Part shown: positions 1 to 64,000 of the stretch, in pieces
Position numbering within the stretch: the first letter of the stretch is position 1
How the letters are laid out: every line of letters begins with the position of its first letter
Origin: Aureimonas sp. OT7
GTDB lineage: Bacteria; Pseudomonadota; Alphaproteobacteria; Rhizobiales; Rhizobiaceae
Length of the DNA: 64,000 nucleotides
Direction: 5' to 3'
Assembly: GCF_014844055.1 (NCBI RefSeq)
Contig: NZ_CP062167.1
Coordinates: 3,261,501 to 3,325,500 of the forward strand
The notes under the pieces: generated by a model
Seen by the model: the letters and a program-made list of their open reading frames with translations, nothing else
Databases searched by the model: none
Told to the model about the DNA's origin: nothing
Program-made: the position numbers and the translations under genes

Positions 1-1223
1 ATGCTACGACGATCACCCGGCCCGACCTGTTCGGAGACTATCTGCACAAGCAGATCGAGCAGCTGATCCACAATCACGGCCAGCCGCTGCGGATCGGCCA
101 TTCGGACACGCCGATACCCCTGCACTTCGCATTTCCGGAAGGCACCTATGTCGATGGCAGCCAGGCCGAGCGGCTGGGCATGCCGTTGCGCGACATCTTC
201 GACGTTCCGGACCTTGCGGCCACCGACGACCGGATCGTGAACGGCAATTTCGAGCCGGCGCCGGGCGAGGCATGGCCCCTGGCACCGTTTACCGCGCAAC
301 GCGTCGACTATTCGCTCGCACGGCTGTCGCACTACACGGCAACCAGCCCGCGCCATTTCCAGAACTTCGTGATGTTCACCAATTACCAGTTCTATATCGA
401 CGAATTCGCAGCCATGGCCAGACGCTTCATGGCCGAAGGCGGCCACGGCTACGAATCCTTCGTGGAACCCGGCAATGTCGTGACGCCGGCCGGCGAGACG
501 AGTGCGGGAAGCGGCGTCTCCCCGGCCCGCCTGCCGCAGATGCCGGCCTACCATCTGACCCGCGCCGACGGCAGCGGCATCACCATGGTCAATATCGGCG
601 TCGGCCCGTCCAACGCCAAGACGATCACCGACCATGTGGCGGTGCTGCGGCCGCATGCCTGGCTGATGCTGGGCCATTGCGCGGGGCTGCGCAACACGCA
701 GGCGCTGGGCGACTATGTGCTGGCCCATGCCTATGTCCGCGAGGACCATGTGCTGGATGCCGACCTGCCCGTATGGGTGCCGGTGCCGCCGCTGGCGGAG
801 GTGCAGGTGGCGCTGGAAAAGGCAGTGGCCGACGTGACGGGACTGGAGGGCTACGACCTCAAGCGCATCATGCGGACGGGAACGGTCGCCACGATCGACA
901 ACCGCAACTGGGAACTCCGCGACCAGACGGAGCCGGTCGAACGGCTGTCGAAATCGCGCGCGATCGCACTCGATATGGAATCGGCCACCATCGCGGCCAA
1001 CGGCTACCGGTTCCGCGTGCCCTACGGCACCTTGCTGTGCGTCTCGGACAAGCCCCTGCACGGTGAACTGAAATTGCCGGGAATGGCGACCGCCTTCTAC
1101 AAGCGCCAGGTGGCCCAGCATCTGGAGATCGGCATCCGCGCCATGCAAAGCCTTGCCGAAATGCCGCACGAGAAGCTGCATTCGCGCAAGCTGCGCTCCT
1201 TCTTCGAGACGGCCTTTCAGTAG
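1..1223 (+). CDS. amn: AMP nucleosidase, 5' end cut by window edge
   Basis: The reading frame is open from base 3 to the TAG at 1221-1223, about 406 residues, and the true start lies upstream of the window. E. coli Amn is about 484 residues, so some 70-80 N-terminal residues are probably missing. AMP nucleosidase hydrolyses AMP to adenine and ribose 5-phosphate in the cytoplasm. The N-terminal part (RIGHSDTPIPLHFAFPEGTYV) matches the Amn-specific domain. The C-terminal half is a nucleoside-phosphorylase fold: NIGVGPSNAKTITDHVAVLRP, then LGHCAGLR and the purine-site stretch IALDMESATIAANGYR. It converges on the next gene with a gap of only 6 bases. The methionine codon at 180 is internal to the domain and is not the start. 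Confidence 0.9.
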   Translation, partial: ATTITRPDLFGDYLHKQIEQLIHNHGQPLRIGHSDTPIPLHFAFPEGTYVDGSQAERLGMPLRDIFDVPDLAATDDRIVNGNFEPAPGEAWPLAPFTAQRVDYSLARLSHYTATSPRHFQNFVMFTNYQFYIDEFAAMARRFMAEGGHGYESFVEPGNVVTPAGETSAGSGVSPARLPQMPAYHLTRADGSGITMVNIGVGPSNAKTITDHVAVLRPHAWLMLGHCAGLRNTQALGDYVLAHAYVREDHVLDADLPVWVPVPPLAEVQVALEKAVADVTGLEGYDLKRIMRTGTVATIDNRNWELRDQTEPVERLSKSRAIALDMESATIAANGYRFRVPYGTLLCVSDKPLHGELKLPGMATAFYKRQVAQHLEIGIRAMQSLAEMPHEKLHSRKLRSFFETAFQ

Positions 1224-1229
1224 GCCCGC

Positions 1230-2900
1230 CTACATCTCCTGGTAGACCGGGCCTTCGCCGCCCTGCGGCACGGTCCATCGGATGTTGCCATTGGGATCCT
1301 TGATATCGCACGTCTTGCAGTGGACGCAGTTCTGCGCGTTGATCTGGTAGCGCAGATACTCTCCCTCGCCGATCCATTCGTACACGGCCGCCGGGCAATA
1401 TCGCTCCGACAGGCCGGCATAGACATCGTGTTCGGACGTCTTCTGCAGCGCCATGTCCCGGACCCGCAGGTGGATCGGCTGGTCTTCCTCGTGATTGGTG
1501 TTCGACAGGAACACCGAGGACGTCTTGTCGAAGGTCAGCACGCCATCGGGCTTGGGATAGTCGATCGGCTTGTGGCGCGACGCGGGCTCCGTCGATTGCG
1601 CGTCCGTCTTGCCGTGGCCGAGCGTGCCGAACAACGAGAGGCGGAACAGCGAATTGGTCCACATGTCGAGCGCGCCCAGGGCGACGCCGATATAGGTGCC
1701 GAACCGCGACCAGAGCGGCTTGACGTTGCGCACGGGGGAAAGATCGCGTCCGATGGTCGATTGCCGCCAGCCATCTTCATAGGCGGATAACTCGTCCCGC
1801 GAGCGGCCGGCGGCCAAGGCTTCGGAAGCGGCCTCCGCCGCCAGCATTCCGGAAGCGATGGCGTTGTGAACGCCCTTGATGCGCGGCACGTTGACGAAGC
1901 CGGCCGAGCAGCCGAGCAGCGCGCCGCCCGGGAAGACGAGTTTCGGCACCGACTGGAAACCGCCCTCGCTGATGGCCCGGGCGCCATAGGAGAGGCGCTT
2001 GCCACCGTCCAGCAGTTCGGCCACGTCAGGATGGGTCTTGAACCGCTGGAATTCCCCGAAGGGCGAAAGATACGGGTTCTTGTAGTTGAGGTGGGTGACG
2101 AAGCCGACATAGACCTGGTTCTCGGCAAGGTGATAGATGAAGGAACCGCCGCCCGTATCGCTCTTCAGCGGCCAGCCGAAGGAGTGCTGGATAAGGCCGG
2201 GCTTGTGCTTTTCCGGCTTGATCTCCCACAATTCCTTGATGCCGAGGCCGAATTTCTGCGGCTCGCTGTCCTTGCCGAGCGAGAAACGCTCGATGAGTTC
2301 CTTCGCCAGCGATCCCCGGACGCCCTCGCCGATCAGCACATAACGGCCCATCAGGGCCATGCCGCGCTGGTAGTTGGGGCCAGGGCTGCCGTCGCGCTCG
2401 ATGCCCATGTCGCCCGTGGCGACGCCGATGACGGCACCGGCGTCGTCGACGATCAGTTCGGAGACGGCGAAGCCGGGATAGATTTCGACGCCGAGCTCCT
2501 CCGCCTTGCCGGCGAGCCATTTGCAGACGAGGCCGAGCGAAACGACGAAATTGCCGTGATTGTGCATGAGGGGAGGCATGGCAAAGCCCGGCAGGCGCAC
2601 GGCGCCCTGGGGACCGTACAGATAGAACCGGTCGTCCGTGACCTTCTGCCGGATCGGCGTCTCTTCCTGCCGCCAATCCGGCAGCAGGCGGTCGAGCGAG
2701 GATGGATCGAGGACGCAACCGGACAGTATGTGCGCGCCCACTTCCGCGCCCTTTTCCAGGACGACGACGGACAGGTCCGGGGACAACTGCTTCAGGCGGA
2801 TCGCGGCCGACAATCCAGCCGGGCCCGCGCCCACGACGACGACGTCGAACTCCATGCTTTCCCGCTCGGGCAGTTCGGCGTCGTTGGCTCCAACGGTCAT
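1230..2900 (-). CDS. Electron transfer flavoprotein-ubiquinone oxidoreductase
   Basis: Protein of 556 residues. ETF-QO passes electrons from electron-transfer flavoprotein, reduced by acyl-CoA and other dehydrogenases, to ubiquinone at the inner membrane. The N-terminus carries the FAD dinucleotide fold (FDVVVVGAGPAGLSAAIRL), followed by the ETF-QO ubiquinone-binding region. The C-terminus holds the [4Fe-4S] ferredoxin-like domain, with an isolated Cys in ERYCPAAVYEW and then CVHCKTCDIKDP. I chose the ATG at 2900 because GGGAG lies 7 bases upstream and the FAD motif follows about 18 residues in. An in-frame start at 2996 would add 32 residues unlike the family. It is divergent from the uracil-DNA glycosylase gene across 108 bases. 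Confidence 0.95.
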   Translation of the reverse strand: MTVGANDAELPERESMEFDVVVVGAGPAGLSAAIRLKQLSPDLSVVVLEKGAEVGAHILSGCVLDPSSLDRLLPDWRQEETPIRQKVTDDRFYLYGPQGAVRLPGFAMPPLMHNHGNFVVSLGLVCKWLAGKAEELGVEIYPGFAVSELIVDDAGAVIGVATGDMGIERDGSPGPNYQRGMALMGRYVLIGEGVRGSLAKELIERFSLGKDSEPQKFGLGIKELWEIKPEKHKPGLIQHSFGWPLKSDTGGGSFIYHLAENQVYVGFVTHLNYKNPYLSPFGEFQRFKTHPDVAELLDGGKRLSYGARAISEGGFQSVPKLVFPGGALLGCSAGFVNVPRIKGVHNAIASGMLAAEAASEALAAGRSRDELSAYEDGWRQSTIGRDLSPVRNVKPLWSRFGTYIGVALGALDMWTNSLFRLSLFGTLGHGKTDAQSTEPASRHKPIDYPKPDGVLTFDKTSSVFLSNTNHEEDQPIHLRVRDMALQKTSEHDVYAGLSERYCPAAVYEWIGEGEYLRYQINAQNCVHCKTCDIKDPNGNIRWTVPQGGEGPVYQEM

Positions 2901-3008
2901 GCAAGTCTCCCAACCCTTCACTCGGAAGTGGTTTGGAATGTTTCCACATGGCTTTGCAACCGCCTTTTTCCGGTTGGAGAGCCGTTCGAGGCTCAATATG
3001 ATGCGATC

Positions 3009-3890
3009 ATGACGATCTTCGAGCCCGCAACGCCGATTCCCTCAGCCGCCCTGGCCGCGCTGCTGCGCTGGTTCGATATGGCGGGCATCGACGGATTCGT
3101 CGGCGAATCCGCGCGCAACCGCTTCGAGGAAACGGCGGCGGAAAGCGCCGCCCGCAAGGCAACGCCGAAGCCGCCGCAGGCGCGGCCCGCCGCGCCCCAG
3201 GCGGGGCCCGTCGCCGGCGAGGCGCAGGTACGAACGACGCCGCCGGCAGCCCTTCCCGCGTGGACCGCTCCGGTTCCCGGTGCGGTGGCCGCCGACGATG
3301 CGCGCGAGAAAGCGCGACACGCCGCGTCGCTGGCGGATCTACAGGCTGCCTATGCGGCCTTCGAGGGATGCGCGCTCAAGGCAACGGCCAAATCCCTGGT
3401 GTTCGGCAATGGCGCCGAGAACGCATCGCTGATGCTGATCGGGGAGGCTCCGGGCCGCGAGGAGGATATCGCCGGCGAGCCTTTCGTCGGCCGTTCCGGG
3501 CAGTTGCTCAACCGCATGCTCGCAGCGATCGGCCTGGAGCGGACGGACGTCCGCGTGACCAACATCATCGCATGGCGGCCACCGGGCAACCGGTCGCCGA
3601 CGCCGGTCGAAACCGAGATGTGCCTGCCCTTCGTCCTGCGGCAGATCGAGCTTGTCGCGCCCAAGGTCGTCGTCTGCCTCGGCTCTCCCTCGGCCAAGGC
3701 GATCCTGTCCAGCAATGACGGCATCATGAAGCTGCGTGGCCGCTGGAACGAACTTGCGCTGCCGGGCCTTCCGGCGCCGATCCAGGCGACGGCCCTGCTG
3801 CACCCGGCCTACCTTTTGCGGCAGCCGGCGCAGAAGCGATTGGCCTGGCGGGACCTGCTGGCCGTCAAGGACAGGCTGCACCGCGACTGA
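3009..3890 (+). CDS. Uracil-DNA glycosylase, family 4
   Basis: Protein of 293 residues that removes uracil from DNA at the start of base excision repair. The first 120 or so residues are a low-complexity Ala/Pro-rich extension. The catalytic domain begins near residue 110, with the active-site motif GEAPGREEDIAGEPFVGRSG near 145, the central NIIAWRPPGNRSPTPVE stretch, and the C-terminal HPAYLLRQPAQKR motif near 265. At the usual N-terminal CxxC cluster position I see a single Cys (EGCALKAT), as I recall for other alphaproteobacterial members, so whether it keeps a complete [4Fe-4S] cluster is unclear from sequence. The frame is open far upstream, but that stretch is antisense to ETF-QO. The ATG at 3009 fits the domain start. 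Confidence 0.9.
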   Translation: MTIFEPATPIPSAALAALLRWFDMAGIDGFVGESARNRFEETAAESAARKATPKPPQARPAAPQAGPVAGEAQVRTTPPAALPAWTAPVPGAVAADDAREKARHAASLADLQAAYAAFEGCALKATAKSLVFGNGAENASLMLIGEAPGREEDIAGEPFVGRSGQLLNRMLAAIGLERTDVRVTNIIAWRPPGNRSPTPVETEMCLPFVLRQIELVAPKVVVCLGSPSAKAILSSNDGIMKLRGRWNELALPGLPAPIQATALLHPAYLLRQPAQKRLAWRDLLAVKDRLHRD

Positions 3891-4040
3891 CGATCGTGCG
3901 TCCCATCGCGAAATGTCGGAAAGGCGACACGATCCGTCGCTATGAGACTGGCGAAGGCGGTGCGGTGCCAATAGAGCATGTGCGGATGCTCGCGCCCTGA
4001 CGGTTTGGCGCCCATCGACAGAACACCTGCAAGGCCCGAC

Positions 4041-5360
4041 ATGCGCGCTCAACTATTGCCTATCGTTTCTCTGCTGACGTCGACGTTCTTCCTGATGGCC
4101 GGTGCCGGACTGCAGGGCATTCTGCTGCCGGTTCGCGGCTCGCTGGAAAACTGGTCTCCGTATCAGATCGGCTGGCTGGGCACGGGCTACGCGATCTTCT
4201 TCACGGTCGGCTGCCTGATCGCGCCGCGCATCGTGCGCAGCGCCGGGCATGTCCGCACCTTCTGCAGCCTTGCTGCCCTTCTGGCCATCGCGATCCTGCT
4301 GCACGCGATGATCGTTTCACCGATCGGCTGGATTCTGCTGCGCGGCGTATCCGGTTTCGCGCTGGCCGGCTCCTACATGATCATCGAAAGCTGGCTCAAC
4401 GAGCGCGTCACCAATGAATCGCGCGGGCGGATCTTCTCGCTCTACATGATGATATCGATGGCCGCGATGATGTCCGGCCAATATGTCCTGCCGCTGAGCA
4501 ATCCGCTGCTGACGATCCCGTTCATGCTGTGCGCGATCTTCTTCTGCCTGGCCGTCATCCCCAACGCCCTGTCGCGGGCGCAGAGCCCCAAGCCGCTGAC
4601 CCAGGTGCGGCTGGACCTGCCCGCTTTGTTCCGCAATTCCCCTGCGGCGGCGGTCGGCGTGTTCCTGGCGGGGGTGCTGGCCGGGGCCTGGTCCAACATG
4701 GCGCCAGTCTTCGGGACGGAGCTCGGCTTTTCCACGGCCAGCATCGCAACGCTGCTGGTTGCTACCATGGCCGGCGGTATGGTCTTCCAGTATCCGCTGG
4801 GCCGCCTGTCGGACCGCATCGACCGGCGCATGGTGATGACGGGCATCGGCGCGATGGGCGTCGCCGTGGCGACGGCGGCCATCGGAATTTCGTCCACCAC
4901 GCCGGCGGTCCTGTTCTTCTTCGCCTTTCTGCTCGGCGGGATGATCTATCCGGCCTATTCGTTGGCCGTCGCCCACGCCAACGACTTTGCCGACGCCGCC
5001 GATTTCGTGAAGATTTCGGGGGGCATGCTGATCCTCTATGGCGTCGGCACGATGGGCGGGCCGCTTTTTGCGGCCTTCCTGATGGAGAATTACGGTGCCA
5101 TGGGCATCTTCGTGGCCACCGGCTCGGCCCACGCCGCCTATGCGGCCTACACCCTGTATCGTACGACGCGGCGTCAGTCGTTGCCGGCCGAAATCCGCGA
5201 CGACTTCCAGTCGACGCCGCTGGCCCGCACCCAGACGCCGGCGACCTTTGCGCTGGACCCGCGCGCCGAAGTGGCCAACGAGATTGCCACGGCGCAGCAC
5301 GACGACGAAGAAGGTTTCCCGCCCGAGGGCGGGGAGCCCGTCAGGGAGACGGCGGGCTGA
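4041..5360 (+). CDS. MFS transporter, YcaD-like
   Basis: Protein of 439 residues with about 12 hydrophobic segments and a polar C-terminal tail of about 55 residues rich in Glu and Asp. The layout and the stretch IIESWLNERVTNESRGRIFS resemble E. coli YcaD-type major facilitator exporters (VVESALM..SRNRGRL). Loop motif A appears in the second half as GRLSDRIDRRMVM. The substrate cannot be deduced. The ATG at 4041 is preferred over an upstream in-frame start at 3978 because the added residues are not membrane-like. The 150 bases before it hold only a weak GAGCAT/ATGCTC inverted repeat at 3974-3991. The 3' end overlaps the convergent DMT transporter gene by 20 bases. Confidence 0.85.
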   Translation: MRAQLLPIVSLLTSTFFLMAGAGLQGILLPVRGSLENWSPYQIGWLGTGYAIFFTVGCLIAPRIVRSAGHVRTFCSLAALLAIAILLHAMIVSPIGWILLRGVSGFALAGSYMIIESWLNERVTNESRGRIFSLYMMISMAAMMSGQYVLPLSNPLLTIPFMLCAIFFCLAVIPNALSRAQSPKPLTQVRLDLPALFRNSPAAAVGVFLAGVLAGAWSNMAPVFGTELGFSTASIATLLVATMAGGMVFQYPLGRLSDRIDRRMVMTGIGAMGVAVATAAIGISSTTPAVLFFFAFLLGGMIYPAYSLAVAHANDFADAADFVKISGGMLILYGVGTMGGPLFAAFLMENYGAMGIFVATGSAHAAYAAYTLYRTTRRQSLPAEIRDDFQSTPLARTQTPATFALDPRAEVANEIATAQHDDEEGFPPEGGEPVRETAG

Positions 5361-6294
5361 CCTTGCGCGCTCGCCGCCGCTCCAGCCCCAGCCGATGCTC
5401 TCGAAAAATGATGAACAGGCCGGCTGATATGACGATGAAGGCACCCAGCAGCGTCGTCGCCGTCACCTCTTCGTTGAAAACCGTGTAGCCGATCACCACC
5501 GCCGCTATCATCGACGTATACTCGAACGGCGCGATGGTGGACGTATCGGCATAGCGGTAGCAGGCCGTGAGCAGCAACTGCCCGACCCCGCCGCACAGCC
5601 CCGCCCCGACCAGCAGCACCGCCTGCCGTCCGTCCGGCACCACCCAGCCGAACGGCAGCGTGACCAGGGCGATGATGCTGCATGTCATGGAGAAATAGAC
5701 GACGATCGTGGCCGTCTTCTCGTGCGCCACCAGGCGCCGCACCTGGATCATCGCGATTGCCGCCATCGCGGCGCCGCCCAGCGACGCCAGCGCCCCCACC
5801 GCATGGGCTGAATCCATGTCGCCCGAAGACAGGCTGAAATTCGGCGCGGCCACGATGACGATGCCGCACAGGCCGACCAGGACGGCAACCCAGCGATAGG
5901 CGCGGACCACTTCCTTCAGGAAGATCGCGGCGAAGACCACCGTCAGCAGCGGCGCCCCGTATGACAGGGATATCCATTCCGGATAGGGCAGCCGCGACAG
6001 CGCGAAGAACCCCAGCCCCATCGAGGTGACGCCGACGATGCCGCGAATGAAATGGCCGCCGATGTCGTCGGTGGCGAGGGCCGTCCCGAGGTCGCCGAGC
6101 CACCAGAGATAGATGACCACCGGGATCAGGGCGAAGAAGGACCGGAAGAACACCAGCTGCCCCGCCGGGACATCGTCGCCCACGGCCTTCAGGCAGGTCT
6201 GCATTCCGACGAAGATCATGACGGACAGCACCTTGAGGCCGATGCCGTAGAGCGGGCGCGGCTCCTGATGCGATGGCTTGGACGGGCTGGGCAT
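5341..6294 (-). CDS. DMT superfamily permease (EamA family)
   Basis: Protein of 317 residues with about ten transmembrane segments arranged as two EamA repeats, each of five helices. The first includes VLSVMIFVGMQTCLKAV and FFRSFFALIPVVIYLWW. The second repeat ends with EYTSMIAAVVIGYTVFNEE, the usual conserved EamA stretch with the pattern Y/F-N-E. Such proteins export small metabolites, often amino acids, but the substrate cannot be inferred here. The start at 6294 has no strong Shine-Dalgarno sequence. Upstream, shared with the divergent pepN, is a 151-base region carrying a perfect inverted repeat at 6329-6344. Confidence 0.85.
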   Translation of the reverse strand: MPSPSKPSHQEPRPLYGIGLKVLSVMIFVGMQTCLKAVGDDVPAGQLVFFRSFFALIPVVIYLWWLGDLGTALATDDIGGHFIRGIVGVTSMGLGFFALSRLPYPEWISLSYGAPLLTVVFAAIFLKEVVRAYRWVAVLVGLCGIVIVAAPNFSLSSGDMDSAHAVGALASLGGAAMAAIAMIQVRRLVAHEKTATIVVYFSMTCSIIALVTLPFGWVVPDGRQAVLLVGAGLCGGVGQLLLTACYRYADTSTIAPFEYTSMIAAVVIGYTVFNEEVTATTLLGAFIVISAGLFIIFREHRLGLERRRARKVSPPSP

Positions 6295-6328
6295 GGAATC
6301 GGGGCCGGACTGGATGCGGGGGAATGGA

Positions 6329-6344
6329 CGTAACGGATGTTACG
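6329..6344. promoter_or_regulatory. Inverted repeat CGTAAC-GGAT-GTTACG in a divergent promoter region
   Basis: Perfect 6-bp arms with a 4-bp spacer, 35 bases upstream of the DMT transporter start and about 100 bases upstream of pepN. Position and symmetry fit an operator. I do not recognise the motif as the site of a known regulator, and a 6-bp repeat could be chance. Confidence 0.35.
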
Positions 6345-6445
6345 CCAGTCTTATTATCTTAACCGGCTTGCGTCGACCCATCGCCGCGGTGCAAACGGAT
6401 CAAGTTCCCACCGTCGCGGTGGCATAGCGTGAGTGCGACGGCGGC

Positions 6446-9100
6446 ATGGCAAGCGAGGACGCGATGCGCGACGAAGACGGCGTTACGATCAGGCTCGAGG
6501 ATTACCGCCCGGCGGACTTCCGGATCCACCATGTGGACATGACGGTCCGGCTGTTCGAAGGGCATGCGGATATCGACACGACGCTGGAGCTCGAGCGCCG
6601 GCCCGGCGCGGCGGCCGATGCGGAGCTGCGTCTGGACGGCGACGAACTGACCTTGACGACGCTGGCGCTCGACGGCCACGCGTTGCCGACACAGAGCTTC
6701 GAGGCAAGCGCGGACAGGCTCGCCGTCCGCGGCCTGCCGCCGAGCGGGCGGTTCAGGCTGGCGATCGGCACGCGGATCGAGCCGGAAAAGAACACCAAGC
6801 TGATGGGCCTCTATCGGTCCAACGGGGTCTGGTGCACGCAATGCGAGGCGGAAGGGTTTCGCCGCATCACGTATTTCCTCGACAGGCCCGATTGCCTCGC
6901 CACCTATCGCGTGCGGCTGGAGGCCGACCGCGAGGCCGCCCCTATCCTGCTGGCCAACGGCAATCCGGTGGGCGGCGGGCCGCTGGGCGAGTTGCGGCAC
7001 TTTGCCGAATGGTTCGATCCGCACCCCAAGCCGTCCTACCTGTTCGCCGTCGTCGCCGGCCGCCTCGACGCCCTGAGCGAGCAATTCGTGACCGGCAGCG
7101 GACGCGAGGTCGCCCTGACCATCTATACCGAGCGCGGTTTGAGCGAGCGCGCCGGCTACGCCATGGATGCGCTGAAGCGATCGATGCGATGGGATGAGCG
7201 GCGCTTCGGCCGCGAATACGATCTCGATGTCTTCAACATCGTCGCCATTTCGGACTTCAACATGGGCGCGATGGAGAACAAGGGGCTCAACGTATTCAAC
7301 CACAAATACGTTCTTCTCGATCCCGACACGGCCACGGATGCCGACTATGCCGGTGTCGAAACCGTCATCGCACACGAGTATTTCCACAACTGGACGGGCA
7401 ACCGCATCACCTGCCGCGACTGGTTCCAGCTTTGCCTCAAGGAAGGGTTGACCGTCTACCGCGACCAGGAGTTCTCGTCGGACGAACGCTCCCGCCCGGT
7501 CAAGCGGATCGCCAGCGTGCATACGCTCAAGGCGAACCAGTTTCCGGAAGACCAGGGGCCGCTGCAGCATCCGGTGCGCCCGACCCAGTACCGCGAGATC
7601 AACAATTTCTACACGGCGACGGTCTACGACAAAGGCAGCGAACTGGTCCGGATGATCGCCACGATCCTCGGCGAGCAGAAATTCCGGGCCGGAATGGACC
7701 TCTATTTCGAGCGCCATGATGGCGAGGCGGCGACAGTCGAAGATTTCGTGACCTGCTTCGAGGATGCCGGCGGCATAGACCTTACCCAGTTCTTCCTGTG
7801 GTACCAGCAGGCCGGGACGCCGAAGCTGGAGGTTTCGCAGATCTACGACGAGACGGCGGGCCGGTTGACGGTGCGCCTGCGCCAGTCCCTCGACAAGGGC
7901 GCGGCGGGCACGGGCACGCGGCCGATGCATATTCCGGTCCGCTACGGGCTGGTGGGCGCCAACGGCCAGGACCTCGACGTGCGCGGGTCCAGCACCGAGG
8001 CGCGCATCGATGGAGACCTCATCCACCTGACCGCCGAAGAGGCGACGGTGACGTTCGAGGGTCTTAGCGGTCGTCCCTACCTGTCCATCCTGCGCGATTT
8101 CAGCGCCCCCGTGGATCTTCGCTACCAGGAGGCGGAGGCCGACAGGCTGGCGCTGGCGCGGCTGGACCCCAACCCGTTCGGCCGGTGGCGCGCCTTGACG
8201 GACTTGGTCGGCGACGCGCTCGTTGCGGCCATACGAAACGGACAGGACTCCATTCCCGACGGCGTCCTCGACGCCATGGTGGCGGCGGCGGCCGACGAAA
8301 CGCTGGAGCCGGCCCTGCGCGCCCAGATGGTGAGCCTGCCGGGCGAAACGGAGCTGACGCGGCTGGTTGCCGAGGATGTCGACACCGACGTCATCCATGC
8401 GCTGCGCGTCAGTACACTCGCCGCCCTCGGCCGCCGCGGACGGGACACGTTCGAAGCGCTCCGCCGCGCGCTGGACGACACGGGCGCCTTCTCTCCGTCC
8501 GCACAGGCCGCAGGACGGCGCGCCCTCCGGAACACGCTTCTGGCGCCGCTTGCCGTCGCCGCCGGCGATCCGGCGGTTGCGGTGACGCAATACGACACGG
8601 CCCGCAACATGAGCGACCGCCTCGCCGCGCTGACCGTCCTGACGCACCATTTCGCCGGGTCTGGCCCGGCGGAAGCGGCCTTGGGCGCCTTTTACGACCG
8701 CTTCGTGGACGATCCGCTGGTCCTGGACAAATGGTTCATGCTCCAGGCAAGCGCGCCGGACGCCGGCACGCTGGACAAGGTCATCGAACTGGCGGCCCAT
8801 CCAGCCTTCCGCCTGGCCAACCCGAACCGGGCCCGCGCCCTGCTTGCCGGCCTGGCGGGGTTGAACCCCTACGTCTTCCACCGGGCCGACGGAGCCGGCT
8901 ACCGCTGGATGGCGGACATGCTGGGCAAGCTCGACACGCTGAACCCCCAGACGGCGGCCCGCATGGCCACGGCCTTCCGCTCGTGGCGGTTGATGGAACC
9001 GGTGCGCCGCGAGGCGGCGCAGGCGGCCTTGACCGAACTGGCCGGCCGAGGCGGCCTGTCGCGCGATCTGGCCGACATACTGGACCGCACCCTGCGCTGA
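6446..9100 (+). CDS. pepN: Aminopeptidase N (M1 family)
   Basis: Protein of 884 residues, the usual length for bacterial PepN. It is a cytoplasmic zinc metallopeptidase that removes N-terminal residues from peptides in the last steps of protein turnover. The substrate-anchoring motif GAMEN lies near residue 274. The zinc motif HEYFHNW begins near residue 310, with the third ligand Glu in LKEGLTVYRDQEF about 20 residues later (HExxH-X18-E). The C-terminal half is the helical PepN-specific domain. The start MASEDAMRDEDG is followed by the family-typical IRLEDYRPADFRIHHVDM. The gene stands alone on its strand and is followed by the PleC-like kinase gene. Confidence 0.95.
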   Translation: MASEDAMRDEDGVTIRLEDYRPADFRIHHVDMTVRLFEGHADIDTTLELERRPGAAADAELRLDGDELTLTTLALDGHALPTQSFEASADRLAVRGLPPSGRFRLAIGTRIEPEKNTKLMGLYRSNGVWCTQCEAEGFRRITYFLDRPDCLATYRVRLEADREAAPILLANGNPVGGGPLGELRHFAEWFDPHPKPSYLFAVVAGRLDALSEQFVTGSGREVALTIYTERGLSERAGYAMDALKRSMRWDERRFGREYDLDVFNIVAISDFNMGAMENKGLNVFNHKYVLLDPDTATDADYAGVETVIAHEYFHNWTGNRITCRDWFQLCLKEGLTVYRDQEFSSDERSRPVKRIASVHTLKANQFPEDQGPLQHPVRPTQYREINNFYTATVYDKGSELVRMIATILGEQKFRAGMDLYFERHDGEAATVEDFVTCFEDAGGIDLTQFFLWYQQAGTPKLEVSQIYDETAGRLTVRLRQSLDKGAAGTGTRPMHIPVRYGLVGANGQDLDVRGSSTEARIDGDLIHLTAEEATVTFEGLSGRPYLSILRDFSAPVDLRYQEAEADRLALARLDPNPFGRWRALTDLVGDALVAAIRNGQDSIPDGVLDAMVAAAADETLEPALRAQMVSLPGETELTRLVAEDVDTDVIHALRVSTLAALGRRGRDTFEALRRALDDTGAFSPSAQAAGRRALRNTLLAPLAVAAGDPAVAVTQYDTARNMSDRLAALTVLTHHFAGSGPAEAALGAFYDRFVDDPLVLDKWFMLQASAPDAGTLDKVIELAAHPAFRLANPNRARALLAGLAGLNPYVFHRADGAGYRWMADMLGKLDTLNPQTAARMATAFRSWRLMEPVRREAAQAALTELAGRGGLSRDLADILDRTLR

Positions 9101-9230
9101 AAGATCAACCCTTTCGCAATGGTTTTAGCCTCTGGCGCACTGGACAAGTGATTCGGCCTCTGATTCATTGAAGCCGATTCGGGGGCCGGGCGGCATAGGC
9201 CGGCGGCAACGGCAAGCGGGGGCAATTGCC

Positions 9231-11570
9231 ATGGTGGCGGACGCTGGGGGAGTGCCGGCGAGGCGCGGCATACGCCGCCTCAGGCCGGCGCGCGCCACGC
9301 TCGACGGCCTGTCGCAAGCCGGCACCTGGCTGAAGCGATTCCTAAGCAACCCGCAAGCCAACCTGGCCGGCCTGGAGCCGGGCCTGCGCAAGGCGATCCC
9401 CTTCCTTGCGGTGCTGTTCCTCATCATCCTGGCTTTCGTGCGGTTCGTCTCGCTGATGGAGCATCGCGGCGCGATCGAGACCGCCGCGCGCGAACGCCTT
9501 GCCGTCACCGCAACCATGCTGCGGCTGGAAGACGCGCAAAGCGGCGCCGAGGGCGCCACGGCGGCGGCCAGTGCCCGGCGCCTCCTGTCCGAGGCGCTGC
9601 CCCTCGGCATCGCGGACCACGGCGCGAAGGCCGTGGTGACGGATATCTCCGGGCGCATCGTTGCCTCCACGTCCGGTACGGACCCCCTGGTCGGGCGGAT
9701 CGCGGCGGAATCCCTGGGCCAGGCTGAGGCGCTGCTGGTCTTCGGCGAGCAGGCCGGCGTCATGCGCACCGAGATCGAAAGCGAGGTATCGCTGATCGCC
9801 GGAAGCATCCTCGAAGCGCCGCTGGGTGCCGTCGTTCTGATTCAGCCGGAGCGGGCTCTTTTCGCCGACTGGCGGCGCATCGCCTCCATCAACGTCACGC
9901 TGTTCGCGTTGACCGGCATCGTGCTCCTGACCATTCTTCTCGCCTATTTCCGCCAGTCGGCGCGCGTGGCGATGACGGACGCCATGCTTGCCGAAGCGCA
10001 CCAGCGCGTCGACACCGCCCTGTCGCGCGGCCGTTGCGGGCTTTGGGACTGGGATCTGGCGCGCGGACGCATGTACTGGTCGCGATCCATGTACGAAATC
10101 CTCGGCATGCGTCCGCAGGAGGGCGTTCTTTCTTTCGGAGAGGTATCGCGCCTGATCCATCCGGACGATGGCAGCTTCTTCGAGATCGCACGGCAGATCG
10201 CATCCGGACGCCTGGTCAATATGGAGCGCTCCTTCCGAATGCGCCGCTCGGACGGCCAGTTCATCTGGCTGCGCGCGCGCGCCGAGGTCGTTCGCAACGC
10301 GCAGAACGATATCCATCTGATCGGCGTGGCGGTCGATGTCAGCGAAAACCAGACGCTGGCGCGCATGACGAACGAGGCGAATACCCGGCTGCAGAACGCG
10401 ATCGAGAACATCTCGGAAACCTTCGTGTTGTGGGACAGCCAGGATCGGCTTGTTCTGTGCAACTCTAAGTATCAGGAGGTCTTCGGCCTCTCCGACAGGG
10501 ATATCGCACCCGGCGCGACGAAGGACAGCATCTCGGCCCGATCGCGCAAGCCGATCGCCGAACGCAAGCTGACCAGCCCCAGCTTCGTGGCGGGCGAACG
10601 CGCGTCGGAGGCGTTGCTGGCGGATGGCCGATGGCTGCAGGTATCCGAGCGCCGAATGGGCGACGGCAGCTATGTGTCCATCGGCACCGACGTTACGCAG
10701 CTCAAGGTGCATCAGGAACGGCTAAGCGACAGCGAGCGGCGTCTGATGGCCACCATCAACGACCTGTCCGCAGCCCGGCGCGACGCCGAGGCCAAGGCAC
10801 GCGCCCTGTCCGAAATGAACGAAAGCTACATCGTCGAGAAGGACAGGGCGGAAGGCGCGAACCGCGCCAAGACGACCTTCCTTGCCAATATGAGCCACGA
10901 GCTGCGAACGCCGCTGAACGCCATCATCGGCTTTTCCGAGATCATGCGCGACTGCGCCTTCGGGCCCATCGGCAACGAAAAATACAGCGAATACGCATCC
11001 GATATCCATCAAAGCGGGCACTATCTCCTCAAGCTCATCGACGACATCCTCGACATGTCGAAGATCGAGGCCGGCCGCATGGTCATGGCGCTGGAAGAGA
11101 TCGATGTCGGCGCCGTCACCGGCGAGGCCATCCGCATTCTCGAAGTGCAGGCGGCGGCCAAGAAGCTGACCCTCAAGCGTGAGCTTGCAGCCGAGATGCG
11201 CCTGAAAGGGGACCGGCGGGCGATGAAGCAGGTTCTGTTGAACCTGATGTCCAACGCGGTGAAGTTCACGCCCGATGGCGGCACGGTACGGCTGCGCACA
11301 CGCATAGCCGGAGGCCATGCGCTGATCTCCATAGCCGACAGCGGCATCGGCATCCCGGCATCGGCGCTGTCGAAGCTGGGCCTTCCCTTCGAGCAGGTCG
11401 AGAACGAGTTGACCCGCACGAACAAGGGAACAGGCCTTGGCCTGGCGATTGCCCGCTCGCTGGTGGAGTTGCAGGGCGGTTCGATGCGCATTTCCAGCCG
11501 GGTCGGCCGGGGAACGGTCGTTTCGTTCCGGATGCCGCTCCTGTCGCAAACCGGCGCCGAAACAATCTAG
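9231..11570 (+). CDS. PAS-domain sensor histidine kinase, PleC-like
   Basis: Protein of 779 residues from the ATG at 9231; a TTG at 9168 would add 21 residues. Two membrane helices (about 54-73 and 221-240) flank a periplasmic domain. A PAS/PAC repeat follows near 260-370 (LWDWDLARGRMYWS, HPDDGSFFEIARQI), then a second PAS near 386-490. The dimerisation domain has the H-box ANMSHELRTPLNAIIGFSEI near 553. The catalytic domain shows the N-box NLMSNAVKFTPDGG, DSGIGIP and GTGLGLAIARSLVELQGG. This H-box and layout are those of the PleC/DivJ/PdhS kinases that control the DivK-CtrA cell-cycle pathway. Rhizobia also carry the kinase called PleC next to glnE, so I infer a PleC orthologue by synteny and architecture. 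There is no receiver domain. Confidence 0.8.
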   Translation: MVADAGGVPARRGIRRLRPARATLDGLSQAGTWLKRFLSNPQANLAGLEPGLRKAIPFLAVLFLIILAFVRFVSLMEHRGAIETAARERLAVTATMLRLEDAQSGAEGATAAASARRLLSEALPLGIADHGAKAVVTDISGRIVASTSGTDPLVGRIAAESLGQAEALLVFGEQAGVMRTEIESEVSLIAGSILEAPLGAVVLIQPERALFADWRRIASINVTLFALTGIVLLTILLAYFRQSARVAMTDAMLAEAHQRVDTALSRGRCGLWDWDLARGRMYWSRSMYEILGMRPQEGVLSFGEVSRLIHPDDGSFFEIARQIASGRLVNMERSFRMRRSDGQFIWLRARAEVVRNAQNDIHLIGVAVDVSENQTLARMTNEANTRLQNAIENISETFVLWDSQDRLVLCNSKYQEVFGLSDRDIAPGATKDSISARSRKPIAERKLTSPSFVAGERASEALLADGRWLQVSERRMGDGSYVSIGTDVTQLKVHQERLSDSERRLMATINDLSAARRDAEAKARALSEMNESYIVEKDRAEGANRAKTTFLANMSHELRTPLNAIIGFSEIMRDCAFGPIGNEKYSEYASDIHQSGHYLLKLIDDILDMSKIEAGRMVMALEEIDVGAVTGEAIRILEVQAAAKKLTLKRELAAEMRLKGDRRAMKQVLLNLMSNAVKFTPDGGTVRLRTRIAGGHALISIADSGIGIPASALSKLGLPFEQVENELTRTNKGTGLGLAIARSLVELQGGSMRISSRVGRGTVVSFRMPLLSQTGAETI

Positions 11571-11597
11571 CGTATCGGCGCGCCCCGCCCTGCCCGA

Positions 11598-14543
11598 TCA
11601 GCCGGCCTTGGTATCGGCCAGGGGCAACAGATCGTCGAAGGCGGCGCGCACGATTGCCGCGCGCCGGGCGATTTCGGGCTCTATACCGGCAACCTCATCC
11701 TGCCCGATCGCCCGCGCCATGCGCTCCGCGAGACCCCGTGGAAGATCGTCCACCGTCCGCGCACTGCCGGTGCCGAGCCGGTTCAGCTGCACGATACGCG
11801 TGAACAGGCGCATCGTCTCTGCCAGCCTGCGATCGGCCAGTTCGGGACGCGCCTTCTGCAACGCATCGAGGATGTCGGCCGTCGAAGCGCCGATGAGCGT
11901 GTCCGCGACCGCGCCGGACAGGATTGCCCATTGCGCGATGAATTCCAGGTCGATCAAGCCGCCGGGAATGAGCTTCAGGTCCAGCGGACCGCGGGGTGGC
12001 TTGTCGCGGCCGATCCGCATCCGCATCGCAGCCACATCGCCGGCAAGCCCCGCGTCATTGCGATGCGTGTCGATGGCTTCGCGGATGATGGCGCCAACCT
12101 CTTCCATCAGCATCTGTCCGCCGACGATCGGACGCGAGCGGGTGAGCGACATGCGCTCCCAGGTCCAGGCCTCTTCACGCTGATAGCGGCGGAAAGCGTC
12201 CACATGGGTCGCCAGTGGCCCCTTGTTGCCGGAAGGCCGCAGGCGAAAATCCACTTCGTAGAGGACCCCCTCCGCCATCGGCGACGTCATCGCGGAAATC
12301 AGGCGCTGCGTCAGCCGCGTATAGTAGGTGGACACGGGCAGCGGCTTTTCGCCATCCGACTCCTCGGTATCCTCGTCATGATCGTAGAAGAGGATCAGGT
12401 CCACGTCGGAGGACGCCGTCAGTTCGTGGCTGCCGAGCCGTCCAAGCCCCTGGAGACCGATCCGCCCGCCGCGCACGCGGCCATGACGCAGGGCGAATTC
12501 CGCTTCCACCGTGCGCAGCAGAGCCGGGATGATCGTATCGGCAAGATCGGACAGAGCGGTACCCGCTTCTTCCCCCTCGATGGCGCCCGACAAGAGACGC
12601 ACCCCGATCAGGAACTTCTGTTCGTTGGCGAAGATGCGCAGCCTGTCGAGGCGGTCCTCGTGTGATGGGGAATCTGCAAGGAAGGCATCCAGCCTCTCGC
12701 CGATCAGCGCGCGGGTCGGCAGCTCTCCGTAGAAGGTCGGGTCGATGAGGGCGTCGAAGACGTGGGGCCGCCGCGCGATCGTTTCCGTCAGGCCCGGCGC
12801 GGAGGTAAGGATCAGCGCCATGAGATCCAGAAGGCGCGGGTTGGACGTGATGAGGGCAAAGAATTGCAGGCCGGCGGGCAGCCCGGCGAGGAAGCGGTCG
12901 AAGATCGCGATTGCGGCATCGGGATCCCGCCCTTGCGCAAAGGCGGACAGGATGTTGGGCAGCATCCTGGCGAGTTGTTCGCGGGCTGCCTCCGAACGCA
13001 TCGCACGATAGCGGGCCGCGCCCCATCCAGAGACGATGTGAGCGATATCCTGCGGCCTGCGATAGCCGGCCTCCCGCAACCACTCCAACGCTTCCTCGTC
13101 CGATTCGTCGGTGAGCGCGGCCACCACGGCCGGCACGTCGCAGGCCTCCTGCCGCCCGGCGAACAGGCGGGCGAACCGCTTGTCCACGCGCGCCAGATGC
13201 ATCAGCAGGGTGCGGGAGAACAGGTCGAGCGATGGAAATCCCGCCAGAAGCGCCACCCGGGCAAGATCATGGGGTGCGTCGGGCAAGGTATGGGTCTGCT
13301 CGTCTGCCATCATCTGCAGCACATGCTCCACATGCCGCAGGAACCAGTAGCTTTCGATCAGTTCGGCGCTGTCATGCGGGGAGATCCAACCGCCGTCGGA
13401 AAGCCGCTGCAGCGTATCCACCGTGCGCCGCTGGCGCAGCTCGGGGGCCCGCCCCCCGGCGATGAGTTGCTGCGTCTGGGCTATGAACTCGATTTCGCGG
13501 ATGCCGCCACGGCCCAGTTTGACGTTGTGTCCGACAACGCCGAGACCGCTGAAACCGCGGTGCCTGTCCATGCGGTCCTTCATGTGCTGGATGTCGCGGA
13601 TAGCGGAAAAATCCAGATAGCGACGATAGACGAAGGGCGTCATCGCGGTCAGGAATTCGTCGGCGGCGGCCGTGTCGCCGGCGATGCAGCGCGCCTTTAT
13701 CATCGCCGCGCGCTCCCAGTCGCGGCCGGCGCTTTCATAGTAGATCAGGGCTGTCGGAAGCGGGATGGCAAGCGGCATGGCCGACGGGTCCGGCCGCAAC
13801 CGAAGATCCGTCCGGAACACATAGCCCTGGCCGGTGCGTTCCCCGATCATTTTGACCAGGCGCCTTGCCAGCCGCGAGAACATCTCGACGCATTCGGGCG
13901 GATCCACGATGGCCGGAACATCCGGATCGAATATCAGGATGAGATCGATGTCGCTGGAATAGTTGAGTTCGCGCCCGCCCAGCTTGCCCATGCCCAGCAC
14001 GAACAAGCCGCATCCCAGCTCGGGCCTGTCCGGGTCCGGAAGCTGCAATTGTCCGCGCCGGTGCAGGTCGACCAGGCAGAAGCGCAGCGCGCGGCTTGTG
14101 CAAGCCTCGGCTAATGCCGACAAATGACGGGTGACATAGTCCTCGTCCTCGGCCCCGAACAGATCCAGCAGCGCAACGAGCAGGCTGAACTCGGACTTGG
14201 CAAGGCGCATTGCCGCCATCTCGCCCTTTTCGCCGGCATCCGCTGCCAGCGGTTGGGCAAGCTCGCGCAGGATGTCCGACAGACGGGCCTGGGCGGATTC
14301 ATCGAACAGACGCTCGAGCCATTCGGGATGGGCGAGCAGCAGTCCGTTCAGGTAGGTCGACAGGTCCATGACGGCGCCCAGCCGCCGGCGATCCGCCGTA
14401 TCGCGCGTAAGGAAGCGGGCGAGCCGTTCGCAGCCGGCTTCGGCCGCCGCCGCGCCGAGATCGGCAAGCCAGGTCTCTGCCCGCGCCGCATCCATTGGGA
14501 CAAGCTCCGCCTGCCCGCCGATCAGACTGTCCGTCACGCCCAT
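11598..14543 (-). CDS. glnE: Bifunctional glutamine synthetase adenylyltransferase/deadenylyltransferase
   Basis: Protein of 981 residues, normal for GlnE. It adenylylates glutamine synthetase when nitrogen is plentiful and removes the AMP when nitrogen is short, under control of PII. Two nucleotidyltransferase domains are visible. The N-terminal deadenylylase has GMGKLGGRELNYSSDIDLI near residue 185. The C-terminal adenylylase has GLGRLGSHELTASSDVDLIL near 698, followed by VDFRLRPSGNKGPLAT. Helical linker domains lie between and after them. The gene ends 27 bases from the convergent PleC-like kinase gene and starts 11 bases after the stop of the sensor kinase gene upstream, so it is probably the third gene of that operon. 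Confidence 0.95.
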   Translation of the reverse strand: MGVTDSLIGGQAELVPMDAARAETWLADLGAAAAEAGCERLARFLTRDTADRRRLGAVMDLSTYLNGLLLAHPEWLERLFDESAQARLSDILRELAQPLAADAGEKGEMAAMRLAKSEFSLLVALLDLFGAEDEDYVTRHLSALAEACTSRALRFCLVDLHRRGQLQLPDPDRPELGCGLFVLGMGKLGGRELNYSSDIDLILIFDPDVPAIVDPPECVEMFSRLARRLVKMIGERTGQGYVFRTDLRLRPDPSAMPLAIPLPTALIYYESAGRDWERAAMIKARCIAGDTAAADEFLTAMTPFVYRRYLDFSAIRDIQHMKDRMDRHRGFSGLGVVGHNVKLGRGGIREIEFIAQTQQLIAGGRAPELRQRRTVDTLQRLSDGGWISPHDSAELIESYWFLRHVEHVLQMMADEQTHTLPDAPHDLARVALLAGFPSLDLFSRTLLMHLARVDKRFARLFAGRQEACDVPAVVAALTDESDEEALEWLREAGYRRPQDIAHIVSGWGAARYRAMRSEAAREQLARMLPNILSAFAQGRDPDAAIAIFDRFLAGLPAGLQFFALITSNPRLLDLMALILTSAPGLTETIARRPHVFDALIDPTFYGELPTRALIGERLDAFLADSPSHEDRLDRLRIFANEQKFLIGVRLLSGAIEGEEAGTALSDLADTIIPALLRTVEAEFALRHGRVRGGRIGLQGLGRLGSHELTASSDVDLILFYDHDEDTEESDGEKPLPVSTYYTRLTQRLISAMTSPMAEGVLYEVDFRLRPSGNKGPLATHVDAFRRYQREEAWTWERMSLTRSRPIVGGQMLMEEVGAIIREAIDTHRNDAGLAGDVAAMRMRIGRDKPPRGPLDLKLIPGGLIDLEFIAQWAILSGAVADTLIGASTADILDALQKARPELADRRLAETMRLFTRIVQLNRLGTGSARTVDDLPRGLAERMARAIGQDEVAGIEPEIARRAAIVRAAFDDLLPLADTKAG

Positions 14544-14554
14544 GCCCCTCCCCC

Positions 14555-15952
14555 TTACGCCGGGGAGCTTATCCCGTCGGGGAATTCGATCACAACCCGC
14601 AACCCGGGCGCCCCATCTTCGATATGTACCGCGCCGCCATGCAGGCGCGCGATGGCCTGGACCAGCGACAGGCCAAGCCCGGAACCGGGTTTGGTCCGGC
14701 TGGAATCCAGCCGATAGAAGCGCTCGAACACGCGTTCGCGCTGCGCCTCGGGGATACCGGGTCCATTGTCCGCGATCACCAGACGGCAGATGCCCTCCTG
14801 CCTCGCCACGGATACCAGGACCTCGGACGCGCCGCCGGCGGCGACACCGTATTTCAGCGCATTGTCGATCAGGTTGGAAAGCGTCTGCGCGATCAGCTCG
14901 CGGCTCACCATCGCCTCCACCGGGCCAGGAGCATCCACCCGCAAGGTTGCGCCGGCCTCTTCGGCCAGAGGCTCGTACAGCTCGGCGACATCGGCCACCA
15001 TGGCGGACAGGTCGACCTTGACCTTCTCCACAGGGTGAGAGCCCGCCTCCACCCGCCCGATCATCAGCAGCGCGTCGAAGGTGCGGATCATCTGGTCGGC
15101 TTCCGCCACCGCGGCTTCCAGCGCCTGGCGCGGATCGGCCTGGCGATCCACCAGGGCTGCCTCGGCCCGGTTGCGCAGACGGGTCAGCGGTGTCTTGAGG
15201 TCATGGGCGATATTGTCGGATACCTGGCGCAGCCCTTCCTGCAGCAGGGCGACGCGCGCCAGAAGGGCGTTCATGTTTTCGGACAGGCGGTCGAACTCGT
15301 CGCCGGCACCCGTGACCGGCAGTCTCTCGTTGAGATCGCCCGCCAGGATGCGGCGCGACGAATGAGACATGAGGTCCAGCCTGTGAAGGGCATGACGGCC
15401 GACGAACAGCCAGGCGAACAGCGCGCCGGCGCCCATGAGGCCGAGCGCCAGCACGAGCGCGTCGCGTACGACCGTGCGGATGCGCTCGATATCCGTCGTA
15501 TCGCGGCCGACGAGAACGCGCATGCCGTTGGGAAGCGTCACCACCTCGGCGACCGCCATGTGGTAGCGGTCGGATTCGTCCTCGGTGAAGCGCTCGTATC
15601 CGAACGGGCTTCCGATAAAGCCCGTCTTGTCGAGCACACCGAAATCCAGGCTCTGCACATTGCCGGACAGGATCCGCCCGGTCGGATCGGTGACGAGGTA
15701 GAGCGAGGCGCCCGGCTGGCGGGACCGCTGGTCGATGGACCGCACGAGCGCCACGATGCCGCCCCGACCGTAGACGCCGCCGAGCTCGCGGATCTCGTCG
15801 GAGATGACCGCCCGGCTCTGCTGCTGCAGGATACCGGCCGCCGTTGCCGTGACGTAGACGACGAGAACGATGGCGAAGATGGCGAACAGCGTCAGGAACA
15901 CCGCCGAGAGGCGGACGGACGTCATCCGCATCAAGGCGCACAATCTCCGCAC
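14555..15952 (-). CDS. Sensor histidine kinase (HAMP-HisKA-HATPase)
   Basis: Protein of 465 residues using the GTG at 15952; ATG codons at 15931 and 15925 are alternatives. An N-terminal helix (SAVFLTLFAIFAIVLVVYV), a periplasmic loop of about 130 residues and a second helix near 165-185 precede a HAMP linker. The phosphoacceptor lies in DNIAHDLKTPLTRLRNRAE near residue 250. The ATPase domain shows NLIDNALKYG, DNGPGIP and GSGLGLSLVQAIARLHGG. It begins 5 bases after the stop of the response-regulator gene upstream and is its likely partner. The next gene in that direction is degP, so a role in sensing envelope stress is plausible but not shown. Confidence 0.9.
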   Translation of the reverse strand: MRRLCALMRMTSVRLSAVFLTLFAIFAIVLVVYVTATAAGILQQQSRAVISDEIRELGGVYGRGGIVALVRSIDQRSRQPGASLYLVTDPTGRILSGNVQSLDFGVLDKTGFIGSPFGYERFTEDESDRYHMAVAEVVTLPNGMRVLVGRDTTDIERIRTVVRDALVLALGLMGAGALFAWLFVGRHALHRLDLMSHSSRRILAGDLNERLPVTGAGDEFDRLSENMNALLARVALLQEGLRQVSDNIAHDLKTPLTRLRNRAEAALVDRQADPRQALEAAVAEADQMIRTFDALLMIGRVEAGSHPVEKVKVDLSAMVADVAELYEPLAEEAGATLRVDAPGPVEAMVSRELIAQTLSNLIDNALKYGVAAGGASEVLVSVARQEGICRLVIADNGPGIPEAQRERVFERFYRLDSSRTKPGSGLGLSLVQAIARLHGGAVHIEDGAPGLRVVIEFPDGISSPA

Positions 15953-15957
15953 CGGCG

Positions 15958-16632
15958 TCAGTCCGTTCGCATGATGTAGCCGGAGCCCCGAACCGTGTGA
16001 AGCAGCGGCGAGGAGAACTCGCGCTCGATCTTGGAGCGCAGGCGGGAGATGTGCACGTCGATCACGTTGGTCTGGGGATCGAAATGATAATCCCAGACAT
16101 TTTCCAGAAGCATGGTGCGGGTGACGACCTGGCCCGCATGCTTCATCAAATATTCCAGAAGCCGGAATTCGCGCGGCTGCAGGATGATGGGCTTGCCGCC
16201 GCGTCGAACCTCGTGGGACAGCCTGTCCAGTTCCAGGTCGCCGACCCTGTAGGTGGTTTCCTGGTCCCTGGCGCCGCGACGGCGGCCCAGCACCTCCACC
16301 CGCGCCAGAAGCTCGGAAAAGGAGAAGGGCTTGGTGAGGTAGTCGTCGCCACCGGCGCGCAGCCCCGTGACCCGATCGTCGACCTGCCCCAGCGCCGACA
16401 AAATCAGCGCCGGCGTCTGGTTGCCCTTGGCGCGAAGCCCCGAAATGAGCGACAGGCCATCGCGGCCCGGCAGCATCCTGTCGACGATCCAGACGTCATA
16501 GCCCTGCGTATCGGCAAGGTTGAAGCCTGTATCGCCATCGGCGGCACGGTCGGCCACGTGGCCGGCTTCCCGCAGGGCCTTGACCAGATAGGACGCCGCT
16601 TCGTTGTCGTCTTCGATGAGCAATATTCGCAT
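15958..16632 (-). CDS. OmpR-family response regulator
   Basis: Protein of 224 residues. The receiver domain starts MRILLIEDDNEAA and has the phosphorylation site Asp51 (DVWIVDRMLPGRDG), with the conserved Thr/Ser position as LSALG and Lys in TKPFSFSELLARV. The C-terminal winged helix (LQPREFRLLEYLMKHAGQVV, VIDVHISRLRSKIE) binds DNA. I chose the ATG at 16632 because the receiver fold starts there; 46 in-frame residues upstream are unlike any receiver. No strong ribosome binding site is visible. It forms a two-component pair with the kinase immediately downstream and sits between that kinase and degP. The pair is conserved in rhizobia at this place, and its regulon is unknown to me. Confidence 0.9.
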   Translation of the reverse strand: MRILLIEDDNEAASYLVKALREAGHVADRAADGDTGFNLADTQGYDVWIVDRMLPGRDGLSLISGLRAKGNQTPALILSALGQVDDRVTGLRAGGDDYLTKPFSFSELLARVEVLGRRRGARDQETTYRVGDLELDRLSHEVRRGGKPIILQPREFRLLEYLMKHAGQVVTRTMLLENVWDYHFDPQTNVIDVHISRLRSKIEREFSSPLLHTVRGSGYIMRTD

Positions 16633-16766
16633 GGGGCAAGGTGTAGCGCCGTTCGGCGCCCCTGAAAACTCCGTCGTGCCGGCCATCTGCATCGCCCTGA
16701 CCCTCACTTGTGCAAAGTAAGGCGGCGCAGGATCGAACCCGCGCCGCCGTGCCTGACTTTCCGCGA

Positions 16767-18287
16767 TCAACCCTCGTCGATCGGCAGGGCGACGAAGCGG
16801 TTCTGATCGCCGGAGCGGATCTGGAACAGGGCCGCCTTGCGGCCGGCATCGGAGGCGGCCTTGATGGCCGACTCGATATCGCCCTGGCTCCGGACTTCCG
16901 TCCCGTTGACCGCTACGATGACGTCACCCACCTGCACGCCCCTGGTGGCCGCTTCGGAATCCGCGTCGATATCCGTCACCACGACGCCGTCGCCATCGTC
17001 GGAGGGGGTCAGCTTGAGGCCATAGCCCGCCAGCGCCGACGGGTCGGTCGGAACGCTGCGCTGCGTGCCGTTTGCCGAAGCCGATTCGTCCAGCGACGAC
17101 AGATCGCCCAGCGTGACCTTGAGGTTTTCCGCCGCGCCATTGCGCCAGACGGTGATATCCACCTCGGCGCCCGGACGGAAGTTGGCGATATCGCGGGCAA
17201 GCTCGCGCGGCGTGTCCACCGTCTGCCCGTTGACCGCGGTGATGACGTCGCCGGTGCGGATGCCGGCCTTGGATGCCGGCGTCTCGTTGTCGGGTAGGGT
17301 GACGATAGCGCCCTTGTCCTCGCTCAAGCCGACGGCGTCGGCGATGTCCTGGGTAACCGGCGCGATCTGCACGCCCAGCCAGCCGCGCTGGACGGAGCCG
17401 TTCTGCCGCAGAGAGTTGATGACGTTCTGCGCGGTCGAAGCCGGAATGGCGAAGGCGATGCCGACATTGCCGCCCGACGGCGAGTAGATGGCCGTGTTGA
17501 CGCCGACCACCTTGCCTTCGAGGTTGAAGGCCGGACCACCGGAATTGCCACGGTTCACCGCCGCATCGATCTGCAGGAAGTCGTCGTAAGGGCCGGCGCC
17601 GATGTCGCGGCCGCGCGCCGAGATGATGCCGGCGGTCACCGAGCCGCCGAGGCCGAACGGATTGCCGACGGCCACGACCCAGTCACCGACCCGCATGCGC
17701 GTGTCGTCGGCGAAATCGACATAGGTGAACTTGACGTCGTCCTCGTTGACCTTCAGCAGGGCGAGGTCGGTGCGCGGGTCCGTGCCGACCAGCTCCGCAT
17801 TGTATTCCTTGCCCTTGTCCGTGACGACGGTGAAGTTGTCGCCATCCGCCACGACGTGGTTGTTGGTGACGATATAGCCGTCGTCGGAGATGAAGAAGCC
17901 CGAGCCCTGCGCCATGCTCGGCCGCTGTTGCGGCCTGGGCCCCGGCCGGCCCTGCGGTCCGCCCGGCTGGCCCGGGTTGCCGAAATCGAAGAAGCGGCGC
18001 AGCGGATGATCTTCAGGAAGGTTGTCGAAGGGCGACTGCATGCTTTCCCCGCGCGAGGCGACGGGGCGGGTTTCACCACGCACCCGCACCGACACGACGG
18101 CCGGGGAAACCTTGTCCACCACGTCGGCGAAGCCGAACTGCTCCTTGGGGTTTTCGACCGTCACCGGCTGGGCATTGGACGGGTAGGTGTTGGTTAGAAC
18201 GCCACCGAAGGCAAAGCCGGCAATGCCGGCAGCCAGCGCGGCGGCACTGACACGGCGCTTCAAGCGGGAGTCCAGGAGCGTTTTCAT
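16767..18287 (-). CDS. degP: Do-family periplasmic serine endoprotease
   Basis: Protein of 506 residues with an N-terminal signal (ALAAGIAGFAFGGVL) for export. It degrades misfolded periplasmic proteins and may also act as a chaperone. The trypsin-like triad is visible: His in IVTNNHVVADGD near residue 143, Asp in DPRTDLALLKV near 174 and Ser in NRGNSGGPAFNLEG near 249. Two PDZ domains follow (GWLGVQIAPVTQDIADAVGL and a second ending near the C-terminus). The start MKTLLDSRLKRR at 18287 has GAGAGG 8 bases upstream; an in-frame ATG at 18302 would add five residues. A Pro/Gly/Gln-rich loop (about 90-120) precedes the protease core, like the LA loop of DegP. It lies downstream of ccmH in the same direction. 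Confidence 0.92.
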   Translation of the reverse strand: MKTLLDSRLKRRVSAAALAAGIAGFAFGGVLTNTYPSNAQPVTVENPKEQFGFADVVDKVSPAVVSVRVRGETRPVASRGESMQSPFDNLPEDHPLRRFFDFGNPGQPGGPQGRPGPRPQQRPSMAQGSGFFISDDGYIVTNNHVVADGDNFTVVTDKGKEYNAELVGTDPRTDLALLKVNEDDVKFTYVDFADDTRMRVGDWVVAVGNPFGLGGSVTAGIISARGRDIGAGPYDDFLQIDAAVNRGNSGGPAFNLEGKVVGVNTAIYSPSGGNVGIAFAIPASTAQNVINSLRQNGSVQRGWLGVQIAPVTQDIADAVGLSEDKGAIVTLPDNETPASKAGIRTGDVITAVNGQTVDTPRELARDIANFRPGAEVDITVWRNGAAENLKVTLGDLSSLDESASANGTQRSVPTDPSALAGYGLKLTPSDDGDGVVVTDIDADSEAATRGVQVGDVIVAVNGTEVRSQGDIESAIKAASDAGRKAALFQIRSGDQNRFVALPIDEG

Positions 18288-18389
18288 CGAGCGACCTCTC
18301 AAGAGTGCTGAAACCAGTGGGGACAGCCGTCGCGCCGTCCCTGTCGCATCGATGTATAGTGGCGGCAGAATTACGGTAGCTTTGCCGCC

Positions 18390-18839
18390 TCATGAAATGT
18401 TCGTAAGGTTCCTCAACGCCCGCTCTTCCTCTTCCGTCAGGCGTGACTCGCCGCGATGCCGGCCGCGTGCGCGCACCAGAAGGAAAAGCAGCCCGGCCAG
18501 CAGCAACAGCACCGGAAAGCCCCACAGGAGGGCCGTGCCGAGGCGGAAGGGCGGGCGCAGCAGCACGAATTCGCCATAGCGATCCGTGAGGTACGACAAC
18601 ACCTCGCGGTCGCTGTCGCCGGCCTCCAGCCTTTCCCGCACCAGCAGGCGCAGATCGCGGGCCAGCGGCGCATCGCTGTCGTCTATCGACTGGTTCTGGC
18701 AGACCATGCATCGGAGCCCGGCCGAAAGCATCCGGGCGCGGGCCTCCAGCGCCGGGTTTGCGAGCACTTCGTCGGGTTGCACGGCGTGGGCGGGCAGCAA
18801 GGTGGCGCATAGGACCAGAAGGGCGAACAGCAGCCTCAT
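18390..18839 (-). CDS. ccmH: Cytochrome c maturation protein CcmH/CycL
   Basis: Protein of 149 residues: signal peptide ([19 protein letters not shown]), a periplasmic thiol-reductase domain with the redox motif [11 protein letters not shown], and a C-terminal membrane anchor ([19 protein letters not shown]). CcmH works with CcmF and CcmI to present reduced apocytochrome c and attach haem at CXXCH. The start ATG overlaps the ccmF stop by four bases (ATGA), which indicates translational coupling. It is the last gene of the ccmI-E-F-H run, the rhizobial cycHJKL operon. Confidence 0.95.
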
Positions 18840-20821
18840 GCGCCGGCCTCCAGTGACGCGGGCTTGCGCCGGCGTGCCGGCGCGCCGACGCGCAGACGCC
18901 GGTCTGCAAGGGAAACCGCGCCACCAAGCGCCATCAGCACGCAGCCATACCAGATGAGCGTCACCAGCGGCTTGTACCACACACGCACGACATTGGCGCC
19001 GCCATTGGCAGACGCATCCCCGAGCGACACGTAGGTCTGGCTGAAGACATGGGTGTAGATGCCCGCCTCGGTCGTGGGCATCTGCCGGGCCGGATAGAAG
19101 CGCTTGGCGCTTTCGATGGTGACGGTGCTCCATCCGTCGCGTACCAGCGCGAAAATGCCGACGTCGTCATGGTAGTTGGGGCCCTGGCGGGATTCCATCC
19201 GTTCGAAACGCAGGATATTGCCACCGACCTGCACCGTATCGCCGGGCGCCATCACCGTGACCGTCTCGGTTTCGAAGGCGCTGACGGCCACGATACCGAG
19301 CAGCGTCACGCCAATGCCGAAATGCGCCAGCGCCGTACCGAAGGCCGAGCGCGGCAGTCCCTTGAGGCGGGACAGGGCAATGCGCCACGGCGCCTTGGGC
19401 AGGCCGGAGCGGTAGCCGAGGTCGGCCAGGCTGCCCAGCATGATCCAGAACGCCAGCCCGAAGCCGAAGGCGGCGAGGATGCGCGTGCCGTGCGTCAGCG
19501 CCAGGGTGATGATGGTAACGGCCAGCGCCGCCCCCGCGACGGCGTAAAGGCGCTGGGCCGCGGCGGCCAGATCCGCCCGCTTCCAGGCCAGCAGCGGCCC
19601 GAAAGGCATCGCGAACAGAAGCGGCAGCATCAACGGCCCGAACGTCATGTTGAAGAAGGGCTCGCCGACAGAGATCTTCTCGCCCGTCAACACTTCGAGG
19701 CCGAGCGGGTAGAGCGTGCCGATCAGCACCGTGGCGGTGGCGGTGGTGAGGAAGAGGTTGTTGAAGACGAGCGCCCCCTCGCGCGAGATCGGCGCGAACA
19801 ATCCTCCTCCCTCCAGCTCGCTGGCGCGGAAGGCGAACAGTGCCAGCGAACCGCCGATGAAGACGAACAGGATGGCAAGGATGAAGACGCCTCGCTCCGG
19901 ATCCACCGCGAAGGAGTGAACGGAGGTGAGCACGCCCGACCGCACCAGGAATGTGCCGAGAAGCGATAGCGAGAAGGTCAGGATCGCCAGAAGGACGGTC
20001 CAGATTTTCAGCGCCGAGCGCTTTTCCATCACCAGCGCCGAATGCAGCAGTGCCGTGCCGGACAGCCACGGCATGAAGGAGGCGTTCTCGACCGGGTCCC
20101 AGAACCACCAGCCGCCCCAGCCGAGTTCGTAGTAGGCCCAGTACGACCCCATGGCGATGCCGGCCGTCAGAAATACCCAGGCCGCCAATGTCCAGGGCCG
20201 CACCCAGCGGGCCCAGGCGGCGTCGATGCGGCCGTCGATCAACGCGGCCACCGCGAAGGAGAAGGAGATCGAGAAACCGACATAGCCGAGATACAGGAGC
20301 GGCGGATGGATGGCGAGGCCGATATCCTGCAGGATCGGGTTGAGGTCCTGCCCCTCGATCGGCGCCGGAAATATGCGGGTGAACGGGTTGGAAGTGAACA
20401 GGATGAAGGCCAGGAAGGCCAGCGTGATCCACCCCTGCACCGCCAGGACGTTGGCCTTCAGAGTGGCCGGCAGGTCGCGGCCGAAGCTGGCGACCAGCGC
20501 GCCGAAAAGCGCCAGGATCAGCACCCAGAGCAGCATCGAGCCTTCGTGATTGCCCCAGACGCCGGTGATCTTGTAGATCATCGGCTTCAGCGAGTGCGAA
20601 TTCTGGACGACGTTCAGAACCGAGAAATCGGAACTGGCATAGGCCATGGTGAGAGCGGCGAAGGACAGGCACAGAAGCGCGAAGATGCCGACGGAAGTCG
20701 CCGAGCCGGTTTCCATCAGGCGCACATCGCCGCGCAGCGAGCCCACCAGCGGAACAAGGGATTGCACGAGCGCCAGGCAGGCCGCCAGCACCAGCGCGAA
20801 ATGGCCGAGTTCGACCGTCAT
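18836..20821 (-). CDS. ccmF: Haem lyase CcmF/CycK
   Basis: Protein of 661 residues with about 15 transmembrane segments. It is the integral-membrane core of the haem ligation complex, taking haem from CcmE and attaching it to apocytochrome c on the periplasmic side. The tryptophan-rich WWD motif is clear ([20 protein letters not shown]), as are His-containing periplasmic loops such as [14 protein letters not shown]. Length and start ([13 protein letters not shown]) are normal for the family. It overlaps ccmE upstream and ccmH downstream by four bases each. Confidence 0.96.
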
Positions 20822-21291
20822 GAGCCTGCCCCCCGGACGGCGGAGGCCGGTGGCAACGGCTCGCCCTCCTGCCAGATGCCCCGCGCCTTCATGTCGTCGA
20901 CGATTTCCTTGGGCATGTAGGTTTCATCGTGCTTGGCCAGAACCGTATCGGCCGCGAACACGCTGTCGGCGCCCAGCACGCCCTCGGTCACCACGCCCTG
21001 CCCCTCTCGGAAGAGGTCCGGCAACAGACCCGTATAGGTGACGACAACGCTTTCCACCGTATCGGTGACGCGGAAGCGCACGGTGTTTCCGTCGCGCTCC
21101 ACGGACCCGGTCTCCACAAGCCCGCCGAGGCGGATGCGCTGCCCGTCGCCGGGCGCACGCGCGACGATGTCCGTTGGCGAATTGAAGAAGGCGACACTGT
21201 CGGACAAGGCCGTCAGCACAAGGCCAGCCGCCGCGGCCACCACGGCGACCATACCTGCGAGGCCGGCGGCCCGCTTCTGCTTGCGTGTCAT
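20818..21291 (-). CDS. ccmE: Haem chaperone CcmE/CycJ
   Basis: Protein of 157 residues with one N-terminal membrane anchor (LAGMVAVVAAAAGLVLTAL) and a periplasmic OB-fold domain. CcmE carries haem covalently bound to a histidine, here in LAKHDETYMPKEI, the HxxxY motif of the family. The start MTRKQKRAAG is a basic cytoplasmic stub typical of CcmE. The gene overlaps ccmI upstream and ccmF downstream by ATGA. Confidence 0.96.
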   Translation of the reverse strand: MTRKQKRAAGLAGMVAVVAAAAGLVLTALSDSVAFFNSPTDIVARAPGDGQRIRLGGLVETGSVERDGNTVRFRVTDTVESVVVTYTGLLPDLFREGQGVVTEGVLGADSVFAADTVLAKHDETYMPKEIVDDMKARGIWQEGEPLPPASAVRGAGS

Positions 21292-22424
21292 TGCCCCTTC
21301 CCCCCGACTGCATCGGCCAGCCCGAGTTCTCCCGCCAGGGCCGTGATGTCGCTCCGCGCCGGCGTACCGGGCTTGAAGGCCCGGCCGGCCGCCTGCAGGG
21401 CAGCACCTGCCCGTTCCTTGTCGCCCAGTATGGCATAGGAGCGGATCAGGCGCTTCCAACCCTCGACGTCGCCGGGCGCAGCATCCAGCCGCGCGGCGAG
21501 GCCCGCCACCATGCCCTCGATGCGCTGACGCTGCTCTTCCGGAGGAAGCGCCGCGATCGCGGCGGCGGCATCGGGCGGCGGGGCAGCGTTCGCGCCTGAG
21601 CGGGCACGCGCCTCGGCCAGGGCCGGCTCTGCGAAGCTCCGCCATGGGGCGTCCGCCGGGCTGTCGTTCAACAGCGCCTGCCAGGCGTCTGCCGCCTCGG
21701 CAAAACGCGCCTGCTGCATGAGCTGCAGCGCAAGGAAAAAGCGCGGCAGCAACACCTGCGGGTCCAGCGCAAGGGCCGCGCTGAATGCCTCCGCAGCCTG
21801 CGCGGTGACGCGCCCTTCCGATGCCATCACCTGCGCTTCGCCGAAGCCGGACAGCCGCGCCGGATTGGGGCCCAGGAGGTCGATTGCGCGCCGGTACGCA
21901 TTTACGGCCTTGGTGGCCTCGCCGTTTCGCAGATAGATCGGCGCCAGCGCATCCCACCCCTGCCCCTCGTCTGGATTGGCCGCCAGTCGCGCCTCGGCCA
22001 TCGCAACCAGAGCGGCGACGTCGCCGCCATCGGGCGTGGCCTCGCGGGCGGCCAATGGCATATCGCCAGCGTCCGGCGAGCCGAAGGACAGGTAACCCGC
22101 CAAGGCAGCAGCGGGAATTGCGACCATCAGAATTGCCGCCACGGGCGCGGAGCGCGGACGGCGTTGCGGCGTCGGCCGCTCCGTGCCGGCCCCGGCCGCC
22201 TTCAGCAGCCGCCGTCCGATTTCGGCGCGGGCGATGGCTGCCTCGGGCGCGGCGATGACACCGCGTCGGACATCGGCCTCCAGCTCGTCGAGCTGCGCCC
22301 GGTACACGACCATGTCGTGTTCGGCACGATGTGCGGCAGGGGCCACCTCGCGGCGTAGCAAGGGCCAGACGCAAGCCAGACAGACAACGACCGTCAGCGC
22401 GCCCGCAATGATCCAGAACAGCAT
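21288..22424 (-). CDS. ccmI: Cytochrome c maturation protein CcmI/CycH
   Basis: Protein of 378 residues. CcmI binds the C-terminus of apocytochrome c and delivers it to CcmF/CcmH. An N-terminal membrane helix (FWIIAGALTVVVCLACVWPLL) is followed by a cytoplasmic loop with a zipper-like stretch (RAQLDELEADVRRGVIAAPE) and a second helix (VAAILMVAIPAAALAGYL). The periplasmic remainder contains TPR-like repeats, including GWDALAPIYLRNGEATKAV. I use the ATG at 22424; a TTG two codons earlier is possible. It is the first gene of the ccm operon, and I could not find a clear promoter in the 165 bases upstream. Confidence 0.9.
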   Translation of the reverse strand: MLFWIIAGALTVVVCLACVWPLLRREVAPAAHRAEHDMVVYRAQLDELEADVRRGVIAAPEAAIARAEIGRRLLKAAGAGTERPTPQRRPRSAPVAAILMVAIPAAALAGYLSFGSPDAGDMPLAAREATPDGGDVAALVAMAEARLAANPDEGQGWDALAPIYLRNGEATKAVNAYRRAIDLLGPNPARLSGFGEAQVMASEGRVTAQAAEAFSAALALDPQVLLPRFFLALQLMQQARFAEAADAWQALLNDSPADAPWRSFAEPALAEARARSGANAAPPPDAAAAIAALPPEEQRQRIEGMVAGLAARLDAAPGDVEGWKRLIRSYAILGDKERAGAALQAAGRAFKPGTPARSDITALAGELGLADAVGGKGQ

Positions 22425-22589
22425 TTCCAACCCGATGCGACCGGCGATCCGAAACAGGAATTCGTGGACGGTGCCCGACCAACGCCTGGAACCGTTCCAG
22501 ACGCTTTAACAAAGTGTTGCACGAAAACACAGTCACTTCCCTATCAGGAAGCGACGGAGCTCATCCGTGACGGGGAAAGTATGGACCGC

Positions 22590-22976
22590 TCAGGCTACCG
22601 GCGTCCAGACGTCGCCGGTGCGGCAGGCCGAGCCGACCTGCTGTACGGTCCGGCCCTGCCGCGTCACCGTATGCGTGTAGCCGCGGCAATCCTGGGAACC
22701 GACACGATAAAGTTGCGTCGGCACGACCTGGCCCGCGAAGGCGCCGTCCTGCCATGGCACGGGCTGCCCCACCGCGCCGAACTGGAGCGCCTGATACTCC
22801 GCCTTCAACGCCGCCTGCTGCGCACTTCCGCCGAGCCCCATCCCGACCAGCTCGCTGCCGAGCGCGCCCTGTGCGATCGACGGCGCGGCCGCCTGGCCGG
22901 TGCCGCGCGTCGACAGGCAGCCGCTCAGGCAAAGCGCGGCGAACACGAGAACGAGGGTACGGGCAAGACCGGGCAT
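22590..22976 (-). CDS. Small outer-membrane-type lipoprotein
   Basis: Protein of 128 residues with a type II signal peptide: LVLVFAALCLSGC, lipobox LSGC, so Cys about 20 would be lipidated. The mature part begins with a Gly/Ala-rich stretch (ALGSELVGMGLGGSAQQAA). It ends in a small domain with two Cys (SQDCRGYTHTV, GSACRTGDVWTPV) that resembles the C-terminal region of the rhizobial and rickettsial surface-antigen lipoproteins. AGAGG lies about 7 bases before the ATG. It sits between feuQ and ccmI in the same orientation but separated from both. A weak CTTCC/GGAAG hairpin lies just downstream, at about 22536-22551. The function is unknown; a structural envelope role is an inference. Confidence 0.8.
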   Translation of the reverse strand: MPGLARTLVLVFAALCLSGCLSTRGTGQAAAPSIAQGALGSELVGMGLGGSAQQAALKAEYQALQFGAVGQPVPWQDGAFAGQVVPTQLYRVGSQDCRGYTHTVTRQGRTVQQVGSACRTGDVWTPVA

Positions 22977-23028
22977 GGAAAACCTCTGGCGAGGAACGCA
23001 CGTTGAACGTATCGGGCATTGTGCCCGT

Positions 23029-24429
23029 TCAAGACATTGTTCCCTCGACGGCCCGTGGCAAGAGCAATTCTGCGCGCAAGCCGCCGATGGGGGCATTGCC
23101 GAGACGAAATTCCCCGCGGTATTGCAAAACTGTATCCGCCACGATCGAAAGGCCGAGCCCGCTGCCGGGCTTCGCCTCATCCAGGCGTCGGCCACGCTTG
23201 GTTGCCTCCGCCTGCTCCTCGGGAGACAGCCCGGGTCCGTCATCATCGATGGTGACGCGGAACCGGTCGTCCCCCTCGGCATTCAGGCGCACCTCGACGC
23301 GTCCGGCCGCCCATTTGGCGGCATTCTCGACCAGATTGCCGATCATCTCCTCGAAATCCTCGCGCTCCCCGGCGAAGACGGCGCCATCCATGTCGGCCGA
23401 AAGCGACAGATCCAACGCCGGATTGAGGCGTGATACCACCTTGGCCACCCGCTCCAGCGACGGCATCACCGGGGTTCGGATGGCGGTTCCCTGCCCCAGC
23501 GCGGCAAGGCGCGCCCGGTCCAGATAGTGCTGCACCTGAACTCGCATGCGCTCGCTCTGCTCCGCGACGAGACGGCCGTGCTCTCCACCGATCGACGCCG
23601 CCTCGTTGGTCAGGACCGCGATGGGCGTCTTCAGAGAATGCGCAAGGTTGCCGACCTGCGTGCGCGCCCGCTCGACGATGCGCCTGTTGCTGTCGATGAG
23701 CGCGTTCACCTCGGCAGCCAGTGGCTGCACCTCCACCGGCAGGCGGCCGGACAAACGCTCGCTGCGGCCAGCCCGCACCTCGCCCAGGGCCTGGCGGACG
23801 CGGCGCAGGGGTGACAGTCCGTACAGGATGGCCAGCGCGTTGATGAGGATGGAGCCGGCGCCGAACCCGCCAAGATAGATCGACAGGCTGCGGTTGAACC
23901 GCGCGACGTCGGCGGCAACGACATCCGCGTTGCCCATCACACGGAACCGCGCCGCATGATTGTCGCCGTCCAGCACGACTTCGGCCTCTTCGACATAGAC
24001 CGTCTCGCCGTCGAGGCCGGGCGCCTCGTAGGAGCGCCGGTACTGGCCGTCGAACGGTGCTTCAGCCGTCGTGGGGGCGGCGATCTCGCCCGGCCCCAGC
24101 GAGAAGGAGGCCAGCCGGCCGGACGTGTTGTCGCTGGCCGGAAGCACCTCCCAGTACCAGCCCGAGAGGGGTTGCGAATAGCTGAGATCGCCAAGGTCTG
24201 GAGAGCCGGACAAGACACCCGTCTCCGATACGGCGACCGTGTTGACGAGGTTGAAGAGCTGGGCGCGCACGACGCCTTCGAAGCCGGCCTCGGCCGTCTG
24301 TCGATAGAAGCTGGAGATCAGCCCGCCGACCACGATGAAGGCCGCGATGGCCCACAGGCTGGACAGGGCCACGACGCGAACGGCCAGGCTGTCCGAAAGG
24401 CGGGCGCGCAAGGTGCGCAAGGTTTCCAT
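23029..24429 (-). CDS. feuQ: Sensor histidine kinase FeuQ
   Basis: Protein of 466 residues in the PhoQ-like group. Membrane helix near 20-42 (LWAIAAFIVVGGLISSFY), periplasmic sensor domain of about 130 residues, second helix near 185-205 (GSILINALAILYGL), HAMP-like linker, and phosphoacceptor His near 263 in GNLAHSLKTPIAVL. The ATPase domain has NLVENAAKWA, DDDGPGLSPEE and GSGLGLSIVADTVLQYRG. In Rhizobium leguminosarum, FeuPQ and the neighbouring cycHJKL genes are both needed for high-affinity iron uptake, and the same neighbourhood is seen here. It begins 3 bases after feuP. Confidence 0.88.
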   Translation of the reverse strand: METLRTLRARLSDSLAVRVVALSSLWAIAAFIVVGGLISSFYRQTAEAGFEGVVRAQLFNLVNTVAVSETGVLSGSPDLGDLSYSQPLSGWYWEVLPASDNTSGRLASFSLGPGEIAAPTTAEAPFDGQYRRSYEAPGLDGETVYVEEAEVVLDGDNHAARFRVMGNADVVAADVARFNRSLSIYLGGFGAGSILINALAILYGLSPLRRVRQALGEVRAGRSERLSGRLPVEVQPLAAEVNALIDSNRRIVERARTQVGNLAHSLKTPIAVLTNEAASIGGEHGRLVAEQSERMRVQVQHYLDRARLAALGQGTAIRTPVMPSLERVAKVVSRLNPALDLSLSADMDGAVFAGEREDFEEMIGNLVENAAKWAAGRVEVRLNAEGDDRFRVTIDDDGPGLSPEEQAEATKRGRRLDEAKPGSGLGLSIVADTVLQYRGEFRLGNAPIGGLRAELLLPRAVEGTMS

Positions 24430-24432
24430 GCC

Positions 24433-25098
24433 TTACCCGTACGGCGCGGACAGGCGGTAGCCGAGGCCGCGCACGGTTTCGATCAGATCGCTGCCGATCT
24501 TGCGCCGGAGCCTGCCGATGAAGACCTCGATCGTGTTGGAATCCCGGTCGAAATCCTGGTCGTACATGTGCTCGGTCAGCTCCGACCGGGAAACGACCTC
24601 GCCTTGATGGTGCATCAGGTAGGCCAGAAGCCGGTATTCGTGCGAGGTCAGTTTCAGCGGCGCACCATCGAGCGTCGCGCGGGAGGCGCGCGTGTCGAGC
24701 CGCAACGGACCGCAGTGGATCTCAGAGGATGCATGGCCGGCCGCGCGCCGGATCAAAGCGCGGACACGCGCCAGCACCTCCTCGATGTGGAAGGGTTTGG
24801 CGACATAATCATCGGCGCCGGCATCGATGCCGGCCACCTTGTCGCTCCACCGGTCACGCGCGGTCAGGATCAGCACCGGCATGGCGCGCCCGTCGCGTCG
24901 CCAGCGCTCCAGCACTGAGATGCCATCCATCAGCGGCAGGCCGACATCGAGGATCACGGCGTCGTAAGGCTCGGTATCGCCGAGGAAATGACCTTCCTCG
25001 CCGTCGCTTGCGCTGTCCACGACATAGCCGGAATTGGCCAGCGCCACTGTCAGCTGCCGGTTCAAGTCCTTGTCGTCTTCCACCACGAGGATACGCAT
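24433..25098 (-). CDS. feuP: OmpR-family response regulator FeuP
   Basis: Protein of 221 residues. Receiver domain with acidic pocket VVEDDKD, phosphoacceptor Asp51 (DAVILDVGLPLMDG), Thr in LILTARDRW and Lys in AKPFHIEEVLARV. Winged-helix output domain: LTSHEYRLLAYLMHHQGEVV, NTIEVFIGRLRRKIG, ETVRGLGYRLS. This is the PhoP-like group. It is translationally close to feuQ and lies downstream of a small secreted-protein gene (10-base gap), so the three probably form one transcript. In rhizobia FeuP controls envelope and osmotic-adaptation genes; the targets here are unknown. Confidence 0.9.
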   Translation of the reverse strand: MRILVVEDDKDLNRQLTVALANSGYVVDSASDGEEGHFLGDTEPYDAVILDVGLPLMDGISVLERWRRDGRAMPVLILTARDRWSDKVAGIDAGADDYVAKPFHIEEVLARVRALIRRAAGHASSEIHCGPLRLDTRASRATLDGAPLKLTSHEYRLLAYLMHHQGEVVSRSELTEHMYDQDFDRDSNTIEVFIGRLRRKIGSDLIETVRGLGYRLSAPYG

Positions 25099-25108
25099 GG
25101 CGGCGTCC

Positions 25109-25369
25109 TTACTGCGGAATTGTGAGCGTTACGCGGCGCGGCCGGCCGCCATCGCGCCCCGGTACCAGCACCGTGACGATGCAGACCGTGCGCCCGCCCT
25201 GCTGGGCGGTCGTGACCGACAGCACCTGTCCGCCGGACTGGGAGGCTGCCTGGAAAGCGGCCGCAGAGCAACTGCCCTGCGCGATGGCATCGTCTGGCAG
25301 GACTGCGGCGCCTGCCGCCATCCCGGCGACCAGGCCGGCGATACGCAGTCGACCCTTCAATATACCCAT
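25109..25369 (-). CDS. Small secreted protein upstream of feuPQ
   Basis: Protein of 86 residues. The signal peptide is LRIAGLVAGMAAGAAVLPDDAIA, cleaved probably after AIA, leaving about 54 residues with two Cys (GSCSAAAFQAA and RTVCIVTVLV) that could form one disulphide. The mature part repeats the pattern of PepSY-like or FeuN-like small periplasmic proteins in being short and basic at its end (GRPRRVTLTIPQ). In Sinorhizobium a small periplasmic protein, FeuN, encoded beside feuP inhibits FeuQ. Position and size make a similar role possible here, but I cannot establish homology. The start at 25369 has GGAA 9 bases upstream. Confidence 0.7.
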   Translation of the reverse strand: MGILKGRLRIAGLVAGMAAGAAVLPDDAIAQGSCSAAAFQAASQSGGQVLSVTTAQQGGRTVCIVTVLVPGRDGGRPRRVTLTIPQ

Positions 25370-25495
25370 GTGAGGTTCCGGCCGTGTCGTCGGTTCAATC
25401 GTCAATCCGTCATGGCGACGGCACTCATGCCAATCCGCCATCGCGATGAATAGGGCAGAAAGCTTGAATGTCGAATGAACGAACGGTGCTGCCCG

Positions 25496-25900
25496 TCATG
25501 CCAGCGGCCGGCGAACGGCCAGGAAGCGCAGCAAGCCGTGGTAGTTTGGCTCCTCCGGCTGGCGCCTGGCCTCGGCGAACTGCAGTTTCAGGTGCACCAC
25601 ACCATTGTCCGCCAACGGCAGGACCTTGTCGTGAAGGGCCTCGCAAAGCCGGTCCATGATCTCGAAGGTGGCGGCTTTGCCGCCACCGCCGGTCCAGACA
25701 TGCAGTGTCAGCACGTCTTCGGCGGCATTGTCGTGCCCGCAGGTCCAGTCCACGACGGCCGTTCGGCCCAGGGTAACATAGGGAAAGTCGTGCCCCCGCA
25801 CCGAGCGCCCGAAGACGTTCGGCCCCCCCAGAAGCCGCGTTACGGCGGCATCTGCGGCAAGCGTCGAAAGGATTGCGGTTTCAACTGCGGCTTCCGCCAT
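25496..25900 (-). CDS. DUF3168 tail-completion (terminator) protein
   Basis: Protein of 134 residues in the DUF3168 family. The pattern is AVETAILSTLAADAAVTRLL, then FPYVTLGRTAVVDW, then LTLHVWTGGGGKAATFEIMDRLCEAL and a final basic beta strand region. Members are tail-terminator proteins of long-tailed phages and are present in the Rhodobacter-type gene transfer agent. The start at 25900 has GGAG 11 bases upstream. It stands at the far end of the cassette after the lysis genes, without the major tail or tape-measure genes that normally accompany it. It is either a moron or a leftover of an exchange. Confidence 0.75.
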   Translation of the reverse strand: MAEAAVETAILSTLAADAAVTRLLGGPNVFGRSVRGHDFPYVTLGRTAVVDWTCGHDNAAEDVLTLHVWTGGGGKAATFEIMDRLCEALHDKVLPLADNGVVHLKLQFAEARRQPEEPNYHGLLRFLAVRRPLA

Positions 25901-26028
25901 GTCGCGCGCTCCAAGTTCCGAATACGGTCCATTCGACAACATTGGTTAATGTGGCGGGAGTTGGAACGGTTGTCCACGAGGCCGGCAAGAGAATCATTCA
26001 CCTTGTCGGGAGCGTCGAGCGCCGTGGC

Positions 26029-26385
26029 TCAGGCCATGTAGGGCCAGTTTTGCGGCAAAGCGGGATCGCCCCCGATAAAGCGCCGTCCGGCGATGACGGA
26101 ACCGGGCAGCGGCAGCATGGCCGGAGCCGCTCCACCCTCGCAGAACCGGGCGAGATCCATGATCGTCTGCTCCGACAGCAGCGCGCAACAGGCGGCATGC
26201 TCGCCCTTCGGCGCAACCGTCGTGCCGGCCCACCGCAGGAAGACGTACCATGGCGTCCGCAGCGCCCATTGGCCGGGGCACCGGGCAGGATCGAGAAAGG
26301 TGGCCGGCGTGTGCCGGGGGCCCCTTGCCGCCCTCTCGGCCGTGACGTCGGCAACGAGCCCGTAACCATCATTCAGTTCAGCCAT
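26029..26385 (-). CDS. Hypothetical phage-cassette protein, 118 aa
   Basis: I do not recognise this protein. It has a good ribosome binding site (GGAG 8 bases before the ATG) and the codon usage of its neighbours. It contains three Trp-rich or Pro-rich patches (CPGQWALRTPWYVFLRW, DPALPQNWPYMA), adjacent Cys residues in HAACCALLSEQT, and no signal peptide or membrane segment. The start MAELNDGYGLVADV is polar. It lies between the DUF3168 gene (128-base gap) and the AT-rich gap after the holin gene, in cassette orientation. Confidence 0.6.
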   Translation of the reverse strand: MAELNDGYGLVADVTAERAARGPRHTPATFLDPARCPGQWALRTPWYVFLRWAGTTVAPKGEHAACCALLSEQTIMDLARFCEGGAAPAMLPLPGSVIAGRRFIGGDPALPQNWPYMA

Positions 26386-26582
26386 GCGTCCACTCCACTC
26401 GTATCGAGGTCATACCCTCGATACCAATATCCTTCATATTTTCAATTTCAAATTTAGAGCCTTGTTGTTTTTCATCGCATGGCTCACAAAATTGCCACTT
26501 AAGGTTTCTTTTCAACAGACTTATCACCCTGATGACCATGTCTCGAAAAGGATTTTGCTCCTATTTTGGGCAATGAGCGGGC
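26386..26582. other. AT-rich non-coding gap
   Basis: About 200 bases between the 118-aa gene and the holin gene are visibly richer in A and T than everything around them (for example the run from 26420 to 26575). I find no minus-strand frame of useful length with a ribosome binding site. A plus-strand frame from 26384 reads through the AT-rich part into the antisense of the holin gene and is not convincing. It may be the scar of a lost gene, a promoter area or the cassette edge. Confidence 0.5.
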
Positions 26583-26605
26583 GCGCGTGGGGATCCCGCA
26601 CGCGC
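26583..26605 (-). terminator. GC-rich hairpin after the holin gene
   Basis: Seven-base arms GCGCGTG/CACGCGC around a loop that itself contains GGGATCCC, starting 9 bases after the holin stop codon. There is no T-run on the minus strand, so it may be a transcript-stabilising hairpin rather than an intrinsic terminator. Confidence 0.35.
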
Positions 26606-26613
26606 CGCCCCCC

Positions 26614-27210
26614 TCAACGGGTCAGACCTCGCAGCCACGCCGACAGCCTGATTCCCGCATCCCAGACCATGACCGCCCCCAGGAACGCTCCGGCCAGGGA
26701 GATGATCAGCCACTTCAGGAAGCGGCTGACCGTCATGGCGGAGCGGACGAGCTCGACCCCTGAACGGATCAGGACGACGTCCTCTTCCGTCAGATGCGCG
26801 AGGTAATCCCGGATCGCAGGATCCAGCGCCGCGAATCGCGTCGTTTCCTCTTCCATCGGATCAACGCCCGATGGGCGGGTCGCACGCCAGCGCCCATAGA
26901 GCGTGCAGGCCGCGCCGATTGCCGAGCCGGTCGCCGCCAGAAGCGCGGCCCCCAAGGTCGGGTCGAACCAATCCGCCCCCATGCCGAGAAGCGGTAACAA
27001 GGGTGCCACGGCAGAGATGACGGCGCCCCAGGTGACGCGGGAACGGTACCAGCTTTCGCCATTGTTCAGGTGTTCCAGGGCCGGCAGGATATGCCGCGTC
27101 ATCACCTCGGCGGCGGCAGGCACGTCCGCGGCCGTCAAAGACAGGGAGGGGCTGTCGGCAATCTGCTTCAGGGCGGCGGATACGGCAGGAGCGATCGATC
27201 TAACGGTCAT
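26614..27210 (-). CDS. Putative holin with C-terminal extension
   Basis: Protein of 198 residues. After an amphipathic N-terminal 60 residues (AALKQIADSPSLSL), the stretch SWYRSRVTWGAVISAVAPLL begins the first membrane segment, followed by a second (LGAALLAATGSAIGAACTLYG). This matches the two-helix phage holin family whose members carry W-Y-x-S-x-x-x-W before helix 1. A further 85 residues add a soluble acidic part (MEEETTRFAALDPAIRDYL) and a third membrane helix (FLKWLIISLAGAFLGAVMVW). Holins permeabilise the inner membrane so that endolysin reaches the wall. It is 45 bases downstream of the lysozyme gene, and AAGGA lies 7 bases before the ATG. The extension is unusual. Confidence 0.7.
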   Translation of the reverse strand: MTVRSIAPAVSAALKQIADSPSLSLTAADVPAAAEVMTRHILPALEHLNNGESWYRSRVTWGAVISAVAPLLPLLGMGADWFDPTLGAALLAATGSAIGAACTLYGRWRATRPSGVDPMEEETTRFAALDPAIRDYLAHLTEEDVVLIRSGVELVRSAMTVSRFLKWLIISLAGAFLGAVMVWDAGIRLSAWLRGLTR

Positions 27211-27255
27211 GGCAGGTCCTTGCTGCATTTTTTTGGAGAACGGGTGCGGAAGGCG

Positions 27256-27795
27256 TCATGCGGCCTGCGGGGCAAAAAGCGCGGCCACGTCCACGCATCG
27301 GCCTTTGGCCCACAGGACCGTGCCGGCACGCGTTGCCGTGTAGACATTGGCGAAACCGCCATGGCCGTAGGTGCCGTCAAGGAATAATTTCCTTTCCAGT
27401 CGCCGCCGCGGCAGGATCGCGGCGGGCTTGCGCCATTGGAGGAATCCCTCGGCCGCCCGAGCCCGGTCCCCGCGGTTCAGCGCCTTCGTCAGGCCGGCAT
27501 AGCGAATGGCCCCGGTGTTGTAGTGAAAGCTGACCAGCGCATCGAATTCATGCTGGCAGAGGGGCACCGTCACCGCCGCCTCCACTTCGGCCTCATAACG
27601 GGCGACGTCACGCCGGAACAGATCCAGCGCGGCTTCGACGCTCAGCGCACCAGGCAGGGCTTTCGGGTCGGGCGGTCCGGCTGCCGCAGTATGGCCGACG
27701 CCGACGGTCCATACCCCGACACAGTCCTTATAGGGCGACGTGACGATGCCTTCGTGTCCCGCAAGCTCGGCGAGACCCCGTAAACTCACTTTCAT
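27256..27795 (-). CDS. Phage endolysin, GH24 lysozyme
   Basis: Protein of 179 residues with no signal peptide. The catalytic Glu is Glu15 in LAGHEGIVTSPYKDCVGVWT, followed by VGVGHT, the E-D-T arrangement of T4-type lysozymes. The stretch CQHEFDALVSFHYNTGAI is the usual helical core motif. It cleaves peptidoglycan at the end of a lytic cycle and pairs with the holin gene downstream. AGGAGA lies 9 bases before the ATG at 27795. An intrinsic terminator sits 20-45 bases upstream of the start, so expression needs read-through or a separate promoter. Confidence 0.9.
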   Translation of the reverse strand: MKVSLRGLAELAGHEGIVTSPYKDCVGVWTVGVGHTAAAGPPDPKALPGALSVEAALDLFRRDVARYEAEVEAAVTVPLCQHEFDALVSFHYNTGAIRYAGLTKALNRGDRARAAEGFLQWRKPAAILPRRRLERKLFLDGTYGHGGFANVYTATRAGTVLWAKGRCVDVAALFAPQAA

Positions 27796-27814
27796 CAATC
27801 TGTCTCCTGAAACG

Positions 27815-27838
27815 AAAAAGCCCGCCGGATTGGCGGGC
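27815..27838 (-). terminator. Intrinsic terminator upstream of the lysozyme gene
   Basis: On the minus strand GCCCGCC-AATCC-GGCGGGC forms a perfect 7-bp stem followed directly by five T residues. It lies 3 bases after the stop of the 84-aa gene and 20 bases before the lysozyme start codon. Confidence 0.85.
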
Positions 27839-27841
27839 CTG

Positions 27842-28096
27842 TTATCCGGCGTCCGGCTCGGGCTCCGGCGGCGGGAAGAGGTTAGCCGCCGAGGCGACTA
27901 TTCGTGGCAGCGGCGAAAGCATTTCATGCCATCGCCCGTATTCCGGATCGTACAGGAGCCGCGCCGGCACGACCCATTTTCCGATCAGGTCGCCCAGAAG
28001 CACGCGGCGGGATCCGAGCAGCGCCGTATCGTCGTTCAGGACGGTTGCCTGCGCCCGCTGCGTCGGCGTCATGACGATCCATTCCATTTCGCTCAT
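27842..28096 (-). CDS. Hypothetical small phage protein, 84 aa
   Basis: I do not recognise the family. The start MSEMEWIVMTPTQRAQ shares one base with the stop of the preceding tail gene (TGATG), so the two are translationally coupled. The body has a compact amphipathic pattern (LLGSRRVLLGDLIGKWVVPARLL) and the C-terminus is Pro/Glu-rich (FPPPEPEPDAG). Position at the end of the tail block, before the terminator, suggests a fibre chaperone or tail accessory role, but this is inference. Confidence 0.65.
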   Translation of the reverse strand: MSEMEWIVMTPTQRAQATVLNDDTALLGSRRVLLGDLIGKWVVPARLLYDPEYGRWHEMLSPLPRIVASAANLFPPPEPEPDAG

Positions 28097-28914
28097 CACG
28101 CGCCCCCGACAGCGTTGAGATAGGTTTGCAGGGCGGCGTCCATCGCCACTTCCTGCGCACTGGTTAGGCCCCCGCCGAAATAGGCGACGGCGATGCGCGC
28201 TGTGCTGAAAAGTGTTGCTGTAGACGACGTGCCGGAAAGCAGTCTCTGCGGCCATCGAATTGGACCGCCGGGTGTGGCCGGAATGTTTTTTACGATCCGG
28301 GCGCGCCCCTGCGACCTCACAGAATACTGTGTCGAGTTCTCGCGGGTTCCTCGTGACATGCCCAGCCCATTATGCCCGGCTATGAGTGACGTAGCCTGGG
28401 AAGATGATACCGACTGGAACTGGACCCGGAGCGTTTCCGACGCAGACAGCGGCACGATCTGCATCGCATAGTCCGACGTTCGACCAAGGGCGATACCGGC
28501 CTCGACCGCCACCTGGTTCACCCATATGCCGACGCTGGCACTTTCGAGCGTGAACTTTGCGACGTCCGACCCGCTCCCATCGATTGCCAGATAGGCCGCC
28601 GCACCATCTCCCTTATATCCGCGATCGACGGTGAAAACCGGCGCGGCCCCCGGCGTCAGGTTCAAGAGGTTGCCGCGCCAGTTCAGCCGCGCGGCCTGCG
28701 CGTCGTGCGCCGCCAGGACGTAGAGACCGTCGAGCGTCTGCCAGACGCCCGAGGATTTCAGATCCAGAACGAGCGTGTCGATCAGCTTCGCGCGGGCCTG
28801 GTCGGGCGGCACCGCCATCCGCGCGATGAGGGCCAGTGTATCCATGTCCGGACCGGAGGGTCGGGGGCGGTGACAGAAGGATACGCCGAGGCCGAGCCCG
28901 ATGGCCGGCGCCAT
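28096..28914 (-). CDS. Phage tail-associated protein with LamG/concanavalin-like region
   Basis: Protein of 272 residues. The first 60 residues (MDTLALIARMAVPPDQARAK, IDTLVLDLKSSGVWQTLDGL, VLAAHDAQAARLNWRG) match a segment common in tail proteins of phages of Rhizobiales. It is followed by a beta-rich part with YKGDGAAAYLAIDGSGS and SASVGIWVNQVAVEAGIAL, as in laminin-G/concanavalin-like folds that bind sugars. The C-terminus (LTSAQEVAMDAALQTYLNAVG) is helical. A role in receptor binding is likely from fold and position. It overlaps the spike-base gene and the 84-aa gene by one base each. Confidence 0.65.
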   Translation of the reverse strand: MAPAIGLGLGVSFCHRPRPSGPDMDTLALIARMAVPPDQARAKLIDTLVLDLKSSGVWQTLDGLYVLAAHDAQAARLNWRGNLLNLTPGAAPVFTVDRGYKGDGAAAYLAIDGSGSDVAKFTLESASVGIWVNQVAVEAGIALGRTSDYAMQIVPLSASETLRVQFQSVSSSQATSLIAGHNGLGMSRGTRENSTQYSVRSQGRARIVKNIPATPGGPIRWPQRLLSGTSSTATLFSTARIAVAYFGGGLTSAQEVAMDAALQTYLNAVGGA

Positions 28915-29180
28915 CAGGCGAGACCGACGATGAAGGTTGCCGTCGTGCCGGTCGCCAGCACGCGTGCCGTGCGGACAGGCAGGATCGAGCCGGCAGGGAC
29001 GGCCTTGAACACGACTGCTGCACCCGTCAGCGGGTCCGCCAGGGCTATATCGCCAGCGCCGCCGACATAAACTCCTGTCGTAATATAGCCGAGGTTGGCA
29101 ACATCGTTCGGCGCTACCGCGAAGAAAGCCCCGGCCGGCCCGAAGGGTGCCGCCGGAAAACTGGAATAGCGATCAGGCAT
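28914..29180 (-). CDS. Spike base protein, Rcc01079-like
   Basis: Protein of 88 residues. The pattern VAPNDVANLGYITTGVYVGG, GDIALADPLTGAAVVFKAV, AGSILPVRTARVLATGTTA is that of the head-spike base protein family named for RCAP_rcc01079 of the Rhodobacter capsulatus gene transfer agent, which also occurs in many prophages. It anchors spikes or fibres on the particle. GAGG lies 8 bases before the ATG. An intrinsic terminator lies just upstream. It is coupled to the following tail gene by TGATG. Confidence 0.8.
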   Translation of the reverse strand: MPDRYSSFPAAPFGPAGAFFAVAPNDVANLGYITTGVYVGGAGDIALADPLTGAAVVFKAVPAGSILPVRTARVLATGTTATFIVGLA

Positions 29181-29193
29181 GGTTCACCTCATG

Positions 29194-29216
29194 AAAAAAG
29201 CCGCCCTCGGCGGCTT
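29194..29216 (-). terminator. Intrinsic terminator between fibre and spike-base genes
   Basis: On the minus strand GCCGCC-GAG-GGCGGC is a perfect 6-bp stem with a 3-base loop, followed by six T residues. It lies 26 bases after the fibre stop and 14 bases before the spike-base start codon. Confidence 0.85.
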
Positions 29217-29242
29217 GTGGAAACGGGCTATGATTCCAGCGC

Positions 29243-30094
29243 TCACCAACTGATGATGACCGCCCCGGCTCCTGCGAACGTATAGTATTGGTTAGCCTGG
29301 CTATGCTGACGCGCCGAGCCACCACCGCCCGGCCAGGGTGAGACATCCTCATACCAACCGACGGCTCGTCCACCGAGCGGCCCGCCGGCGATCCCGCTCT
29401 TCGCCTCGGGACCTCCAAGGATGGCTTGCTGGCCTCTGCCGCCATGCTGGTAGAGAGTTGTCGGCATCGGTGCGAAGCCACCGATCGCCACTTCCGAGCT
29501 GCTCTGTGCGGATTTCCCTCCGCCTGCGGTGAGAAAGGTGCCGAACGAACTGTCTCCTCCGTGTGTGCCGGGGCCATTTGCCCCCGTGGCTCCGGCTGCG
29601 CCGACCGTTACGGGAATTATCGCGCCGGGTGTCACGTCGATGTATGACGCCGAATAAGCACCGCCTCCGCCGGAATTCATCAGGGCGCTCGCTGTCCCCT
29701 GGTTGAAGCTGCTGGTACCGCCTCCTGCGCCATAAACCTCCACCCAAACGCGTTTCACACCTGCGGGCACGACCCAGTTTGTCGTACCCGCGGTTCGAAA
29801 GACGACCTTTCCGGGCGCCAGCAGCACATCGACCCGCACCTGCTCGGCGGTTCGGAGCTCGAATGCGGTGCCTGCGGCGTTCGTCCGCATGTACAGTCCG
29901 GCATTTCCCGCTGTTGGCGACGGGAAAAGCGACTTCTGAGTTTCATGCGCCGTCTTAACCGTCGTAAGGGCAGCCGACAGATTGTCGAATTCATTGTCGA
30001 CCTTCTCGGCGGAAATCGTATTGCTGGGTGGCCCCGCGTTGCGGTCCGAAACGAAGTTCTGATTGCGAACAAAATTATTGCCTGCGAATGGCAT
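29243..30094 (-). CDS. Glycine-rich phage tail fibre/receptor-binding protein
   Basis: Protein of 283 residues. The N-terminal 100 residues are a polar attachment region (DRNAGPPSNTISAEKVDNEF, SAALTTVKTAHETQKSLF). The distal part starts FRTAGTTNWVVPAGVKRVWV, a phage fibre-tip pattern, and continues as a glycine-rich domain (AGGGTSSFNQGTASALMNSGG, VTVGAAGATGANGPGTHGG). This resembles adhesin tips in which polyglycine helices pack over a beta core and present receptor loops. It ends FAGAGAVIISW, also typical of that family. It is upstream of the spike-base gene, and a plus-strand gene pair lies just behind its start. Shine-Dalgarno GGGAGAGG is present. Confidence 0.8.
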   Translation of the reverse strand: MPFAGNNFVRNQNFVSDRNAGPPSNTISAEKVDNEFDNLSAALTTVKTAHETQKSLFPSPTAGNAGLYMRTNAAGTAFELRTAEQVRVDVLLAPGKVVFRTAGTTNWVVPAGVKRVWVEVYGAGGGTSSFNQGTASALMNSGGGGAYSASYIDVTPGAIIPVTVGAAGATGANGPGTHGGDSSFGTFLTAGGGKSAQSSSEVAIGGFAPMPTTLYQHGGRGQQAILGGPEAKSGIAGGPLGGRAVGWYEDVSPWPGGGGSARQHSQANQYYTFAGAGAVIISW

Positions 30095-30269
30095 GCGCCT
30101 CTCCCATCCTGCGGTCGCAGCACGACCGGCCTATGAATGTTGCATGTTGACATTTAGCGTATGGTGCCGTCAGTTCCCGGTCTGTTCCTGGCGGTCGGAT
30201 CGGCGTTCAGGCATGAGATTTGCAGGCCGATGCCTCGCGCGGGGCGGCAGCGATAAGGAATATTTTCTT

Positions 30270-30620
30270 ATGATCTGGCGACGTTGTTCCGTTATCGCGC
30301 CGCAAAGAACGGGAGAAATCGGCTTTGGCTGCCGCGAGAAGCCTGCTGGGACAAACCCACTGACGATCGAGCACAATCGCTACGAAATACCGGATCTAGC
30401 AAATCCCTTGGATCGCTACATCAAAATGGCTTTTGTCTGCTTTGTAATAACCGACCTCATTGTGGTGGGTCCGCTGCACTTTTACCGTATTTTACCGCCG
30501 CTGGCGATGTTATTTGGCATGTTCTTTGGCGCTTGGTTACAAGAACATACTGGCGGCTATGTCCATTATCGTCAGATACCAAGAATAATTCTGAACGCAA
30601 TATGCACGTTCTTTCGATGA
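30270..30620 (+). CDS. Putative small membrane protein, opposite strand to the cassette (116 aa)
   Basis: I do not recognise it. The frame from the ATG at 30270 (AAGGAA about 10 bases before) gives a polar N-terminal half ending in ANPLDRYIK. Two hydrophobic segments follow (MAFVCFVITDLIVVGPLHFY and LPPLAMLFGMFFGAWLQEH). A shorter form could start at the Met before AFVCFV. The DNA is clearly AT-richer than the cassette. It is followed after 26 bases by a second small membrane-protein gene on the same strand. Such strand-switched, compositionally distinct genes in phage late operons are usually morons expressed during lysogeny. Superinfection exclusion or host-fitness roles are possible but not demonstrated. 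Confidence 0.5.
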   Translation: MIWRRCSVIAPQRTGEIGFGCREKPAGTNPLTIEHNRYEIPDLANPLDRYIKMAFVCFVITDLIVVGPLHFYRILPPLAMLFGMFFGAWLQEHTGGYVHYRQIPRIILNAICTFFR

Positions 30621-30646
30621 ATATTTGCACTAGGCATGGAGTCATC

Positions 30647-30949
30647 ATGATAAAATCTGAACCGGTTTCCGGAAAACGAAAATCAAAATCTGAGCGATGG
30701 GCCGAAGAACGCCTGCGACGCAGGGCCAAGTATGTCGAGGCCGGTCCCTTTGAGCGCACGAATGAGTACAAAGACTACGTACCCCCCAAACGCGGATTTA
30801 ATGTCGTTTATGGGAGCTTCATCCTGTTCTTCCTCAGTTGGGGATTATGGTATCAGCTACGATCCTATGGCCTGCTGAACCTGGCCGCGCTTACAGGTGC
30901 AGTCGCGTTCGGTTCCTTTTGGAGGTATATTGAGCATCGGTTGCCTTGA
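30647..30949 (+). CDS. Putative small membrane protein with basic N-terminus (100 aa)
   Basis: No family recognised. GGAG lies 6-9 bases before the ATG at 30647. The first 50 residues are highly basic and polar (SGKRKSKSERWAEERLRRRA) and end with DYVPPKRG. Two closely spaced hydrophobic segments then fill residues 52-90 (NVVYGSFILFFLSWGLWY and LLNLAALTGAVAFGSFW), and the chain ends RYIEHRLP. The predicted topology is both ends inside, a hairpin in the inner membrane. It ends 7 bases from the convergent stop of the large minus-strand gene. With the gene before it, it forms a two-gene plus-strand operon inside a minus-strand phage cassette. Confidence 0.6.
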   Translation: MIKSEPVSGKRKSKSERWAEERLRRRAKYVEAGPFERTNEYKDYVPPKRGFNVVYGSFILFFLSWGLWYQLRSYGLLNLAALTGAVAFGSFWRYIEHRLP

Positions 30950-30956
30950 CTGCACT

Positions 30957-32516
30957 CTACTTCCATTCGGAAAACATACGGTTCTCCGATGTCGACGCCG
31001 CTTGTGCTCCCACAACGGCCGCGATTATGTTGGCCCTTCGGGCATTGACTGCATTGGAAAGTTGTGCGGATCGGGCGCCCACTGCGCGAAGCATCCCGGC
31101 ATTGGTTGAAAGGAGGGCATCGGCGACTGCCTCGTCCAGCTTCTGCGGGCGAAGCTTTGCACCAACAGGCGCACCGAGGCGAACGAGGGCAGATCCGAAA
31201 TTGCCTCCGGCGGCATCCGCCGCTGCGTCCACCATATCGCGGCCAAAGCCTGATGACACCGGATTTCCGCCAGCACGTAAAACCTCCGCGCCGGTTTTGA
31301 ACATCTCGTCCTCACGGCCAATCTGCCGCATCAAACGCTCGCCTTTTCCTGGCGATGCGAATACCGGCAGTTCCTTTAGAGTTCGCTCTGTTTGGAACAT
31401 TGATGCCCTGTTTGCCGGCGCCGTTCCCGCTGATGCCTCAAGCCGTGCAAGATGGGGATCTGCGTAGCCGACCCTGAAGCTCGATTGCTCGTCCGCCGAT
31501 CGCGCCAGATAATCCGGAATGGTTTTGCCGGGGTCGGCTCGTATCCCCTGAGCGTGCATGCCGGCGTCAACAGCGTCGATCGAACGCGATGGCGCCCCGC
31601 TTTCCACCAGTTCGCGCTTTGCCCCGGCCGCAGTTTTCTGCGCATCGAATGCATCGCGCATCTGTACACCGAGCCGCTCCGACTGACTGTTCTGCCGGAC
31701 GGACAGCGCTTTCGAGGCATCTGGCTTGAGTATCGATGCAAGCTTCGCCAATCTGTCACGGCCGTATTCGGCTAAGGCATCGACCACGGCAAACTGCGGC
31801 TGACCGTCAGCCGCCGCAGCTTCCAGTGAAGCCGCCAGCTCTTCGATTGTGGAATCGGCCTTTGACGCTAGTCGGCCCACCTCCGCGTCAACCGCAGGGG
31901 CGGGATTTTTCCACGCGCGTGCATAGTCAGCAACCTTCCTGTAAGCGGACTCGCCGTATTCTGCCATGTGAGGCGCAAATTTCCCGACCGCCCCTCCAAT
32001 CACGGCTCCACCGGCCGCTGCACGGAGTCGTTCCTCCAAGTTTCTTCCTGATCCGAACCCGTTCACGGCACCCAGGCCCGCAGATCCCCAGGGAGTTGCC
32101 AGCTGCTTGGCTATCGTACCTGCCCTGGCAAGGCCGATACCCGACGCGACGGGGGCAGCGGCCAGACCGAGGGCGACGCCGCCCGTCAGTTCTCCTGCTA
32201 TGGACGCGTATGGATGCTCGGCCCTGGCCTGTTCCAATCGTTCATTATACGTCTGATTCAAGTCGCTATACGTATCGCCGACCCGCTCCCAAAAACCCTT
32301 TCCGTTATCCTCGGTCGTCATCATCCCGTAAGGTGTCATCAAGGCGGCAGTCAGTTCGTCGCCGAAGTTCAAGGTCAAACCCTGTCCGGCATGCATCGCG
32401 AAGGCGGCCGCCGTGGAACCCAATTCATCGATCGCGCCCTCTAAGTACGAAGGGGCTTTCGGCATCGGATTTTGAAGGTTGCCCCGCGACCCGACCTGAA
32501 ACCCGAAAACGTGCAT
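30957..32516 (-). CDS. Putative internal virion/ejection protein, 519 aa
   Basis: Large, mostly helical, Ala-rich protein with no signal peptide. A hydrophobic Gly/Ala stretch lies near residues 110-175 (IAGELTGGVALGLAAAPVASG, GLGAVNGFGSG, AAAGGAVIGGAVG), followed by long amphipathic helices. Internal core proteins of short-tailed phages that are ejected into the cell have this combination, and the gene lies where such proteins are encoded, after the tail genes. Function is inferred from composition and place only. The start at 32516 has AAGG 9 bases upstream; an alternative is the Met at 32465. Base composition is less GC-rich than the portal and capsid genes. Confidence 0.55.
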   Translation of the reverse strand: MHVFGFQVGSRGNLQNPMPKAPSYLEGAIDELGSTAAAFAMHAGQGLTLNFGDELTAALMTPYGMMTTEDNGKGFWERVGDTYSDLNQTYNERLEQARAEHPYASIAGELTGGVALGLAAAPVASGIGLARAGTIAKQLATPWGSAGLGAVNGFGSGRNLEERLRAAAGGAVIGGAVGKFAPHMAEYGESAYRKVADYARAWKNPAPAVDAEVGRLASKADSTIEELAASLEAAAADGQPQFAVVDALAEYGRDRLAKLASILKPDASKALSVRQNSQSERLGVQMRDAFDAQKTAAGAKRELVESGAPSRSIDAVDAGMHAQGIRADPGKTIPDYLARSADEQSSFRVGYADPHLARLEASAGTAPANRASMFQTERTLKELPVFASPGKGERLMRQIGREDEMFKTGAEVLRAGGNPVSSGFGRDMVDAAADAAGGNFGSALVRLGAPVGAKLRPQKLDEAVADALLSTNAGMLRAVGARSAQLSNAVNARRANIIAAVVGAQAASTSENRMFSEWK

Positions 32517-32635
32517 CTCAACCTTCTTCTTAATAGGAATTTATTCTATATGAGGTCTTAATTGATTGAGAAAGACGCGGGTTGCGCGCCTTACCGATCC
32601 TGCCGCCGAGACCTTTTCCGTTGACAGGTATTTGC

Positions 32636-33757
32636 TTATATTCCTAACCACCGTCCGAACCACGGTGCACCGAGGGCGGTGGAGGCCAGGTTTACGGCGC
32701 TGCCGTACAGGGCTTGCTGTTGCTGGTTGGCGGCGTTCACCTGATTGCGGTAGTTGGCCTCGACGAGGCCCGAGATGTCCGGCGCCTCGACTGAGTAGGC
32801 CGGTGTCTGCTGGAAGCCGGGCATCTGGAACGACGGCGCGGCGCGCAGCATGGCCGCCGTTTCCGCCAGAGGCTGGTTGCGCAACGTCAGCGCTTCCGAC
32901 AAGGCCCTGTCACGCTGGTCCGCCGAGAAGGATGCCTGCTGGGCGGCCTGCGAGAAACGCTGGTTCTGCGCCGTGTTGGCAAATTGCGCCGACGCGAGAT
33001 CCTGGCTGAAGCGGGTGTTTGCGACATCATTGTTGAACCCTGCGGTCGAAAGCCCCTCATTGTAAAGTTGCCCGCGCGCGGCGGATGCAAGACCGAACAG
33101 TCGCGACTGCTCCTGCGATCCCGCCGCGATGGAATCATACGCCGCCCTGTTCATCGCCTCCGACTGGGCTCGGTCCAGCCGGTTCAGTTCCGCCTGGCCG
33201 GCAGAGCTGTCGAGGGGAATGCCCCTGTCGGACAATGACTGGACGAGGCGGTTGCGCGATTGGGCCATGTCCGGCTGCAAAAGGGCTTGCGCCTTGCCGA
33301 AAGACGCGTTTTGCGCGCGTGCCGCGTCGGCACCGAAGTCTGAAAGGCCGGGCAGTGACGGCAGCCCCGTGGCGGTAACGGTTTGCAGGGCGTTGCCATG
33401 ATTGGGAATGATGTCCGTAACCGTTCCTGCCGTGGGGATGGCAGTCGGCCGCGCCGGCAGCTTCGAGATGTCGAGCGGCACTGACGTGATGTTGCGCGCC
33501 ATGGATGCGGCCCTGGCGGTCAGCGTGTCGGCTGCCCGCAATTGACCATCCAGCACCGACTGCGCCGACGGCGCAAGGGTTACGGTCTGCGCATAGGGCG
33601 TGCCGTCGCTTCGCCGCTGATAGGTCGTGGAGCCGAGCGGCCCATATTGATTTACCGCATTGTAGGCGGCGCTGTCGCGTACGGCGGCGCTGTTGGCCTG
33701 CGCCTGCGCCGCTGCCGTCGTGTACGGGTTCGGCGCTGTCGGTGTGCTTTTTCCCAT
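32636..33757 (-). CDS. Phage virion-associated protein, Gln/Ala-rich (373 aa)
   Basis: The N-terminus MGKSTPTAPNPYTTAAAQAQ and the following NQYGPLGSTTYQRR are a pattern I associate with virion proteins found after the tail genes of phages of Alphaproteobacteria. The middle is rich in Gln, Asn and Ala (FNNDVANTRFSQDLASAQFA, NTAQNQRFSQAAQQASF) with a helical repeat character. It includes DRGIPLDSSAGQAELNRLDR, often seen in injection proteins. No membrane segment. AAAGG precedes the ATG. It follows the GNAT gene by four bases and is probably ejected or part of the tail; which one cannot be told. Confidence 0.6.
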   Translation of the reverse strand: MGKSTPTAPNPYTTAAAQAQANSAAVRDSAAYNAVNQYGPLGSTTYQRRSDGTPYAQTVTLAPSAQSVLDGQLRAADTLTARAASMARNITSVPLDISKLPARPTAIPTAGTVTDIIPNHGNALQTVTATGLPSLPGLSDFGADAARAQNASFGKAQALLQPDMAQSRNRLVQSLSDRGIPLDSSAGQAELNRLDRAQSEAMNRAAYDSIAAGSQEQSRLFGLASAARGQLYNEGLSTAGFNNDVANTRFSQDLASAQFANTAQNQRFSQAAQQASFSADQRDRALSEALTLRNQPLAETAAMLRAAPSFQMPGFQQTPAYSVEAPDISGLVEANYRNQVNAANQQQQALYGSAVNLASTALGAPWFGRWLGI

Positions 33758-33761
33758 CGTC

Positions 33762-34178
33762 TCAACCTTTCAGCCAAAGGCAATCGTCGGCCAGGAGGCC
33801 GTAGCTGCAAAGAATGTCGCCATCCTCGAAAAAGCCCGGGTGCTGCCCTTCGCAGTGGAAACCGAGCCGTTGCACCAGGCGCCGGGAGGCATGGTTGCCA
33901 TGTTTGACCATGGCGCTGATGCGGCGGCATCGCAGATCCTGGAAGGCGTAGGCGAAAGCCGTGCGCAACAGGCGCCGCGTCAGCCACGCGCCCTCACCCG
34001 CCACGGTCACCCGGATATCGGGACCACGAAACTCGGTGAAGGCGATGCCCCCGACCAACCGGCCATCCCTCATCGCCCCGAAGGCGACGGCGCCGTCCAG
34101 CGCCTGGCAGGATTCGACCCGGGCGGCGATCCAGCCCGCGACATGGGCATGGTGCCCGGTCAGGATGACGTAGCTCAT
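33762..34178 (-). CDS. GNAT-like acetyltransferase in the virion operon
   Basis: Protein of 138 residues starting MSYVILTGHHAHVAGWIA; the ATG overlaps the stop of the gp10-like gene (ATGA). It shows the GNAT order of strands and helices: GAVAFGAMRDGRLVGGIAF, then the acetyl-CoA-binding region TVAGEGAWLTRRLLRTAFAY, then NHASRRLVQRLGFHCEGQHP, the classic N-x-x-x-x-x-L-x-x-L-G-F motif of RimJ/RimL-type enzymes. Phages of this type often encode such a protein among tail genes. Its substrate, host protein or virion protein, is unknown. Confidence 0.75.
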   Translation of the reverse strand: MSYVILTGHHAHVAGWIAARVESCQALDGAVAFGAMRDGRLVGGIAFTEFRGPDIRVTVAGEGAWLTRRLLRTAFAYAFQDLRCRRISAMVKHGNHASRRLVQRLGFHCEGQHPGFFEDGDILCSYGLLADDCLWLKG

Positions 34179-35692
34179 ACGCCGGCCTCCACCATAAGGG
34201 TCGTCGCCAGCCATTTGACCCGTCCGACGCGACTATCGACCCGCAGGCCGACGGCGAACCACTCGCCGATGGCGCCACCGCCACGAAACTCCACGGCGAC
34301 CTGTTCCGAGCCTCCCCAGGTGGCGACGTTCCAGACCGATTGGTTCCAGATGCCCGAACCGGCGGCCAGGGGCACGGTGCCCTCCGCTCCGTAGACGGGC
34401 GGCTGGAAATCCACCCCGAGGACATGGCGGATGCTGGGGGTGGAGGTTGCCGTGACGATCGGCTTGACGAGCCCCACACGCTTCCGGCGGCCGGGACCGC
34501 CAAGCGGGTTCCAGGCTGCCTGGGCCGTCGCGACGATGGCGGCGCCGTTGTCGCTGTCCCCGCCCAATTCGCAGATGCGTCCATCGCCCGTGCCGAAGCA
34601 CAGCGCTTCGCCCACGCTGCCCCAGACCGTGGCGGGCAGGCCGGCCCATCGCGACCACGCGCCCGCCGTAAGGCTGTAGACGTGCTGCTGCGCCGCACTG
34701 GCGGTCTGCGGTACGTGGACGATGATGATCCGTTGGGCCGGACTGTACAGGACCTGCCAGCCGGCATTGGCCCCGAACGCGGAGACGGAGCTTTGGGCAA
34801 GCCGCCCGATCCGGCTGCCGAACCCGGCCACGGGAGAGCGGCCGGACGGAAGCAGACGGGACAGTTCGGCGTAACCGTCGAGCGACACGGTAAGCACGTC
34901 GCCGCCGTGGCTCTCGACCGCAATCGGCCGCGCGACCGGAAAGACGCCGACCCGCCCCCAGCTTGCCGCATCGCCCGGGTTGGAGCCACGATAGACGATG
35001 GCCTCGCCGGACGACATGAAGAAGGCCACGGCATCATCGTCACCGCCGGCGCCCCCGTCCGGAGCCAGGGTGGCGATCTCCTCGAGCACGCCGCCCTTGT
35101 TGCCGACGCCCGACAGGTCGAAGGGCAGCAGCGTGCCCGAAACGTTGCCCGGCGCCTCGGTGTACCAGAACTTCGCCGATCCCCGTTCCGCGAAGAACAA
35201 CCGCCGTGCATGAGCGCGCACCCGGTGAAGGGCGGCCAAGGCGGCAGGGCCGCTGAAGCTCGGCGTCTCCAGCGTCGTGCCGGAAAGCGCGCGGGGCGCG
35301 TCCGATCCATTGACCAGGAACAGGCGCCCGTTCATGACGGCGGCGCGCCAGCTATCCGATGCGAAGCCGCTGCCGAGCTGCGTCGTGCCCGTCGCAACCA
35401 GATGGAGCTTGCCGCCGCTGGCGGCGATGCTTCCCATCGAAGGATCGGGCAAGGGATGCAGGAAGCCGACACGCGCGCCGGTGCCCAGGCTGTTGCGCAC
35501 GGTGTAACCCGGCCGGCTTTCCACCCCGCCACCGATGCAGACGAAGTTGCAGAGGTCAACCGCGTCCACGGGGTTCATGCCCCCCGCTATGGCATCCTCG
35601 CCATTGATCCCGCCGTAAGGTGCGGGTACCGTCACCGGCGCGGAGCGTGCCGACCCGAATGCGGACAACAACCGAAGCGGCCGCCGCATCAT
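34175..35692 (-). CDS. P22 gp10-like packaged-DNA stabilisation/tail hub protein
   Basis: Protein of 505 residues made of repeated beta-rich segments, each with a small or aromatic pattern (LVATGTTQLGSGFASDSWRA, GRLFLVNGSDAPRALSG, LFFAERGSAKFWYTEAP). This suggests a beta-propeller like the gp10 tail protein of P22-type phages, which closes the portal channel after packaging. The N-terminal PVTVPAPYGGINGEDAIAGG and DAVDLCNFVCIGGGVESRPG match the opening of that family. The start ATGATG overlaps the stop of the adaptor gene. Assignment is by pattern and by position between the connector genes and the later tail genes. Confidence 0.7.
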   Translation of the reverse strand: MMRRPLRLLSAFGSARSAPVTVPAPYGGINGEDAIAGGMNPVDAVDLCNFVCIGGGVESRPGYTVRNSLGTGARVGFLHPLPDPSMGSIAASGGKLHLVATGTTQLGSGFASDSWRAAVMNGRLFLVNGSDAPRALSGTTLETPSFSGPAALAALHRVRAHARRLFFAERGSAKFWYTEAPGNVSGTLLPFDLSGVGNKGGVLEEIATLAPDGGAGGDDDAVAFFMSSGEAIVYRGSNPGDAASWGRVGVFPVARPIAVESHGGDVLTVSLDGYAELSRLLPSGRSPVAGFGSRIGRLAQSSVSAFGANAGWQVLYSPAQRIIIVHVPQTASAAQQHVYSLTAGAWSRWAGLPATVWGSVGEALCFGTGDGRICELGGDSDNGAAIVATAQAAWNPLGGPGRRKRVGLVKPIVTATSTPSIRHVLGVDFQPPVYGAEGTVPLAAGSGIWNQSVWNVATWGGSEQVAVEFRGGGAIGEWFAVGLRVDSRVGRVKWLATTLMVEAGV

Positions 35693-36081
35693 AGGTCCAC
35701 CGTCTCGCGCGTGGCGCGCATATGCTCGTTCGCGATGCGGGACAGGGCTTCTTCGCATTGGCGGAAGGCTTCGGCATAATCGAAGCCGTTCGCCTCCTGC
35801 CAGCGCCATTTGACGGCGGCGCGGATGACCGGCGTGTCGAACAGGATGTTGTCCGTATCCAGCGTCGCGGTATCGGTGGCCGCGGCGGCAAGCGGCTTGA
35901 TCCATTTTCCGTCGACGAGCCGCCGCGTATAGGGATAGCGCCGGACGAGCTCGTCGGCCGCCTGTGCAAGCACTGCCAGCATCTGCCTCACGACAGGGTC
36001 GGCATTACCGATGATCGAGGCCGGAGCCGGCAATTGCAGGCCGGGCATGATGGAGCGGATCAGATCGCCGAGTTGCATCAT
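35689..36081 (-). CDS. Head-to-tail adaptor protein (P22 gp4/T7 gp11-like)
   Basis: Protein of 130 residues, helical, of the size and position of the adaptor ring that binds below the portal. Recognisable features are IIGNADPVVRQMLAVLAQAA, DELVRRYPYTRRLVDGKWIK and the C-terminal FRQCEEALSRIANEHMRATR helix, which corresponds to the E-x-A-x-x-R helix in other adaptor proteins. It overlaps the preceding and following genes by ATGA. The assignment is by analogy; only a structure-based search would confirm it. Confidence 0.65.
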   Translation of the reverse strand: MMQLGDLIRSIMPGLQLPAPASIIGNADPVVRQMLAVLAQAADELVRRYPYTRRLVDGKWIKPLAAAATDTATLDTDNILFDTPVIRAAVKWRWQEANGFDYAEAFRQCEEALSRIANEHMRATRETVDL

Positions 36082-36599
36082 CCACGCTCCGCCGCCGTGC
36101 GCCGGCCACCGGGGCGCCCCGGGCGTTGCGACGCGCCCTGCGCCAATGCGGCGCGCAGTTCCGCATTCTCGGCCGCCAACGCGGCGATCTCGGTGCGCAG
36201 CCTCTGCACTTCGGCAGCCCGCTGTGGCCCCTCTTCCCGCAGCGTCTGGAGGAAGGCTTCGGCCCGCTCCTTGGCTTCGCGATACTCGACGGGCGCCGAG
36301 CCGAGGTCGGCGGCGGCGAGCCGCTCAACGGTGCGTATGCCGCGCTCGGCCAGGCCAAGTTGCACGGCCTCGTCCGCCGCGGGCCAGGCACAGAGCGGAA
36401 AGCCCTCGTCGGCCGCCGTTCGGGCCATCGTATAGGCGGCGTATTGCGAAGGGTAGGTGGCGATGTCCGCGGGCCGCGCCCGCCGGACGATGCGCGTGGC
36501 GAAATCGCGGTAGCATTCGAAGTAGGTTTCGAGGCGATAGGTGGCGAGCCCGTCCGGCCCCAGGCCGGACGGCTCTGCCTTGTCGAAGAAGCGGATCAT
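36078..36599 (-). CDS. Hypothetical phage structural-operon protein with coiled coil (173 aa)
   Basis: Residues 1-90 are globular (YRLETYFECYRDFATRIVRR, IATYPSQYAAYTMARTAAD). Residues 95-150 form a likely coiled coil (AAEVQRLRTEIAALAAENAE), and the C-terminus is basic and Gly/Arg/Pro-rich. It sits between the major capsid and the adaptor, where phages of this kind place a connector or head-decoration protein. GAGGG precedes the ATG. I do not recognise the family. Confidence 0.65.
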   Translation of the reverse strand: MIRFFDKAEPSGLGPDGLATYRLETYFECYRDFATRIVRRARPADIATYPSQYAAYTMARTAADEGFPLCAWPAADEAVQLGLAERGIRTVERLAAADLGSAPVEYREAKERAEAFLQTLREEGPQRAAEVQRLRTEIAALAAENAELRAALAQGASQRPGRPGGRRTAAERG

Positions 36600-36622
36600 G
36601 GAAAAGCCCTCGGGCGCCTGAT

Positions 36623-36648
36623 GCCGCCGCGCCCCATTGCGCGGCGGC
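36623..36648 (-). other. Strong GC hairpin after the major capsid gene
   Basis: A perfect 10-bp stem GCCGCCGCGC/GCGCGGCGGC with a 6-base loop lies in the 71 bases between the capsid stop and the next start. No T-run follows it directly. A second small stem (GCCC-GA-GGGC) followed by TTTT overlaps the next ribosome binding site. This is either a processing or stability element that favours capsid mRNA or a weak attenuator. Confidence 0.6.
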
Positions 36649-36670
36649 GGAAATCGCGTCTGGCAGGCGC

Positions 36671-37645
36671 TTAAAGCCCGGTGACGATCAACCGTCCGTG
36701 GCGGTTGCGCTTGTAGCAGGTGAGCGCGCCCATGAAGCCGATATGCTTGGTGACGGCGTCCATGTCCGGGGTGGATTCCGGCAGGTCCAGCTCATCGAAG
36801 CCCCTGCCCTCGTAGTATTCGAGGTTCAGGAAATCCGTGTTCAGGAAGAAGCCGTTATCGTCGGGATGGGCCGAACCGGCGCTCTCGGTGATGACCGTTG
36901 CCGACCGGTACTTCAGCGTATCGAAGCCCAGTGCCGCCGCGTTGGCGTCTGCGTAGCGCTGGTTTTCCTGCAAGCCGCTTTCGTACAAACCGTAGACATC
37001 GTCCGACAGGGTGACGATGTCGGTCTTCTCGGTGCCGACGCAGCACTGGCGGTACAGGGCGCTCATGCCAAGGCGCAACCGCCTGTAGCGTTCCCGGTCG
37101 TCGGCGGCGCCCGCCATGGCAACCGTCGCCGCCTTGTTGCGCCACCACGGCTTGGCCGCGGCGTCGATGCCGCCCACCGTTCCGACGGCCGGCGTATCCG
37201 ACACGATGGCATCCAGGCCCACGAAGGACTTGGCAACGGAGCCGTCGCCGTAGAGGGCCCGCGTGATGCCGGATTTCAGGGTGTTTTCGGCGTTCTGCGT
37301 CTTGGCGCGCAACAGCTTGACGATCTGCGAGCGGCCGGCATTCTTGGCCATTTCCTCGCCCGACAGCGTTATGGAGGCGGCCGCCATGCCCGGCGTGTAT
37401 ACCGCCTCGCCGATCGTCTCCTTCTGCGTGCGGCCGAGGCTGTCGACCCCGTCATACCACCTGAAATCCTCCTCGTCGAAAACGACGGGGCCGCGAATGT
37501 CCGACCCGCCATCCAGGGGGGTGATGCGCCCCTTCTGCTGCAGGGTGGCCAGCACGAGGTTGGACCCCGTGACGTTATCGTAGAGTTGCCGGCGATAATT
37601 GGCGATCGTCGTGGCAAGCAACTGGCGAAGCTGGGCTGCGTTCAT
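36671..37645 (-). CDS. Phage major capsid protein
   Basis: Protein of 324 residues. It has the composition and motifs of coat proteins encoded after portal and scaffold in this phage group: YDNVTGSNLVLATLQQKGRI, a long central part with IVKLLRAKTQNAENTLKSGI and YGDGSVAKSFVGLDAIVSD, and the C-terminal VTKHIGFMGALTCYKRNRHG. No protease domain is encoded nearby, so maturation by cleavage is not expected. GAGGA lies 8 bases before the ATG. The following 71-base gap holds a strong hairpin. Confidence 0.85.
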   Translation of the reverse strand: MNAAQLRQLLATTIANYRRQLYDNVTGSNLVLATLQQKGRITPLDGGSDIRGPVVFDEEDFRWYDGVDSLGRTQKETIGEAVYTPGMAAASITLSGEEMAKNAGRSQIVKLLRAKTQNAENTLKSGITRALYGDGSVAKSFVGLDAIVSDTPAVGTVGGIDAAAKPWWRNKAATVAMAGAADDRERYRRLRLGMSALYRQCCVGTEKTDIVTLSDDVYGLYESGLQENQRYADANAAALGFDTLKYRSATVITESAGSAHPDDNGFFLNTDFLNLEYYEGRGFDELDLPESTPDMDAVTKHIGFMGALTCYKRNRHGRLIVTGL

Positions 37646-37660
37646 CGATGTCCTCGTTTA

Positions 37661-38362
37661 TCAAGCGTTGACCTGCCGGAGCGCGATGGCGATCGCGTCA
37701 TCCAGGTTCCTGACGTCCGGTGTGCGGGCAAAGCCGCCGCCACCGGGCCGAATGTTCTGCCGGGCCGCAAGCGCGGCATCGGAGGCCGCGCGGCGGGCCT
37801 TGTCCGTTCCGTCCGCGTGCAGCTTCGCCTGGCGGTTCGCCAGTTCCGCCTCGATCAGGGTTTCGCGGATCTGCGGGTTCATCCACACGGCGTGGCTGTA
37901 GGCCTGCGCCAGGTCCATCGCGGGATCGGCCCGGATCAGCGATGCCATCTCGCCCGACACGGCCTCGTAATGCGGGTGGCGCGGCGCGCCGGCCTCGTCC
38001 GCTGCATCCCGGAACTCGGCTATCCGGCGCATGACGGAGGCGCGTGGATCCGCTTGCGCGCCGCCCGCATGCACGGCCTCGCGGAGCGCGGCGCCGATAT
38101 CCACACCATGCCCGGCGGCATGGCGCGCCACCAGCTTCAGGTAGCCGGCGGGGTCGGAGGCGGCATAGCGCTCCATTTCGATGAGATGGCCGATACCGCC
38201 AACCTCGTCGAAGCCGGACTCCTTCATGCGGGCCATCAGATCCTCGGTGATGAGGGCGCGCAGCCGGGCGCCGAGATCGTCCACCCCGACCGGTGGCGCG
38301 GCGTCATGCGGCAGCGGGGCATCTTCCTGTTTCAGGTCCGTATCCACGTTAACATCCCTCAT
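37661..38362 (-). CDS. Putative scaffolding protein
   Basis: Protein of 233 residues, acidic and helical, located between portal and capsid where scaffolding proteins are encoded. It starts MRDVNVDTDLKQEDAPLP and contains the helices LGARLRALITEDLMARMKES and NPQIRETLIEAELANRQAKL. Its charged C-terminal third (LHADGTDKARRAASDAALAA) would suit coat binding. It ends 15 bases before the capsid start and overlaps the 64-aa gene by 14 bases. The call rests on size, composition and order; there is no diagnostic motif. Confidence 0.65.
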   Translation of the reverse strand: MRDVNVDTDLKQEDAPLPHDAAPPVGVDDLGARLRALITEDLMARMKESGFDEVGGIGHLIEMERYAASDPAGYLKLVARHAAGHGVDIGAALREAVHAGGAQADPRASVMRRIAEFRDAADEAGAPRHPHYEAVSGEMASLIRADPAMDLAQAYSHAVWMNPQIRETLIEAELANRQAKLHADGTDKARRAASDAALAARQNIRPGGGGFARTPDVRNLDDAIAIALRQVNA

Positions 38363-38543
38363 GCGTAGAGCCTTCGGCCGGCCGGATGCCCTTCAGGTCC
38401 CGGGCATCGACGCAGCCATGGCGTTGCAGATCCGCGCGGCGTTCGGCGCGGGTCGAAACCACTCGCCCGGAAATGGGCGAGCGATAGGGTTCGATGTCCC
38501 GGATCAGGCCGGGACATGGAAAATCGGACCGGCAGTCGGTCAT
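38349..38543 (-). CDS. Small conserved phage protein between portal and scaffold (64 aa)
   Basis: The ATG overlaps the portal stop (ATGA), so it is translationally coupled. The core DIEPYRSPISGRVVSTRAER followed by RADLQRHGCVDA is a pattern repeatedly encoded at this point in podoviruses and prophages (Y-x-S-x-x-x-G-x-x-I-x-S-R-x-E-R-x-x-x-L-x-R). It carries three Cys but no zinc motif. Function unknown. Confidence 0.7.
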   Translation of the reverse strand: MTDCRSDFPCPGLIRDIEPYRSPISGRVVSTRAERRADLQRHGCVDARDLKGIRPAEGSTHEGC

Positions 38544-40423
38544 GGGCGTTCCCCTTTGCGGGCGGTTGCGGAAGCGATGGCGCGGGCCGTGTCGAGCGCC
38601 AGTCTGCGGCGCTCGATGTCCATCTCCTGCTGGCCCTCCTCCATGGCCAGGGCATGGCGCTCGCGCTCCATGGCCAGCGCCTCGCGCCGGGCCTGCAGCC
38701 GCACCGCCGCTTCCTCGTCCACCGGGGGCGGGGTCGGCGCCGGCGAGCCGGAGGAGACCGTTTCGGAAACCTGGTCGAGAAGGCTCATGAGGTCGCGGGA
38801 GCCCTTGAACGGGCGCAGCGCGAGTTTCAGCACCTCGCCGACAAGGCGCGGCGGCGCCATTCCGGACTGCACCAGCGGGCCGAAGGTCTGCAGGATGCTG
38901 GCCGCGGCCTGCACCAGCCGGGCGGACGATTCCTGCTCGGCCACCTCATCCGCCGCGATGGTGGAATCGCTTTCGATATCCACCCGGCAGAGCAGCAGCA
39001 TGTCGTTGCGCAGGAAGGATTCCACCTCGGCGTCCACGGTGCGGCCCGTCATCACCGCCAGCGTATCGGCCGAGAAGCACGTGGCGACGATTTCGGCCGC
39101 GATCCGCAGCGTGTCGCGGATACAGGCGTTCAGCGCCCGCCGCCGGTCGTCGATGCGCAGCGTGCCGAAATTGCCCTTGATGCGCTGCGCCGTCGCCGTC
39201 TCGCTGGCCACGGAAGCACCCCTCAGCACATCGGAGATGCCGGTGACCTCGTAGAGCGCCTGCTTGGACTGCTCCCGCGCGCCGTATAAGGCCATCGCCG
39301 TCTGCGCCAGCATATCCAGGGGGATCATCCAGACGTTGCTGGCCAAAGCCTCCATCTCCACGGCCGCGACGGGGATCATCTTGCCGTCCTCGCCCTCCAG
39401 CGCGTCGGCCAGTTCCTCGATCGAGCCGTTGAAGAGACCGCGCACACGCATGCGCTGCATGATGGCGTCGATGCGCTCGGTCAGCCTGGCGATCTCGGCG
39501 GCCAGATCACGATAGATCTCGTATTCGGGCACCGGCACCATGGTATTGCCGGTGGTAACCGCCGTCAGTGGCTCGGCGCAGGGGAAAAAGCCCTTCAGCC
39601 CGAGGCGGTCGCCATCCTGGCGCAGGAAGACGGCCCCGTCCGGCCCGAGCGCGACAAAGGATACGGTGCGCGTCTCGCGGTCCCAGCATTCCCAGACGAG
39701 AGCACGCTTTTCGACCGCCTCGGCGCCATGCCTCTCGTCCTCGTGGTTGGCCGGCCGGTGCACGAAGGCGCCCCGGCACCAGGCCTCGTCGGCGAGCAGC
39801 CGTGCGGCCGCCTCGCCATCGCCGAAGCCGGCCTCCACGGCGGTCCGCGTCAGATAGTGGCGGAACGCGCACCACCCGACATCCTTCCAGCGCCGCACCG
39901 GCTCGCAGACGAAATCCTCCCAGAAGACGTGGTCGAACTCGATGCTCTCCCAGACTTTCCGTGGTTCGGTGACGGGCTGCCCCTGCGCATCCGTGACAGG
40001 CAACCCACCGGCATCCGACAGCGGCATCGGCCGTACCACCGGCGCCCAGCGCACGCGCAGCACCCCGCGCCCCGGCAGCAGGAAATCCTGCACCAGGCGG
40101 CGCAACTCGGAGTCGAGATCGCCGGCATCCACCGCCACGTTCAACGCCGCCTGCAGGATATCGGAGGCACGGTCCGCAACGCCGTCGGCGGGGATCGTGC
40201 GGCGGCGGACATCGGCCCTCGGCGGCTGCTGGTACATCACCGGGGAGAGGATCGACGTGTTGGCGTAAAGCATGTTGAAGCGCCCGCGCCCGGCGGCGCC
40301 GTCGGCTGTCCGCTCGGCACGGTAGATCTCCACCACCTCGCGGCCCTTTTCACGCCAGTCGCGCTCGGCCCGCAGGGCGGCTTCGAGGCGTGTTTCCCAT
40401 TCCTTGGCATCGGCTTCTGTCAC
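38540..40423 (-). CDS. Phage portal protein, P22-like
   Basis: Protein of 627 residues from the GTG at 40423, which overlaps the large-terminase stop (GTGA) and has AGGA 9 bases upstream. The longer ATG start at 40480 would overlap terminase by 61 bases. Portal landmarks: FNMLYANTSILSPVMYQQPP and RADVRRRTIPADGVADRASD near the N-terminus, then LVQDFLLPGRGVLRVRWAPV, FFPCAEPLTAVTTGNTMVPV and EYEIYRDLAAEIARLTERID. Near 400 is YEVTGISDVLRGASVASETA with TAQRIKGNFGTLRIDDRRRA. It forms the twelve-subunit gate for DNA entry. The C-terminal 60 residues are charged helix (ERERHALAMEEGQQEMDIER), as in the barrel of P22-type portals. Confidence 0.88.
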   Translation of the reverse strand: MTEADAKEWETRLEAALRAERDWREKGREVVEIYRAERTADGAAGRGRFNMLYANTSILSPVMYQQPPRADVRRRTIPADGVADRASDILQAALNVAVDAGDLDSELRRLVQDFLLPGRGVLRVRWAPVVRPMPLSDAGGLPVTDAQGQPVTEPRKVWESIEFDHVFWEDFVCEPVRRWKDVGWCAFRHYLTRTAVEAGFGDGEAAARLLADEAWCRGAFVHRPANHEDERHGAEAVEKRALVWECWDRETRTVSFVALGPDGAVFLRQDGDRLGLKGFFPCAEPLTAVTTGNTMVPVPEYEIYRDLAAEIARLTERIDAIMQRMRVRGLFNGSIEELADALEGEDGKMIPVAAVEMEALASNVWMIPLDMLAQTAMALYGAREQSKQALYEVTGISDVLRGASVASETATAQRIKGNFGTLRIDDRRRALNACIRDTLRIAAEIVATCFSADTLAVMTGRTVDAEVESFLRNDMLLLCRVDIESDSTIAADEVAEQESSARLVQAAASILQTFGPLVQSGMAPPRLVGEVLKLALRPFKGSRDLMSLLDQVSETVSSGSPAPTPPPVDEEAAVRLQARREALAMERERHALAMEEGQQEMDIERRRLALDTARAIASATARKGERP

Positions 40424-41928
40424 AGTCGTGTTCCTGATCGTGGGCGCGAAAACGCGTTCTTCGCCATGAAGGGGTCGCACACAGGCAGGCCGGGCCCGTT
40501 GGCCGTGCCACGCATCCTGTCCAGCATCTGCGTCGTCTTGGTCAGTGCATCGACCTGGTCGTCATGCCGGCCGTTCGGGAACACCGTCAGCTCGGCGACG
40601 AGATCGGCCAGCCACGGCGCGCCGCGCCGCAACTTGACCCGGCCGGAGGCCATCTGGCCCTGAAGCGAGCGCGCTCGCGCCACCTTGTCGGTGGTGGACG
40701 CCTCCTGACGGCGGTGGAAGAAAACCCGCCGCTCCGCCATGCGACGGCGCAGGAACGGGCCGATCGACTTGTTGATCTGGCCCGCTTCCTCCGCCCAGGC
40801 CAGCGGATCGTGCGCCTCGACCAGATCCAGCAGCGGTTCGATCCACTTGTCGGGCTCGCCCTTGCCACGCCAAAGGTCGTGGACGTAGAGCGTGCCGTCC
40901 GCATCCATCGCCACCACCACATGAACCGTGTAGTCGCCAGCGTCGGACACCGCGTAGTCGGACCCGCCATAGAAGCGGCAGCCGGCAGGCAAGGTGTCGT
41001 AGTGCGCCAGCCATTCACGGCGGAAGATGTCCCCTTCGTCGGGCGAAGGCCGCTGCTGGAACAGGCTCGCCCAGCTTCTGGGGTTGCGCTCGAACGGCGC
41101 CCAGTGGCTGCGCGGGAACCATTCCGGCCACAGATACTCGCCCGGCCGGCGGCCCAGCGGGTCGTCTTCCCGCTCGGCCCGCGCCGGCAGGCACAGGACG
41201 CGCCATGTCTGGCCGTCCCGGCAGGCGATATCACCGGACTGCCCGTCATATCCTTCCGGCAGGATGCAGCCGGCGAGGTCTTCCTCGTGCCACCGGGTCT
41301 GCACCAGGATCACCGATCCGCCGGGCAGTAGCCGGGTCATCAGGTCGTCGTGGTAGGCATCCAGCGTCTTGCGCCGGATGACCGGGCTTTCTGCATCCTG
41401 GCGTCCCTTGACCGGATCGTCGATCAGGACGAGGTCCGCGCGGTTGCCGGTGATGCCCGAAAGGATACCGCCGGCCATGTATTCCGAGCCATTGGTCAGT
41501 GACCATTCGTCCGCCGCCGCGCTTTCGGCAGACAGGCGCGTGCCGAACAGCCTCTCGAAGGCGGGTTGCCGGACGATGGAGCGGCAGCGGCGTCCCAGCT
41601 TGCGGGCAAGCTCGGTCGCGTAGCACGCGCCGATGACGCGGAAGCCCGGCTTGCGCCCCATCGCGAAGGGCGGCGTCAGCACGCTGGCATAGGTGCTCTT
41701 GGCGCTGCCCGGCGGCATGAACACCATGAGGCGGCCGTTGGCGGCGTCGAGGCAGGTGTCGATGGCGTCCATCAGCAGGCGGTGGTGGGCGGCGATGCCG
41801 TTTTCCACCGCCTCGTCGGGCCGCCCCGGTATGGCGACGGCGTCCGAAAAGCCCGTCAGGCTTTCACGTCCCCTCCGGCGGCGCAGCAGCTCGCGCGCCG
41901 CCTGAGCTGGCGATACTAAGAAGCTCAT
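40420..41928 (-). CDS. Phage terminase large subunit
   Basis: Protein of 502 residues. The ATPase domain has Walker A MPPGSAKSTYAS near 70, Walker B LVLIDDPVKG near 165 and the coupling motif ILVQTRWHEEDL. The RNase H-like nuclease domain shows acidic residues in GGSDYAVSDAGDYT near 320, the central Glu in AWAEEAGQINKS and HDDQVDALT near 455. It cuts concatemeric DNA and pumps it into the prohead. All catalytic motifs are intact. The start at 41928 overlaps the small-terminase gene by 65 bases; a weak GAG precedes it. Confidence 0.93.
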   Translation of the reverse strand: MSFLVSPAQAARELLRRRRGRESLTGFSDAVAIPGRPDEAVENGIAAHHRLLMDAIDTCLDAANGRLMVFMPPGSAKSTYASVLTPPFAMGRKPGFRVIGACYATELARKLGRRCRSIVRQPAFERLFGTRLSAESAAADEWSLTNGSEYMAGGILSGITGNRADLVLIDDPVKGRQDAESPVIRRKTLDAYHDDLMTRLLPGGSVILVQTRWHEEDLAGCILPEGYDGQSGDIACRDGQTWRVLCLPARAEREDDPLGRRPGEYLWPEWFPRSHWAPFERNPRSWASLFQQRPSPDEGDIFRREWLAHYDTLPAGCRFYGGSDYAVSDAGDYTVHVVVAMDADGTLYVHDLWRGKGEPDKWIEPLLDLVEAHDPLAWAEEAGQINKSIGPFLRRRMAERRVFFHRRQEASTTDKVARARSLQGQMASGRVKLRRGAPWLADLVAELTVFPNGRHDDQVDALTKTTQMLDRMRGTANGPGLPVCDPFMAKNAFSRPRSGTRL

Positions 41929-42193
41929 CGTCGCTCAGATCTTTCGGGTTCGTCGGGCCATCGGGGGCGGCGGGGGCGGCGTCGCCGGCGCCCGGCTTGC
42001 CATAGGCGCGGTCCAGGATGGCGTTGGCGGCGGAGATGCGCGCGGCCTCGCTGCCGCCCTCGACGGCGATTTCCACAAGGGCGTCCAGCGCGGCCTCCGC
42101 ATGGCCGCGCGCCAGTTCGGCAAGGCGCGCCCCCTGGGCAACGCCCCGCCTGCGCGCTCTGCCGGTGGCGGCGCTTCGTGCTTGTCGGACCAC
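41864..42193 (-). CDS. Putative terminase small subunit
   Basis: Protein of 109 residues from the GTG at 42193, which has TTGGAG 6 bases upstream. An in-frame start further up (42247) lacks one. The N-terminus is basic (RQARSAATGRARRRG), followed by a helical region LAELARGHAEAALDALVEIA and AARISAANAILDRAYGKPG. That pattern is common in DNA-binding small-terminase-like proteins next to large terminases in Rhizobiales. The Ala/Pro-rich C-terminus overlaps the large-terminase start. It is the first gene after the cassette promoter. Confidence 0.7.
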   Translation of the reverse strand: MVRQARSAATGRARRRGVAQGARLAELARGHAEAALDALVEIAVEGGSEAARISAANAILDRAYGKPGAGDAAPAAPDGPTNPKDLSDDELLSIASSGGARAAAPPEGT

Positions 42194-42304
42194 AGATGCT
42201 CCAACGGGTAGATGCAGGGATCGGAAACGAAAAAGGGCCGCGGCCAAATTTGGCGCAGCCCTTTCAAAACCAGACAGTCGATACAGAAATTCAACCGTAC
42301 GAAT

Positions 42305-42333
42305 CTTCTAGCCGATCACCGTAACGGTGTCAA
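42305..42333 (-). promoter_or_regulatory. Sigma70-type promoter of the phage cassette with an internal operator-like palindrome
   Basis: On the minus strand a perfect TTGACA (42333-42328) is followed after exactly 17 bases by TAGAAG (42310-42305), matching TATAAT at four of six positions. Transcription would start near 42298, about 105 bases before the small-terminase start. Inside the spacer is CACCG-TTA-CGGTG (42317-42329), a perfect 5-bp inverted repeat placed where a bound repressor would block RNA polymerase. No other clear promoter was found for the long minus-strand run down to 32636, whose genes mostly overlap. Confidence 0.7.
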
Positions 42334-42348
42334 CCATATTTTTCAGGA

Positions 42349-42885
42349 TCAATGATTTTCGTTCATAGGATTTTGTCCGGGCCAGGCCGCGAGATGATCC
42401 TCGAACTCCTCGGGCGCCAGCCCCTCCTCGCTGATGGCGCGTCCCCGTACCGATATGCCGGCCTGGTGGACGGTTGCCGGATCGCCCGATACCAGGTGAT
42501 GCCACCAGTACAGATCCCGCCCCTCGGCGACCAGGCGATAGGCGCAGGTGGGCGGCAGCCACGTGATCTCGCGCACGCTCTGCGGCGTCAGCGGCAGACA
42601 GTCGGGCACCGTCGTCAGCCGGTCTTCGTAATCGGAACAGCGGCAGCTATCGCAATCCAGGAGCCGGCAGGCGACATTGGTCCAGGCGATCTCGCCCGTG
42701 TCCCAATCCTCGAGCTTGTTGAGGCAGCACCGGCCGCAGCCATCGCAAAGGGATTCCCATTCGCGCGGAGAAAAATCCTCCAGCGCGCGCTCGCGCCAGA
42801 ACGGTCTGTTGCCGAAATCACGCAGCGAGGAATTCAATGGCGAATCTTGCGTCGGTGGCTTGCTGTTTACCGTCAATTTGCTCAC
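42349..42885 (-). CDS. YcgN-like (UPF0260/YkgJ-type) cysteine-cluster protein
   Basis: Protein of 178 residues from a GTG at 42885. It has the zinc/iron-chelating Cys cluster of the family near residue 48: [21 protein letters not shown] second follows: [19 protein letters not shown]. It ends with the usual [16 protein letters not shown] and [15 protein letters not shown]. The biochemical role is unknown. It is divergent from the penicillin-binding protein gene. Its stop codon lies 15 bases from the phage-cassette promoter and it points into the cassette, so read-through could add to cassette transcription. It is intact, so the cassette did not disrupt it. Confidence 0.88.
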
Positions 42886-42961
42886 CTAGGGTTATGAAGG
42901 GCGTACGAAGCCGGGCAGCGGAAGCCATTCCGTGTGCCCCGTATGCGTGGTGGTGATAAGC

Positions 42962-45112
42962 GTGCGGAAACATCTCCCACCCAACCGGCAGAAGCGGCGC
43001 GGCCCAACGCCGCTTATCGAAGTCGATGCCTGGCTGGATAGCAGCTTGTGGCGGCTTTTTCACGGCTTTTCGGCCGCCTGGGAAAGCCTGACAATCTTTT
43101 CCCGAAAGTTTCGTGCGCGCGGCTTCAACCGCGTCATGGTGGAGTTGTCCTGCGAGGGGCTCACGCTCGGCGTCGCGGGCCTGCTTGTGCTGCTGGCCCT
43201 GGCGCAGCCGGCCATGCGCCTGACTGCAGACGGCCTTCCTGCCGAGGGTTCCTATTCGGTCGCCTTCCTCGACCGTCATGGCAACGAGATCGGCCGGCGC
43301 GGCGAACTGCGCGCCGACGCGGTGCCGATCGAAGAGATGCCGGATCATTTTCTCAAGGCCGTCCTGGCGACCGAAGACCGCCGCTTCTTCGAGCATTGGG
43401 GTATCGACTTCGTCGGCCTCGGACGCGCCATGAGCGAAAATGCGCGCGCCGGCGGCGTGGTGCAGGGTGGCTCCACCCTGACGCAGCAACTGGCCAAGAA
43501 CCTGTTCCTGACCAACGAGCGGTCGATCGACCGCAAGATCAACGAGGCGTTCATCGCCCTGTGGCTGGAGACGCATTACTCCAAGCGCGAGATCCTGGCG
43601 ATGTATCTCGACCGCGCCTATATGGGCGGCGGCACTTTCGGCGCCGCGGCGGCGGCCGAGTTCTATTTCGGCAAGGATGTCCGCAACGTGACCCTGGCCG
43701 AGGCGGCCATGCTGGCCGGCCTGTTCAAGGCGCCGGCCGCCTATGCGCCGCATATCAACCTGCCCGCGGCGCGCGCCCGGGCCAATGTCGTGCTTGGCGC
43801 CTTGGTGGACAGCGGCTTCATGACGGAGGGCCAGGTTGTTGCGGCCAGACGCCGGCCCGCCACGGCCGTCGACCGGTCCACCGTCGCTTCGCCCGACTAT
43901 TTCCTCGACTTCGCCTTCGACGAGGTGCGCCGCCTGACGGCCGGCACCAAGCTGCGCAATCTTACGGCACGCACCACGATCGACATGGGGCTGCAGCGGC
44001 TGGCCGATGAATCGATCGACTATCATCTGCGCCAGTTCGGCAAGACCTACGGCGTGGAGCAGAGCGCCATGGTGGTGCTGGATCACGAGGGCGGGGTACG
44101 GGCGCTGGTTGGCGGACGCGATTACGGCGTCTCGCAGTTCAACCGCGCCACCCGCGCGCTTCGCCAGCCGGGCTCCTCCTTCAAGCCGTACATCTACGCG
44201 GCCGCCATGGAAGACGGCATGACGCCCAAGGATACGGTGGTGGACGGGCCGGTTCGCGTCGGCAACTGGTCGCCGCAGAACTACGGCAACTCCTTCGCGG
44301 GGCGCATGTCGGTGGAAACGGCGCTGGCCCGTTCCATCAACACGGTTGCGGTCAAGCTCAGCCAGAAGGTCGGCTCCGGCAACGTCGCCCGGCTCGCCGC
44401 GCGCATGGGCGTCGAGACGCCGCTTCGCGGCGACAAGACCATCGCACTCGGCACCAACGAGGTGACGGTGATGGACCAGGCGACCGGCTATGCGGTATTC
44501 CCTGCCGGGGGCATGCAGGCAAACCGCCACGCCGTGCTGGACATGATGGATGGGGAAGGCAATGTCGTCTGGAGTGCCGCGCGGGATCTGCCTGCGCCGC
44601 AGCGCGTGCTGTCGGCAGAGGCGGCCCGCTCCATGAACGAGATGCTGGTGCAGATTCCCGAGCGTGGAACCGCCCGCCGCGCCGCCTTGTCCATGACGCG
44701 GGCAGCCGGCAAGACGGGCACCACGCAGGGCTACCGGGATGCCTGGTTTGTCGGTTACACGGGTAATTTCACCGCGGCCGTCTGGTATGGGAACGACAGC
44801 TTCAGGCCGACCAACAAGCTGACCGGCGGCTCGTTGCCGGCAATGACGTGGCAACGCTTCATGGAAGCCGCCCACAATGGGATCGACCTCTATCCCATAC
44901 CCGATATCGAGAACCCCCTGCCCGAGCCCGGCAGCACGCCTGTTGCGGCACGCGACGGCGACGCGCCCGTCATCACGCGGCCGCCCAGCATCAATGCCGA
45001 TACGCAACGCCTTCTGTCCAATCTGTCCCGCATGATGCGCGACGCCCCGCCCACGGGCACCAACCGCGTCGCCGCGCGGGGCGAAGACGCCATGGCCGCG
45101 GAAGCCCGTTGA
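42962..45112 (+). CDS. Class A penicillin-binding protein (transglycosylase/transpeptidase)
   Basis: Bifunctional peptidoglycan synthase of about 716 residues. A cytoplasmic basic N-terminus is followed by a membrane anchor near residue 67 (LTLGVAGLLVLLALAQ). The GT51 glycosyltransferase domain has the catalytic Glu in LATEDRRFFEHWGID near 137 and QGGSTLTQQLAKNLFL. The transpeptidase has the Ser-x-x-Lys site QPGSSFKPYIY near 405, SINTVAV as the SxN motif and KTGTTQGYRDAWFVGYT near 583. The start is uncertain: I use the GTG at 42962; GTG at 42932 is possible. It heads a run of four plus-strand envelope-related genes. Confidence 0.9.
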   Translation: MRKHLPPNRQKRRGPTPLIEVDAWLDSSLWRLFHGFSAAWESLTIFSRKFRARGFNRVMVELSCEGLTLGVAGLLVLLALAQPAMRLTADGLPAEGSYSVAFLDRHGNEIGRRGELRADAVPIEEMPDHFLKAVLATEDRRFFEHWGIDFVGLGRAMSENARAGGVVQGGSTLTQQLAKNLFLTNERSIDRKINEAFIALWLETHYSKREILAMYLDRAYMGGGTFGAAAAAEFYFGKDVRNVTLAEAAMLAGLFKAPAAYAPHINLPAARARANVVLGALVDSGFMTEGQVVAARRRPATAVDRSTVASPDYFLDFAFDEVRRLTAGTKLRNLTARTTIDMGLQRLADESIDYHLRQFGKTYGVEQSAMVVLDHEGGVRALVGGRDYGVSQFNRATRALRQPGSSFKPYIYAAAMEDGMTPKDTVVDGPVRVGNWSPQNYGNSFAGRMSVETALARSINTVAVKLSQKVGSGNVARLAARMGVETPLRGDKTIALGTNEVTVMDQATGYAVFPAGGMQANRHAVLDMMDGEGNVVWSAARDLPAPQRVLSAEAARSMNEMLVQIPERGTARRAALSMTRAAGKTGTTQGYRDAWFVGYTGNFTAAVWYGNDSFRPTNKLTGGSLPAMTWQRFMEAAHNGIDLYPIPDIENPLPEPGSTPVAARDGDAPVITRPPSINADTQRLLSNLSRMMRDAPPTGTNRVAARGEDAMAAEAR

Positions 45113-45117
45113 CCGCA

Positions 45118-45720
45118 ATGCCAGGGCTGCGCCTCGTCCTGTTGATGCTTGTCGCGATCGTCGTCGCATTCGGCGGCGGCGCCTGGTCGGCCCAGGCCCT
45201 CCTGGCGCGTTTCGAGGGCCAGGGCGTCATCGCCATCGGCCCATGGCGTGCCGACAGGATGACCGGCTCTCCGGCAGCAGACCCTTATTCCAGGGCACGG
45301 TCGGCAAAAGACGGCAATCTCACCCTCGGCCTCGGCGAAGGGCTGGCCTTCCGTGCCGCGACCGATTCCGACGGGCGCCCCCTCAGTGCGGACTGCACCT
45401 ACCGGGTCGAGGGGCCGATACCGCTGGCGCGCCTCTACACGCTGACGGCCTACCGCCCGGACGGACGGCTTGCCCTGCCGCGGCAGTCCGATCGGCCAAG
45501 CGTTCTCGTATCCTCCAGGCTGATGCGCGACGATGCCAACGCCGCACCCATCGTGGCGAGCGCGGTGGCACAGCCCGGCAACTGGCTGTCGCTGCCCGGC
45601 GATGGCGGCCCGGTGGTCCTGGCGCTATCGTTGTACGATACGCCGGCCAGCAGTTCGGCCGGTACCGAAAGGCTGGCCCTGCCCACCATAGACAGAACGG
45701 GTTGCACCGGCCGTGGGTAA
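45118..45720 (+). CDS. DUF1214-domain periplasmic protein
   Basis: Protein of 200 residues, five bases after the penicillin-binding protein stop. An N-terminal membrane anchor or signal (LVLLMLVAIVVAFGGGAW) is followed by a DUF1214-type domain: ARSAKDGNLTLGLGEGLAFR, CTYRVEGPIPLARLYTLTAY and ANAAPIVASAVAQPGNWLSL. In other proteins DUF1214 and DUF1254 occur together in one chain; here they are two adjacent genes overlapping by 8 bases. This split arrangement is common in Rhizobiales. Enzymatic function is unknown. The operon context with a cell-wall synthase suggests an envelope role. Confidence 0.8.
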   Translation: MPGLRLVLLMLVAIVVAFGGGAWSAQALLARFEGQGVIAIGPWRADRMTGSPAADPYSRARSAKDGNLTLGLGEGLAFRAATDSDGRPLSADCTYRVEGPIPLARLYTLTAYRPDGRLALPRQSDRPSVLVSSRLMRDDANAAPIVASAVAQPGNWLSLPGDGGPVVLALSLYDTPASSSAGTERLALPTIDRTGCTGRG

Positions 45721-46261
45721 GCTGATCCTCGCTCTTCTGGTGGGTCTCGTCGGCGCCGCCGTCGTCCATATCGGCGTCATCCTGGCCATGCCCAGGATCG
45801 CCGAGGACAGCGCATGGAGCCGCCTGTCGGCGCGCAGCGCGCTGTTCGAAACCGAAGTGCTGGCCGCAGGCTCCGGGCCGTTCACCTTCGTCGACCCGGC
45901 CTTCGACCTGTCCACATGTCGCTTTTCCAGCGCCAGCGGGCCGGTGCACCTGACGGCGGAGCCGTCCTCGGCCTTCTGGACGGCATCGCTGTTCAGCCCC
46001 TCCGGCGACAACATCTACAGTATCAACCAGCGCGCCGCCCTCGACGATACGCTGGATATCATGCTGGGCACACAGGAACAGTTCGACCAGTTGCGCCTGG
46101 CGGGGACGTTCGACGAGAACGCCTCGATCTTCGTGCCCTCCGATGCAGTCGAGGGCTATATCGTGTTGCGCGGCGTGGTGGAGGCGCCCAGCCTTGCGGC
46201 CGCGGCGGCACGCTTCGTCGCAACGCTGCAGTGCCGGACCGAACCGCTGCCGCCGTCCTGA
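45713..46261 (+). CDS. DUF1254-domain membrane-anchored protein
   Basis: Protein of 182 residues starting with GTG at 45713 inside the end of the DUF1214 gene. N-terminal helix (LALLVGLVGAAVVHIGVILA), then a DUF1254-type region with IAEDSAWSRLSARSALFETE, FWTASLFSPSGDNIYSINQR, the Asp/Leu-rich LDIMLGTQEQFDQLRLAG and FVPSDAVEGYIVLRGVVEAP. The W-x-x-L and FSPSGDN-Y-SIN elements are the ones I recognise from the rhizobial family. It probably acts with the DUF1214 protein in the periplasm; the function of the pair is not known. Confidence 0.8.
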   Translation: MGKLILALLVGLVGAAVVHIGVILAMPRIAEDSAWSRLSARSALFETEVLAAGSGPFTFVDPAFDLSTCRFSSASGPVHLTAEPSSAFWTASLFSPSGDNIYSINQRAALDDTLDIMLGTQEQFDQLRLAGTFDENASIFVPSDAVEGYIVLRGVVEAPSLAAAAARFVATLQCRTEPLPPS

Positions 46262-46274
46262 CGGTCCGGCATGG

Positions 46275-46289
46275 TTAATGATCGGTTAA
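46275..46289 (+). promoter_or_regulatory. CtrA-type box TTAA-N7-TTAA
   Basis: TTAATGATCGGTTAA matches the full consensus TTAA-N7-TTAA of the cell-cycle regulator CtrA. It lies 53 bases upstream of the DUF2336-like gene and just after the DUF1254 stop. The last consensus base (C) is G here. Binding is inferred from sequence only. Confidence 0.55.
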
Positions 46290-46341
46290 GGTTTCCGGTC
46301 TAATTTGGGCAAACCCTCACAGGAACGATACGCAACGCACC

Positions 46342-47127
46342 ATGATCGACGCCGCACCCGCCCTCTTCCGCACGCTGGAAAAGCCGCAAGGTGCGCAGTC
46401 CATCGACACGGTGGCGCTTGCCGCAATTTCCGCCTTCTCGGCCATAGAGCGGCCCAGCCGACGCCAGGCAGAGGATCTGACACGCCTTGTCCTGTCCAGC
46501 TGGCCGCGCCTGTCGGACCCTGCCAGGCGCGAGGTCGCCAGTGTGCTTTCGGGCCTGGATAACAGCCCGGTCAGCGTCGAGGCCCTGGCGGCAGAGCTTC
46601 CGGCGCGGCCGGAGGCCGCATCCGCACCGCTGCTCGGGCTCGTTCGCCGCACCCAACTGCGGTTGGCCGATACCGGCGCAGAGGCTTGCCCGACGGCCTC
46701 TCCCGCGGTCCAGGCTGTCGCCGAAGCCGCGCTGAAGGGTCAGTTGGACAAGGCTTTCGACCGTCTGGCGGATGCCTACGGTCTGCAACGCGGGCGACGC
46801 CCGGATTTTACCGGCGACACCGGCGGACACATGATCGCCATGGCGTTGAAGGGCCTGAAGGCCAGCCCGGGCGATGCCCTGGCGATCCTTATGATGCTAC
46901 GGCCGGAGTTTTCCAGCGACATCCAGGCGTTGGACGGCTTCGCGGCGGATTACCGCAAACTCGATCCGGACGAATGCCGACGCAGGCTCAGGGCGGAATA
47001 TGGACACTCCCGTGGGGAAACCTTCGGCCGCCTGCGCGAACCTTCGGCCGATGCCCCGGCCCGCAGCCATTTCGGCAAGCGGCGACAGCGGCCCGAGTGT
47101 CCGGTCACCCAGCCTCGGCAAGCATGA
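46342..47127 (+). CDS. DUF2336-like helical protein
   Basis: Protein of 261 residues without signal or membrane segment. It is built of helical repeats: LAAISAFSAIERPSRRQAED, LVLSSWPRLSDPARREVASV and VSVEALAAELPARPEAASAP. This is the pattern of the DUF2336 HEAT-like family of Alphaproteobacteria. The second half contains VAEAALKGQLDKAFDRLADA and DTGGHMIAMALKGLKASPGD. A full CtrA-type site lies upstream. The C-terminus overlaps the convergent DUF1491 gene by 23 bases, and the last 30 residues are basic and likely disordered. Function unknown. Confidence 0.7.
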   Translation: MIDAAPALFRTLEKPQGAQSIDTVALAAISAFSAIERPSRRQAEDLTRLVLSSWPRLSDPARREVASVLSGLDNSPVSVEALAAELPARPEAASAPLLGLVRRTQLRLADTGAEACPTASPAVQAVAEAALKGQLDKAFDRLADAYGLQRGRRPDFTGDTGGHMIAMALKGLKASPGDALAILMMLRPEFSSDIQALDGFAADYRKLDPDECRRRLRAEYGHSRGETFGRLREPSADAPARSHFGKRRQRPECPVTQPRQA

Positions 47128-47440
47128 GGTAGCGGGAGACGTCATCCGTCTCCAGTTCGACGACCCAGAAATCGGGGTCGAAACGCGCCTCCCGCTCGAA
47201 GCGCTTCGCCAGCGCCTCCGGGTCCTTTTGGGGCTCGGTCATGAAGCGGCGCTCGCCATCCTCGTCGGCCAGGGCCTGAACCGCCGGCGCGTACAACTGC
47301 ACGCTGCCGTCTCGGTGTCGCACGACTACGAAGATCGCTCCCGCCGCCTCCGCGCCCCGGCGCTCGACGGCGGCGAAGCCGCCATCGGCAAAGACCCGCC
47401 GGATCAGCTGCGCGACGAACAGGTCGGCGGTGATCCGCAT
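47105..47440 (-). CDS. DUF1491 family protein
   Basis: Protein of 111 residues that matches DUF1491 along its length: MRITADLFVAQLIRRVFADG, GAIFVVVRHRDGSVQLYAPA and PDFWVVELETDDVSRYLMLA. It is a small cytoplasmic protein of unknown function restricted to Alphaproteobacteria. Its start codon shares one base with the stop of the peptidoglycan-binding protein gene (TGATG), so it is coupled to that gene. Confidence 0.85.
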   Translation of the reverse strand: MRITADLFVAQLIRRVFADGGFAAVERRGAEAAGAIFVVVRHRDGSVQLYAPAVQALADEDGERRFMTEPQKDPEALAKRFEREARFDPDFWVVELETDDVSRYLMLAEAG

Positions 47441-48264
47441 CAGTGTACCGCGCCGACGTCCGTCAGCTTCTTGAGCACGTCGCCATCCGGCTCGCCCGTC
47501 ACGTCCATGCCGTGGAGGGCCTGGAACGTGCGGATGGCCGCACGCGTCTGCTCTCCGGCGATGCCGTCCGCCCGCAGCTCTGCGACATTGGCCCGCGTCA
47601 GCGCGGACTGGATCTGGCGCACCAGCTCGCGGTCGTTGCCGGAAGCGGCATTCAACTCCGCGACGCGCTCTTCGAGGCTGCGGTCGTCTCCCCCGGGGGT
47701 CGGGTTGACCTGCCCGTACTGGCGCACCTGCGTCAGCAGCAGCGGCGTGATCATGCCGTCCACCTGAAGACCCTGGCTCTCCTGGAACTGCCGGACCGCA
47801 AGATCGGTCGCCTGGCCGGGCCTGCCGTCGATCTCGCTCTTGTAGAAGCCGTGCAACTGCAGCACCTGCTGCACCTCGCGCACCAGCGGCACCGACATGA
47901 TGCGGGGGTCGTTGACGGGGCGCCATTCCTCGATGGCGGCCACCACCTTTTCCTGCGGGATCGCGCCCGTGATGTCGGCCGGCTCCGAGGAAACATGGAC
48001 CCCGCCGCGCGTCGCCAGGATGGGACTGACGATTCCCGCCTCCTGCCGAAAGGCGTTGGCGCCGACGACGGAGCCGAGCGTCAGGAAGGCCGCCGTGCCG
48101 AGATACAGGAGCGGCCGTCTGGAGACGAGGCGATACAAACCGAGCGCGCCGGCCGAGGCCAGCGTCGCGATCAAGCGCGTCGCGCCGCCTATACGGTCAG
48201 GCTGAGCGGCGGTTCGGCGCTTGCGGGATGTTTGGGGCGAGGTCCGGGGCTTTTTTACGGGCAT
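47440..48264 (-). CDS. Membrane-anchored peptidoglycan-binding-domain protein
   Basis: Protein of 274 residues. A basic N-terminus and a membrane helix near 50-67 (RPLLYLGTAAFLTLGSVVGA) are followed by two PG_binding_1 domains. The first is near 125-165 (VREVQQVLQLHGFYKSEIDG, ATDLAVRQFQESQGLQVDG). The second is near 215-265 (ELVRQIQSALTRANVAELRA, TRAAIRTFQALHGMDVTGEP). These domains bind cell-wall material in the periplasm. The start codon lies inside the 3' end of the degenerate kinase gene (68-base overlap), so co-translation is likely. It could also act as a wall sensor for its neighbour, but this is speculation. Confidence 0.8.
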   Translation of the reverse strand: MPVKKPRTSPQTSRKRRTAAQPDRIGGATRLIATLASAGALGLYRLVSRRPLLYLGTAAFLTLGSVVGANAFRQEAGIVSPILATRGGVHVSSEPADITGAIPQEKVVAAIEEWRPVNDPRIMSVPLVREVQQVLQLHGFYKSEIDGRPGQATDLAVRQFQESQGLQVDGMITPLLLTQVRQYGQVNPTPGGDDRSLEERVAELNAASGNDRELVRQIQSALTRANVAELRADGIAGEQTRAAIRTFQALHGMDVTGEPDGDVLKKLTDVGAVH

Positions 48265-49570
48265 CTGTCAGGCTTACGATATTTTCCATTGGAGTTGCAG
48301 ATCGTGCGGCGATGCGCGCTTGGCAATCGGCCGGAATGAAGCAGTCTACCACGGTGCCGATACCGGCGCGGCTGCAGGTCTGCAGCCTTCCGAGATGCAT
48401 GTCGCACAGGCTGCGCGCCATCAGCAGCGCGCAATTGAGCGCCGGCTGTGCGTCGGAGCCGGCAAGGCCATCGCCGCCATCGGTCACGGTCAGGCGCAGG
48501 CCGCTTTCGTCGGTGGCCACGCGGATATCGATCTCGCCGCGCGGCGTGGCGGCAACGGCATTGGCGAAGACGATGCCGAACAGCAGCCGAAGCGCCTCGA
48601 CGTCGGCGACGCACGCGCCATTGTCGGCCGTGGTCACGGCAAGCCGCAGGCCTTTGCCCGCGGCCTCCGCGCGGGCGGTCACAAGGGTGCTCTCCACAAG
48701 CGGCGCGATCGGCAGGCTCGTCGGCTCCAACCGGCAGGCGCCGCCATCGATGCGGGACAGGTAGCATAGGGCGCTGGCCAGAAGGTCGACGGGCAAGGAG
48801 CCGGCGCCATGGCCCGCAACGGCGAGCTCGTGCCCGAGAGCCGTCAACAGGCTCGTCTTGCCGGCGCTGGCGCGTACGGCACTGTGCAGCGCCGACTCGA
48901 CCGACCCCGCGTCAATCGGGCGGACCTCGTCATTCGGTTCGCCGACCGCCAGCACGGCCCCGGCCGCGTCGGCCCCGTCCATCGCCACCAGCTTGAGGCG
49001 CATGCCGCTTGTGCCGATCCCATCGGCGGCGCGAAGCTGCAGATCGGCGCGGGCGCCCCCGTCCCTCAGGGAGGCCAGGGCGGAAAGAACGGCGATGCGG
49101 TCGCGAAGATGGACGAGGTCGGCCAGGCCGCCCCCCGGCTCGGGCCCGCGTACGGACTGCAGGATGCGCCCCTGCCGGTCGAGAATCAGGATCAGCGAAA
49201 TCGTCTCATCGGCCAGGAGGGCCTTTGCAAAAGCCGGCAGCACGGCGCAGGGCGTCCGTGCCGCTGCGGCGGACACGCGCCAGGACACGGTCACCGCCGC
49301 GCCCGCCATGCACGCGATCGAGGCAAGCAGCAATTCGCGGCTGACGGCGCCCATGGCGACACCTGCCCACACCGCCAGCATCGCGCACCCCATGCCGACC
49401 GCCAGAAGCACCAGCAGCACGCGCAGTCGCGCCACCCGCGCCCGCCCCTCGAACTGGGCCGGCAGAAGCCCGTCCAGACCATCGCGCAGCCAGCCGCCAA
49501 GGCGGGCGCCGCGCCGGCCGGCGTGCCCTTCCTTCTGGTGCGCGGTGTTTGCGGGAGTCTCTTTCGCCAT
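48197..49570 (-). CDS. Degenerate sensor histidine kinase-like protein
   Basis: Protein of 457 residues starting MAKETPANTAHQ. Two membrane helices lie near 50-95 (VLLVLLAVGMGCAMLAVWAG and LLLASIACMAGAAVTVSW), followed by a PAS-like region (ISLILILDRQGRILQSVRGP). The region equivalent to the H-box reads TALGHELAVAGHGAGS, without the usual R-T-P-L. The ATPase domain is eroded: the N-box is LFGIVFANAVAATPRGE, the G1 box is TDGGDGLAG, and there is no GxGLGL. It may be a pseudokinase that binds partners. I do not recognise a named orthologue. No clear ribosome binding site precedes the chosen start. Confidence 0.7.
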   Translation of the reverse strand: MAKETPANTAHQKEGHAGRRGARLGGWLRDGLDGLLPAQFEGRARVARLRVLLVLLAVGMGCAMLAVWAGVAMGAVSRELLLASIACMAGAAVTVSWRVSAAAARTPCAVLPAFAKALLADETISLILILDRQGRILQSVRGPEPGGGLADLVHLRDRIAVLSALASLRDGGARADLQLRAADGIGTSGMRLKLVAMDGADAAGAVLAVGEPNDEVRPIDAGSVESALHSAVRASAGKTSLLTALGHELAVAGHGAGSLPVDLLASALCYLSRIDGGACRLEPTSLPIAPLVESTLVTARAEAAGKGLRLAVTTADNGACVADVEALRLLFGIVFANAVAATPRGEIDIRVATDESGLRLTVTDGGDGLAGSDAQPALNCALLMARSLCDMHLGRLQTCSRAGIGTVVDCFIPADCQARIAARSATPMENIVSLTDARKKAPDLAPNIPQAPNRRSA

Positions 49571-49884
49571 CGAATATGTGTGTCGCAGCCTCTGTCCAAT
49601 CGGCGGGATCGTGCCCGCCAACCCTTTAATGAAGCCATAAGTCAGCCTGCCCGCAGGGCCGCGGGGCATGCCGAATGGCGCCTTTCACCATGGATTCGGA
49701 AGGGCATCGCTCAACATGGTTAATCGTCGGCATCCAAGCGTAAATCATGATTTTACAAGGAGTTGAGCGCATCCTCCATCGTATTGCGACGGGTCGGGAG
49801 CACCGCGCCCGACGGATTTCAAGGAAGCGGAAACCCTGATGCGATACAGGAGAGCAACCGAAACGCCAGGGATGGGCCCGCCGT
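49571..49884. other. Divergent intergenic region
   Basis: This 314-base gap separates the degenerate kinase gene (minus) from the DUF5330 gene (plus). I find no gene in it. It contains a GGCGGG/CCCGCC hairpin at 49602-49619 in what would be the kinase leader, and a TTAATC half-site of CtrA type near 49720. No clear promoter pair could be fixed by eye. Confidence 0.6.
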
Positions 49885-50292
49885 TTGATCCGCTTCGTCA
49901 TCAGGATGGCATTCTTGCTGGGGCTGATCGCCTTTTTCCTGCCGGGCGCCGACCGCGCCCGCGAGGGAGAGGACATCAATTACTTTCTTGCCTTTGCGGG
50001 CTTCCAACAAGCGGTCAGTGACCTCGGGGGCTTCTGCGAACGGGCGCCCGCCGCCTGCGGGGCCGGCTCGCAGATTGCCGGCTTCGTGCTCAATCGCATC
50101 GGCGACGGGCTCGAATATGGATATGCGCTTGTGCGCGGAGGAACGGCGGCGACAGGCCCGGCAGCGCAGCCGGCCGCGCAGGCGGCGGCCACACAGCCCG
50201 CACAGGCCCTTGTCGGTCCGGTCCGGCCCGAGGCCGCCGGCAATCCGGTCGGCAAGCCGGTGCCGCATCCCCAGCCACGCCCGGCAGGGTGA
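49885..50292 (+). CDS. DUF5330 family protein
   Basis: Protein of 135 residues. MIRFVIRMAFLLGLIAFFLP is an N-terminal membrane segment. The conserved part is NYFLAFAGFQQAVSDLGGFC, ERAPAACGAGSQIAGFVLNR and IGDGLEYGYALV, with two Cys that may pair in the periplasm. The C-terminal 55 residues are Ala/Pro/Gln-rich linker. I use a TTG at 49885 because the basic residues before the helix are typical of the family; the ATG at 49906 would start inside the helix. It precedes sufE in the same direction, as in other Rhizobiales. Function unknown. Confidence 0.75.
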   Translation: MIRFVIRMAFLLGLIAFFLPGADRAREGEDINYFLAFAGFQQAVSDLGGFCERAPAACGAGSQIAGFVLNRIGDGLEYGYALVRGGTAATGPAAQPAAQAAATQPAQALVGPVRPEAAGNPVGKPVPHPQPRPAG

Positions 50293-50301
50293 CGGCCGGG
50301 G

Positions 50302-50330
50302 TTTAACCTTGCCCCTTGCATGCCCTATAT
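50302..50330 (+). promoter_or_regulatory. Putative sufE promoter, TTTAAC-N17-CTATAT
   Basis: The -10 matches the alphaproteobacterial CTATAT exactly, and the -35 matches CTTGAC at four of six positions with the preferred 17-base spacing. It lies 46 bases upstream of sufE, between the DUF5330 stop and the sufE start. Confidence 0.5.
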
Positions 50331-50376
50331 CGTGCGCACACGCTAAAATTCGCGCGGCCCAACGAAACGAGACATC

Positions 50377-50802
50377 ATGCGCAAGATCGAGGATATCCTC
50401 TCCGACTTCGAGTTTCTGGACGATTGGGAAGACAAGTACCGCTACGTCATCGAGCTTGGGCGGGAACTGCCCCCCATGGCGCCGGAAGACATGAACGAGG
50501 CGACCAAGGTGCGCGGCTGCGTCAGTCAGGTCTGGTTGAAACAGACCCTTGAGGACGGCGCGGTGCCGCGCCTTCATTATGCGGGGGAATCCGACGCGCA
50601 TATCGTGCGCGGTCTCGTCGCCATCACGCTTGCCCTGTATTCCGGCCGCACCGCACCGGAGATCCTGGACGCCGACGCCGAAGCCATATTCGAACGGCTC
50701 GGCCTGAAGGAACACCTTACGCCCCAGCGATCCAACGGGCTCCGCTCCATGGTCGCTCGCATCAAGGACGATGCCCGGCGGGTGGTGCAGCCGGCCGGAT
50801 AG
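50377..50802 (+). CDS. sufE: Cysteine desulfuration protein SufE
   Basis: Protein of 141 residues. SufE accepts sulfane sulfur from the cysteine desulfurase SufS and passes it on for Fe-S cluster assembly. The acceptor is Cys48 in TKVRGCVSQVWLKQTLEDGA, with the preceding ELPPMAPEDMNEATKV also typical. The C-terminal GLVAITLALYSGRTAPEILD and LTPQRSNGLRSMVARIKDDA complete the fold. No suf operon genes are nearby. It converges on the DUF6456 gene with a 41-base overlap of coding ends. Confidence 0.95.
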   Translation: MRKIEDILSDFEFLDDWEDKYRYVIELGRELPPMAPEDMNEATKVRGCVSQVWLKQTLEDGAVPRLHYAGESDAHIVRGLVAITLALYSGRTAPEILDADAEAIFERLGLKEHLTPQRSNGLRSMVARIKDDARRVVQPAG

Positions 50803-51277
50803 AAGGCCGGGCACCCTCGGCCATCCAGCCGCGCGTCCGTGCACCCGGCTGCGTCGGGCCGATGGCGGCTTCGCTATAGCCGTAATGGCGTGCAAGCGCC
50901 CCCAGCGCCAGCTTGAAGACCAGCTTTCCGGAGCGCACCGGCCAGCCACGCTGCCGCTCCACCTCTTCGAGGCCGATCTGCAGGCCGCATATATCCATCA
51001 CGATGCCCGAAAGTTCCGGTCCAACCGCGGCGAGGGCCTTGCCCACGCGCGTTCGCGCGTCGATCGCGGTATCGGCGCCCCTGTCGTCCGGGCCGCCGCG
51101 CTGCCCTTTCGGCGTCGGGTCGTAGCTCTGGCTCGTCGAAGGCTGGAGACCCGCAAACTCGAAGTCGCGCGAGAACCTCTCTCCCGCGTCCCGCTCGGCC
51201 CCGCTCAGGAAAGCCTTGCCGCCGCGCTCGGCCCTGCCGAGCCGTACAAGCACATCCTCCGTCCGGGCGCGCTTCAC
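50762..51277 (-). CDS. DUF6456 domain protein (putative DNA-binding)
   Basis: Protein of 171 residues from the GTG at 51277, with GGAGG 8 bases upstream and a GTGA overlap with the stop of the DnaA-like gene. The conserved core is LSGAERDAGERFSRDFEFAG, RVGKALAAVGPELSGIVMDI, LEEVERQRGWPVRSGKLVFK and LALGALARHYGY. The last stretch has the look of the resolvase-like helical part of DUF6456. These genes sit behind DnaA-domain-IV-like regulators throughout the Rhizobiales. The pairing and translational coupling suggest joint action on DNA. Target unknown. Confidence 0.8.
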   Translation of the reverse strand: MKRARTEDVLVRLGRAERGGKAFLSGAERDAGERFSRDFEFAGLQPSTSQSYDPTPKGQRGGPDDRGADTAIDARTRVGKALAAVGPELSGIVMDICGLQIGLEEVERQRGWPVRSGKLVFKLALGALARHYGYSEAAIGPTQPGARTRGWMAEGARPSIRPAAPPAGHRP

Positions 51278-51666
51278 CGGGCAACCTCCCACGGCGATGC
51301 CATCATATCCCGACAACTTTCGGCAAAGCGTTCCATCCGCGCCAGGAACGTATCGAAGGCCGGATCGTCGCGGCGGTCCTCCACGCGGCGAAGGGCATAC
51401 CCGATGCTTGTGCGGTCGCGGCGGAAGGCGTCCGCGATCTGGCGGGCCGGGCACTGGAATACGACATGGGCAAGATACATGGCGATATGGCGGGCGTCGC
51501 ATACGGACGCGGCGGATCGTGTCGGCGCAGCGATCTCGCTTTCCTGCTGGTTGCAGAAGACGGCGGCTATCGCGATCGCCATGCCGCATGGGCCGGATAC
51601 GCGTCCGGCGGCCATCGGGGCTGGCGCCCGCTGATACGCCGACGGCACGGAATGCATAGTCATCAT
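51274..51666 (-). CDS. Stand-alone DnaA domain IV-like regulator
   Basis: Protein of 130 residues. After a 50-residue leader with alternative ATGs at its very start, the chain matches the C-terminal DNA-binding domain of DnaA: DARHIAMYLAHVVFQCPARQ, then IADAFRRDRTSIGYALRRVE. The second stretch contains the signature helix that reads the DnaA box in true DnaA. There is no AAA+ domain. It ends overlapping the DUF6456 gene. A perfect CRP-type palindrome lies 54 bases upstream of its start. It could bind DnaA-box-like sites or compete with DnaA; no function is established here. Confidence 0.8.
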   Translation of the reverse strand: MMTMHSVPSAYQRAPAPMAAGRVSGPCGMAIAIAAVFCNQQESEIAAPTRSAASVCDARHIAMYLAHVVFQCPARQIADAFRRDRTSIGYALRRVEDRRDDPAFDTFLARMERFAESCRDMMASPWEVAR

Positions 51667-51719
51667 AACTCAACCCCGGAACTACCTCGACGCGCCGATT
51701 GAACGACATCGGCGGGACA

Positions 51720-51735
51720 TGTGAATAAATTCACA
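51720..51735. promoter_or_regulatory. Perfect CRP-type site TGTGA-N6-TCACA
   Basis: The 16-base TGTGAATAAATTCACA has 6-bp arms and matches exactly the core of the CRP/FNR-family cAMP-receptor site. It lies 54 bases upstream of the DnaA-like gene (minus) and about 143 bases upstream of the 159-aa gene (plus). Which of the two it serves, and whether a CRP-like protein exists in this organism, cannot be seen in the window. Confidence 0.65.
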
Positions 51736-51877
51736 CACATTCGAACCGGCGGCCCGGGCCAAAGCCTTCGATAGCGGCGTTTTCCACCGCAATTCACGAT
51801 ATTAATCTAGAGTATTTATCCCCACCCTAAGGCGTAGCCTCACTTTTCTCCTCCTGGCATTGCGAAAGGAAGAGAGC

Positions 51878-52357
51878 ATGAAAGAGGCATCGGATATGGA
51901 AATGGCGCTGGCGCGCGCTGCACGCGCCTTCGTTGCACACGCCGCCCACGCCCGGACGAAGGCGGAAGCCAATCTGGAACTTATGGGAGTTCTGCTGCAT
52001 CTCGGCTACACCAGGAGCGAGGTGCAGGTGTTGGAGGCGCCCGACGGGCGATTGCCGCGCACGCTTGCGGCCGCAGCCTTGCAACTGCTTCAAACCCGCA
52101 TCGAGTACCTGTCCCGGCAGGCGCGCAGCGGCAGGCCGGGCTATGACGTATCGCGGCATATGCTGCTGCATCGGACGCGCAAGCGGCTCCTGGCGATGGA
52201 GTGTCCCGAGGCCGACCCTCAGCCCTGTGCAGCCGAAGGGCAGGTCGCCATGCTGCCGAAGAGGCTGTCCATGGTCAGGCGGCCGACACGCCCCAGGTCG
52301 AACTCACAACTGTTCTTAAGCCATTCGCCGAACAGGCCGACGAGCATGCATAGGTAA
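51878..52357 (+). CDS. Hypothetical helical protein, 159 aa
   Basis: The start at 51878 has AAGGAAGAG just upstream. Residues 1-112 form a helical, Ala/Leu-rich domain (MEMALARAARAFVAHAAHAR, TKAEANLELMGVLLHLGYTR, LAAAALQLLQTRIEYLSRQA) with no recognised family. The last 45 residues (RRPTRPRSNSQ and onward) run antisense to the C-terminus of the TetR gene for 139 bases and look like random sequence. The natural protein may once have ended earlier, and the present tail may be an extension after loss of a stop codon. It follows the CRP-type site. Confidence 0.6.
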   Translation: MKEASDMEMALARAARAFVAHAAHARTKAEANLELMGVLLHLGYTRSEVQVLEAPDGRLPRTLAAAALQLLQTRIEYLSRQARSGRPGYDVSRHMLLHRTRKRLLAMECPEADPQPCAAEGQVAMLPKRLSMVRRPTRPRSNSQLFLSHSPNRPTSMHR

Positions 52358-52851
52358 GCGTTGGTGGCCGCCTCGGGCGTCCAGGCCGGGCCGAGCTGGC
52401 CGGAGGCCGCCGCCCGCTCGAAGATCGCCTCCACATTGGCACGCATGACCTCCCGGCCCTGCCTGTGGTCCCATAGCGCCTCTTCCATCTCGCCGACATA
52501 CTCGCAGCGCAGGAGGATGATAGTGAAAACCCGCTTGGCCCGCTCATCTTCCTGGAAGCGCTTGAACGTCTCGACGGTAAAGTCCCGAAGGTGCGTCAAT
52601 GGCGAGGGAGACTCCATCAATGCCTGTGCCCGGAAGAATTCCTCCTGCGGCAGATGGGCGCGGTCGCACATCGCGCGAAACAGATCGGATTTGTTCGAGA
52701 AATGCCAGTAGATCGCACCCCGCGTAACACCGGCGGCGGCCGCGATCTGGTTGAGGCTCGTCTGGCTGACGCCCCTCTTGAAGAATACCGCTTCCGCGGC
52801 GTCGAGGATCGTCTCGCGGGTTTCCGCCGCTTCCTGTTTGGTACGTCTCAT
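52219..52851 (-). CDS. TetR-family repressor, AcrR-like
   Basis: Protein of 210 residues. The N-terminal helix-turn-helix is the one seen in AcrR/TtgR regulators of RND efflux: ETRETILDAAEAVFFKRGVS, then SLNQIAAAAGVTRGAIYWHF and SNKSDLFRAMCDRAHLPQEE. The C-terminal ligand domain includes FTIILLRCEYVGEMEEALWD and ATNAYLCMLVGLFGEWLKNS. The ATG at 52851 has GGAG 7 bases upstream, and a perfect 22-bp palindrome lies 14 bases before it. No efflux pump genes are adjacent, which is unusual for this subgroup, so its target pump may be encoded elsewhere. It overlaps the convergent 159-aa gene at their 3' ends. Confidence 0.9.
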   Translation of the reverse strand: MRRTKQEAAETRETILDAAEAVFFKRGVSQTSLNQIAAAAGVTRGAIYWHFSNKSDLFRAMCDRAHLPQEEFFRAQALMESPSPLTHLRDFTVETFKRFQEDERAKRVFTIILLRCEYVGEMEEALWDHRQGREVMRANVEAIFERAAASGQLGPAWTPEAATNAYLCMLVGLFGEWLKNSCEFDLGRVGRLTMDSLFGSMATCPSAAQG

Positions 52852-52865
52852 CCGGGCTCCAATAA

Positions 52866-52887
52866 TTACATTCATATATGAATGTAA
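52866..52887. promoter_or_regulatory. 22-bp perfect palindrome, AcrR-type operator
   Basis: TTACATTCATATATGAATGTAA (52866-52887) is perfectly symmetric. Its core TACATTC/GAATGTA matches the half-sites of the E. coli AcrR operator. It lies between the repressor gene start (14 bases away) and the plus-strand DUF3563 gene (141 bases away). It therefore very probably mediates autoregulation and may also act on the plus strand. Confidence 0.8.
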
Positions 52888-53028
52888 AAATGGTGCATTG
52901 CAAGAGATTTCGTGCCCTTGGCGCCTCTCGATCACCCTGTCGTGCATCGCATGCCAGCCATGCGCGATGCTGCATTGCAGCAAGAGCCTGTGGCCCATAC
53001 CTTCCATCGACAGCATAAGGAGAAAGCC

Positions 53029-53166
53029 ATGAAATTGCGTCATCATCTGCGCCGCCTGGTCGTGCGTACCGGCGACATCGAAGAAAGCTACCTGAACGAA
53101 GCGACGTCCCTTGCCGACCTGGAGATTCGCCAGCGCGAGATCGACCGCGGCCGTTTCCGGCGCTGA
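53029..53166 (+). CDS. DUF3563 micro-protein (45 aa)
   Basis: MKLRHHLRRLVVRTGDIEES followed by YLNEATSLADLEIRQREIDR and GRFRR matches DUF3563, a short Rhizobiales/Burkholderiales family whose hallmark is the YLN-A-S-DLE-R-R-ID-G core. AAGGAG lies 7 bases before the ATG at 53029. Cytoplasmic and basic at both ends. Function unknown; relatives of similar size are often stress-induced. It is transcribed away from the AcrR-like repressor. Confidence 0.85.
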   Translation: MKLRHHLRRLVVRTGDIEESYLNEATSLADLEIRQREIDRGRFRR

Positions 53167-53296
53167 TCCGGCGCCAATCCGTCGATAGTTTCCTTGCGAC
53201 ATAAACAACGCAACTTAAAATTATTGTAACCGAAGTCGTCTCAATGCGTTCTCCGAACTTGACGGATCGCGGTTAACGGCAATTCTCCTCCAAAAG

Positions 53297-53315
53297 GGCT
53301 GCTGTTCAATCAGCC
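53297..53315. promoter_or_regulatory. Operator-like inverted repeat with core CTGTTCAATCAG
   Basis: GGCTG...CAGCC arms enclose the 12-base core CTGTTCAATCAG (53302-53313). It lies 17 bases upstream of the PfkB-like gene, and a CTTGAC element lies just before it at 53259-53264. The same 12-base core recurs at 63749-63760, upstream of the GMC oxidoreductase gene. TetR-family regulators bind sites of this form, but the regulator is unknown. Confidence 0.45.
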
Positions 53316-53331
53316 TGTTGAGTGAGGGAAC

Positions 53332-54108
53332 ATGCTGATCTTTTTCGGAACTGCGGGCGATGTCGAAGGCCTGGGTGCCGGCATGTCGGGAAGCGCGGTC
53401 AGCGAGCAGATCAGGGCCGCGGCCGGTGGGGGCAACCGCGTGCGGCTGGTCGTCCTGGATGAATCGCGCGCCAGGCCGACCGTCGATGGCCTCCCCGCAT
53501 CCATCGAGCTTCTGTCCGCCCATCCGGCCGAAGACGGCGACCTCGGGCTCGAATGCGGTGCCATTGTCGTCCTGAACGTCGAAATCCCCTTTGCGCATCT
53601 CATGAAGGTGGCACGGGCGGCGCGCGACGCCGGCGCCCATGTCGTCTTCAATCTGTCCTGCATGCCGGCCATCTTCGCGATGCCCGAACTGCATGCGGTG
53701 CTGGGCAGAACCGATATCCTGATCCTCCGGCAGGTCGAGCTGCAGAAGGCGGTCGGCCTTCTCGGGCAGGAGATGCTGGGCGATTGCCAGACGACGACGG
53801 AGATGGTCGGCGCGCTTGCCTATTGGGCGTCGTTTGCGGTGGTTGCAACGGACGGCCGCGAAGGCGCGCTCTATGCGGAAGGCGAATCGCCCGCGCAGCG
53901 CTTTCTGTCTCCCCGTGGCGAAGACATGAACGAGCGCTCCGTGAGCAACAATTTTGTCGGCGCCCTGACGGCGGCCCTGTCCGTTCGCAAATCGATGCCC
54001 GAGGCGATCGAGGCCGCCTTGTCGAAGGCCACCGCGCCTCAGGCCGAGACCCCTTATGAAGCAAGGGCCGGCAGCCCTTTCAAGACTTTGTCCAATGTCA
54101 TTGGATAG
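53332..54108 (+). CDS. PfkB/ribokinase-like protein lacking the catalytic motif
   Basis: Protein of 258 residues. The middle and C-terminus follow the PfkB fold: IVVLNVEIPFAHLMKVARAA, DAGAHVVFNLSCMPAIFAMP, TDILILRQVELQKAVGLLG, FAVVATDGREGALYAEGES. At the position of the catalytic D-T-x-G-A-G-D the sequence reads NERSVSNNFVGALTAALSVR, so the base Asp and the anion-hole glycines are missing, and the N-terminal substrate-binding part is shortened. It is probably not a sugar kinase. Good GAGGG site before the ATG. It converges on the molybdenum oxidoreductase operon, overlapping paoC-like by 55 bases. Function unknown. Confidence 0.65.
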   Translation: MLIFFGTAGDVEGLGAGMSGSAVSEQIRAAAGGGNRVRLVVLDESRARPTVDGLPASIELLSAHPAEDGDLGLECGAIVVLNVEIPFAHLMKVARAARDAGAHVVFNLSCMPAIFAMPELHAVLGRTDILILRQVELQKAVGLLGQEMLGDCQTTTEMVGALAYWASFAVVATDGREGALYAEGESPAQRFLSPRGEDMNERSVSNNFVGALTAALSVRKSMPEAIEAALSKATAPQAETPYEARAGSPFKTLSNVIG

Positions 54109-56291
54109 TCCCGAACACGTATGCCGCATGCATTGTATATGGCGTTCGTCACGGCGGCTCCGACACCGCTGATCGCCAGTTCGCCGATGCCTTTGGACGC
54201 CAGCGGGCTGGCATACCGATCGAGCTCCGGCAGCAGGACGACCTCCAATTGCGGCACGTCTGCATTCACGGGGACATGGTATTCAGCTAGATCGTGGTTG
54301 ACCATGAGCCCGCTGCGCGGATCGATGACGAGCTCTTCCGTGAGCGCCGTGCCGATACCGAAAATCTGGCCGCCGAAACACTGGGAGCGCGCCGTTTTTT
54401 CATTGAGGATCCGGCCGGCTGCGCCCACCGTCAGCAGGCGGCGGACGCGAGTTTCACCGGTGATCGCATTCACCGCGACTTCGCAGAAATGCGCACCGTA
54501 ACTGGCCTGATGCGTTGATTTGAAAGCCTTGCCGGGCTTGAAGGTCGCTTCCACGATAAGATCCTCCAGCCCGACCAGGGCCGACAATTTCACCTGCCTG
54601 TTGGCGGCGATGGCACTGCCGTCGGCCAGTGTAATGTCTCCTGGCGCAACGCCCATGCGCTCTGCAAGCGCCGCAATCACGGCCTCGCAGGCCGTATAGA
54701 CGGCGGACCCGGACGAACTTGCCCCCCATGAGCCACCCGAGCCTGGCCCCTGCGGCAGACTGGAATCGCCCAGTACGACGGTGACGTCCGACAAATCCAC
54801 TCCCAGCATGTCGGCGGCAATCTGCGACAGGATCGTATAGGTGCCGGTGCCGATATCCGTCATGTCGGTTTCGATACGCACCCTGCCGTCCGTGGTCAGC
54901 GTCAACCGCGCGCTTGCGGGCATGAGCAGGTTCTTGCGCGAGGCTGCCGCCATGCCGATGCCCACGAGCCAGTCGCCCTCGCGCCGGCTGCCGGGTGTCT
55001 TCGGGCGTGCGTCCCATCCGAACAGGCGGGCGCCCTCGTCCATGCAATCCACCAGCCGCCGCGACGAGAAGGGCAGCCCATCCTGCGGATCGATCTCCGG
55101 TTCGTTGCGCTTGCGAAATTCGATCGGATCGAGGCCGAGCTTCTCGGCCATTTCGTCCATGGCGTTTTCCAGCGCCAACATGCCGACGGCTTCTCCTGGC
55201 GCCCGCATGGATGAGGCCAGTAGAACGTTTACATTCACCTTGCGATGGGTGATGCGGCGGTTTTCGCCACTGTACAGGAACACCGTCGATATGCCGGCCG
55301 GTTCGAAGAAGGAATCGCCCTCGGTATTGCCGGAGACGGTATCGTGCCCGATCGCCGTGATCCGACCGTCCCGCGTGGCGCCGATACGCATACGCTGGAC
55401 CGTATCGGTGCGTCGGCTCGTCGTCTGGAAAACCTGCTGCCGCGTCAGCGCGATCTTGACCGGCCGCCCGACTTCCCTGGCGGCAAGTGCCGCGAAAACG
55501 GCTTCCGGCCCGATTCCGAGCTTGCCGCCGAATCCGCCGCCGATAAAGGGCGCTATCAAACGCACCTTGTCCTTGCCGATTCCGAGAGCCGCGGCCAACT
55601 GGCCGACATTCGTGGATACGAGCTGGTAGCATCCATGAACGGTAAGGCTGTCGCCATCCCATTCGGCGATGGCCGCGTGGGGCTCCATGGCGGCATGGCT
55701 CTGGGCGGGGGTGGTATAGGTTTCGTCCAGCGTTACCTCGGCCTGGGCGAAGGCGGCCTCGAAGTCGCCTTTCTCCACAGTTGACGGCATGGCCCCGTCG
55801 CCCGGGTCGAATGCCTCGGAGAGCCCTTCCAGAAGATCGTAGCGACCGGCTGTCGGCTCATAGTCAACCCGCACCAGTTTCGCGGCGTCCCGCGCCGCTT
55901 CGAAGGTTTCAGCCACGACGAGGCAGATGGGCTGCCCATAATAGGCCACCTTGCCGGCGATCAGCGCAGGCTTCTTGTCGTTCGGGTCGGCAGCGGCCCG
56001 GACGCCGCGCGGGTCTGTCACGACATGCAACACGTCCGGCGCAGCCATCGCCGCGTCGACATCCAAGCGCGCGATATTGCCGACGCCCCGTGTCGACAGC
56101 ACGAGGAAGCCGTAGGCGAAGTCGGACGACCTGTCCTTCATCTGCTCGTAAGCGTAAGGCGCCTGACCGCTGACCTTGAGTTGGCCTTCGTATCTGTCGA
56201 CCGGCTTGCCGATCACCGACACCGCGCCTTTGTCCAGCCGCGTCTCGTCTGCCGGCTCATCCATCCTGTAGCTTGTCTTGATGGCACTCAT
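54054..56291 (-). CDS. paoC: Aldehyde oxidoreductase, molybdenum-binding subunit (PaoC-like)
   Basis: Protein of 745 residues, xanthine oxidase family. Visible landmarks are the first Ald_Xan_dh domain ([20 protein letters not shown]), the molybdopterin loop [20 protein letters not shown], the residues [20 protein letters not shown] lining the active site, and the catalytic Glu in [20 protein letters not shown] near the C-terminus. It ends with the Pao-type [20 protein letters not shown]. PaoABC oxidises aromatic aldehydes to acids. It is coupled to the FAD subunit by ATGA. The molybdenum insertion chaperone PaoD is not found next to it in the window. Confidence 0.9.
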
Positions 56292-57277
56292 GCGGGCTTG
56301 CCCCCTGTCGTCTCCTCCAGCACGGCAACCAGTGTGCGGCGCGCCAGATCGATCTTGAAATCATTGTCGCCGTGGCCCACCGCATCCCGCAGCAGGATAT
56401 CTGCGGCCGTCAGGAACAGGGCTCGCTCCGGACGCTCTCCGGCCAATGCCTCTTCCACGGCGCGGGATCGCCACGGCACCGTGCCGATGCCGCCGAATGC
56501 AAGGCGCGCAGACGTGATCCGCCCATCCTCCACGGCAACGATGGCAGCCACGGAGACGAGGGCGAAAGCGTAGGAAGCACGGTCGCGTACCTTGCGATAC
56601 ACGTGTCGGCCGGACGGGGGCGGCGGCAGCACGACGGCGGTAATCAGTTCGCCGGGCTCGAGGGTCGTCTCGATATGCGGCGTATCTCCGGGCTGACGAT
56701 GGAACGCATGCAGCGGGATACGCCGTGTGCCGCCTTGCGCGTCCAGTGTCTCCACTTCGGCATCCAGGGCGCGCATCGCGACGGCCATATCGGACGGGTT
56801 GGCAGCGATACACCGATCCGAAGCGCCCAGAACCGCCATCATGCGGTTGAAGCCCTGCATGGCATCGCAGCCGCTGCCGGGCTCGCGCTTGTTGCAGGCG
56901 GCGCTCGTCTCGTAGAAATATCCGCACCGGGTGCGCTGCAGCAGGTTGCCCCCGGTCGTTGCCTTGTTACGCAGCTGCCCGGACGCGCCGGCCAGAAGCG
57001 CGCGCGACAAAACAGGGAAGTCGCGGCGGATCGCCGGGTGGGCGGCAAGATCGCTGTTTGGGACCAGCGCCCCGATGCGTAATCCGCCGTCCGCATCCGG
57101 CTCGATGTCCTTCAGCGGCAGGCGCGAAATGTCGACGAGCGTCTCCGGCGTCTCGACCTGAAGCTTCATCAGGTCCAGAAGATTGGTGCCCCCGGCGATG
57201 AACCGCGCGCCGGCCACAGAGGCTGCCAGCGCGGCGGCGACGGGTTCGGTTTCCCGGATGTAGTCGAAGCGCCTCAT
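56288..57277 (-). CDS. paoB: Aldehyde oxidoreductase, FAD-binding subunit (PaoB-like)
   Basis: Protein of 329 residues, FAD_binding_5 type. The FAD pyrophosphate site is [20 protein letters not shown] near residue 26, and [20 protein letters not shown] is the second FAD loop. That stretch and the following [20 protein letters not shown] hold the Cys cluster that in E. coli PaoB binds an extra [4Fe-4S] centre, so this subunit resembles Pao rather than ordinary xanthine dehydrogenase. The C-terminal CO-dehydrogenase-like domain follows. It overlaps both neighbouring subunit genes by ATGA. Confidence 0.9.
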
Positions 57278-57777
57278 GACTCCACCTTCGCCGCTGCATC
57301 ACGGATCGCATCGACGATGTTGGGGTAGCAGGAGCAGCGGCAGATATTGCCGCTCATCCGCTCGGAAATCTCGGCGTCGCTCAGTTCCGCCCCGCCGTCG
57401 AGAAACTCCGTCGCGTGGCTCGGCCAGCCATCCTTGACCTCGCCCAGCATGCCGACGGCGGAGATGATCTGGCCAGGCGTGCAGTAGCCGCACTGGAAGC
57501 CGTCATGCTTCAGGAAGCTTTCCTGCATCGGATGGAGGTCGCCGGGCATCCCCAGCCCCTCGATCGTGACGATCTCGTCGTCCTCGTGCATGACGGCGAG
57601 CGTCAGGCAGGAATTGATGCGGCGGCCGTTGACCAGCACCGTACAGGCGCCGCACTGCCCATGGTCGCACCCCTTCTTCGTACCTGTCAGCGCAAGGTGA
57701 TCCCGCAGCGCATCGAGAAGAGACGTCCGTATGTCGACGTCCAGCGCATAGTCGCTGCCATTGACCGTCAGTTTCAT
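57274..57777 (-). CDS. paoA: Aldehyde oxidoreductase, [2Fe-2S] subunit (PaoA-like)
   Basis: Protein of 167 residues. The plant-type cluster is [20 protein letters not shown] near 40 with a fourth Cys in INSCLTLAV. The second helical cluster is [18 protein letters not shown] and [21 protein letters not shown]. coli PaoA carries a Tat signal; here the chain starts directly with [20 protein letters not shown], so a cytoplasmic enzyme is likely. It is the first gene of the operon, with GGAAGG somewhat far (13 bases) upstream. Confidence 0.92.
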
Positions 57778-57864
57778 GGCCGATGTCGTCCTTCCCTGTA
57801 ACCGTTCCAGACTTTGAACGCGGAACGGGCGGGAAGGATGCCATCCAGGCCGAAAGACACTCCA

Positions 57865-58983
57865 TCAGGGGCGGGACAGGACGCCCCCTGTCATCGGATG
57901 CGGAACACCGGTCGTGCCGGGAAAACTCAACGGAAGGCCGCGCAGGCTGCGGACGGCCAGCAGCGCGAAGCACTCCGCCTCCACGGCATCGCCGCGCAGG
58001 CCGACCGCGTCGGCATCGACTGCTTCGACGCCGCATCGCGATGCGATCTCACGCATGATGACGGGGTTCTTCCGGCCGCCGCCGGAGACGACGATCCTCT
58101 CCACCCGCCCGGGCAGGAGCTTCAGCGCGGCGGCAACGCATGCGGCGGGGAATGCCGATAGCAGGGCGGCGCCATCCGCGAGCGACAGCCCTTCCGCGAG
58201 CGCCGATGTAAAATCGTTCCTGTCGAGAGACTTCGGATAGGGCGCGGACAGATAGGGGTGGGCGGCAAGCCGCGCCAGGCGCCTTTCGTCGACGATGCCG
58301 GCGGCGGCGATGGCGCCATCCCGGTCCATCGTCTGGCCGGTATGGCCCGATATCCAGTCGTCCAGCGGGGCATTGGCCGGCCCGGTATCGAAAGCATGCA
58401 ACGTCCCTTCCGGCGCACACCAGGTGATGTTGCCGACGCCTCCGAGGTTGAGCAGCGCGCTGCCCGAACCCGCCCCGATATGGCGCAGCAGCGCACGGTG
58501 GTACACCGGTGCCAGAGGGGCCCCCTGCCCGCCAGCCGCAATATCCGCGCCCCGGAAATCGTTGACGGTCGCTATGCCGGTCAACCGGGCCATCAGCATG
58601 CCATCGCCCAACTGCCGGCTCGCCCCGATCCGGGCGGACGTTGCGGCGCGATGCAGCACCGTCTGCCCGTGAAAGCCGATCACCGAGACCTTTGCCGGAT
58701 CGATGCTTTCGCGCCCGAGAACGGCCATCACCGCCGCCGCCTGGGCTCGTGTCAGCGCCTCTTCCGCCTCGCGGAAGATGGCGGGCTCCGGCCCCGTGAA
58801 GTTCCAGGCCGCGGCCTCTGCCATCGCCTGTCGCAAAAGTCGGGTGACCTCGGCGGGATAAGGCTCCAGCGCCTGCGCCCCGAGCGCCAGGATGTCGTCC
58901 CCATCGGTTTTCAGAAGGGCCACGTCAACGTTGCCGTCAAGTGCCGTCCCGGTCATCAGGCCGACGGCCCACCTCTCATCCAT
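57865..58983 (-). CDS. anmK: Anhydro-N-acetylmuramic acid kinase
   Basis: Protein of 372 residues. AnmK phosphorylates and opens 1,6-anhydro-MurNAc during recycling of cell-wall fragments. The P-loop-like start AVGLMTGTALDGNVDVALLK, the active-site VIGFHGQTVLHR, VNDFRGADIAAGGQGAPLAP and the nucleotide-binding end IVVSGGGRKNPVIMREIA are all present. The ATG at 58983 has AAGGAA just upstream. Transcribed divergently from the MATE gene over 120 bases. Confidence 0.93.
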   Translation of the reverse strand: MDERWAVGLMTGTALDGNVDVALLKTDGDDILALGAQALEPYPAEVTRLLRQAMAEAAAWNFTGPEPAIFREAEEALTRAQAAAVMAVLGRESIDPAKVSVIGFHGQTVLHRAATSARIGASRQLGDGMLMARLTGIATVNDFRGADIAAGGQGAPLAPVYHRALLRHIGAGSGSALLNLGGVGNITWCAPEGTLHAFDTGPANAPLDDWISGHTGQTMDRDGAIAAAGIVDERRLARLAAHPYLSAPYPKSLDRNDFTSALAEGLSLADGAALLSAFPAACVAAALKLLPGRVERIVVSGGGRKNPVIMREIASRCGVEAVDADAVGLRGDAVEAECFALLAVRSLRGLPLSFPGTTGVPHPMTGGVLSRP

Positions 58984-59061
58984 GGTTGTTCCTTCCGACG
59001 CCTGTCGATCTTGCGAAAGGCTTGCGCAAGCCGAATCCAATGCGCTAACCACCACAGTAAA

Positions 59062-59077
59062 ACCGCCATAATGCGGT
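59062..59077. promoter_or_regulatory. Inverted repeat ACCGC-CATAAT-GCGGT
   Basis: Perfect 5-bp arms around CATAAT, which itself resembles a -10 element, in the 120-base divergent region between anmK (minus) and the MATE gene (plus, start 27 bases away). Possible operator; motif not recognised. Confidence 0.35.
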
Positions 59078-59103
59078 AAAGAAAATCTGAGGAAACGCCC
59101 ATC

Positions 59104-60501
59104 ATGTCCGCCGATGCCCCGGATGCGAGCCGCACGAATGGCGGCCCGTGGGCCTTTCACCTGAAATCGACGCTTGCACTCGGCCTGCCGCTGATCGGCG
59201 CGCAGCTCGCGCAGGTCGGCATGAACGTCACCAACACGGTGATGCTCGGCTGGCTCGGCCCGCTGGAACTGGCCGCGGCCGTGCTGGGCTGGCAGATGTT
59301 TTTCGTGGTCTGGATGTTCGGCTCGGGCCTCGCCTACGCGGTGATGCCGCTGGCAGCCAACGCGGCCGGCGCGAGCGATACGCGAGGCATCCGCCGGTCT
59401 GTACGCATGGGGCTGTGGGCCATACTGGCCTATTCCGCCGTGTTCATGGTTCCCCTGTGGTTCGCCGAGCCGGTCCTGAAGGCACTCGGGCAGCAGCCCG
59501 ACATCGCCGCTCTGGCCGGCCAGTACATGCGCGTGCTGCAGTGGTCGCTCGTCCTGCAACTGTTCGTCATGGTGCTGCGCTCGTTTCTCAGCGCGATCGA
59601 GCGTCCGCGCATCGTGCTCGTTGCGCTCGTTATCGGCGTCGTCGTCAACGCCATACTCAACTACGTCCTGATTTTCGGCCATTTGGGCCTGCCCGCCATG
59701 GGCATGGCCGGGTCTGGGCTTGCCACGCTGATCGCCGTCGGCGCCGTTGCGCTTTTCCTGTCGCTGTATTGCGCGCGCCATCCGCTGCTGCGCGGCTACG
59801 AGCTCTTCGTCCGGTTCCTGCGGCCGGATTGGCCGGCGTTCCGCGAGGTGCTCCGGCTTGGCTGGCCCATCGGCGCCACCATCGTTGCGGAAGTCGGCCT
59901 TTTCACCGCCACGTCGATCATGATGGGCTGGTTCGGACCGCTGCAACTGGCGGCGCACGGCATTGCACTGCAACTTGCCAGCATCGCCTTCATGGTGCCG
60001 CTGGGCCTTGCCGGCGCCGCCACCGTACGCGTGGGTCGGGCCTATGGCCGGCGCGACGCGGCCGGAATCTCCCGCGCGGCGCGCACCGCGGTCGGCGTCG
60101 GTGTGGCGGCGGCATCCCTTGCAGCCCTGACCTTCTGGACGCTGCCCTATGCTCTGATCGGGCTCTATCTCAACGAGGGGGACCCGCGCTCCGCCGAGGT
60201 GCTTGCCTATGCGGTGCCCTTCGTGGCCGTGGCAGCGGCCTTCCAGCTCGTCGATACGGTCCAGGTCTTGTCCAGCGGCGCCTTGCGCGGGCTGCGCGAC
60301 ACGCGGGTGCCGATGCTCATCGCCATCTTCAGCTATTGGGGCATCGGCATGCCGACGGCTTATACGCTGGCCTTCGCAGCCGGCTGGGGCGGCATCGGCA
60401 TCTGGTGGGGCCTGGCCATCGGCCTGGCCGCTTCCGCCGCCTTGATGACGGGGCGCTTCCTGCGGCGCGAGCGCCGCGGCGCTCTGCTCCTGGGTACGTG
60501 A
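59104..60501 (+). CDS. MATE family exporter (NorM-like)
   Basis: Protein of 465 residues with 12 transmembrane segments in two halves (LALGLPLIGAQLAQVGMNVT at the first helix and GWPIGATIVAEVGLFTATSI at the seventh). MATE proteins expel cationic drugs and metabolites in exchange for sodium or protons. The loop regions with IERPRIVLVALVIGVVVNAI and NYVLIFGHLGLPAMGMAGSG are typical of the NorM branch. GAGGAAA precedes the ATG. The 3' end is 2 bases from the convergent dehydrogenase gene. Confidence 0.92.
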   Translation: MSADAPDASRTNGGPWAFHLKSTLALGLPLIGAQLAQVGMNVTNTVMLGWLGPLELAAAVLGWQMFFVVWMFGSGLAYAVMPLAANAAGASDTRGIRRSVRMGLWAILAYSAVFMVPLWFAEPVLKALGQQPDIAALAGQYMRVLQWSLVLQLFVMVLRSFLSAIERPRIVLVALVIGVVVNAILNYVLIFGHLGLPAMGMAGSGLATLIAVGAVALFLSLYCARHPLLRGYELFVRFLRPDWPAFREVLRLGWPIGATIVAEVGLFTATSIMMGWFGPLQLAAHGIALQLASIAFMVPLGLAGAATVRVGRAYGRRDAAGISRAARTAVGVGVAAASLAALTFWTLPYALIGLYLNEGDPRSAEVLAYAVPFVAVAAAFQLVDTVQVLSSGALRGLRDTRVPMLIAIFSYWGIGMPTAYTLAFAAGWGGIGIWWGLAIGLAASAALMTGRFLRRERRGALLLGT

Positions 60502-60503
60502 GA

Positions 60504-61973
60504 TCAGCCGAAGCCTGCCGCCACCCTTGCCGCGCCCTCGCCCATCAGCCGCTTCAGCTGCGCGGTCAGGCTATCCACGAAACCGCTGTCCGCAGGCAGG
60601 TCGTCGCCGAAGATGCCCAGGCCGAAAAGGGCTTTTGCCACTTCGTCGGCCGACGACTTTCCGGCAAGCCCGGCCTTGATGCGCTCTGCCATCGGATCGC
60701 GGACGTCGATGGGGCGTCCCTCTTCGTCGGTGCCCGTTACGTAGCGCATCCAGGCAGCCACGCCGAGCGACAGGCGCTCATGGCCAAGGCCTGACGCACG
60801 GCAGGCGCGGATCGTGTTCAGCAGCCGCTGCGGGATCTTCTGCGATCCGTCCATCGCGATCTGCCAGGTTCGATGTTTCAGGGCCGGATTGCGGAACCGG
60901 TCGCGCAGTTCGCCGCCATAGGCGCGCATGTCGAATCCGGCGATCGGGGGAAGCGTCGGGATCGCCTCTTCCTCCATCAGTCCGCGCACCAGCGCGTCGA
61001 AACCGGGCGCCATCATCGTGGCGTGCACGGTCTCGTGCCCGGCGAGGTAGCCAAGGTAGGCAAGGGTGGAGTGACTGCCGTTCAGAAGCCGCAGCTTCAT
61101 CAGTTCGAAGGGCTCGACGTCGTCGACGAAGGTCACGCCGGCGTCTTCCCAGGCCGGCCGGCCGCTGGCGAAGCGATCTTCCACGACCCATTGGCTGAAC
61201 GGCTCGGTGGCGATCGGCCACGCATCCACCAGTCCGAGCGCGTCGGCCACGGTCTGGCGGTCGGCGTCGGTGGTGGCCGGAACGATCCTGTCGACCATGG
61301 TCGACGGAAATGTCACCGCCCCGCCGATATAGGCGGCCAGGTCCGGGTCGCGCATCTCGGCGAAACGCGTTACGACACGGCGCACCGTCTCGCCGTTGGA
61401 CGGGAGATTGTCGCAAGACAGCACAGTGAAGGGCGCCAGCCCGGCAGCGCGCCGGCGGGCGATCGCCTCGACCAGGTAGCCGATGGCGCTTTTCGGCGTT
61501 GCGGGCGCGGCCAGGTCATGCACGATATCGGCATTGGCCTCGTCGAGTTCGCCGGTCGCCGGTTTGTGGCAGTATCCCTTTTCGGTCACCGTCAGGCTGA
61601 CGATCCTTGTATCGGGCGCCGTCAGGGCGTCGAGGACGGCGGCGGGCGACTCGGGAGCGACCAGGAGCGACGTGATCGCCCCCACGACCTGCAGGCTCTC
61701 GCCGGTGGCGTCGCGCACGGCCACGGTATACAGGCCGTCCTGCGGTGTCAGCGCGTCGCGCGTATCGGGCGAGCGCAGGGATACACCGACGATGCCCCAT
61801 CCGGTATCGCCGGAGTTCAGCACGGCTTCCGTATAGACGGCCTGGTGCGCGCGGTGGAACGCCCCGACGCCGAGATGCACGATCCCGTGCCGCAGCGAGC
61901 CGCGGTCGTAGGCAGGGCGCGCGATCCCCGGTTCGAGGGCCGCAAGAGTGGCGTCGGAGAGGCGTTCGGTCAT
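60504..61973 (-). CDS. Mannitol dehydrogenase family protein (UxuB/mannitol 2-dehydrogenase type)
   Basis: Protein of 489 residues, long-chain polyol dehydrogenase. The NAD-binding start is HGIVHLGVGAFHRAHQAVYT near 30. The catalytic domain has the conserved SLTVTEKGYCHKPATGELD, LSCDNLPSNGETVRRVVTRF, and KLRLLNGSHSTLAYLGYLAG with the proton-relay Lys-x-x-x-x-N-x-x-H pattern. Substrates in the family are D-fructuronate, tagaturonate, mannitol and arabinitol; sequence alone does not decide. It lies 41 bases downstream of the idonate-type dehydrogenase gene in the same direction, so a sugar-acid or polyol pathway is likely. Confidence 0.9.
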   Translation of the reverse strand: MTERLSDATLAALEPGIARPAYDRGSLRHGIVHLGVGAFHRAHQAVYTEAVLNSGDTGWGIVGVSLRSPDTRDALTPQDGLYTVAVRDATGESLQVVGAITSLLVAPESPAAVLDALTAPDTRIVSLTVTEKGYCHKPATGELDEANADIVHDLAAPATPKSAIGYLVEAIARRRAAGLAPFTVLSCDNLPSNGETVRRVVTRFAEMRDPDLAAYIGGAVTFPSTMVDRIVPATTDADRQTVADALGLVDAWPIATEPFSQWVVEDRFASGRPAWEDAGVTFVDDVEPFELMKLRLLNGSHSTLAYLGYLAGHETVHATMMAPGFDALVRGLMEEEAIPTLPPIAGFDMRAYGGELRDRFRNPALKHRTWQIAMDGSQKIPQRLLNTIRACRASGLGHERLSLGVAAWMRYVTGTDEEGRPIDVRDPMAERIKAGLAGKSSADEVAKALFGLGIFGDDLPADSGFVDSLTAQLKRLMGEGAARVAAGFG

Positions 61974-62014
61974 GCGGGGTCGATCATCCTGTGTCGGCTG
62001 TGGGCTGCGCTGCG

Positions 62015-63064
62015 TCAGGCGGCGGTCAGGATCACCTTGACGCTCTGCGAGCGATCCAGTGCCAGGCGGAATGCCTCCACGACATCGGGCAAGGGGCGAC
62101 GTGCCGTAATCAGCGTGGTCACGTCGATGGTACCGGAAGCGATCAGCTCGACGGCTTCCTCGAACACGTTGCCGAAGCGGAAAGACCCGAGAAGGTCGAT
62201 TTCCTTGGACATGACGGAATTGGCCAGAACGGGCAGCTCGCCGGCGGCGAGGTTGCCGATCTGCACGATCGTACCGCCCCGTCGCACGGCCTTGATTGCC
62301 GCATTCAGGCCGGCCGGCGAGCCAGTCGCCTCGAATACCACGTCCGGCGGTGTGCCCAATCCCTCGGCCAGATCCTGCTTCGATACATCCACGACGGGGG
62401 AAAACCCGAGCTTCTGGCCGAAAGCCAGCGGCCCGGCGGCGATGTCAGCCATGGCCACCTGCGAAGCGCCCTTGTGCCGGGCCACCATGGCGGTCAGCAG
62501 TCCGATGGGGCCGGCGCCCATGACCAGGGCATACCGGCCGGTCATGTCGCCTGCGCGCGACACGGCATGCAGACAGACGGACAGCGGCTCGGCAAGGGCG
62601 GCCGCCTCCATGGGCAGGCTGTCCGGTATCTTCACGCATTGCGCCGGAATGGCGTCGAACTCGGTTGCAAATCCGCCCGCCATATGGGGCGTCTTGGAAG
62701 CCGAGCCCATGAAGTAGATGTTCTCGCACAGGTTCTCCCGGCCCTCGCGGCAGGGCTTGCAATGGCCGCACCAGCGCGATGGGTTCACGGCCACGCGGTC
62801 GCCGACGGCGAGGCCGGAAACCCCCTCCCCGAGCGCCGAGATCGTGCCCGCCACTTCGTGGCCGAGGGTCAACGGAGACGTCACCACGAAATCGCCCGTG
62901 CGGGCATGGCGAAAGTAGTGCATGTCGGAACCGCAGATGCCGCCGGCTCCGAAGGCAACGCGCACCATGCCGGGCGCGACAGGCTGCAACGTCTCGTCTA
63001 CGAAACGCAGGTCTTCCGGTGCAAAGATCTTGGCGGCGCGTGCGGCGGTGCTCATGCTTTCCAT
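62015..63064 (-). CDS. Zinc-dependent dehydrogenase, L-idonate 5-dehydrogenase type
   Basis: Protein of 349 residues in the medium-chain family. The catalytic zinc site is GAGGICGSDMHYFRHARTGD with TLGHEVAG. The structural zinc cluster is WCGHCKPCREGRENLCENIY. The nucleotide fold is ALVMGAGPIGLLTAMVARHK. The combination HEVAGTISALGEGVSGLAVG and KEIDLLGSFRFGNVFEEAVE points to L-idonate 5-dehydrogenase or sorbitol-dehydrogenase-like enzymes. Start at 63064 or the Met at 63055; neither has a strong ribosome site. A GntR-like palindrome lies 20 bases upstream. Confidence 0.85.
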   Translation of the reverse strand: MESMSTAARAAKIFAPEDLRFVDETLQPVAPGMVRVAFGAGGICGSDMHYFRHARTGDFVVTSPLTLGHEVAGTISALGEGVSGLAVGDRVAVNPSRWCGHCKPCREGRENLCENIYFMGSASKTPHMAGGFATEFDAIPAQCVKIPDSLPMEAAALAEPLSVCLHAVSRAGDMTGRYALVMGAGPIGLLTAMVARHKGASQVAMADIAAGPLAFGQKLGFSPVVDVSKQDLAEGLGTPPDVVFEATGSPAGLNAAIKAVRRGGTIVQIGNLAAGELPVLANSVMSKEIDLLGSFRFGNVFEEAVELIASGTIDVTTLITARRPLPDVVEAFRLALDRSQSVKVILTAA

Positions 63065-63083
63065 CCCATGGCGATGTCAGACA

Positions 63084-63098
63084 ATTGGCCTGACCAAT
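63084..63098. promoter_or_regulatory. GntR-type operator ATTGG-CCTGA-CCAAT
   Basis: Perfect 5-bp arms with a 5-base spacer, 20 bases upstream of the idonate-type dehydrogenase gene. The form TTGGNCNGACCAA is common for FadR-subfamily GntR regulators of sugar-acid genes in Rhizobiales. A looser GCCAA-N8-TTGGC repeat lies at 63187-63204. The regulator gene is not in the window. Confidence 0.6.
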
Positions 63099-63238
63099 AG
63101 CATCCCGGCTGTGTGCCGTACGGGTGGGGCTAAGTCAATGGCGGCCCGCCGCCGCACGGGTTGTGGCTCGGCGGTTTCGCAGGAGCGCCAAATGGTCTAT
63201 TGGCGCGATATGCAACCGACGGAACGAAGGATTTTTCA

Positions 63239-63475
63239 ATGTCCGATATGCCGGATCGCCTGTCCGTGGATCCCGACAGCCCCTACTACGATGAGGAGCT
63301 GCTTCAGAAGGGCATAGGGATTCGCTTCAAGGGAGAAGAGAAGACCAATGTGGAAGAGTATTGCGTCAGCGAGGGCTGGGTGCGCGTCAGCCTCGGCAAG
63401 TCGGTCGACCGGCGTGGAAAGCCGCTGACGATGAAGTTGACGGGCCCGGTCGAGCCCTATCTTCGTTCCGAGTGA
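63239..63475 (+). CDS. DUF3297 family protein
   Basis: Protein of 78 residues: MSDMPDRLSVDPDSPYYDEE, then LLQKGIGIRFKGEEKTNVEE, YCVSEGWVRVSLGKSVDRRG and KPLTMKLTGPVEPYL. It matches the DUF3297 family along its length, a small cytoplasmic glutathione-peroxidase-neighbour type protein of unknown function. GAAGGA lies 9 bases before the ATG. A clear intrinsic terminator follows at 63481. Confidence 0.9.
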   Translation: MSDMPDRLSVDPDSPYYDEELLQKGIGIRFKGEEKTNVEEYCVSEGWVRVSLGKSVDRRGKPLTMKLTGPVEPYLRSE

Positions 63476-63480
63476 TATTC

Positions 63481-63516
63481 GCGCCGCGAACCGCTTGACA
63501 GGATCGCGGCGCTTTT
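63481..63516 (+). terminator. Intrinsic terminator of the DUF3297 gene
   Basis: GCGCCGCGA/TCGCGGCGC, a perfect 9-bp stem with a 14-base loop, followed by TTTT, 6 bases after the stop codon. The loop contains the -35 element of the tRNA promoter. Confidence 0.8.
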
Positions 63517-63524
63517 CCTATATC
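63495..63524 (+). promoter_or_regulatory. tRNA-Met promoter, TTGACA-N18-TATATC
   Basis: Read in the alphaproteobacterial form it is CTTGAC-N17-CTATAT with both hexamers perfect (CTTGAC at 63494-63499, CTATAT at 63518 onward within one base). The start would fall near 63531, about 50 bases before the tRNA. It overlaps the DUF3297 terminator. Confidence 0.8.
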
Positions 63525-63579
63525 GCGCCACCGTCGACGCAAGCGTCCGGCGGTTTGCTACGGGCCTTTGGCCCTGCGT

Positions 63580-63656
63580 GGCGGAGTAGCTCAGTTGGTT
63601 AGAGCAGCGGAATCATAATCCGCGTGTCGGGGGTTCAAGTCCCTCCTCCGCTACCA
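63580..63656 (+). tRNA. tRNA-Met(CAT), elongator
   Basis: 77 bases including an encoded CCA. Acceptor GGCGGAG pairs with CTCCGCT (with a G-T pair at 1-72), D arm GCTC/GAGC, anticodon stem GCGGA/TCCGC with loop ATCATAA giving anticodon CAT, and T arm GGGGG/CCCTC with TTCAAGT. The sequence is that of the rhizobial elongator methionine tRNA. It lacks the initiator-type mismatch design of the anticodon stem (three G-C pairs) and is unlike tRNA-Ile(CAT). Confidence 0.93.
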
Positions 63657-63745
63657 CTTCCTGCCTTTCAATGTGGGGCTTTGGCGCAGCCAGATGCCGA
63701 CCCTGCGGCGGTCAGCCAAGGCAAGCTGCGGCCGGCGTTTATTTT

Positions 63746-63763
63746 TGACTGTTCAATCAGTCA
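63746..63763. promoter_or_regulatory. Operator-like repeat TGACTG-TTCAAT-CAGTCA
   Basis: Perfect 6-bp arms around TTCAAT, 90 bases upstream of the GMC oxidoreductase gene. Symmetry and sequence resemble sites of TetR-family regulators such as BetI that lie before choline-dehydrogenase-like genes. The core CTGTTCAATCAG is shared with the site at 53302-53313. Confidence 0.55.
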
Positions 63764-63853
63764 GTACGGATCTATGATCGATGATCTCGATTTCGCGGCC
63801 CGATGCGTCCTGATCAGAGCGCATCCACCCGCTGGAGCGCGGAAGGTTTGCTC

Positions 63854-64000
63854 ATGCGTGCTCGAACCGAGAAGCTCGTCGGCCGCTTCGACTACATCAT
63901 TGTCGGGGGTGGATCGGCCGGGTGCGTGCTGGCCGCCCGACTTACCGAGAACCTCGATACGACGGTGTTGTTGTTGGAAGCCGGACCGCCGGATAGTGGC
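63854..64000 (+). CDS. GMC family oxidoreductase, 3' end beyond window
   Basis: Only the first 49 codons are present, from the ATG at 63854 (GGAAGG 9 bases upstream). The chain [20 protein letters not shown] followed by [14 protein letters not shown] is the FAD-binding signature of GMC oxidoreductases such as choline and alcohol dehydrogenases. The substrate cannot be told from this part. A TetR-type operator candidate lies upstream. Confidence 0.85.

Follow-up and report, generated by a model that had tools for sequence, protein, structure and literature searches.

A podovirus-type module occupies the gene transfer agent locus in a clade of Aureimonas and may supply its particle

Background

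A classification published in 2022 evaluates three independently exapted groups of gene transfer agents (GTAs), the RcGTA-like elements, BaGTA and BhGTA (PMC9662315). The small terminase (TerS) of RcGTA is reported to be without an N-terminal DNA-binding domain (PMC6854486), the activator GafY to be a homologue of DnaA domain IV (PMC9632790), and the CcGTA promoter to carry a GafZ-binding palindrome at a place equivalent to that described below (PMC11150451). BaGTA is described as about nine co-located genes, the portal gene being 1863 bp long (PMC3610622), and Mx8-like phages have been reported as generalised transducers (PMC6070905).

With RcGTA and CcGTA (Rhodogtaviriformidae) the Aureimonas locus described here shares its position and flanking genes, the GafY/GafZ activator pair, g8, vertical inheritance, and, in the form found in the genus, the GTA promoter and leader; these have a palindromic core flanked by the -35 and -10 boxes, and a terminator-like structure. 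However, of the RcGTA-type structural cluster (TerL, portal, HK97-type capsid, and g6-g15 with GTA_TIM) only g8 was found; every other structural gene is podoviral, and the tail genes form a short-tail rather than a long-tail set. Like GTAs in general, it keeps one chromosomal site, descends vertically, evolves under purifying selection and is free of integration and replication genes. With Mx8 (Myxoctovirus), Ruegeria phage 45A6, Bradyrhizobium phage ppBjS10J-1, Stenotrophomonas phage BUCT555 and a prophage of A. mangrovi it shares a syntenic module of homologous portal, capsid, head-tail and tail proteins, alike in order and including, where annotated, the GNAT gene. It differs from them in its GTA promoter, its shorter scaffold-like protein, its reduced ejection genes and its want of integrase, repressor, recombination and replication genes, and from the A. 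mangrovi prophage also in TerS type. By its published description, BaGTA of Bartonella is likewise a GTA from this bacterial order whose phage module differs from that of RcGTA, but that account, so far as available, pairs it with a second ROR segment and says nothing of an RcGTA cluster being replaced under GafYZ. In our comparison by TerL and portal, 48 of 394 family genomes had a match to the large terminase (TerL; E <= 1e-20), none of them below 3.4 Mb, and the two smallest family members (1.1 and 2.0 Mb) had no portal match.

Results

The window is the whole stretch of DNA analysed, 64,000 nucleotides from the closed 4.18-Mb genome of Aureimonas sp. OT7 (G000). On its minus strand TerS, TerL, portal, scaffold, major capsid protein (MCP), short-tail, fibre and lysis genes (Table 1) form a co-directional series, running from TerS (GTG start at 42193) to 25496. 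An earlier note had described this as a podovirus-type packaging, capsid, tail and lysis cassette without integration, control or replication genes, and the PHROG and Pfam matches bear it out, neither an integrase nor a repressor or replication gene turning up in the scan of the cassette genes; the overlaps it reported between late genes are likewise seen at the junctions in the sequence. The scanned flanking genes are those of the host (penicillin-binding protein, response regulator, CcmE), and the nearest match to a tyrosine integrase (PF00589, the type searched for) lies about 450 kb from the window. An ordinary intact prophage can be rejected, because the cassette has no early gene and no integrase is close by.

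Table 1. Features of the GTA locus in Aureimonas sp. OT7, in window positions
Feature	Position	Strand	Evidence
gafY homologue, GTA activator, 130 aa, DnaA domain IV-like	51274..51666	-	Pfam Bac_DnaA_C E 1.9e-9
gafZ homologue (DUF6456), GTA antiterminator	50762..51259	-	Pfam DUF6456 E 3.6e-36; start codon uncertain
Host gene, presumably UPF0260-type, right edge of GTA locus	42349..42885	-	in 21/21 genus genomes
Retained GTA promoter core	42286..42333	-	TTGACA, palindrome CACCGTTACGGTG, TAGAAG and downstream element
Leader hairpin then T run, terminator-like	42229..42265	-	RNA folding of 12/21 leaders
TerS, short type without N-terminal GAGR-type basic motif	41864..42193	-	phrog_15261 E 1.6e-7, phrog_2538 0.0025, homologues
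TerL	40420..41928	-	Pfam Terminase_6N/6C, phrog_38 E 4.5e-104
Portal protein	38540..40423	-	phrog_12082 E 7e-146
Scaffold-like protein, 229-233 aa	37661..38362	-	blastp to G006 protein E 1e-24; position between portal and capsid genes; no Pfam or PHROG match
MCP	36671..37645	-	phrog_9953 E 6e-71
Head-tail protein, Mx8 p50 homologue	36078..36599	-	blastp E 4e-6
Tail protein, Mx8 p51 homologue	35689..36081	-	blastp E 0.001 to Mx8 p51, 5e-6 to Bradyrhizobium phage protein; G017 homologue matches phrog_6013
Tail protein, position of Mx8 p52	34175..35689	-	phrog_5107 E 6e-61; PHROG label amidase
GNAT acetyltransferase	33762..34214	-	Pfam Acetyltransf_3, phrog_4470; synteny
Virion structural protein, Mx8 p54 homologue	32636..33757	-	phrog_6121 E 2e-30, blastp
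Ejection/internal virion protein, weakly similar to Mx8 p57	30957..32516	-	phrog_5880; blastp to Mx8 p57 E 3e-4
Tail-fibre region (29243-30094, 28914-29180, 28096-28914)	28096..30094	-	phrog_863, phrog_12296, phrog_18498
Lysis genes (endolysin 27256-27795, holin-like 26614-27210)	26614..27798	-	endolysin phrog_7 E 6e-38, Phage_lysozyme E 6e-27; region also phrog_29088, phrog_35975
118-aa protein, no assigned function	26029..26385	-	tblastn matches in 3/4 other cassette genomes (G013 contig ends earlier)
Relic of replaced GTA, RcGTA g8 tail terminator (presumed gene number)	25496..25900	-	Pfam PF11367 E 1.8e-24

The extent given earlier, 25496..42333, holds for the cassette as such but not for its two ends. 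The last gene is not podoviral; Pfam and alignment identify it as a leftover of RcGTA, presumably g8 in the usual numbering, and a podoviral origin is ruled out by its full-length alignment with RcGTA g8. In an alignment and tree of 19 sequences, g8 evolves faster in cassette genomes than in RcGTA genomes. It is 54% identical to the gene in the RcGTA cluster of G003 and is the only RcGTA gene found left in the window, where TerL, portal and capsid of the G003 cluster have no significant match; it may have been retained for a role in the new particle. The right edge, by leader alignment and pattern search, corresponds to the GTA promoter's -35 box. The 118-aa gene next to g8 has no match in the site stretches of the 16 RcGTA genomes described below, and an origin from RcGTA g7 was discarded, there being no resemblance by eye to the ORF upstream of g8 in G003.

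Within the cassette, the N-terminal basic motif, predicted to bind DNA, occurs in 22 of 33 TerS homologues by regular expression (23 by eye) and in none of the six full-length TerS of Aureimonas type. The scaffold-like protein has a counterpart of 351 aa in the A. mangrovi prophage, and the MCP is 99-100% identical to those of G011 and G013. The protein at the position of Mx8 p52, for which 22 proteins (itself counted) were found at E <= 0.001, is probably a tail-tube or nozzle component; the GNAT gene agrees in position with Mx8 and two other matching phages. Between the ejection protein and a 957-aa protein of G017 there was no blastp match at E 0.01, and the gene beside the endolysin is a putative holin by position.

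Our genus sample comprised 21 Aureimonas genomes, five with the cassette (G000, G011, G013, G014 and G017) and 16 in which the standard alphaproteobacterial GTA cluster (RcGTA type) occupies the same site. RcGTA TerL and portal genes stand there in all 16, capsid and g8 in 15, and GTA_TIM (RcGTA g15) is present in exactly these 16 genomes and absent from all five with the cassette. The host gene that we assign to UPF0260 adjoins the RcGTA cluster in the 16 and the cassette in the five; the window is collinear by blastn with the other four cassette genomes, and the outer flanks are collinear at all seven RcGTA sites that were extended. Chance placement at the GTA locus is ruled out by the five genomes, the collinear flanks and the common leader. 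The cassette genomes form one clade, the branch dividing five from 16 having a support of 100 (Newick) and the one that sets G017 apart from the rest of the group 53; a re-rooted listing sets the 53 beside the five-genome group, since re-rooting shifts labels. Two checks proposed at the outset thus gave the expected answer: the chromosomal site is the same throughout the clade, and no PF00589 match lies within 130 kb, on the same contig, of any of the five copies. The same placement was not found in other genera: 22 TerL loci were taken from the named genome collection, and, with three Aureimonas cassette genomes set aside, the remaining 19 lacked any GTA flank, gaf gene or RcGTA gene in the flanking DNA retrieved.

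The GTA promoter and leader sit directly upstream of the new TerS, and this region aligns in all 21 genomes. Of the leaders, 20 have the core CGTNACGG between the -35 and -10 boxes and eight the full 13-base palindrome (three of five cassette and five of 16 RcGTA genomes), while G017 retains the core alone and G014 not even that. By analogy with CcGTA, the palindrome may be a GafZ site in Aureimonas. In exact form the promoter pattern has a single occurrence in every one of six genomes searched, always at the GTA locus; with up to two mismatches these genomes yield 0-3 further matches each (1-5 for a backward control), and in G000 the promoter core is still the sole match. A simple sigma-70 and terminator scan of 42000-42600 called nothing, leader hairpin included, and the basis of the promoter claim is cross-species conservation.

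The gafY and gafZ genes stand 8.4 kb from the promoter and cassette, and adjoin one another in all 21 genomes. DUF6456, which we take to be GafZ, is likewise found in all 21, and among 14 control genomes Caulobacter alone matched, which fits this assignment. Against G013 and G011 respectively, dN/dS is 0.035 and 0.171 for gafY, and 0.103 and 0.189 for gafZ. Strong gafZ matches are present in 24 further family genomes without GTA_TIM, and therefore its retention alone is no proof of use.

For most cassette genes dN/dS lies between 0.007 and 0.25. Against G013, G011 and G017 respectively it is 0.06, 0.05 and 0.10 for TerL, 0.11, 0.10 and 0.18 for portal, and 0.007, 0.007 and 0.058 for MCP, where dS above about 1.5 (most of G017) is near saturation and ratios formed from it are rough; there are no values for G013 left of 27842, where its contig ends, and those for G014 come partly from fragments. 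Values below one in TerL, portal and capsid had been named beforehand as a mark of domestication, and all three fall far below it. Head-gene dS resembles that of flanking core genes, and because of this the low dN/dS would have arisen during vertical residence in the chromosome. In the fibre half dS is raised, which points to recombination rather than simple descent in that region.

A. mangrovi (G006) carries a related module (71% identity in TerL, 69% in capsid, 55% in portal) within an integrase-bearing prophage at another site, with its RcGTA cluster in place. A relative with the cassette inside a mobile prophage had been named as the case against domestication, and it is found only in this distant copy, not in the five copies of the clade. 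The module of the cassette clade forms a group separate from the copies in A. mangrovi and Leaf427 (support 97; four taxa, four proteins). Since its TerS is of another class, HTH-type by eye with phrog_1482 in its region, and the trees place it outside, the A. mangrovi prophage is not favoured as direct donor.

Discussion

Our essential contention is that the virion part of a GTA has been replaced in situ by a short-tailed one while the old control was kept, and as regards placement we regard this as almost certain. The replacement evidently took place in the ancestor of the five Aureimonas genomes, by the packaging, head, short-tail and lysis module of an Mx8-like podovirus, with breakpoints between the GTA leader and gene 1 at one end and near g8 at the other; comparison of the five copies indicates vertical inheritance under purifying selection since then. 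The earlier suggestion of a domesticated, GTA-like element of the short-tailed class is supported by the site, dN/dS and integrase checks, and by the retained RcGTA locus, promoter, leader and gafYZ, GTA function itself being a further step. That the cassette still makes DNA-transferring particles is an expectation to which we lean slightly, and the explanation as a whole, in-place replacement of RcGTA and a cassette working as a GTA, seems to us reasonably probable.

The mechanism would begin with GafY and GafZ switching on the retained promoter, GafZ loading at the palindrome between the -35 and -10 boxes, after which RNA polymerase would pass the leader hairpin and continue along the 16-kb operon. 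A TerS without the N-terminal basic motif would start headful packaging without sequence preference, so that heads would be filled with host DNA, and the cell would be lysed by the cassette holin and endolysin. With no linked replication or integration genes, the element would be unable to spread as a phage. In its specific form, a working GTA with exchanged virion in which GafYZ and the old RcGTA promoter drive a particle derived from a short-tailed transducing phage and packaging random host DNA, we hold the proposal to be evenly poised.

The principal alternative, which we think unlikely, is a prophage remnant. On this reading a podovirus settled in the GTA locus and wiped out the RcGTA cluster there; its early genes then disappeared and the remainder is eroding, the low dN/dS dating from its time as a phage or reflecting slow decay. 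Signs of decay are certainly present. In G014 most of the module is lost and TerL is fused to a portal remnant; the ejection-protein gene is truncated in G013, where 54 aa remain, and in G011, which retains 128 aa and also has a frameshift in one head-tail gene; and in the window 30.1-30.95 kb is low-GC, AT-rich, eroded DNA without a convincing gene. The promoter core of the window differs from those of G017 and G014 at 17 and 16 of 48 bases, the related module of A. mangrovi stands beside an integrase, and purifying selection before recent decay would give much the same appearance. However, the core-like dS of the head genes argues for low dN/dS acquired in the chromosome, the MCP ratio being 0.014 even between G011 and G013; the promoter core differs from G011 and G013 at only 1 and 2 of 48 bases, while synonymous sites of the two genes adjoining it differ by 22-29%; and no early genes are seen in the cassette.

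It is less probable still that the cassette was domesticated for another use, GafYZ-triggered lysis with head assembly serving, for instance, the release of DNA or nutrients as a public good, kin competition or as a decoy that interferes with phages, the ability to deliver DNA having been lost. In G011 and G013 the ejection gene has gone and the head, terminase and lysis genes persist (lysis genes of G013 lying beyond its contig end), but the tail and fibre genes of G000, G011 and G013 are open and under purifying selection (dN/dS 0.1-0.25), bar one G011 frameshift, and the apparent recombination of the fibre region suggests selection on attachment. A split yet mobile prophage, its late module helped by early genes elsewhere, is very improbable: G000 has 15 integrase-family matches elsewhere, but the site is the same in five genomes, the nearest PF00589 match is distant and the promoter is that of the GTA.

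Replacement of the GTA virion under retained control suggests that bacteria can change the shell of a GTA particle without changing its controls. In open-licence PMC literature (titles and abstract starts) we found no published GTA replacement in Aureimonas, Aurantimonas, Rhizobiales or the GTA locus of alphaproteobacteria, nor any in that on Bartonella and podovirus GTAs, which is no proof that none has been described. To our knowledge, this would be the first GTA known to arise by replacing an existing one inside its own regulatory locus, and it is a candidate fourth group beside RcGTA-like elements, BaGTA and BhGTA. A search rule follows, namely gafZ kept, GTA_TIM missing and a foreign terminase behind the GTA promoter. 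If the proposal is true, the heritable unit of a GTA would be the control circuit and its chromosomal slot, the capsid being a replaceable part. This bears on whether hosts are selected to have GTAs: if, after the loss of its particle, a lineage fills the slot again with that of another phage, under the same switch, then it is the function, rather than the phage genes, on which selection would act.

A podoviral module at the GTA locus

The podoviral late genes of Aureimonas sp. OT7 (G000) stand where other members of the genus carry an RcGTA-type gene transfer agent (GTA) cluster, and sequence comparison leads us to hold that the GTA virion module was almost certainly replaced in situ under retained control. 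In our genus sample of 21 genomes a UPF0260-type host gene at the right edge is universal, and an RcGTA-type cluster lies behind it in 16, with TerL and portal at the locus in all 16 and the capsid and gp17-type gene (g8) in 15, the exception being the interrupted cluster of G009. GTA_TIM, the domain of RcGTA g15, occurs in exactly those 16 genomes. The remaining five carry a podoviral module between the same neighbours: G000, A. altamirensis A31 (G011) and DSM 21988 (G013), A. frigidaquae (G014) and A. fodinaquatilis CAU 1482 (G017); for G013, whose contig breaks off within the module, the comparison reaches only the neighbours on the right and the greater part of the module. At all seven RcGTA sites extended, the flanks (response regulator, histidine kinase and penicillin-binding protein) were collinear. 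The locus is broken in another way in G009: TerL and portal are there, capsid through g8 are missing and other ORFs take their place.

A search of the five cassette genomes for the RcGTA capsid gave no match in G000, G013 or G017; G011 and G014 each had just a distant match (33-36% identity), away from the locus. Having neither GTA_TIM nor the RcGTA capsid, the cassette falls outside the RcGTA family by structural-gene definition; by anatomy it appears GTA-like. The earlier note had counted the last gene of the series as part of the cassette; identity and alignment reassign it as a leftover RcGTA g8, which is 54% identical to g8 of the RcGTA genome G003 and aligns along its whole length to 18 further g8 sequences. 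This gene is intact in all four cassette genomes that cover it, the collapsed G014 included, and no other RcGTA genes were found at the site of those genomes.

Features of the locus in the window
Feature	Position	Strand	Remark
Cassette late-gene series	TerS (GTG at 42193) down to 25496	minus	
Leftover g8	25496-25900		last gene of series
Fibre-region genes	27842-30094		
Scaffold-like gene	37661-38362		
gafY (PF08299) and gafZ (DUF6456)	51666-50762		about 8.4 kb upstream of cassette promoter
Palindrome upstream of gafY	about 51720-51740		TGTGAATTTATTCACA

Cassette content

The cassette encodes, in order, TerS, TerL, portal, a scaffold-like protein, major capsid protein, two head-tail genes, a phrog_5107 tail protein, a GNAT gene, a phrog_6121 virion protein, an ejection-type protein, fibre genes, endolysin and a holin-like gene. 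Mx8 and related phages share this order, GNAT gene included; PMC10386132 describes Mx8 with the usual podoviral gene set, and PMC6070905 describes Mx8-like phages as generalized transducers. Against the phage collection the portal matched 10 records (27-32% identity) and the capsid 11 (26-32%). The G000 genome is closed (4.18 Mb), and its single PF03237 match is the cassette TerL. The scaffold-like protein is 229-233 aa long. Its counterpart in the A. mangrovi prophage has 351 aa, and gene lengths give 361-394 aa at the same position in Mx8, BUCT555 and ppBjS10J-1; the shorter protein might alter head size.

The cassette TerS (109 aa) is of a short type. Among 33 TerS homologs, a set that includes the cassette TerS or a near copy, a regular expression for a GAGR-type basic motif in the N-terminal 40 residues matched 22, and one more was seen by eye. 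The ten without it are seven of what we here label Aureimonas type (one a fragment), two apparently without a start and one motif-free. The motif is lost in all six full-length Aureimonas-type sequences. RcGTA TerS is reported in PMC6854486 to have no N-terminal DNA-binding domain, a loss its authors link to random packaging, but as an analogy the parallel is suggestive only.

Retained control region

In every one of the 21 genomes, TTGAC and TAG at a 17-nt spacing follow immediately after the UPF0260-type gene, along with a downstream element resembling ACaGTCGA. The spacer core CGTNACGG is present in 20, being missing from G014, and the full 13-base palindrome CACCGTNACGGTG in eight (the window, G011, G013 and five RcGTA genomes). 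PMC11150451 places the GafZ-binding palindrome of Caulobacter between -35 and -10, and states that GafZ there lets polymerase pass terminators; RNA folding of 12 of the 21 leaders showed a hairpin and T run between promoter and gene 1. Each of the five cassette genomes agrees at 30-32 of the 53 columns whose conservation reaches at least 80% across the 16 RcGTA genomes. The 48-base promoter core has 1-2 base differences among G000, G011 and G013, while the two genes adjoining it show 22-29% synonymous-site difference between G000 and G011/G013; from the G000 core, G017 differs at 17 bases and G014 at 16. A search of six genomes that allowed up to two mismatches found the exact pattern once in each, at this locus, against a chance level of 0-3 extra two-mismatch matches and 1-5 matches for a backward control.

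The activator genes gafY and gafZ are adjacent in all 21 genomes. As a control for their being kept because used, we crossed DUF6456 with GTA_TIM over 394 family genomes, scoring weak GTA_TIM matches, possibly of other phages, as present: 288 had both, six GTA_TIM only, 64 neither and 36 DUF6456 only, the last with 27 strong matches that include G000, G013 and G017. As 64 of the 100 genomes without GTA_TIM also lack DUF6456, gafZ loss often accompanies GTA loss, though not always. Strong DUF6456 without GTA_TIM was also seen in 24 genomes of other genera; these could be additional GTA replacements or gaps in the assembly. Scattered over the family is another type of GTA_TIM (G003:C1:2775963-2776859 and 15 more, E <= 2e-155), mostly within reading frames of about 1324 aa, which may represent an RcGTA-related prophage.

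Upstream of gafY, G000, G011 and G013 share a palindrome; at the same place 13 of the 16 RcGTA genomes have a site that differs at no more than one base from GGAA-N4-TTCC, given in PMC9632790 as the RogA operator of Caulobacter. Operator and cassette may have changed together.

Descent and selection

A tree of two host proteins split the five cassette genomes from the other 16 with support of 100. In a tree of four cassette proteins G000, G011, G013 and G017 grouped together (97), apart from the copies in A. mangrovi (G006) and Aureimonas sp. Leaf427 (G396), and a TerL-only tree that included G014 gave 77 for all five. The A. mangrovi module is 71% identical to the cassette in TerL, 69% in capsid, 55% in portal and 33-62% in other genes; it lies elsewhere in a genome whose RcGTA locus is in place, adjoins an open integrase gene, and the 34 ORFs scanned around it include primase-, antiterminator- and partition-type families. 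Temperate podoviruses of this kind are the likely source of the cassette. TerL relatives (E <= 1e-20) occur in 48 of 394 family genomes, exceeding 45% identity only in G000, G006, G013 and G396.

dN/dS of G000 genes against three other cassette genomes
Gene	G013	G011	G017
Capsid	0.007	0.007	0.058
TerL	0.06	0.05	0.10
Portal	0.11	0.10	0.18
phrog_5107 protein	0.10	0.13	0.16
TerS	0.36	0.20	not computable
Endolysin		0.18	0.19
g8		0.09	0.28
gafY	0.035	0.171	not computable
gafZ	0.10	0.19	0.19

Between G013 and G011, dN/dS was 0.014 for capsid and 0.063 for TerL. From G000 to G013 and G011, dS was 0.18-0.47 for TerL, portal, scaffold, capsid and the genes through 34175, like the 0.26-0.41 of flanking host genes and as expected for vertical descent; TerS was lower (0.14-0.17). 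Raised dS in the fibre half (0.7-1.55 for 27842 through 29243) and, against G011, in gene 32636 (0.86) and in the lysis end and g8 (0.51-0.59) suggests recombination in the left half, and that the attachment genes of the fibre region recombine. The tiny ORF at 38359 is probably no gene, because its dN/dS is 0.6 or undefined and it has three stops in G017.

Decay and function

Of the collapsed G014 module only TerS, a TerL fused with a fragment of portal, a remnant of gene 28096 and the lysis end are left. The ejection-type gene, 519 aa in G000, is truncated in G013 (54 aa) and in G011 (128 aa), where one head-tail gene is also frameshifted; at its place G017 has a 957-aa protein showing no similarity to the G000 protein at E 0.01 and homologous to a 551-aa protein of A. 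mangrovi. The holin-like gene is one fused frame in G000 and two frames in G011, G014 and G017 (a stop in the G017 alignment), which is probably not decay, because two PHROG families cover its two halves. The odds lean slightly towards the cassette still functioning as a gene-transfer particle in G000 or G017.
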